DNA of 20,602 bases from a virus: positions 1 through 20,602 of IMG/VR virus record IMGVR_UViG_3300046002_009795; one strand, given 5' to 3'. A program made the translations under genes and the position numbers. Of this stretch, positions 1 to 20,602 are shown one piece after another. The notes below the pieces were generated by a model, which was not told the origin of the DNA, made no database searches, and was given only the letters and a program-made list of their open reading frames with translations. Position 1 is the stretch's first letter. Every line of letters begins with the position of its first letter.

Positions 1-576
1 ATAAGGAGTAGATAAAGCAATACATCCACCACCTGTAGCTAATGTTTGCTGTGCTGAAGCCCATATTTCTCCAATGTTGTTAATAAATGCGGCCTCATCT
101 ATGATTAGCAAAGAAACGGCTTCTGAACGACCTGCATCACTTGATGCTGCTGTTGCTTTAATTTGAGATCCGTTTTTTAAACGTAATGTTAATTTATTGT
201 CTTCAGTAGGTTTATCTTTTTCTTTAAGCCAAGAAGGTAAGCTTTCATACATAAACCTTACTTTGGTAACCATGTTTTTAGCAGTTTCTTGTTTTGTAGC
301 AATACACAGTATATTTTTATCTTGATGAAAAATCATCATCCACAAAGAATAACCCGCACATAAAGTTGAAATTCCTAATTGCCTAGATTTCAAAACCATT
401 GAATAAGGATTTTCTTGAAATAAAGTTAATACTTTTTCTTGAAATTGATAAAGATTAAATTGGATTCTACCACGTTTTGGATGTTGAATGTAGCAATACT
501 TTTTCATAAAATATGCCGGGGATGTAGCACATCTTAAATATTCTTCTCTTATTGCTTTTTTTAGATCTTCAGCCAT
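1..576 (-). CDS. terL: Terminase large subunit, N-terminal ATPase part (cut by window edge)
   Basis: This is the motor ATPase that pumps DNA into the prohead through the portal; the C-terminal nuclease half lies beyond the left edge. The 192 visible residues, translated by hand from the ATG at 576, begin MAEDLKKAIREEYLRC. They contain YFMKKYCYIQHP (22-33), a Walker A-like SRQLGIST (64-71), a Walker B LLIIDEAAFI (156-165) with catalytic E161, and the coupling motif ALSTPY (187-192). This order and spacing fit T4 gp17-type terminases. The ATG overlaps the TAA of the preceding gene (TAATG), which supports the start and suggests translational coupling. The frame is open to base 1. No small terminase is recognised next to it. 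Confidence 0.93.
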   Translation of the reverse strand, partial: MAEDLKKAIREEYLRCATSPAYFMKKYCYIQHPKRGRIQFNLYQFQEKVLTLFQENPYSMVLKSRQLGISTLCAGYSLWMMIFHQDKNILCIATKQETAKNMVTKVRFMYESLPSWLKEKDKPTEDNKLTLRLKNGSQIKATAASSDAGRSEAVSLLIIDEAAFINNIGEIWASAQQTLATGGGCIALSTPY

Positions 577-1004
577 TACTTAATTGCTATCAAGGTAATA
601 ATAGTAAGTATGGAAGCCACGAATCCTCCACCAAGGTATTTAAGTCCTGTTTTTAAACGATTATTTTTCTTAGTTAATTTAGTAACATCTTTTTCAAGAC
701 CCGTTATTATTTCGTCTTTTTTAGTAGAAATTTTATCGTAATTGTTTATTTGACTAATATAATTTTGTTCTTTAGCTATGTAAAGTGTAATAGTACTATC
801 TTGAGTACTAATTTTTTCGTTTAATTGCCAAACTAATTTATTGATGATTTTTAATTCTGCTATAGCTGAGTCTCCCCTGACTAAGTCAATTGCTATTTGT
901 TTTGCTTTATTATATGAAAAGCAAATTTTACTTGTATCTTTCTGTGAAAAACTCGTTAAGCTCAGAAGGAGAAGAACTATTGATATTTTTAATTTTGTTA
1001 GCAT
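576..1004 (-). CDS. Exported coiled-coil protein with C-terminal membrane anchor, spanin-like candidate
   Basis: This 142-residue protein has a signal peptide (basic MLTKLK, hydrophobic core 7-17, likely cleavage near SFS-Q at 20/21). A polar, Lys/Asp/Glu-rich helical stretch with heptad-like spacing follows (about 45-118), and a C-terminal hydrophobic segment (about 124-141, GGGFVASILTIITLIAIK). An exported coiled coil tied to a membrane resembles phage lysis spanins. Its start lies inside the end of the upstream coiled-coil membrane protein (77-base overlap in another frame), as in Rz/Rz1 pairs. There is no lipobox cysteine, so it is not a standard outer-membrane spanin lipoprotein. The topology is seen in the sequence; the lysis role is inferred. 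Confidence 0.6.
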   Translation of the reverse strand: MLTKLKISIVLLLLSLTSFSQKDTSKICFSYNKAKQIAIDLVRGDSAIAELKIINKLVWQLNEKISTQDSTITLYIAKEQNYISQINNYDKISTKKDEIITGLEKDVTKLTKKNNRLKTGLKYLGGGFVASILTIITLIAIK

Positions 1005-1287
1005 AATATGTGCGTGTTTGTGTTAGCTCTTTTTCTGTAATTTTAATTTCTTTATTTAATGAATCTGTAATTAATATTTGTTTATCTATATCTTTATTTA
1101 ATTTAAGTTGAGATTTTTTTAATTTACTAATTTCAACTTGTAAACTGTCTATTTCTTTTTTTTCTTTATCATATGTGTTGACAAATGTTGGAGTAACATT
1201 ACATTTAAGTAAAAATATTGTTAACAACAAAAGTATCCCACCTATGATAAGATGGGATAACTTTATTTGAAATATTTTATCTTTCAT
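928..1287 (-). CDS. Small membrane-anchored coiled-coil protein, inner-membrane spanin-like
   Basis: The 119-residue protein has a basic N-terminus, one strong hydrophobic segment (about 12-28, HLIIGGILLLLTIFLLK) and then a long charged helix rich in Lys/Glu/Asp/Ile/Leu to the end. N-in topology with a periplasmic coiled coil is the Rz (inner-membrane spanin) plan. The 3-prime end overlaps the next gene by 77 bases in another frame, the nested layout often seen for spanin pairs. Its ATG overlaps the upstream stop (TAATG). Sequence family is not recognised; alternatives are a generic phage membrane protein or part of a holin cassette. No endolysin is visible nearby. Confidence 0.6.
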   Translation of the reverse strand: MKDKIFQIKLSHLIIGGILLLLTIFLLKCNVTPTFVNTYDKEKKEIDSLQVEISKLKKSQLKLNKDIDKQILITDSLNKEIKITEKELTQTRTYYANKIKNINSSSPSELNEFFTERYK

Positions 1288-2144
1288 TATACTTCTACTT
1301 CTCTACCAGCAGCACGTTTTAAATCATCCATCATTGTTTTAGCGAATTTAAATTTATCTTTTGCTAGTTTTAAAATACCATCAATTTTAGCTTTATCGTC
1401 TTTATTTTTTTTAACAGATGCTAAAAATTGGTTAAATTTAACTTTCTTTTCTTCAGGTGTGCTACTTAATTCTTTTGCTGTTTCATCACTACCTGCTGCT
1501 TTCATTGCTTCTGCTGATCCTTCATCATCTGAATAATCTACTGTATCAAATCCATCATCTCCCTTTGTAAGAGTAGCTGATTTTTCTGCTTTAGGTTCAC
1601 CTGATGGTCTTCCTTTTTTACCTGTAGAGGCTGGTTTTTCTGATTTTGGTTCACCTGCTGGTCTACCTTGTGCTTTATCAGTAACTTTTTTCTTAGTTAC
1701 TCCAGTTACTGATTCACCTTTTTCTAAAATACCTACATCAATAAGTTTATTAATCAATGGATTAATTTCTTGTTGAATTAACCCCATTTCATTAGCAATA
1801 TCTCTTTGACGAATTGGTTTTCCTTCTTTTTTAGTTTTTTGAATAATTTCTAACGCCTTAGCAAGTTTTTGTTCACCTTTTTTTGTTGAATCTTTAATTT
1901 TATCTTGTAATTTAGCTAATTCATTTGGTAGAGATATGATAATATCATAAGCCATTTCATTTAAAGTATCTTCTTCAAGAGCTCCACTTTTCATAGTATC
2001 TCTTTTTTCAGCATCTAATGCTTTTTGTTTTGCATCAATAGCTTTAATTTGAGCCATTTTAGCAGCTTTCTCTTCCATTTCACCTTCTCTTAAAGCACCA
2101 GCTATTTCTTCACGTATAATTTCAAGTAATCGAGTCTGTTTCAT
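1287..2144 (-). CDS. DNA-binding protein with winged-helix and AT-hooks, capsid-targeting-like N-terminus
   Basis: The 285-residue protein begins MKQTRLLEIIRE (1-12), an amphipathic helix ending I-R-E like a T4 capsid-targeting peptide. A charged helical stretch follows (20-100). Residues 111-140 (RQRDIANEMGLIQQEINPLI, then NKLIDVGILEKG) read as a winged helix-turn-helix in which a DNA-binding unit is followed by a 'wing'. Two copies of GRPxGEPKxEK (160-170, 178-188) follow; GRP flanked by basic residues is the AT-hook core, which binds the minor groove of AT-rich DNA. The C-terminus is charged. Inferred role: a nucleoid-type or regulatory protein, possibly packaged with the AT-rich genome. 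A leader matching a recurring AT-rich element lies just upstream. Confidence 0.75.
   Translation of the reverse strand: MKQTRLLEIIREEIAGALREGEMEEKAAKMAQIKAIDAKQKALDAEKRDTMKSGALEEDTLNEMAYDIIISLPNELAKLQDKIKDSTKKGEQKLAKALEIIQKTKKEGKPIRQRDIANEMGLIQQEINPLINKLIDVGILEKGESVTGVTKKKVTDKAQGRPAGEPKSEKPASTGKKGRPSGEPKAEKSATLTKGDDGFDTVDYSDDEGSAEAMKAAGSDETAKELSSTPEEKKVKFNQFLASVKKNKDDKAKIDGILKLAKDKFKFAKTMMDDLKRAAGREVEV
1581..1667 (-). repeat. Two-copy direct repeat encoding AT-hook-like GRPxGEPKxEK
   Basis: Copies at 1635-1667 and 1581-1613 encode GRPAGEPKSEK and GRPSGEPKAEK, separated by a seven-residue spacer. The DNA is also near-identical around ggttcacctg. It is an internal duplication within the DNA-binding protein rather than a mobile repeat. 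Confidence 0.75.
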
Positions 2145-2168
2145 ATTATATTTTATTAATAAATATTA
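2145..2168 (-). promoter_or_regulatory. AT-rich leader element before the AT-hook protein
   Basis: On the minus strand this reads TTTAATATTTATTAATAAAA, then about ten bases to the ATG. It is close to the leaders at 13063, 5494 and 6503. It may be a Bacteroidetes-type A/T-rich translation leader or a phage promoter part; which one cannot be told from the sequence. Confidence 0.3.
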
Positions 2169-2705
2169 AAGGGACATTACTTGTTTAATTTTTTGTATTC
2201 TTTCCTCGGTAGTACCTGATAATTCAGCATATCCTGTAATAGTATTAAATTTAAATTTATGTTGTTCTAGTAAGTTTTTAATGGTTTTATCAAGTTCCAT
2301 TCTATATTCAGAATCTACTACACGAACTCCATTATCCTCTAATTCTACACCTTCAGGTGAAACATAAAATATATAATCATAATCTCGTATTAATTCAGAT
2401 ACAGCCTTATTTAAATCAGCAGATATAAAAAACGGAATAGTAATTGATAAATGACTAAATGCCATAACATCAATTACTGTGCGATCTGTTATCATATTTT
2501 CATGAAGTAATTCACTAGCTCGTTCAGCTAAAAATATAAGTTGACCTTTTAATGTTGAATCTGTGTTTAATGGAATACCTAAATCACGTAAATATTTTGA
2601 ACGTTCTGTTGCAAAATGATAATCTGCAAATTCTGGTAATTCTCTTAAAGCATTAACTAATGTAGTTTTACCTACTGAAATTGTTCCACAAAATCCTATT
2701 TTCAT
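2166..2705 (-). CDS. P-loop AAA-type ATPase/kinase, NadR-kinase-like
   Basis: The 179-residue protein opens directly with a Walker A, GTISVGKTTL (7-16). Further on come ATERSKYLRDLG (32-43), where a Glu-Arg pair sits as in AAA_28/NadR-type nucleoside kinases, and MITDRTVIDVMAFS (71-84) with the D-R-x-x-x-D pattern that holds substrate or metal in these kinases. The length is that of a single kinase domain. The likely reaction is phosphorylation of a nucleoside or ribosyl-nicotinamide-like substrate, but substrate is not readable from sequence. It lacks the capsid-targeting-type N-terminus, so it probably acts in the infected cell. It lies 18 bases downstream of the FAD oxidoreductase in the same transcription unit. 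Confidence 0.7.
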   Translation of the reverse strand: MKIGFCGTISVGKTTLVNALRELPEFADYHFATERSKYLRDLGIPLNTDSTLKGQLIFLAERASELLHENMITDRTVIDVMAFSHLSITIPFFISADLNKAVSELIRDYDYIFYVSPEGVELEDNGVRVVDSEYRMELDKTIKNLLEQHKFKFNTITGYAELSGTTEERIQKIKQVMSL

Positions 2706-2723
2706 AACTTTTATTTTATTTAT

Positions 2724-4088
2724 TTATTTTAAAAAACTTTCTGCTACATAAACTCCATGCGCTCCCGAAACTGTTATACCACGAGCGGATAAAGCATCTC
2801 CTACGAAATGTACGTTAGGATACTTTGTTAAACTAAGATCTTCATAATTTACTAATGGTTCTGGTGAAAGATATTTGACTTCCGGCATATAAATTCCCCA
2901 ATCATCTTTAAGTGTAGGGAATACTTTTTTCATATCTTCAATAAAATCTTCAATATATTCAAAGTACCCTTCAAATGCATCTCTTATTTTATCTAATCCA
3001 TGAAATAATTCTATACAAGTAACCGAGTTACCTTCAGATGTTAAAGATGGTTTACGGGTTTGGTTTGGAGAGTAATATAATCCTGTTCTAAAATTAAAAT
3101 TAGAAATACCATCATTTTGAAAACGTGGTATAGTACCACTTACATTAAGTTTAGAAACTACATCACGTGACCAAGTAAATGGATCTTCAATACCATTAAT
3201 TTCCATTAAAATACCAAAATTGGTCATTCCATTTAAATATTTAGGATCTTTTTTAGCATGTCCATTGTAACTTACATCGCCATATGTTTCCTCTACAGCA
3301 ACAAATGCTGCATTATTGTTTGTACAAAATGAACGCAATGAAACACCTTTATCGTCAAATTTTCTATATAACTTAAAGTCATATGAAATATCAATTAGAT
3401 TTTGAAAGTGGTGTTGTGGCGCCTCAAATCGAACTCCAATTTGTACTGATTTGGGTTCATCTGGTAGTTCATATTCGTTTGCTAGTTGTTGGGCAAAGTC
3501 AATACCTGATTTGCCTACTGCAAATATAAGTTCATTATATTGTATGTTAGCTTGAAGTTCAGGGTGATTTTGGTTTCTAAATTTAACTATATTATTTTTA
3601 AAATCAATAGCATAAACTTTAGCTCCCCATTCAAATTTAACACCTTTAGATACTAAATAATCGTACCAATTTTTAGCAATTTCAGATAAGTAATCTGTAC
3701 CTACGTGCCATACAGGAAACAAACGTAAACCAAAGTATGGTTTAATAAATTCAGGTTCAGATTCAGGGTTTGAACATTGTACTTCCTCTGGTTTAGGGTG
3801 GAAACGTTTAAAGTTAGTAATCACTTGATCCATCAATTCCATTGCTTTTTCCTCACCTGTGTATTTTGATAATACACCACCAATTGCGGTATGGTAAGTT
3901 AACTTGCCATCACTCCATCCTCCAGCTCCTAGCATACCTGTCATTACCTCTTCAGGTAAGCGGTTATATGGATCTTTACCCATATCAATTATGGTAATAA
4001 GTTCTCCAGGATATCCATTGTCTACTAATTTAGTTGCAGCATTTATACCTGCTACACCTGCTCCTACTATTACTATTTTTTTGTCCAT
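2724..4088 (-). CDS. FAD-dependent oxidoreductase, COG2509-like
   Basis: The 454-residue protein has an N-terminal Rossmann dinucleotide site IVIVGAGVAGINAATK (5-20; GxGxxG with G9, G11, G14). Next comes the GAGGWSDGKL block (54-63), which matches the GGAGxFSDGKL signature I know from uncharacterised COG2509 FAD-dependent dehydrogenases. The C-terminal FAD-closing motif is HFVGDALSARGITVSGAHG, with the Gly-Asp that contacts the FAD ribityl chain. Length is typical (about 450-540). It probably reduces or oxidises a small substrate with FAD; no substrate is known for the family. It is the first gene after the terminator at 4118-4142, so it must be expressed by readthrough or its own promoter. 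A flavoenzyme beside packaging genes is unusual and looks like an acquired metabolic gene. Confidence 0.85.
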   Translation of the reverse strand: MDKKIVIVGAGVAGINAATKLVDNGYPGELITIIDMGKDPYNRLPEEVMTGMLGAGGWSDGKLTYHTAIGGVLSKYTGEEKAMELMDQVITNFKRFHPKPEEVQCSNPESEPEFIKPYFGLRLFPVWHVGTDYLSEIAKNWYDYLVSKGVKFEWGAKVYAIDFKNNIVKFRNQNHPELQANIQYNELIFAVGKSGIDFAQQLANEYELPDEPKSVQIGVRFEAPQHHFQNLIDISYDFKLYRKFDDKGVSLRSFCTNNNAAFVAVEETYGDVSYNGHAKKDPKYLNGMTNFGILMEINGIEDPFTWSRDVVSKLNVSGTIPRFQNDGISNFNFRTGLYYSPNQTRKPSLTSEGNSVTCIELFHGLDKIRDAFEGYFEYIEDFIEDMKKVFPTLKDDWGIYMPEVKYLSPEPLVNYEDLSLTKYPNVHFVGDALSARGITVSGAHGVYVAESFLK

Positions 4089-4117
4089 GTTTTATTTTAT
4101 GTTTAAATATACGAAAT

Positions 4118-4142
4118 AAAAAATGACCTCCCAAAGGAGGCC
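4118..4142 (-). terminator. Intrinsic (rho-independent) terminator
   Basis: On the minus strand GGCCTCC-TTTG-GGAGGTC (4142 to 4125) forms a seven-pair stem with one G-T wobble and a four-base loop, followed by A and then six T (4123-4118). It lies 30 bases before the FAD oxidoreductase start and ends the long cargo-type gene run above it. It is the only convincing terminator I see in the window. Confidence 0.8.
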
Positions 4143-4201
4143 ACAGATCTCTAATAATTTTTTTAAGTCGACAGGCTATGAATCTGTCTGTAAGTTATTT
4201 T
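4143..4201 (-). other. Intergenic stretch with two competing hairpins before the terminator
   Basis: Minus-strand ACAGAT (4187-4182) can pair with ATCTGT (4148-4143), closing a loop directly against the terminator stem. Alternatively GACAG (4188-4184) pairs with CTGTC (4174-4170). The two use the same left arm and exclude each other. This may be the folded 3-prime tail of the upstream mRNA, a small RNA, or an attenuator; the stems are short and the AT-rich context makes chance possible. No tRNA fold is seen. Confidence 0.3.
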
Positions 4202-4771
4202 TTAATTACTATCTCCAAATACTCCTTCTAGTATTGCTCCGAAAATAAAACCACCAATAGCACCCGCAGCCGCTCCTGCTAAAGGAACCCATCCAGCGGG
4301 GTTTACGAGAGTATCTCCCCAAACATTAACATATTCAGTTACAAACATTCCTAGTTGTTGGGCTAAATATGAAGCTCCAATCATTCCAGCAATTAATCCA
4401 CCAAAACCAAGACCTACGGCTGCTGACATATCAGCTTCCTCATCTAATGAATTTGTTTCGTTTTCTAATTTTTTAGCAAATATAAGACCTAATTTTTTAT
4501 AGAAATCTTCTGAATTTTCATTTAAATTAAAAGGATTAATTCCTAATTTTTTTGCTGCATTTAATAGATCTTGTTTTTTCTTTGGATCATTAGCTATACT
4601 TGCGGCTAATGCATCAATTTTAGGATCATTTTTAATTTTACTTATTATTTTTGAAGTAGAATCAACTACTTGTTCTGGGGTAATTGTTGATTCCTCATTA
4701 AGTTTTTCTTTATATTGGCCTTCGGTAATTATACCGGCCAACATTTGCATTCTAAAAGTTTCTTTATTCAT
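4202..4771 (-). CDS. Small hydrophobic membrane protein with capsid-targeting-like N-terminus
   Basis: This 189-residue protein starts MNKETFRMQMLAGIITE (1-17), ending I-T-E. The core FRMQxLAGIxTE is shared with the upstream neighbour, so the two N-termini are homologous. A charged helical region (25-110) has further L-N-E sites at 24-26 and 83-85. The C-terminal third is hydrophobic and Gly/Ala-rich, with two likely membrane segments (about 117-140 and 158-185) containing glycine-zipper-like spacing (GLGFGGLIAGMIG; GAAAGAIGGFIFGAILEG). Similar Gly-rich pairs occur in pore-forming and exclusion proteins, but no family is recognised. Inferred: a packaged, injected membrane protein. It is the last gene before the terminator. 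Confidence 0.75.
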   Translation of the reverse strand: MNKETFRMQMLAGIITEGQYKEKLNEESTITPEQVVDSTSKIISKIKNDPKIDALAASIANDPKKKQDLLNAAKKLGINPFNLNENSEDFYKKLGLIFAKKLENETNSLDEEADMSAAVGLGFGGLIAGMIGASYLAQQLGMFVTEYVNVWGDTLVNPAGWVPLAGAAAGAIGGFIFGAILEGVFGDSN

Positions 4772-4803
4772 TTTATTTAGTTTTATTAAAAATATATTAT
4801 TTT

Positions 4804-5493
4804 TTAATTAGATTCGTTTTCATAATCAGGTAAAACATTTATACCACTTCTCCAATCATATTCTTCAGGATTTGTTTCTTTTCTTTTTAAGGATGCTTGA
4901 CGTTCTTTCTCAGTTTGAGGTTTTGGGTATTTGCTTCCGTCTGAACTAAATGTTACAAGGGTTGATGCTACACAAGCAATTAATGCTGCAGATATTGCAG
5001 CTGTAGCAAAAATAGGATTCGATGCTATGATTGCATAACCCGCAACTCCCATCCAAGTAGATAATCCTCCTGCTATTCCAAATATAGCTAAAGTAGCAAA
5101 TCCACCTACCCCATCGTTTTCTTCTAAATTAAAATCTGATTCTGTTAAATTGTTAGATAATTTTTCTAATTTATCTTCTGCTCCAGGGGATGCAAGAATT
5201 TTATTAGTAATATCTGTTAAATCAATTTCTTCAGTTAAAAATTCATTTAGTTGGGATGTAAGATCTCCGGTTGGAATTAAACTTTTTGCAGTATCTATTA
5301 CTTTTTGTTTTTCTTCATCTGATAAATTACTAGCAAGTTTTTCTGCTTTTTTTATAATATTTGGATCTTTTATTTTCTTTTGAAGAACAGATAAAAATTC
5401 TTTTTGAGCTAAAATATCATTTTCTTGATTTTCAGTTAAAATACCTGCTAATTTTTGCATTCTAAAAAACTGTTCACTTAAAATTTGTTTCAT
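4804..5493 (-). CDS. Membrane protein, paralogous N-terminus to its neighbour, capsid-targeting-like
   Basis: I place the start at the ATG at 5493 (229 residues: MKQILSEQFFRMQKLAGILTE), not the ATG nine bases upstream. The upstream ATG sits inside the AT-rich leader element, and the downstream one gives the same element-to-ATG spacing as at 13062. L-S-E (5-7) and L-T-E (19-21) are candidate prohead-protease sites; L-N-E (82-84) and L-T-E (86-88) follow. FRMQKLAGILTE matches the next gene downstream. After a charged helical middle come two hydrophobic segments (about 130-152 and 155-182), then a charged tail. The layout matches that neighbour, suggesting duplication. Function unknown; inferred to be virion cargo that inserts in a membrane. 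Confidence 0.75.
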   Translation of the reverse strand: MKQILSEQFFRMQKLAGILTENQENDILAQKEFLSVLQKKIKDPNIIKKAEKLASNLSDEEKQKVIDTAKSLIPTGDLTSQLNEFLTEEIDLTDITNKILASPGAEDKLEKLSNNLTESDFNLEENDGVGGFATLAIFGIAGGLSTWMGVAGYAIIASNPIFATAAISAALIACVASTLVTFSSDGSKYPKPQTEKERQASLKRKETNPEEYDWRSGINVLPDYENESN

Positions 5494-5513
5494 TTTTATC
5501 ATAAATATATTAT
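5494..5513 (-). promoter_or_regulatory. AT-rich leader element deciding the start of the membrane protein
   Basis: The minus strand reads AATATATTTATGATAAAA directly before the ATG at 5493. It nearly matches AATATTTATTATAAA before the ATG at 13062 and the element at 6503. The conserved spacing favours the downstream of two ATGs. Confidence 0.35.
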
Positions 5514-5555
5514 TTTGTTTTAAGCCGCTGCTATTTTTTGTATTTGTAAAAATTT

Positions 5556-6485
5556 TTAAGTATTATAATAATCATCAGCATCAAAAGGAGTATTTATAGG
5601 TTGTTTACCTGTTCCACTATAACCAGGTATAGGATAAGATAATAAACTTGAATTATAACTTGGTAAAGGACACTTATTCCAAGCTTCATTAAAGCTATCT
5701 AATTCTCCAGCTTTAGCTATTGTTTCTTCAGTTTTAATTTCCTTTTCTAATTCTTTAACTTGGTCTAATTTTGTAATAGTACTGTAAGTACTAAAGAAAC
5801 TTTTAAATCCTAAATTAAGTAAAATTGTTTTAAAAGGGGCAAAGGTTATAGCTAAAGGCAAACCAGCTTTTATTGCAGATCCTGTTGTAAATAATAAGGG
5901 GGCAGCAACTATTAAAATTTTAATAATAAAAGCTGCTACAAGAGTAATTAAAATCCATTTATAAGCTTTTTTAGCGGCTAGTAACATACAATTCTCTTGT
6001 TCTTCTGTTGGAGAAAAAGTTCGATAACGCACCATAGCAAAAAGTTTAGCTAATCCTTTTTCTGAAATAGTATTATATAGCCATTTAAAAAATTTACTAA
6101 TAGCTTCTGTTATATATTTAGCTCCTTTTAAAATAGTTTCTCCTCCGGGGATATAATTTATTATAGCATTTTTAAATTTTTCTACAAATTTAGTTATAAA
6201 ATTTTTTACCCATTCTACTACATTTTTTCCTAGTTTAGTACTAGTAATAAAATCTTTTATATTACCTATAACACTTAATATACTTGCTAGTATACCTTCA
6301 GCTTCTAAAATATTACTTTTATCTTCATTTAAAAAACCTTTTTTAACCTCATTATAAAATTTAAGATTTAATTTTATTTTTTCTTTAATATCTTGATTAG
6401 ATTTAACTTCAGCTAAAGTAATACCTTGGTAAGATTCTATTACCATACGTAATACTGATTTTTGTTCTGTTTTAGTAAGTATCAT
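5556..6485 (-). CDS. Large amphipathic/membrane protein, capsid-targeting-like N-terminus
   Basis: The 309-residue protein begins MILTKTEQKSVLRMVIE, a helix of mixed charge. L-A-E (24-26) and L-N-E (52-54) are candidate cleavage sites. Residues 60-150 are strongly amphipathic (Ile/Phe/Lys/Trp repeats), like peptides that lie on membranes. Two hydrophobic segments follow (about 174-202 and 207-226), then a short charged helix and a Pro/Ser/Tyr-rich tail containing NKCPLP. The same NKCPxP occurs near the start of the Cys-rich protein at 7991-8443. It is the first of three consecutive membrane proteins, with 53-base and 32-base gaps between them. Function is unknown; membrane insertion or permeabilisation upon entry is a guess. 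Confidence 0.7.
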   Translation of the reverse strand: MILTKTEQKSVLRMVIESYQGITLAEVKSNQDIKEKIKLNLKFYNEVKKGFLNEDKSNILEAEGILASILSVIGNIKDFITSTKLGKNVVEWVKNFITKFVEKFKNAIINYIPGGETILKGAKYITEAISKFFKWLYNTISEKGLAKLFAMVRYRTFSPTEEQENCMLLAAKKAYKWILITLVAAFIIKILIVAAPLLFTTGSAIKAGLPLAITFAPFKTILLNLGFKSFFSTYSTITKLDQVKELEKEIKTEETIAKAGELDSFNEAWNKCPLPSYNSSLLSYPIPGYSGTGKQPINTPFDADDYYNT

Positions 6486-6502
6486 TTAAGTAAAATGTAT
6501 AA

Positions 6503-6522
6503 TTTTTATTATAAATATGTTA
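6503..6522 (-). promoter_or_regulatory. AT-rich leader element upstream of the amphipathic protein
   Basis: The minus strand reads TAACATATTTATAATAAAAA, matching the element at 5494-5513 in 17 of the first 19 positions. Here it lies about 17 bases before the ATG rather than next to it, which argues for a role other than simple ribosome spacing. Confidence 0.3.
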
Positions 6523-6546
6523 AATATTAGATAATTTAATTAAAAA

Positions 6547-6819
6547 TTATGCTTTTACTATTTTTTTTATTTTCTTTTGACGATCTTCTAACTTATAGTT
6601 TTTATGAGTTTTAGATAATAAACTTCTCCAAAAATTTTCTGTATCACGAGGAGTAGTGTCCTCTTCTACTTTAACTGTAATAGTTTTAGGTTCTCCAATC
6701 ATTGGTTCATATGTTATTTCATATTCTCCAGCTTTAATATCTTTATTGTTTCTTACATTTTCACTTAAAGTACGATTAAGTTCTTCTTTAACTAATTGTT
6801 TTAAATTATCTAATTTCAT
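6547..6819 (-). CDS. Small protein with capsid-targeting-like N-terminus
   Basis: The 90-residue protein begins MKLDNLKQLVKEELNRTLSE (1-20): two Leu-rich turns ending L-S-E, the form shared by the putative cargo proteins. The rest (about 28-75) looks like a small beta-rich unit (GEYEITYEPMIGEPKTITVK), followed by a basic tail (KLEDRQKKIKKIVKA). It overlaps the upstream cupin-like gene by four bases (ATGA), so the two are translationally coupled. No family is recognised. Its basic tail would suit DNA association inside the capsid, which is inference. Confidence 0.7.
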   Translation of the reverse strand: MKLDNLKQLVKEELNRTLSENVRNNKDIKAGEYEITYEPMIGEPKTITVKVEEDTTPRDTENFWRSLLSKTHKNYKLEDRQKKIKKIVKA

Positions 6820-7076
6820 GATTTATGTATTTTTAACTTTAAAGTTCCTGTTCCTTTTATTACACGATGCCACTCGTGTCTTGGTATAAATATACGTTCT
6901 TTTAGTGAGGTAGGCAAGCAATTTTCTAATTGGAGTTGCCAATTTGTATCTTCTAGAATTTCAATAGTACGAGATTCATCATCACGATGCCACATAAGTT
7001 CTATTGGGTCTATATTTTCGTTGAATTCACGAATAATATACTTGTCAGTAACTTCTATGTCAGTATATGGGGTCAT
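6816..7076 (-). CDS. Small cupin-like protein
   Basis: The 86-residue protein has short beta-strand-like blocks with a conserved-looking pattern: ELMWHRDDESRTIEIL (26-41), NWQLQLENCLP, and IFIPRHEWHRVIKGTG (62-77). His residues in the first and last strands, a proline turn before the second His and closing glycines are what a single small cupin barrel shows, and I recall similar short proteins in T4-like phages. The likely metal-binding residues are H30, H66 and H69. Small-molecule or sugar binding is possible; no enzyme activity can be assigned. TAATG coupling joins it to the fibre-type gene upstream and ATGA to the one downstream. Confidence 0.55.
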   Translation of the reverse strand: MTPYTDIEVTDKYIIREFNENIDPIELMWHRDDESRTIEILEDTNWQLQLENCLPTSLKERIFIPRHEWHRVIKGTGTLKLKIHKS

Positions 7077-7750
7077 TAATTGAATACTTGAAAATAAGCA
7101 TAGTAAGAAGTCATAGTTCTATTTGTACTACCACTTACTATAATTTTGAAATCACCTGGGGTTAGGTTATTAAAGCTTCCACTTACTGTTGTATCTCCTA
7201 AAGGTATTGCTTTTAAATCACCTGTTTGATCACAGTATTTTATAGCATAACAAGTTGATACCATTCCTGCAGTAATAATAATTTCTCCCATAATTTCAAA
7301 TGGTTTATTTACTGAAAATGCTAAAGTTTGTGTTCCGAAATTTGAACCTGATAGGATTTGGTCTCCTATTTGTAAACGAATAGCAGCATTTGTATCACTA
7401 CTTCCACCTGATGCAAATTTACCTACAGCTCTAAAGTGTAAAATTTTAGCTACATAGTTTACAGAATCATCAAAGAATGATTGTGGTAAAGCTCTTGAAC
7501 CCCAAGTAGTACTACTGCCTAAAAAATCTGTATTTGTACCTGATCCTGAGGTGTAGATTATATCATTATTTCTAGTGTAAAGAGTTCTAACGGATGCTCC
7601 TCCCAAACTATCCGCATTTACACTACCTGAGGATAAAAAATCTGAGTAGGTAATTTGTTTAGTAATTCCGTCTTGTACTATAGGAATAATACTATCTGAT
7701 GTAATTTGGGTTGTTTGGGGTAATCCTGATATTGGTAAGTCTTCTGCCAT
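7076..7750 (-). CDS. Virion structural protein, fibre or appendage type
   Basis: The 224-residue protein begins with ISGLPQTTQITSDSIIPIVQ and then ITKQITYSDF, a motif common at the start of phage fibre and head- or tail-appendage proteins (the 'D-x-I-P-I-V-x-x-G-x-T-x-x-I/V-T-Y' pattern). A Gly/Ser/Thr-rich stretch follows (40-75), then a probable beta-sandwich (about 95-224) with SGSFNNLTPGDFKIIVSGS near the end. There are no charged helices and no capsid-targeting-type N-terminus, so it fits the outside of the virion, not the interior. The exact location (fibre, head decoration) cannot be told. The ATG overlaps the previous unit by a two-base gap only. Confidence 0.65.
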   Translation of the reverse strand: MAEDLPISGLPQTTQITSDSIIPIVQDGITKQITYSDFLSSGSVNADSLGGASVRTLYTRNNDIIYTSGSGTNTDFLGSSTTWGSRALPQSFFDDSVNYVAKILHFRAVGKFASGGSSDTNAAIRLQIGDQILSGSNFGTQTLAFSVNKPFEIMGEIIITAGMVSTCYAIKYCDQTGDLKAIPLGDTTVSGSFNNLTPGDFKIIVSGSTNRTMTSYYAYFQVFN

Positions 7751-7751
7751 A

Positions 7752-7994
7752 TTATGTAATTATAATTTTTCCTCCGTTTTCTTGAAGAATGTAAAATAAA
7801 TTTTCTTGTTGTAAAAATCCAGGTTTTGGTTTTGATAAGGGTCCTTTTGGTTGATCATTTAACCAATTTTGTCTTGCAAGGGACAGGTCATAGATATATT
7901 GATTATATTCTTTTACCTGTTCATTTAATTGGAGTTTATTAATTTTATCCAATTTAACAAACTGAGGCCAAGATATTTCTTCAAAAATGTTCAT
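7752..7994 (-). CDS. Small hypothetical protein
   Basis: This 80-residue protein (MNIFEEISWPQFVKLDKINK onward) has an L-N-E at 23-25, but its N-terminus is less like the targeting peptides of its neighbours. The middle is helical with Tyr/Trp/Gln, followed by a Lys/Pro-rich turn (GPLSKPKPGF) and a short beta-like end (GGKIIIT). The ATG overlaps the upstream TGA (ATGA) and is preceded by AAAGGAGA, one of the few Shine-Dalgarno-like sequences here, although it falls inside coding sequence. No family is recognised; from position it is likely a virion or chaperone-type small protein. Confidence 0.6.
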   Translation of the reverse strand: MNIFEEISWPQFVKLDKINKLQLNEQVKEYNQYIYDLSLARQNWLNDQPKGPLSKPKPGFLQQENLFYILQENGGKIIIT

Positions 7995-8443
7995 TCTCCT
8001 TTACGCTCTTGCCAATCGTAAGATACACTATCTTTTTCAATAGGGCCACCAACAACCCAAGCATCACAAGTTCGAGCAGCGGCACATTTAAATTTAAGCA
8101 TTCTACAATATCCTAATTTTCCAGCTTTAATAACGTCAAATGGATCTTCTGTACCTTCATCATCACCTATTCCTTTAGCTATGCAATCTAAAGTTTTTGT
8201 TGTAACATCAAATGCAGCACAATTACCACAACGTGAAGTTTTAGCTTCTTCTACTGTATCAAGCTGCCACATGTCTGCTTTAGCTTGCCAAAACTTTTCA
8301 TTTGGTTCATTTGGATTTAAAGGTCCATACCCATATTCATTGATTGCTTTTTGTCTATTTTGCAAATTCAACTCTATGTTTTGAGTTGGGATAGGACATT
8401 TATTTAATTCAGCTTCGCTTAGTATATCTGTTAATTTAATCAT
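7991..8443 (-). CDS. Cys-rich metal-binding-type protein with capsid-targeting-like N-terminus
   Basis: The 150-residue protein starts MIKLTDILSE (1-10), a near-exact copy in form and length of the T4 capsid-targeting peptide, with L-S-E before the predicted cut. The body has NLQNRQKAINEYGYGPLNP (26-44), a pattern I recall from uncharacterised marine phage proteins. Seven cysteines follow or flank: C16, C72 and C75 (CGNC), C87, C113 (GYC), C120 and C126 (TCDAW). The CGNCAAF...C...GYC order resembles the cluster-binding order of high-potential iron-sulfur proteins; a zinc site is the alternative. Role unknown, probably virion-internal. Confidence 0.75.
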   Translation of the reverse strand: MIKLTDILSEAELNKCPIPTQNIELNLQNRQKAINEYGYGPLNPNEPNEKFWQAKADMWQLDTVEEAKTSRCGNCAAFDVTTKTLDCIAKGIGDDEGTEDPFDVIKAGKLGYCRMLKFKCAAARTCDAWVVGGPIEKDSVSYDWQERKGE

Positions 8444-8448
8444 AATTT

Positions 8449-9027
8449 TTAATTTACAGTTTTATTTTTTTGAGGAGACCAATATGAATTATTTTTTCGA
8501 TTTGGATATTTGTAATATTCTACAGGAATATTTAATTTTTTAGAAATATTACTAATTTTATTAATTTCACCCATTTGATCCTCATGATATGTGTCCATAT
8601 CATCATAAATTATTATATCTAATTTTTTAATATAAGGTGTTATATTAATTTTACCACTATATTTTTTAGAAGGAATTATCAATTCTGATTCTGAATTTTG
8701 GGTAGATCGAGAATATGGAGTGTCCCAATCTTTTTCATCTCTTTTGATTTCAGGTTTAAGTTGAGCATATGGAAGAATTTGGTATTTATTTGATAATTTA
8801 TCCCCATCTATTGTTATTCTAACTTGAGATTTAAAACCTCCTAAAGTTGATAAAGCTCTATTTCTTGTAAATGATATAAATCCTAATTTTTCTGATCTAT
8901 CTGGGGATGGTTCTAATTTTCCAGATTCTAATATATCAGGTGTTGAGTCTAGTGAGGTAAAATGATAAATTTCTCCTATTTGTTTACCTTCAGTAATTTC
9001 TTTTAATATGTCTATTAATTTAATCAT
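8449..9027 (-). CDS. ADP-ribosyltransferase-like protein, predicted capsid-packaged
   Basis: The 192-residue protein starts MIKLIDILKE|ITE (L-K-E at 8-10, I-T-E at 11-13). Residues 20-37 (IYHFTSLDSTPDILESGK) hold the His-anchored first strand and 'I-L-x-x-G-x-L' helix typical of ART-fold enzymes that bind NAD. GFISFTRNRAL (49-59) follows, then VRITIDGDKLSNKY (69-82) and SESELIIP (112-119) with candidate catalytic Glu. This is the H-Y-E-like ART order seen in small phage and toxin ARTs. T4 packages the ART Alt by the same sort of N-terminus and injects it to modify RNA polymerase; this may be a functional parallel with a different ART class. Enzyme activity and target are inferred. Confidence 0.65.
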   Translation of the reverse strand: MIKLIDILKEITEGKQIGEIYHFTSLDSTPDILESGKLEPSPDRSEKLGFISFTRNRALSTLGGFKSQVRITIDGDKLSNKYQILPYAQLKPEIKRDEKDWDTPYSRSTQNSESELIIPSKKYSGKINITPYIKKLDIIIYDDMDTYHEDQMGEINKISNISKKLNIPVEYYKYPNRKNNSYWSPQKNKTVN

Positions 9028-9431
9028 TTTGTTTTACCCCAAGTTTTACCTTTACCAGGTGTTTTACATTGTGATGGTGTAGGACGACATGAAGGATATT
9101 TTGAACGTTCTTCTCCTTTTTCTCTACCACAAGATTTATATCCTGTTATTTCACTATCTTTTCTAATTGGTGAATTACAATCTACCCATCCACCTTTTTT
9201 ACCAGGTGCACCCTTGCGGGAAAACCAAGTACGGAGGGTTTCTTTAACTTTTTCTTGGATTACTTCTTCTTTTAAACCTTTCCAAATATCTCCTTTACGG
9301 CATCTAACTACAGCACCTGATTTATAAGCGGAAGGTTTATCAAATTTGCGATCAGCAATGCGTAAGCATCTGTCACGTTTTTCCTTTTCTTCAGAAAGAA
9401 CTTCATTAATAAGTTTTTCTAATCTATTCAT
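9024..9431 (-). CDS. Basic Cys-rich DUF5872-like protein with capsid-targeting-like N-terminus
   Basis: I start at the ATG at 9431 (135 residues), which overlaps the upstream TGA as TGATG; a GTG one codon earlier is less likely. It begins MNRLEKLINE|VLSE. Two basic modules follow. One is RCLRIADRKFDKPSAYKSGA (21-40) with CR at 44-45. The other (65-135) has the pattern WFSRKGAPGKKGGWVDC, then CGR, RSKYPSCRPTPSQC and a GKGK tail. I recall the second as the DUF5872-type domain of phages and large viruses, though from memory. Cysteines at 22, 44, 85, 101, 115 and 122 could bind zinc. High positive charge suggests DNA contact inside the head. Confidence 0.7.
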   Translation of the reverse strand: MNRLEKLINEVLSEEKEKRDRCLRIADRKFDKPSAYKSGAVVRCRKGDIWKGLKEEVIQEKVKETLRTWFSRKGAPGKKGGWVDCNSPIRKDSEITGYKSCGREKGEERSKYPSCRPTPSQCKTPGKGKTWGKTK

Positions 9432-10108
9432 CACCAGAATCCTGAAAATGATGATTTTAAGCCAAGTAATTTTGCGTATCTTGGAAGTCTACAACTCCAG
9501 TATGAAGCTTTAGTTTTGTCTGTTTTATTTTTGCAATCGTGACGTGCAGCAAATGCTTTTCTAGCTTTTGAATTATTTATTTTAGCTGAAAGGCCTGTTG
9601 TGTCTCCAAAACTAATTTTTTTAATTTTTTTAGTTTGAGGATTTTTTACGTAAACATAGAATTTTTTAGATCCTCCACGTTTTGGTTTTCCAAGTGGTGG
9701 ATTTTTCTTTTTATCTTCTGCTTCTTCAAGTTCTTCATTTTCAAGTAAAAGTAAATCTAAAGGCACTTTTTGATTTTCATATAAACCAAAGTTACCTAAA
9801 TCAGTTTCCTCTAAAATTTCTTTATCATCTTCATTTACATGAATAATTTCACGTAAATATAGTGAACGAGCTTCTGCCCATAAATTAAGGAACGATTGCG
9901 AACCATATCGGAACGTGTTTTCGGTAAGTGGGAGTTGTTTATCCACGTGATATCGCAGATTCTCCGACAATATCTCTTTTTTAACTAAACTTTCATTTAG
10001 TACAACACCAGTATTACCTACATTGTCACAATCGTGGCAACCACAATTGCAAGTATCTTTTTTTAAATATACTTCTTTAATAAGGTGTTTTAAACGTGAT
10101 TTGTCCAT
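9431..10108 (-). CDS. Cys-rich/basic two-part protein with capsid-targeting-like N-terminus
   Basis: I start at the ATG at 10108 (225 residues), one base after the upstream stop; an in-frame TTG seven codons earlier would bury the targeting-like peptide. It begins MDKSRLKHLIKE|VYLKK. A compact CNCGCHDC (20-27, Cys at 20, 22, 24, 27) looks metal-binding. Further L-N-E (37-39), L-S-E (47-49) and L-T-E (61-63) sites cluster before an acidic helical middle (75-131). The C-terminal 90 residues are strongly basic (KPKRGGSKKFYVYVKNP; KISFGDTTGL; ARKAFAARHDC; SYWSCRLPRYAKLLGL), a domain I recall in T4-like marine phages without a function. Proteolytic release of that basic domain inside the head is a plausible inference. 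Confidence 0.7.
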   Translation of the reverse strand: MDKSRLKHLIKEVYLKKDTCNCGCHDCDNVGNTGVVLNESLVKKEILSENLRYHVDKQLPLTENTFRYGSQSFLNLWAEARSLYLREIIHVNEDDKEILEETDLGNFGLYENQKVPLDLLLLENEELEEAEDKKKNPPLGKPKRGGSKKFYVYVKNPQTKKIKKISFGDTTGLSAKINNSKARKAFAARHDCKNKTDKTKASYWSCRLPRYAKLLGLKSSFSGFW

Positions 10109-10109
10109 G

Positions 10110-11108
10110 TTATTTAAATAAAGCGTCAAAATTCATTTTCATTTCTGAAGAGGCTACAGCTATATTATCAAGTAAAGATTTACTATCAAGGGAATCTATT
10201 TTTTCATTTGTTATTGATACAAAATCTCCTTTTCCTCCAACATTAACATTTAAAACATATCCTTGATCTTGGCCAAGCATAGGTTTTTTATTTAATTTAG
10301 TTTTAATCATTACTTTAAGAATCCCAGCAGCTATATCTTCGGGAGAAGCATTACTATTTAATTTAAGTTCTTGTAATATAGCTTCTATTCTTTCAAATAT
10401 GTTAATAATCATATTAAATTCATATTTTGTAGCAAATTCTTTTAATTTTGATTCTTTATAAAATTCTAACATTAAAGTAGATGCTTCTACTAGTTCTGAA
10501 GGTTTAAATGTTCCTGGGTTGGATGCTGATCCTTCTGGGAATTTTTTGTCTTTAAGGGCTTCAAGTAAACTTTTAAATCCAAATAGATTACTTAATAATC
10601 CATATGATTTTTTATCTTTAAAAAATTTACCTAATGTGATTTGTTTAGAACTATAATCTTTAATTTCAACACCTAAATCATTAATGATTAAATCAGGATT
10701 TTCATCTCCTCTTTGATCTTGAACTTGGAATTTATTAGATTTATTGTATTGAAAAGCCCAATAAACTGAAACTTCTCCATTACCTGATCCACCTGATTGT
10801 TTTCCTGTTCTAGATGCTAGTGGTTTAACACCAAATAATTTACCCCAAATTTCTCCATCTTTACCATTTAAGTTAAAGTCGTTACCTAATTCAAGGGGGG
10901 TTTGACATATTGGAATTTGTTCAACATTTAAGGCATCTTTAATTCGATCGTCGTAATCAGCTTGTTGTTCATTAAGTGAAGGTTTAGTATCAACTACTTC
11001 ATTTAATAATTTATGAAGTAATTCAACATCCTTAGGATCCTTCATGTCAGGATATCCTTTGGGGAATTTGTAAGATACATCACGTATAAATTGTTCTAAA
11101 ATATCCAT
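10110..11108 (-). CDS. PD-(D/E)XK nuclease-like protein
   Basis: The 332-residue protein carries a good PD-(D/E)XK signature: GGSGNGEVSVYWAFQ (106-120, with the helix Glu E112), then NPDLIINDLGVEIKDY (137-152), giving P138-D139-x8-E148-x-K150. This metal-dependent core is used by restriction enzymes and phage nucleases. KQITLGKFFKDKKSYG follows, and the C-terminal half is helical. The N-terminus (MDILEQFIRDVSYK) is a weaker targeting-like helix, with L-N-E at 35-37 and 45-47, so a longer propeptide may be removed. If packaged, it could be an injected nuclease acting on host DNA. Loss of activity cannot be excluded. TAATG coupling links it to the upstream gene. Confidence 0.65.
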   Translation of the reverse strand: MDILEQFIRDVSYKFPKGYPDMKDPKDVELLHKLLNEVVDTKPSLNEQQADYDDRIKDALNVEQIPICQTPLELGNDFNLNGKDGEIWGKLFGVKPLASRTGKQSGGSGNGEVSVYWAFQYNKSNKFQVQDQRGDENPDLIINDLGVEIKDYSSKQITLGKFFKDKKSYGLLSNLFGFKSLLEALKDKKFPEGSASNPGTFKPSELVEASTLMLEFYKESKLKEFATKYEFNMIINIFERIEAILQELKLNSNASPEDIAAGILKVMIKTKLNKKPMLGQDQGYVLNVNVGGKGDFVSITNEKIDSLDSKSLLDNIAVASSEMKMNFDALFK

Positions 11109-11575
11109 TATGCTGGTGTTTCTTCTGGGGGTGTTTCTGAAGGAGGGATTTCTGCAGGTGGTGCTTCTATACTTTCAATTCCCGCTCCAGTTTCACTATC
11201 ACCTTCTTCTCCTTTAACGCCATACCTTAGCATGTTTGCTATAGATTGAGAAGCTCTTTCTTCTTCAGGTAAATTAAGTAAATAGTATTTTTTACCTTCT
11301 ACTTGAGCAATCCAACTACGTCTTCCATAAATTAAATAAAAATTTTGGTCGTTTTTTAAATTAATTCTAAATGTAGAAGGACGGGGTGCTACCCAATCAA
11401 TTGAGGATAAAAAATTATCATATTCTAAAGTAAGTAAATCAACTATAACTTTTTTAAGTTCAGGGAATTTAGTTAACTCATCGTATTCGATAGCTTCTGC
11501 TGGGGTAATAGTGTTAGCAGAGTATACTTGACGAGCTAAGTCTTGAATTCTTCTCTTAAGTTGATCTTTAGTCAT
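11108..11575 (-). CDS. Uncharacterised phage protein with acidic Pro-rich tail
   Basis: The 155-residue protein begins MTKDQLKRRIQDLARQVYSA, a basic amphipathic helix without an (L/I)-x-E end. The core (about 45-108) contains SSIDWVAPRPSTFRINLKND and FYLIYGRRSWIAQVEGKKYYLLNL, beta-strand-like with conserved-looking aromatics, probably a small folded domain. From residue 115 it is disordered, acidic and Pro-rich (APPAEIPPSETPPEETPA). No family is named. It sits between the nuclease-like gene and a helical protein in a tightly coupled run, so a structural or assembly role is likely. Confidence 0.6.
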   Translation of the reverse strand: MTKDQLKRRIQDLARQVYSANTITPAEAIEYDELTKFPELKKVIVDLLTLEYDNFLSSIDWVAPRPSTFRINLKNDQNFYLIYGRRSWIAQVEGKKYYLLNLPEEERASQSIANMLRYGVKGEEGDSETGAGIESIEAPPAEIPPSETPPEETPA

Positions 11576-11577
11576 TT

Positions 11578-12375
11578 TTATTTAAGTTTAGCTAAAATAG
11601 CTTCTTTAATTTTTTTCTTCATTGCTGTTGATGTAGCAATTTTACCTGCTTTTTCATCGGGCATGCCTTTAGCTGTTAAAGTATCAAATATTTCACCACG
11701 TTTTTTGATTTGTTTTTTTGACATTTCATCAATAGCTCCTTCTTCAGAAGCTACGTCTACCATAGCATCTAGTTGAGGTTCTTTTATTTCAAAATCAAGG
11801 TAATGTTTAGCTGAAACTAACATATTTTTAGCTTCGATAATTTTTGCTTGCCACCAATGTGGGAAATCAACTTCTTGTTCACCTTCAAATTGATCAACCA
11901 TTTTATAAAGTTCCATAGCATATTTTCCAATACGATACAGATCCGCTTTAAGCATATGTGGTTCATTATCTTCATGGCCTAGATCAAGATCTTCATCTAA
12001 ATTACCTTGTTTTTTTAAAATAGACTTTTGTAAACCATCCGGTAATTTTTTCCTCCCATCAGTAAATTTATCATCATATTGAGATGTAAATGAAGATGCT
12101 TTTTTCTTTTCAGATAAGGGTTTAGATAATGCTGATTGAATCATTTCTTTTAATTTGTCTCCTTGTTTCATAGGTTCTTCAGTTGTTGGTTCTGCTAATT
12201 TCTCAGCTTGTTTTTTTCTCATTTGCTTAACGGCGATACTATATGCGTATTGTTCGCCGTCTGAGCCTTTTGAGTTGTAAAGTTTATCTAAACGACTATT
12301 AATAATGGTCTTAAAATTCTGGTAAATCTCTTGAGATTCCTCTGAAGTAAAAGGTTCATTAATAGGTTGTTCCAT
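11578..12375 (-). CDS. Helical phage protein of unknown function
   Basis: The 265-residue protein is mostly charged helix. A central block (about 143-207: LKADLYRIGKYAMELYKMVD, then FPHWWQAKIIEAKNMLVSAK and HYLDFEI) matches a pattern I recall in many T4-like marine phage proteins: a helix, a 'DFPHWWQAKI' turn and a helix with KHYL. The C-terminal part (220-265) reads like a small helical unit (KRGEIFDTLTAKGMPDEKAG, then KIATSTAMKKKIKEA), similar to Ku- or Rho-N-like basic motifs, with a basic end. The N-terminus is acidic and not targeting-like. Possible roles are a virion core or scaffold component; nothing more specific can be supported. Confidence 0.6.
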   Translation of the reverse strand: MEQPINEPFTSEESQEIYQNFKTIINSRLDKLYNSKGSDGEQYAYSIAVKQMRKKQAEKLAEPTTEEPMKQGDKLKEMIQSALSKPLSEKKKASSFTSQYDDKFTDGRKKLPDGLQKSILKKQGNLDEDLDLGHEDNEPHMLKADLYRIGKYAMELYKMVDQFEGEQEVDFPHWWQAKIIEAKNMLVSAKHYLDFEIKEPQLDAMVDVASEEGAIDEMSKKQIKKRGEIFDTLTAKGMPDEKAGKIATSTAMKKKIKEAILAKLK

Positions 12376-12378
12376 TTT

Positions 12379-12552
12379 TTAAGCTGCTTTGTCTTCTGCA
12401 GTTGAAGTTTTCTTAAATTCTGCTGCTAATTTTTTAATATTGTTAGCGGCGCTACGTGCTCTACCACGAGCGGCTTTTGATGTTTTACCATGTTCAGCTT
12501 CTAAAGTAGCTAATTGTTCTTGAATTGCGTTAAAAATTTCTGTTGTGTTCAT
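12379..12552 (-). CDS. Histone H1/Hc1-like small DNA-binding protein
   Basis: I found this 57-residue gene by translating the gap: ATG at 12552, TAA at 12379, fitting exactly between its neighbours. It begins MNTTEIFNAIQEQLATLEAE and continues with HGKTSKAARGRARSAANNIK, then KLAAEFKKTSTAEDKAA. A short acidic helix is followed by an Ala/Lys/Arg helix carrying KAARGRARSA, and a K-x-x-A-x-E-F-K-K-x-S end. This matches the plan of Hc1 histone H1-like proteins (about 55-60 residues in Bacteroidetes). Such proteins bind and compact DNA. Inferred role: condensing phage DNA or coating host DNA. The leader is AT-rich without a Shine-Dalgarno. Its small size makes it easy to overlook. Confidence 0.75.
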   Translation of the reverse strand: MNTTEIFNAIQEQLATLEAEHGKTSKAARGRARSAANNIKKLAAEFKKTSTAEDKAA

Positions 12553-12582
12553 AGATTTGATTGTTTATATAGATTTAATTGT

Positions 12583-13062
12583 TTACTGTTCTTCTCCACC
12601 AATATATTCGCTAACGAAAAATTTTAGTGTGTTTCCTATTTGTGTTTCTAGTTTTTCATTGTTCATTCCTTTAGCAACTTTAAGGGCTTTCATTAAATAG
12701 TCCATTAAATCGCCTTCTGTACCTTCCATGTCTGCAGCTATGTCTTCTAAGCCACCACCTGTAGCAGGTGCTTCTTCAGCCGGTGCATCTTCTGCAGGAA
12801 CTTCTTCAGTTGTATCAGTTGTTTCAACATCAGTTGTTTCAACGTCTTCTACTTTTTTATCTTTTTTAGCTTCTTCAAGTTCATCTCCTCCATGATCAAC
12901 AGTATCATACTCATCATCTGGGTCGCCTAATTCAGCTAAAATCATTTCTTTAATTTTATCTTTTACATGCTTATTTTCATTAAGGGATTTAAATGTTGGG
13001 TTTAAATTTTCAAGAGATTTATTTTCTTTTAAAAATTTTGTTAAGTCAAAAGTATCTTTCAT
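12583..13062 (-). CDS. Acidic virion-associated or scaffold-like protein
   Basis: The 159-residue protein begins MKDTFDLTKFLKE|NK (L-K-E at 11-13), with L-N-E at 27-29; FDLxKFLxENK is a start I recall from phages of this kind. The middle (48-105) is acidic and low in complexity, with tandem VETTD (74-83) and PAEDAPAEEAPA repeats. The C-terminal third is a helical module (DLMDYLMKALKVAKGMNNEK) ending acidic. Acidic, helical and protease-site-rich is typical of prohead core proteins such as T4 gp67/gp68/gp22, so a core or packaged role is possible. The ATG follows an AT-rich leader element directly. Confidence 0.65.
   Translation of the reverse strand: MKDTFDLTKFLKENKSLENLNPTFKSLNENKHVKDKIKEMILAELGDPDDEYDTVDHGGDELEEAKKDKKVEDVETTDVETTDTTEEVPAEDAPAEEAPATGGGLEDIAADMEGTEGDLMDYLMKALKVAKGMNNEKLETQIGNTLKFFVSEYIGGEEQ
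12763..12843 (-). repeat. Low-complexity acidic repeats (VETTD and PAEDAPAEEAPA)
   Basis: Two tandem 15-base units encode VETTD twice, then a degenerate Pro/Ala/Glu run. The DNA repeat gttgtttcaac is visible twice on the plus strand around 12820-12843. It is likely slippage-grown disordered linker within one gene. Confidence 0.65.
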
Positions 13063-13080
13063 TTTATAATAAATATTAAA
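13063..13080 (-). promoter_or_regulatory. AT-rich leader element abutting the acidic protein start
   Basis: The minus strand reads TTTAATATTTATTATAAA and runs straight into the ATG at 13062. It fills the whole 18-base gap and matches the elements at 2145, 5494 and 6503. The lack of space before the ATG argues for a translation signal over a promoter at this site. Confidence 0.35.
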
Positions 13081-13701
13081 TTATTTTTTGTTTGTCGCGT
13101 ATAAATATTCAGAAAGTAATGTTCCTATAACTCCTACTTTTTGTCTAAGGAATATCCATTTATCTTTTTCTAAATGATGTGGTTCTTTAAATGATATCCC
13201 CATTATTCCTATTAAATGGTCATCTAAACTATGTAAGCCCACTATGCAAGCTGATTTAGTACCGCATTGGTTAGTAAAAAATTCTAACCCATATGTATCC
13301 TCATCATTTTCTACATCAGAAACATACAGTTCATTGTCTTTATATACTTTAGAAAGTACTCTAGGAAATAAAGATACAGGAATATTTTGAAATGTACCTT
13401 GTATGTTTGGAGTTTCAGGGGTACATTTTTCGTAAAATATAGAAAATTTCTGAATGGATTTACCTGTAGGGTAAAAATGACCTCCGTTATGGAATTGGGC
13501 AATCCATACTCTATCACATTCTAGTTCTTCTAGTACAATTTCAAGTTGATTATCTACTAAAGTTGAAGTTTCAAGAGCATCAAACATTAAAGTATTTTGG
13601 GATTTTTTTTCCATTTTTAGTTTAAACCAAGCTACTATAATAGGACCTAGTACAGCAGTTATTAATGCTACTAAAATTGTTGTAAATACAGTTGTTGTCA
13701 T
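13081..13701 (-). CDS. Membrane-anchored GAF-domain-like protein
   Basis: The 206-residue protein has an N-terminal membrane helix (about 5-27, VFTTILVALITAVLGPIIVAW) followed by a basic cytoplasmic linker (KLKMEKKSQ). The remainder (about 45-200) has a GAF-like arrangement: a long helix (TSTLVDNQLEIVLEELECDR), VWIAQFHNGGHFYPTG strands and turn, KFSIFYEKC, a variable loop, LYVSDVEND, then SACIVGLHSLDDHLIGIMG as the final beta-hairpin, and a last helix. GAF domains bind small ligands such as cyclic nucleotides. There is no output domain, so it could sense or sequester a signal at the host membrane. Whether ligand binding is kept cannot be told. It has no targeting-like peptide and is ATGA-coupled to the upstream gene. 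Confidence 0.65.
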   Translation of the reverse strand: MTTTVFTTILVALITAVLGPIIVAWFKLKMEKKSQNTLMFDALETSTLVDNQLEIVLEELECDRVWIAQFHNGGHFYPTGKSIQKFSIFYEKCTPETPNIQGTFQNIPVSLFPRVLSKVYKDNELYVSDVENDEDTYGLEFFTNQCGTKSACIVGLHSLDDHLIGIMGISFKEPHHLEKDKWIFLRQKVGVIGTLLSEYLYATNKK

Positions 13702-14270
13702 TTTTTAAGTGAATTTAAATAATTAATAGATTCTTCCATAGCCTTTAATGCACGATCTTTATCAATCCCACCGACCCATTTTTGCACATCACCAGCTTCT
13801 GTTACAAAGCCATTATTACTTTCTGACAACTTATTATCCATGAAACTTTTATAATCTTCTATATGAAGATCAATTTCTTTATTAAATGTTTGATTTACAT
13901 AATTTTCCCACTTTCCAGATACTTTTAGTTGGGTTTCTGTTGTAGCTCTACAATCTAAACATTCACCATAAGATTTAAAATAGTGTATGTCTAATTGTTT
14001 GTCCATGTTTTGTTTACATTTTGGACAAAATATAGGAATAGATAGATTTTTAAATTTATCTAATTTAGTAATATTTTCTTTTAAACCATCTTTGATAGTC
14101 CATTCTTTACCATCTGATTTCCAAATGTCACCTTCTTTATGTTCTCCTTCAGGAGTTTTACTATAACCTATTCCAACAGTTGTTCTGTCTCCATATTTAC
14201 CTTTAACAAGGTTACGTAAACGTTCAACGTCTTTTTTTTGAAATTCTTTTTTTAAAACTGAATCTGACAT
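13698..14270 (-). CDS. Zinc-ribbon phage protein of unknown function
   Basis: The 190-residue protein has an N-terminal helix (DVERLRNLVKGKYGDRT), then GIGYSKTPEGEHKEGDIWKS, then DGKEWTIKDGLKENITKLD: a beta-type segment I recall from uncharacterised T4-like phage proteins. A zinc ribbon follows with CPKC (82-85) and CLDC (104-107). The tail is helical, with F-V-T-E-A near 155-159 and a lysine-rich end. The N-terminus (MSDSVLKKEFQKKD) lacks the (L/I)-x-E form, so packaging is not predicted. Zinc ribbons of this sort bind nucleic acid or protein. It is coupled on both sides (no gap to the HAD gene, ATGA to the GAF gene). Confidence 0.65.
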   Translation of the reverse strand: MSDSVLKKEFQKKDVERLRNLVKGKYGDRTTVGIGYSKTPEGEHKEGDIWKSDGKEWTIKDGLKENITKLDKFKNLSIPIFCPKCKQNMDKQLDIHYFKSYGECLDCRATTETQLKVSGKWENYVNQTFNKEIDLHIEDYKSFMDNKLSESNNGFVTEAGDVQKWVGGIDKDRALKAMEESINYLNSLKK

Positions 14271-14834
14271 TTATAAATCGTATTTTTTAAGAGCTTCTAT
14301 AGTTTTTGAAGCAGAAGTATGTAAAATTGCTTTACCACCAGCTGCCTTCCAAGCATCTATATTTTTTTGCATATCGTCTATAAGTATATGCTTTGATGTT
14401 GCAAATGTTGATTTTTGAGGAGCAGGAACAAATATTTCTTTATTTACACCATTAAGGTGTTTAGAAATCCATTCTTTTTTACCTTGAATAGCTTGGTTGA
14501 ATTCGGGATTTAATTGTTGGTCTTGAGGTAAATTAAAATCTACTGCGGGAGCTGATAGGATATTTGGGGAAGAAGATTTAATATGATTCCAAAGTTCTTC
14601 TCCTCCCGGTTGCCATGGTAAGTTAGCCCAAAAATCTTTTTCATTTTTTCCAACGCTTTCTCTAAAAAGTTTCCAAAAATAAGATTTACCTTTAGCATTA
14701 GCTTCATCTGTAGATTCTCCTGTTAACTTTTCATATCCTTGATCGAAATCACAAAGCACACCATCCATATCACAATATATAGTGTATGGTTTGATTGCTT
14801 CATATAAGTCAAGTAAAGTTGGTATTTTTTTCAT
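14271..14834 (-). CDS. HAD-family nucleotidase-like protein, capsid-targeting-like N-terminus
   Basis: The 187-residue protein starts MKKIPTLLDLYE|AIKPY (L-Y-E at 10-12), then goes into HAD motif I, IYCDMDGVLCDF (19-30), with nucleophile D22 and acid/base D24. The middle holds FWANLPWQPGGEELW (68-82), as in 5'(3')-deoxyribonucleotidases, and NILSAPA (91-97) as motif II. HILIDDMQKNIDAW (149-162) supplies the metal-binding D153/D154. The probable reaction is dephosphorylation of a (deoxy)nucleotide. The targeting-like peptide sits just before the catalytic domain, so cleavage would leave the enzyme intact. It lies directly downstream of the nucleotidyltransferase/peptidase fusion and may act with it on nucleotides. 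Confidence 0.8.
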   Translation of the reverse strand: MKKIPTLLDLYEAIKPYTIYCDMDGVLCDFDQGYEKLTGESTDEANAKGKSYFWKLFRESVGKNEKDFWANLPWQPGGEELWNHIKSSSPNILSAPAVDFNLPQDQQLNPEFNQAIQGKKEWISKHLNGVNKEIFVPAPQKSTFATSKHILIDDMQKNIDAWKAAGGKAILHTSASKTIEALKKYDL

Positions 14835-14852
14835 GTATTAATTTTAATAAAT

Positions 14853-16373
14853 TTACAACCTATTTTTTACTCGTTCAAGTAATTCTTCAGTAAATGGTAC
14901 ACCATGTCTATTTTCAAATTCGTTTACAAGTCTATCTGTTGATAACTTTTTATTTTTTAATAAAATATATGCTCCTAAATCAGCATCCATTTCATCTTCT
15001 TCAGAATATGGTCCTGTATGTCCTAAAAGTAAATGGGTTATTTCGTGTGCTTCAACAAATTTAAAATCCCTAAAATCTAAATTAGAATTTATAAAACGTT
15101 CACCATTAAGAATTATTGTTTTATCTTCTGGGGAATAAAAACCATATCCATATTTATTAAATAAAGGTTTTAAAATTTTATAATTTTCATAATTTCCAAA
15201 AGCAACTAATATGTTTATATCTGGTTTAAATATGCTTTTATATAATAAAGTGCCATTATCCTCTTCTTTTTCTTCGTTTAATGGTTTAGGTGTATTATTA
15301 GTACCACACTTATGACAAACATATAAGTCATCTCCACCATCTTTTATTTTCCAACTCCACCCACAATTATCACATTCAATTCTATCTTCAAATACACCTT
15401 CAGTTAATGTATCTGTCCAGTTTCGGAAAGTCATATTTCCTTTTTCATATGCTTCTCTTTCAATTTCAGGCAAATCACCTTCTTCGTTTGTGTCTTGAGT
15501 AGAAATACCATTTAAACGATCTTCACAGTTTTGCATGTGGTGAATCATTTCGTGCGCAAATGAACGCATAATGTCTTTTGGATGACGATCCATTGTATAA
15601 AGTACTATAACGCGTTGATTCCGATCGTAATACGCCGTTTTACCAAAAAAATTCCTAGCATTTTCAACATCATCTTCTATAAATTTTACTTTAGGTAAAG
15701 GTTTAATATTCATTCCCTTATCTAACATAAATTCAGTAAGTGCTTTTAGTTGTTTTGGATAATCAAATTTGCTAGGTTCAGCATACTTTATTTCATTTAG
15801 TGGGGTTTTAGTTAAAATAGACCAAATCCCATCTTTTTCTTCTTGTGATAATTCAGTTGGAAGATATGATTGAAATTTGTCTTTTTCACCACTAATTAAA
15901 GCAGCTCTTGTTTTTGTTCCACTAACTCGATCTTTACCTTCTTCTGTTTTAATTACTATTGTTTTAAAGTTAGGATATTTACCTTCTAAACTATCAAATC
16001 GTTTTATATCACCTAAATCCATTTCACCTCTAATACCCACTACTGGGTAAAAATATGTGGATGGGTTGTTTTTTATAAGTGAGCTAATATCTGCAATAGG
16101 TGAAGAGTTATCTGAAGTTTTAATTTCAACGTTAGAGGGAAGGTATTTTTTATAGATATCCCATACTGCTAAACTTTCTTCTTTAGTTACACCATCTCTT
16201 ATTTTATGGCCTATTAAAACAATTACTTTATCAAAATTTGGATTTTGTGCTACTTCATCAACTAATACAAAATGTCCTATAGTTGGGGGTTTAAAACCAC
16301 CAGGGATTAAAGCAACACCTTTTTGTTCAGATTCTAAAAGTGGAAATATAAGTGATTTAACTAATGAATTCAT
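14853..16373 (-). CDS. Nucleotidyltransferase - metallopeptidase - zinc ribbon - metallopeptidase fusion
   Basis: The 506-residue protein starts MNSLVKSLIFPLLE|SEQ (L-L-E at 12-14). Domain 1 (18-185) is a cytidylyl/adenylyltransferase of the NMNAT-like class: GGFKPPTIGH (25-34, TxGH site) and VSGTKTRAAL (150-159, the ISSTxxR equivalent). Domain 2 (200-320) is a zinc peptidase with SFAHEMIHHMQ (271-281, HExxH at 274-278) and EIEREAYE as possible third ligand. A zinc ribbon follows (C334, C337, C353, C356). Domain 3 (375-506) is a second peptidase with EAHEITHLLLGH (441-452, HExxH at 443-447) and EEDEMDADLGAY, resembling ImmA/IrrE-type enzymes. L-N-E or L-T-E sites occur at 192-194, 323-325 and 365-367, each at a domain junction. 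It overlaps the upstream kinase gene by 17 bases. Confidence 0.82.
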   Translation of the reverse strand: MNSLVKSLIFPLLESEQKGVALIPGGFKPPTIGHFVLVDEVAQNPNFDKVIVLIGHKIRDGVTKEESLAVWDIYKKYLPSNVEIKTSDNSSPIADISSLIKNNPSTYFYPVVGIRGEMDLGDIKRFDSLEGKYPNFKTIVIKTEEGKDRVSGTKTRAALISGEKDKFQSYLPTELSQEEKDGIWSILTKTPLNEIKYAEPSKFDYPKQLKALTEFMLDKGMNIKPLPKVKFIEDDVENARNFFGKTAYYDRNQRVIVLYTMDRHPKDIMRSFAHEMIHHMQNCEDRLNGISTQDTNEEGDLPEIEREAYEKGNMTFRNWTDTLTEGVFEDRIECDNCGWSWKIKDGGDDLYVCHKCGTNNTPKPLNEEKEEDNGTLLYKSIFKPDINILVAFGNYENYKILKPLFNKYGYGFYSPEDKTIILNGERFINSNLDFRDFKFVEAHEITHLLLGHTGPYSEEDEMDADLGAYILLKNKKLSTDRLVNEFENRHGVPFTEELLERVKNRL

Positions 16374-17157
16374 TTATTTTAGATTGAGCTTCTTCTTTGG
16401 AAACAGAGGAGTTTATAATATTTTGAGCTAGATTAGAATCAAGGAAATTTTGAATTTCTATATTTAATTTTTCTTTTAATTTATTAGATTTTTCTTGTTC
16501 TTTTTCAGTTTTTTGTTTTGGATCTTTTGGATCAAATGGAGTAACATACTTTTGAATAATTTGATCAATATCTTTTAATGTTTCTTCATTACCAGTATTG
16601 GATACAGATACAAAGTTATTACCAAATAATTGTTGATATAAAGGAAAATTTTTAGCTACCATAAGCCATGTTCCTAATACAGCACCAGGAAGTAAACTTC
16701 TATCTTCTCCACCTGATTTTTCAAATCGTTCTTCATTGCGTTTTAAAGATGTTTCTAGTTCAGTATAAACATATAACATCATTACTTTATATCCCGCTTC
16801 TTCAAGTTGGGATTTTAGTTTTAAAGTTTGGTTTGGAGATGAAGCCGTACCATCTAAAATAAATGATTCTTTATTTAATATAGTTTGAGGTAAATCTTGG
16901 GTTTTTAATTGTTTTGCAGCAGTTTGCATTGCCGACATAAATTTACTTCTATCTTCGGAATCTGCTGTTTTTTGGTTTAGTGTAAATTGATCTTGTTTTG
17001 ATAAAGCTGCTATAGTATCATCAATGTTAAGAATTTTAAATTTACTTAAGTTTAAATCTCTTAGAATAGTTCCTTTTCCAGATCCTGGTGCCCCCGCTAA
17101 TATAATAGCTTTAGGACTATCTTGCACTTCCTTTAATAATTGGATAAGACTTATCAT
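16357..17157 (-). CDS. P-loop kinase, zeta-toxin/adenylate-kinase-like, capsid-targeting-like N-terminus
   Basis: The 266-residue protein begins MISLIQLLKE|VQDS (L-K-E at 8-10, exactly ten residues as in T4 internal proteins). The kinase starts at once: IILAGAPGSGKGT (18-30, Walker A), ILNIDDTIAAL (42-52) with D46/D47 in the place used for substrate phosphorylation in zeta-toxin-type kinases, and FILDGTASS (92-100). KVMMLYVYTELETSLKRNEE (113-132) has the nucleotide-lid arginines. The last 60 residues are a charged helical extension. Substrate is unknown: nucleotide, sugar nucleotide or nucleoside are possible. Predicted to be carried in the virion ahead of new synthesis; kinase identity is firmer than the packaging inference. 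Confidence 0.78.
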   Translation of the reverse strand: MISLIQLLKEVQDSPKAIILAGAPGSGKGTILRDLNLSKFKILNIDDTIAALSKQDQFTLNQKTADSEDRSKFMSAMQTAAKQLKTQDLPQTILNKESFILDGTASSPNQTLKLKSQLEEAGYKVMMLYVYTELETSLKRNEERFEKSGGEDRSLLPGAVLGTWLMVAKNFPLYQQLFGNNFVSVSNTGNEETLKDIDQIIQKYVTPFDPKDPKQKTEKEQEKSNKLKEKLNIEIQNFLDSNLAQNIINSSVSKEEAQSKINEFIS

Positions 17158-17168
17158 AATTATACATA

Positions 17169-17942
17169 TTACAACTCTCGCTTAACGCTAGTTTTAAATT
17201 CAGTAAATATTGGTGAGTGAGTTGGATTTTCTAAATCAAATAATTTTTTAACTGTTAAGAAAATATCAATATTTTCCTCTTGTGTACGAGATGATTCATA
17301 CATTTCCCATCCTTTACCTTGTATTTTATCTTTAGCACTTTTACGTTTGCTTGATTTTAACCATAAAATTCCGTAACGATCTGCTTTTTTACCAAAACAT
17401 TCTTCATAGCATTTACCATAAATTGCAGTTTGTAAGTCATATGTTGTTTGTAAATTATTTGATGTTTTAAAGTCAATAATCCAAATTTCACCATTAATTT
17501 CGCAAACCATATCACAAGTACCTGCTACTTTTATTTCATCTGAAAATAAATGCACTTCTGCTTCAATTAGGGTTGGCTTATATTCTTCCCAAAAATCTAC
17601 AAAACGTAAAAACATTTGCCATACATCTGGATTAAATAATGGAGTTCCACTTGGGGATAAAAAGTTAAGTTCTTTTCCGTTTAAATACTCTTCAATCATT
17701 TCATGCACTTGAGTACCTTCTTCACCTGCTTTTTTTACAATGTGTTCTGAGGCAAATCCTACTTGTTTAAGCCAATTTTCAAAAAATTTGCCTTTTGGGT
17801 AATAACTTAAAACATAAGTAATAGAGGGGTAATATTTACCATTTCTACGATAATATCTTGAATCTGGTAATGTTATTTGTTTTGCATCTTCTGAAATTTC
17901 TAAGATTCTATTATAAGATCTTTTAATGTTTCTTTTTGTCAT
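17169..17942 (-). CDS. PD-(D/E)XK exonuclease, RecB/Cas4-like
   Basis: The 257-residue protein has the RecB-type nuclease order: GTQVHEMIEEYLNG (76-89, H80), then IKVAGTCDMVCEINGEIWII (137-156, D144), DFKTS (157-161, D157-x-K159) and DLQTAIYGKCYEE (169-181, motif Q171-x3-Y175). These are the metal- and DNA-binding residues of RecB/Cas4/AddB-like nucleases. Single-domain size matches phage recombination exonucleases. It has no targeting-like N-terminus. It overlaps the primase gene by four bases (ATGA), placing it in a replication/recombination cluster. Likely role: DNA end processing in phage replication or degradation of host DNA. Confidence 0.85.
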   Translation of the reverse strand: MTKRNIKRSYNRILEISEDAKQITLPDSRYYRRNGKYYPSITYVLSYYPKGKFFENWLKQVGFASEHIVKKAGEEGTQVHEMIEEYLNGKELNFLSPSGTPLFNPDVWQMFLRFVDFWEEYKPTLIEAEVHLFSDEIKVAGTCDMVCEINGEIWIIDFKTSNNLQTTYDLQTAIYGKCYEECFGKKADRYGILWLKSSKRKSAKDKIQGKGWEMYESSRTQEENIDIFLTVKKLFDLENPTHSPIFTEFKTSVKREL

Positions 17943-18868
17943 ATGGTTGATAATTTCTTCTCCATAAGTTTATATTGTGTTAATGGAGACACTGTTTGTA
18001 TTAGTTTTGTAAAATTTTCAAAACCTAATTCACTAGGGTCTTTCCCTTGTAATTCTACTAAATAAACTTCCTTTCCAACATCTAAGAGTTGTTCACAAAA
18101 TCTAAGTGCTTGCTTTATAGCATCGTTATCTAAAGCAATATATATTTTTTGTACTTTTGATTCAACTAATTTTTTCATTAAACTAGGTTGAATATTTTTT
18201 CCAAATAATGGAACCGCATTTCGTTTTATTGCCATAGCATCAAATGGCCCTTCACATAATATAATAGGTAAATCCCAGTTAATAAACAGTTCTAACGGTA
18301 TAATATCGCGAGACGTTTCTGGGTTGCGGTACTTGGTGTAGGGATTTGGTTCGAATGATCTAGCGGTAAAATAATTTAATTTACCGGTGCTATCATATGA
18401 TGGTATAACTATCATATTATTATATTGGCCTGAATTGCAGTAACCAATATTATACTTTAAGATATCCTGTTGAGTTATATTTCTTTTTTTAAGGTAAGAC
18501 CAAGCATGTCTTGCTACAATATCCTTACTATTTGTAAATGTTTTAAATTCTTTTGGTAATTCTAATGTAGTTGAGGTTGATTCACCTATATTATGTAAAG
18601 ATACATTTTTAACTAATTTACTTAATTCATGAAAGTGATTAGCATCAACTTTAATTTGATTAAAAAGACTTTTTATTGATTTTCCTTTTTTACTACATGT
18701 CCAGCAAGCCCATTGATTTATGCCATCTTTATTTTCAGTAAAATTAACTTCAAGTTTGGGTTTGTGGTGATGGCAAAAAGGACAAGTATAAGATTGATTT
18801 CCTCTTGCAGTACGTTTGCCTGCTCCTAGAACAGAATTAACTAAATTAACTAGTAATTCATTTACCAT
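17939..18868 (-). CDS. DNA primase (zinc finger and TOPRIM)
   Basis: I start at the ATG at 18868 (309 residues, MVNELLVNLVNSVLG); a TTG five codons upstream is less likely. It makes RNA primers for lagging-strand synthesis. The zinc-binding domain has CPFC (29-32) and CWTC (55-58). RARHAWSYLKKRNIT-type helices follow, with the exact stretch ARHAWSYLKKRNIT (119-132). The TOPRIM core comes next: ILCEGPFDAMAIK (203-215, E206) and IYIALDNDA (242-250, D247 and D249). T4 gp61 is a comparable size. It is translationally coupled to the RecB-like nuclease downstream and follows a GIY-YIG-like nuclease upstream, a replication cluster. Its partner helicase is not in the window. Confidence 0.9.
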   Translation of the reverse strand: MVNELLVNLVNSVLGAGKRTARGNQSYTCPFCHHHKPKLEVNFTENKDGINQWACWTCSKKGKSIKSLFNQIKVDANHFHELSKLVKNVSLHNIGESTSTTLELPKEFKTFTNSKDIVARHAWSYLKKRNITQQDILKYNIGYCNSGQYNNMIVIPSYDSTGKLNYFTARSFEPNPYTKYRNPETSRDIIPLELFINWDLPIILCEGPFDAMAIKRNAVPLFGKNIQPSLMKKLVESKVQKIYIALDNDAIKQALRFCEQLLDVGKEVYLVELQGKDPSELGFENFTKLIQTVSPLTQYKLMEKKLSTI

Positions 18869-18885
18869 AAATGTAAGATACAATA

Positions 18886-19344
18886 TTAATCTTGGGGAAC
18901 AAAGTCTTTTCGAAAAAACTTTCCTAAAATATTATCATTTATCCAATCGTTTGGATTTTCTAAAACACCTAATTTAAATAAATATTTACATTCATAGTAT
19001 GTCAATAATTTTTTATTTGGAACAACACATAAAATTTTACGGTCAAAATCTTTTTGTTTTCCTAATTTTATAAGTTCAAGTATAGGTTTTGCTGAGCCAT
19101 AGTAAGTTTTCCAGTCGGATTCTTTTATGATTTGTTTTGTAAGAGATGTTCTTCCTCTAGTTACAGGTTGTTCAGCTAATTCTTTTTTACCTAGTTTTTT
19201 CTTTACATTGTGATATAAAGATTTTTTACCTAAATAGGATTTACCAGTAGGGATATGAACAGAAATATAAATAAAACCATAGGTTCCTTGGGGAAAATCT
19301 GTTATGTCTTGTATTCTTTTATCTTTATATAACCAATTTGACAT
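18886..19344 (-). CDS. GIY-YIG-like endonuclease
   Basis: The 152-residue protein shows the fold order of GIY-YIG nucleases: YGFIYISVHIPTGKSYLGKK (22-41), where GFIY and YLG stand for GIY and YIG. SDWKTYYGSAKPI (76-88) follows, then KDFDRKILCVVP (98-109) with R102, and LLTYYECKYLFKLGVL (113-128) with E118 as the likely metal ligand. It is a shorter, freestanding form that I recall from T4-like phages, not linked to an intron here: its neighbours are intact. It could act in recombination, repair or DNA processing; a homing role is possible but nothing shows it. The gene ends two bases or less before the primase region. Confidence 0.7.
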   Translation of the reverse strand: MSNWLYKDKRIQDITDFPQGTYGFIYISVHIPTGKSYLGKKSLYHNVKKKLGKKELAEQPVTRGRTSLTKQIIKESDWKTYYGSAKPILELIKLGKQKDFDRKILCVVPNKKLLTYYECKYLFKLGVLENPNDWINDNILGKFFRKDFVPQD

Positions 19345-19349
19345 AAATT

Positions 19350-20342
19350 TTAAAAATCAAAGTTTATTAATATTGATGTGTCTGTAACAGAGGATACAGG
19401 TAACGGTTGAGCAAGTTTTGCTACCGCTAATAATTCTTTATTATTATTATATAATCCAACAGTTGTAATATATGGGGAAAAATATGAACCTGTTACGTTA
19501 TCGTTTAATTTTCCACTTCCTGGTTGGGGGAATGAACTACCACTACCATTACTTATAGCTACTGATCCTGAAAGTAGAGAAGGATTATTTGAAAAATTAA
19601 ATTCATTTTCTCTAATAGTGCATTTATATTGGGTCTCATAGATAGTAACTGTACTTTCAAATGAACAAGTTAATGAACCACTATAAAAATTATTTGTAAA
19701 ATCATAATCATCTCCCCCATAAAATGTAGATCCATATTGCACATATCCATATCCATCTAGTGATCCTGTTATTCCACTATTAGTTATAATTACTATTCCA
19801 TGTTCATAAATAACATCTCCTACTTTTAAAACTCCATGTAATAAATTGCCTAATCCATCATCTTGTAAATTTATACTTCCTGTAGAAATGCTTACAGATC
19901 CAGGTTTTAAATATTCACCAAATAAATTTGAGGGGATTGAAATTACTGTAATAGCTTCATTTGATCCTGTTGGGAAATATCTACTTGGAGGTAAAGTATT
20001 TGATAAATAGTTATAGTAATTTGGGGTATAAACAGAACCTGTTATTGTTCCATCATTATTAAATGAAGCCGTTGCTGCAGGAGCTCCATCATCTCCACCA
20101 ATATAATTAGAGTAATAAAGTTCTCTAATAGAACGATATACTAATTGGCTTGATTGGGATGTAATATACCCAGTAGGATTTGAACCAGATATCCATAAAG
20201 ATGCTGTAATATTTTTTCCAAGAAATCTATCAATTTGTACGTTTGAGCCTGTAAGCTCGTTTCCTGTAAAAGTAAATAATTTATTTACCTTAAAAGGAGA
20301 AACAATAACATCTGAAGTTGTAAATGGTTTGAATACGCTCAT
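19350..20342 (-). CDS. Virion structural protein, paralogous C-terminal module
   Basis: The 330-residue protein is rich in Gly/Ser/Thr/Tyr, with beta-type composition and few charges (for example NNDGTITGSVYTPNYYNYLS). It has motifs like FPTGSNEAITVISIPSNLFG in the middle. The C-terminal 90 residues contain IRENEFNFSNNPSLLSGS, then YITTVGLYNNNKELLAVAKL and a final NFDF. This module recurs in the next gene upstream, so the pair probably arose by duplication. I recall the module in T4-like marine phages, where it is thought structural. Location in the particle (baseplate, tail or head) is not readable. No targeting-like peptide. Confidence 0.7.
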   Translation of the reverse strand: MSVFKPFTTSDVIVSPFKVNKLFTFTGNELTGSNVQIDRFLGKNITASLWISGSNPTGYITSQSSQLVYRSIRELYYSNYIGGDDGAPAATASFNNDGTITGSVYTPNYYNYLSNTLPPSRYFPTGSNEAITVISIPSNLFGEYLKPGSVSISTGSINLQDDGLGNLLHGVLKVGDVIYEHGIVIITNSGITGSLDGYGYVQYGSTFYGGDDYDFTNNFYSGSLTCSFESTVTIYETQYKCTIRENEFNFSNNPSLLSGSVAISNGSGSSFPQPGSGKLNDNVTGSYFSPYITTVGLYNNNKELLAVAKLAQPLPVSSVTDTSILINFDF

Positions 20343-20347
20343 TCATT

Positions 20348-20602
20348 CTAAAAGTCTAATTTTACTCTAACTAAAGCTTCTTTTGTAAAATCTTTTAATA
20401 ATGGTCTTGACATTTTAGCCACCGCTATTAATTCATTACTGTCATTGTACATTCCTATAGTAGTAAGATATACTTGAGGAGAATTAATAAATTGACTATA
20501 AATTACCTCACCTGTTGAACCTGCAATAAATGATGGATTTTCAGAGTAATTAAATTCACTATTGCGTGCTCTAACAAAAACATAATCTGAAGTAAGTGTT
20601 TC
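20348..20602 (-). CDS. Structural protein paralogue, C-terminal end only (cut by window edge)
   Basis: I translated 84 residues to a TAG at 20348-20350; the gene runs off the right edge in frame. It reads VFVRARNSEFNYSENPSFIA, then YLTTIGMYNDSNELLAVAKM and a final VRVKLDF. This is clearly homologous to the end of the next gene downstream (EFNFSNNPS, TTVGLYNNNKELLAVAKL, INFDF). The shared pieces are the R-x-x-E-F-N-(F/Y)-S-x-N-P-S block and the T-T-(V/I)-G-x-Y-N-x-x-x-E-L-L-A-V-A-K block. Five bases separate its stop from the next ATG. Role: probable virion structural protein. Confidence 0.7.
   Translation of the reverse strand, partial: ETLTSDYVFVRARNSEFNYSENPSFIAGSTGEVIYSQFINSPQVYLTTIGMYNDSNELIAVAKMSRPLLKDFTKEALVRVKLDF

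Follow-up and report, generated by a model that had tools for sequence, protein, structure and literature searches.

The window, meaning the whole 20,602-nt stretch of IMG/VR record IMGVR_UViG_3300046002_009795 analysed here, ends in a terminase; as the large subunit lies at its edge, the window adjoins a head operon, and the gene order around the terminase matches that of phage immuto. The original prediction listed twelve genes opening with short leaders, and all twelve leaders were present at the starts it gave, on the minus strand (Table 1), with three starts (5493, 9431 and 10108) being internal ATGs of slightly longer ORFs. The carriers had also been called unrelated, which agrees with a best between-gene BLASTP match among the 12 bodies of E = 0.07 over 19 residues.

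Table 1. Coding features, leaders and module joints in the window (a slash follows the Glu of a predicted cut or joint)
Feature	Position	Strand	Remarks
T4-type terminase large subunit, 3' part missing	1..576	-	PF03237
Leader MKQTRLLEIIRE (class A) of 1287-2144	2109..2144	-	39/39 family members tagged
Leader MNKETFRMQMLAGIITE (class D) of 4202-4771	4721..4771	-	class-D pattern scan
Leader MKQILSEQFFRMQKLAGILTE (class D) of 4804-5493	5431..5493	-	class-D pattern scan
Leader MKLDNLKQLVKEELNRTLSE (class A) of 6547-6819	6760..6819	-	
Leader MIKLTDILSE (class B) of 7991-8443, Cys-rich protein	8414..8443	-	
Putative cargo with predicted ADP-ribosyltransferase (ART) fold	8449..9027	-	nearest folds Tpt1/KptA, DarT
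Leader MIKLIDILKEITE (class B) of 8449-9027	8989..9027	-	predicted cut E13/GKQIG
Leader MNRLEKLINEVLSE (class A) of 9024-9431, DUF5872-like	9390..9431	-	
Leader MDKSRLKHLIKE (class A) of 9431-10108	10073..10108	-	
Leader MKDTFDLTKFLKE (class C) of 12583-13062, acidic protein	13024..13062	-	
Leader MKKIPTLLDLYE of 14271-14834	14799..14834	-	weaker motif match
506-aa mosaic protein	14853..16373	-	leader, cytidylyltransferase-type (NMNAT-like), HEMIHH metallopeptidase, Zn ribbon, HEITH (M78-type) metallopeptidase
E367, joint KPLNE/EKEED	15273..15275	-	past Zn ribbon
E325, joint DTLTE/GVFED	15399..15401	-	past metallopeptidase 1
E194, joint TPLNE/IKYAE	15792..15794	-	past nucleotidyltransferase module
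Leader MNSLVKSLIFPLLE of 14853-16373	16332..16373	-	homologue leaders include MNSLVKSLIQPLLE
Zeta-toxin/AAA_33-type P-loop kinase	16357..17157	-	Pfam Zeta_toxin E 1.6e-17, residues 12-153
Leader MISLIQLLKE (class B) of 16357-17157	17128..17157	-	

By pattern the leaders form at least four classes: A (MxxxLxxLIKEE), B (MIKLIDILKE), C (MxNFDLKKFLxENK) and D (RMQxLAGIITE). Class B looked closest, in a side-by-side reading by eye, to the T4 gp24 propeptide MAKINELLRE. The expectation of a single MKTYQEFIAE-type peptide was therefore too narrow, whilst that of short leaders shared by otherwise unrelated proteins stood. An extended motif, [LFIYMV]..[LFIYMV][LIVF].E, lay near the N-terminus in 10 of the 12 listed leaders; those of 14834 (TLLDLYE) and 16373 (SLIFPLLE) had plain (L/I)xE only. 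Across 30 window genes the extended motif occurred within residues 2-21 of 11 (internal-window mean 1.3) and plain [LI].E within residues 8-21 of 15 (mean 5.5), counts reached by 0/1000 draws in either case. Enrichment of an (L/I)-x-Glu at the leader end is thus upheld, but the predicted cut often falls later than the first (L/I)xE originally named: in 8449-9027 it is ITE13, not LKE10. The 6819 leader has LVKE at 12, and its (L/I)xE is LSE at 20.

Homologues of these genes keep or exchange their leaders. Every distinct homologue of the kinase among the matches listed carried MISLxxLLxE or MISLINILKE, and 15 of the 16 members of the 9024-9431 family were tagged. Class-C leaders occur on homologues of 7991-8443, and homologues of 14271-14834, a 5'-deoxynucleotidase (NT5C) whose domain begins at residue 19, bear different leaders. 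Neither 8449-9027 nor 7991-8443 matched a family in a Pfam search. Some of the tagged genes, possibly including 1287-2144, may encode components of the prohead core and not injected effectors, and single genes such as 14834 may be chance motif matches.

Whole phage records were compared under uniform gene calls using the motif L..[LFIYMV][LIVF].E, which had been fitted to the window and to relatives of it, against the mean of 500 shuffles of the N-termini. The motif was present in 15/157 genes of G001 (mean 1.5), 22/215 of the 156-kb contig G002 (2.4) and 11/215 of immuto (1.6), with 0/500 shuffles as high in each, and in 5/232 genes of Mel-JY01 (mean 1.6; 8/500). Six other T4-like phages were not enriched in this shuffle test (T4 2/246 vs 2.0, HTVC008M 1/181 vs 1.0, KVP40 0/369 vs 2.4, RM378 2/148 vs 1.5, syn9 0/184 vs 0.8, P-SSM2 2/299 vs 1.9), nor were the gp21-less Bacteroidetes phages FCL-2 (0/68), phi38:1 (0/84), crAss001 (0/101) and phi14:2 (2/108, mean 0.7; 84/500). 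A second motif taken from T4 sites alone, [LF][LI].E, was raised in G002 (22 vs 7.7) and immuto (16 vs 5.9; 0/500 each) and in G001 (10 vs 5.5; 18/500); Mel-JY01 had 5 vs 5.1, and mild increases were seen in T4 (13 vs 7.5; 15/500), P-SSM2 (13 vs 6.8; 9/500) and syn9 (7 vs 3.5; 24/500). A weight matrix built from 15 structural sites scarcely separated the clade (G001 8 vs 6.7, G002 13 vs 5.7, immuto 16 vs 6.9), being also raised in T4 (12 vs 4.3), P-SSM2 (17 vs 4.9) and Mel-JY01 (13 vs 5.9), and was discarded; this result indicates that the leaders are more like each other than like capsid sites.

Tagged bodies were mutually unrelated in G001 (16/16), G002 (26 groups of 27) and immuto (23/23). 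G002 contained a run of eleven consecutive tagged genes, and roughly half the codons that differ between leaders do so synonymously. Scans for two tag classes returned at least about 120 IMG/VR stretches each; 128 of 137 class-D and 81 of 87 class-C pattern matches (193/233 loci) lay at most 15 codons from a start. As the records share ancestry, none of the counts compared here are independent. Terminase starts in some relatives fit class A or B, and the pattern alone is therefore no proof of cargo.

The gp21 protease (PF03420) was found above cut-off in 17 of 19 TerL relatives, among them G001, and was also detected in immuto (E 8.9e-35) and Mel-JY01 (E 6.2e-30). No gp21 was found in the 20.6-kb window, which ends in the terminase; G001, whose TerL is 99% identical to that of the window, encodes one, and we infer the same of the window's own phage. 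Ten of 12 leader-bearing contigs of at least 80 kb carried gp21, vs 4/17 contigs of that size drawn by a neutral 16-mer. T4 residues H85 and S140, which we take to be the His and Ser that T4 gp21 uses, were invariant in six aligned gp21s. In T4, gp24 is described as shortened by 10 residues, gp23 by 65 and gp21 by nine (PMC9958956), and mature IPI as retaining 76 of 95 residues (PMC3012670); in their sequences all four cuts follow (L/I)xE. Capsid proteins of the relatives have a gp24-like ..LLE start in 15/16 among the matches listed (the exception, L077, has LLK) and KQLV[VTI]E near residue 63 in 15/15 long enough. At the start of gp21, [LIV]LIE is retained in 19 of the 20 loci that were usable; in immuto and Mel-JY01 the LLIE site lacks its Glu (LLIN, LLID), and L092 has LLVD. 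A search for Gp23 in four records without gp21 found none, a search that had no positive of its own.

A conserved site was seen in the ART-fold family. The predicted structure of 8449-9027 (pLDDT 73.8, pTM 0.73) matched 7yw4 (Foldseek E 3.4e-5; Z 11.5 over 111 residues, rmsd 2.5), with the match starting downstream of the leader, and on this model the protein has an ART fold. A PDB sequence search with the family alignment returned DarT1 only (E 0.23). Invariant H22, R55 and E115 are suggestive only of NAD+-dependent transfer. At the predicted cut, P1 was Glu in 37/37 members, P3 Leu/Ile in 36/37 and P1' Gly/Ala/Ser in 36/37, counts that take in leaders of three classes, short leaders of no assigned class and five internal copies in fused proteins; the site was kept in all 26 members without the scan's leader pattern. 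Across 28 family sequences 12 columns are invariant, among them Glu13, which could itself be part of the ART fold. When bacterial genomes were searched for relatives lacking a tag, one MAG contig was found (1/35 stretches), its ORF start ambiguous.

Leader exchange was also seen more widely, in 245 cross-class pairs with closely similar bodies. After de-duplication, (L/I)xE occupied the same register at the junction in 9 of 21 pairs (shifted-register mean 0.8), whilst 12 had no aligned (L/I)xE; the site thus tends to stay with the body when leaders change.

The mosaic protein 14853-16373, whose nucleotidyltransferase module is assigned from a PHROG match (E 1.3e-8) and weak PDB matches, offers similar sites internally. 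Module joints examined in mosaic proteins of this kind bore (L/I)xE at 10/10, 12/16 and 13/14, against a background of 16% of 14-residue windows in mosaics. A wider joint test on 5'-complete ORFs gave 88/274 vs 47.3 (0/500), from a list still noisy with terminase, polymerase and tail fibres; an earlier version (313/1429 vs 248.8) was set aside, as ORFs truncated at the edges of loci had distorted it. By joining several unrelated domains and a zincin-like metallopeptidase in one chain, the protein resembles the polyvalent proteins of phages and plasmids, described in PMC5512222 as mosaics with such peptidases and ARTs that are thought to be injected. Release there is attributed to the embedded peptidases, and the two HExxH motifs of 14853-16373 would allow the same; that these, and not gp21, free the modules of the mosaics, or that none is freed, is possible if somewhat doubtful. 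Against it, the joints bear prohead-protease-type sites in a protein that also has an N-terminal leader, and the border of the ART-fold module is identical whether it stands alone and tagged or lies inside a fusion.

Read together at the level of sequence, the leaders, their enrichment and swapping, the body-anchored sites and the gp21 of relatives make it likely that the leaders are interchangeable capsid-targeting propeptides, cut by gp21, whose cargo is packaged and injected, in effect an enlarged and modular version of the T4 internal-protein system. Cargo would dock on the prohead core by its amphipathic N-terminal leader of 10-25 residues, gp21 (peptidase S77) would sever leader from body just past (L/I)-x-Glu, and the matured cargo would stay in the head and reach the next host with the DNA. 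Four or more leader classes would do one job and be exchanged by recombination, so that unrelated enzymes (the ART-fold protein, the nucleotidyltransferase/metallopeptidase mosaic, the kinase and the deoxynucleotidase) could become cargo; where mosaic cargo has the same site at its joints, gp21 would probably cut there too. The diverse injected proteome first proposed accordingly has sequence support as a large, diverse tagged set, less those members that may be core parts. Whether this extends to a clade-wide recombining code for cargo loading, with several non-homologous leaders and body-anchored gp21 sites on dozens of proteins per genome and polyproteins cut by gp21, we judge an evenly balanced proposition.

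The leaders might instead be helices that dock on the prohead core, or at some other site of assembly or in the cell, and are never cut, with the Glu belonging to the helix or domain. This unlikely reading draws on a class-A leader (MDKIKEIIRKKLKEMSAT) that opens a short gene between portal and gp21, the place of T4 gp67/gp68, on the AlphaFold model of 8449-9027, in which residues 4-13 of the leader form a helix, and on the near-universal motif of two conserved families (39/39, 10/10); it sits poorly with a P3 Leu/Ile, P1 Glu and small P1' that hold at the body border across leaders and fusions, and with the gp21 encoded by relatives. Still less probable is that the tags direct proteins to the tail, host membrane or another compartment and not the head: some tagged genes do have baseplate genes around them (immuto 81525, next to the 'baseplate assembly protein' 81944, and G002 48790), but the leaders resemble the propeptides of prohead-core and vertex proteins in T4, and also the N-termini of capsid proteins within the clade, and most tagged window genes adjoin the terminase end of the head operon. 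Chance, to which AT-rich genomes with frequent amphipathic Leu/Ile/Lys/Glu N-termini, a common plain (L/I)xE and false positives such as terminase might appeal, is very improbable and for the whole tagged set is refuted by the shuffles of G001, G002 and immuto, the four negative gp21-less Bacteroidetes phages of like GC, and the G002 run with its synonymous leader differences.

As capsid-targeting propeptides, the leaders have precedents. T4 IPI-IPIII and Alt, served by an S77 protease, likewise place a short N-terminal leader ending (L/I)xE on unrelated proteins, and T4 cargo includes an ART (Alt), like the ART-fold cargo here; at least 10 leader-recognised internal proteins are described in T-even relatives (PMC12373910). 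Unlike the T4 internal proteins, the present system has at least four leader classes, tags far more proteins in each genome, enzymes and mosaics among them, and shows leader swaps, in a T4-like group that probably infects Bacteroidetes. In the giant phages SPN3US and phiKZ, PMC5694885 describes N-terminal propeptides of several head proteins cut by a gp21-type protease, and two paralogues with an identical N-terminus, in an account of ejection proteins; those propeptides mostly exceed 100 residues and end in AxE/SxE, whereas here leaders of 10-25 residues end in (L/I)xE and cleavage is predicted. The N-terminal 30 residues of P1 DarB take a reporter into the head, and that account gives no consensus among Dar N-termini (PMC9024508), whereas here the classes are plain. 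Open-licence PMC yielded no publications on these leaders in this clade and no literature on the immuto virion proteome. New here, at the level of sequence comparison, are at least four leader classes swapped between closely similar bodies.

What a phage delivers in its first seconds is hard to tell from sequence. If the proposed reading is true, leader and site would together serve as a barcode for virion-delivered proteins in metagenomes, and such a readable tag would name delivered-protein candidates in uncultured phages. T4 precedents are described as inhibiting type IV restriction (PMC12373910), which makes the eleven-gene run of G002 a set of candidate early counter-defence genes. The classes also provide new leaders with which phage heads could be loaded with proteins. 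Phage polyproteins processed by a capsid maturation protease would, if the reading is true, exist, and their cleavage becomes a testable idea.

The original prediction that unrelated proteins of the window share a short amphipathic N-terminal leader ending in (L/I)xE reflects a real signal: all 12 leaders listed were present as described, the motif occurred far over chance expectation, and the 12 bodies (the remainder of each tagged protein) had no detectable mutual similarity. Tagged bodies were also unrelated within the long IMG/VR contigs G001 (16/16) and G002 (26 groups of 27) and within Flavobacterium phage vB_FspM_immuto (23/23), some chance matches included. A strict motif (L..[LFIYMV][LIVF].E), built on this same clade, was far over chance in the whole records of these three and weak in that of Mel-JY01; whole records of T4, HTVC008M, KVP40, RM378, syn9 and P-SSM2 displayed no excess. 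It was absent from three of four Bacteroidetes phages without gp21, the T4-type prohead protease, and the fourth, phi14:2, had it in 2/108 genes, equalled by 84/500 shuffles. The T4-derived motif [LF][LI].E was raised in G002 and immuto (0/500 shuffles reached the observed value), less in G001 (18/500), and mildly in T4, P-SSM2 and syn9; a weight matrix built from structural sites separated poorly.

The only copy of the 20,602-base fragment in IMG/VR was the fragment itself. At one end it encodes the T4-type large terminase subunit TerL (PF03237). By TerL identity the closest cultured phages were immuto (64.7 %; host Flavobacterium sp. LMO8) and Microcystis phage Mel-JY01 (61.6 %). Immuto shares the gene order from DNA primase through tagged genes to TerL and continues with portal, gp21 (PF03420, E 8.9e-35), a probable scaffold and gp23; its tagged genes include those at 102294, 103366, 103806, 109856, 111675, 113188, 117631 and 118632. 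Immuto alone points to a Bacteroidetes host. Mel-JY01 (PP395634) is named as a Microcystis phage with TerL and gp21 closest to those of a Flavobacterium phage, so its host label may need checking. At least 599 TerL relatives were confirmed among 600 IMG/VR stretches listed, of which 80 were kept; the long contigs listed included G001 (129 kb, TerL 99 %) and G002 (156 kb, TerL 89 %).

Leader classes, and positions of features in the window and in contig G002
Feature	Position (strand)	Description
Class A leader		MxxxLxxLIKEE
Class B leader		MIKLIDILKE
Class C leader		MxNFDLKKFLxENKL
Class D leader		RMQxLAGIITE
Two overlapping genes before TerL	576-1287 (-)	Spanin-like pair by eye; one with hydrophobic start and coiled coil, the other with signal-peptide-like start
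AAA_28 kinase	2166-2705 (-)	Untagged; NadR-like by eye; kept in relatives between tagged genes and TerL
FAD/NAD oxidoreductase	2724-4088 (-)	Untagged; kept in relatives between tagged genes and TerL
ART-fold gene	8449-9027 (-)	Predicted cargo
Mosaic multi-domain protein	14853-16373 (-)	506 residues
GIY-YIG endonuclease	18886-19344 (-)	SegE-like (PF19835, E 1.8e-22)
Eleven tagged small genes in a row	G002, 97666-102496 (L117-L118)	Leaders of class A, B or C

IMG/VR pattern scans for classes D and C, which set no position requirement, found at least 233 loci; in the 193 examined, 128/137 class D and 81/87 class C matches among those listed lay within 15 codons of a start. Matches further from a start include copies within longer proteins (L339, L347, L218 and L318). 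In L339 and L347, class C copies occur 424 and 418 residues into the ORF in an apparent in-frame fusion of two tagged genes, where the second leader still has its Met and is directly preceded by LxE. Some leader class was matched by 668 of 3,442 non-redundant 5'-complete ORFs, the class A and B patterns also picking up terminase starts. More than one class was found in 23/47 multi-member tagged families (single linkage), an upper bound given the overlap of A and B. The cleanly swapped leaders of loci L111 and L294 are of class C and A, respectively, on bodies 94 % identical over 77 residues; further clean swaps were L294 vs L330, L246 vs L431 and L214 vs L245 (D vs C, 74-79 %). At the junction, (L/I)xE was in matching register in 9/21 de-duplicated swap pairs, shifted registers giving a mean of 0.8 and a maximum of 5. 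Judged by eye, the neighbours of the eleven-gene run in G002, a candidate early-effector island, are an AAA gene of clamp-loader type and a GroEL-like gene. Between the leaders of this run, 25-38 % of the codons compared differ, around half of them synonymously, and the bases upstream are unalike, indicating conservation of the peptide and not of the DNA.

The family of the ART-fold gene 8449-9027 offers the strongest evidence for a putative cleavage site anchored in the body. Glu lies two residues ahead of KQ(V/I/L)G in 37/37 distinct members. P3 is Leu or Ile in 36 of them and Met in the other; P1' is Gly, Ala or Ser in 36 and Asp in the remaining one. Their leaders belong to classes B, A and D or are short and unclassed (MILIKE, MKTFKELIE). 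Five fused proteins carry the same LxE 130-343 residues in. Part of the family was retrieved with a leader-containing pattern; among the 33 short-upstream members, the 26 lacking that pattern were counted apart, and all 26 have the P1 Glu. The AlphaFold model (pLDDT 73.8, pTM 0.73) comprises a low-confidence helix at 4-13 followed by a core. This core aligns with Tpt1/KptA at Z 11.5 (rmsd 2.5 over 111 residues, from model residue 13) and with DarT (7omx) at Z 8.8 (rmsd 3.8 over 133 residues), which identifies an ADP-ribosyltransferase (ART) fold. Glu13 is among 12 invariant columns of the alignment. Alternatively, Glu13 may be part of the domain. In T4, according to PMC9503650, an ART (Alt) is among the packaged proteins.

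The mosaic protein combines a cytidylyltransferase-type domain (PHROG E 1.3e-8; candidates NMNAT or PPAT), two metallopeptidase motifs and a Zn ribbon in one chain. Among its relatives, (L/I)xE followed the first domain within 14 residues in 10/10 and the first metallopeptidase within 14 in 12/16 (the others being three MxE or VxE and one with none); it preceded the Zn ribbon in 12/14 and followed it within 16 residues in 13/14, with 11 different starts thereafter. By chance, (L/I)xE would occur in 16-18 % of stretches of such lengths, and the proteins compared share ancestry. Across all internal joints (borders between modules), (L/I)xE occurred at 88/274 against 47.3 expected. As the seven (L/I)xE in 506 residues approximate the composition expectation, the evidence lies in site position, not number. 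These proteins resemble polyvalent proteins, for which PMC5512222 attributes release to embedded metallopeptidases. Further mosaic proteins are encoded at loci L585 (at least 872 residues) and L584 (at least 924 residues); both contain ART-fold and Zn-ribbon modules among others, and L585 also has the nucleotidyltransferase and metallopeptidase.

The gp21 protease scored above the Pfam cut-off in 17/19 relatives, 8/8 named T4-like phages tested and, by the same profile, 0/4 Bacteroidetes control phages. It was present in 10/12 contigs of at least 80 kb chosen by leader pattern alone (immuto's IMG/VR copy excluded), compared with 4/17 chosen by a neutral 16-mer. A gp23 search that had no positive of its own found none in four gp21-less records, which may lack the head operon. 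Contig G030 (containing L379; 268,739 bases) carries two separate PF03420 prohead proteases. T4 gp24, gp23 and gp21 are cut after 10, 65 and 9 residues according to PMC9958956, and IPI after 19, leaving a mature form of 76 residues, according to PMC3012670; in the fetched sequences, all four cuts fall directly after (L/I)xE. Within the clade, the gp24-like capsid start ..LLE was found in 15/16 listed (LLK in L077), KQLV[VTI]E near residue 63 in 15/15, and the gp21 start [LIV]LIE in 19/20 usable loci (LLVD in L092). At this place, gp21 of immuto has LLIN and that of Mel-JY01 LLID; LLTE and IIKE follow shortly afterwards, within a few residues. Clade capsid proteins and gp21 would be cut at these places.

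Judged from sequence, the original interpretation that the tagged proteins would be packaged, cleaved and injected is the likeliest reading, with amendments. The system is an enlargement of a known one and not a new founding. No earlier description of these leaders' multi-class code, body-anchored site or mosaic use was found in the open-licence papers searched; as far as that literature shows, the modular multi-class leader code, the putative body-anchored site and their use in mosaic proteins are new.
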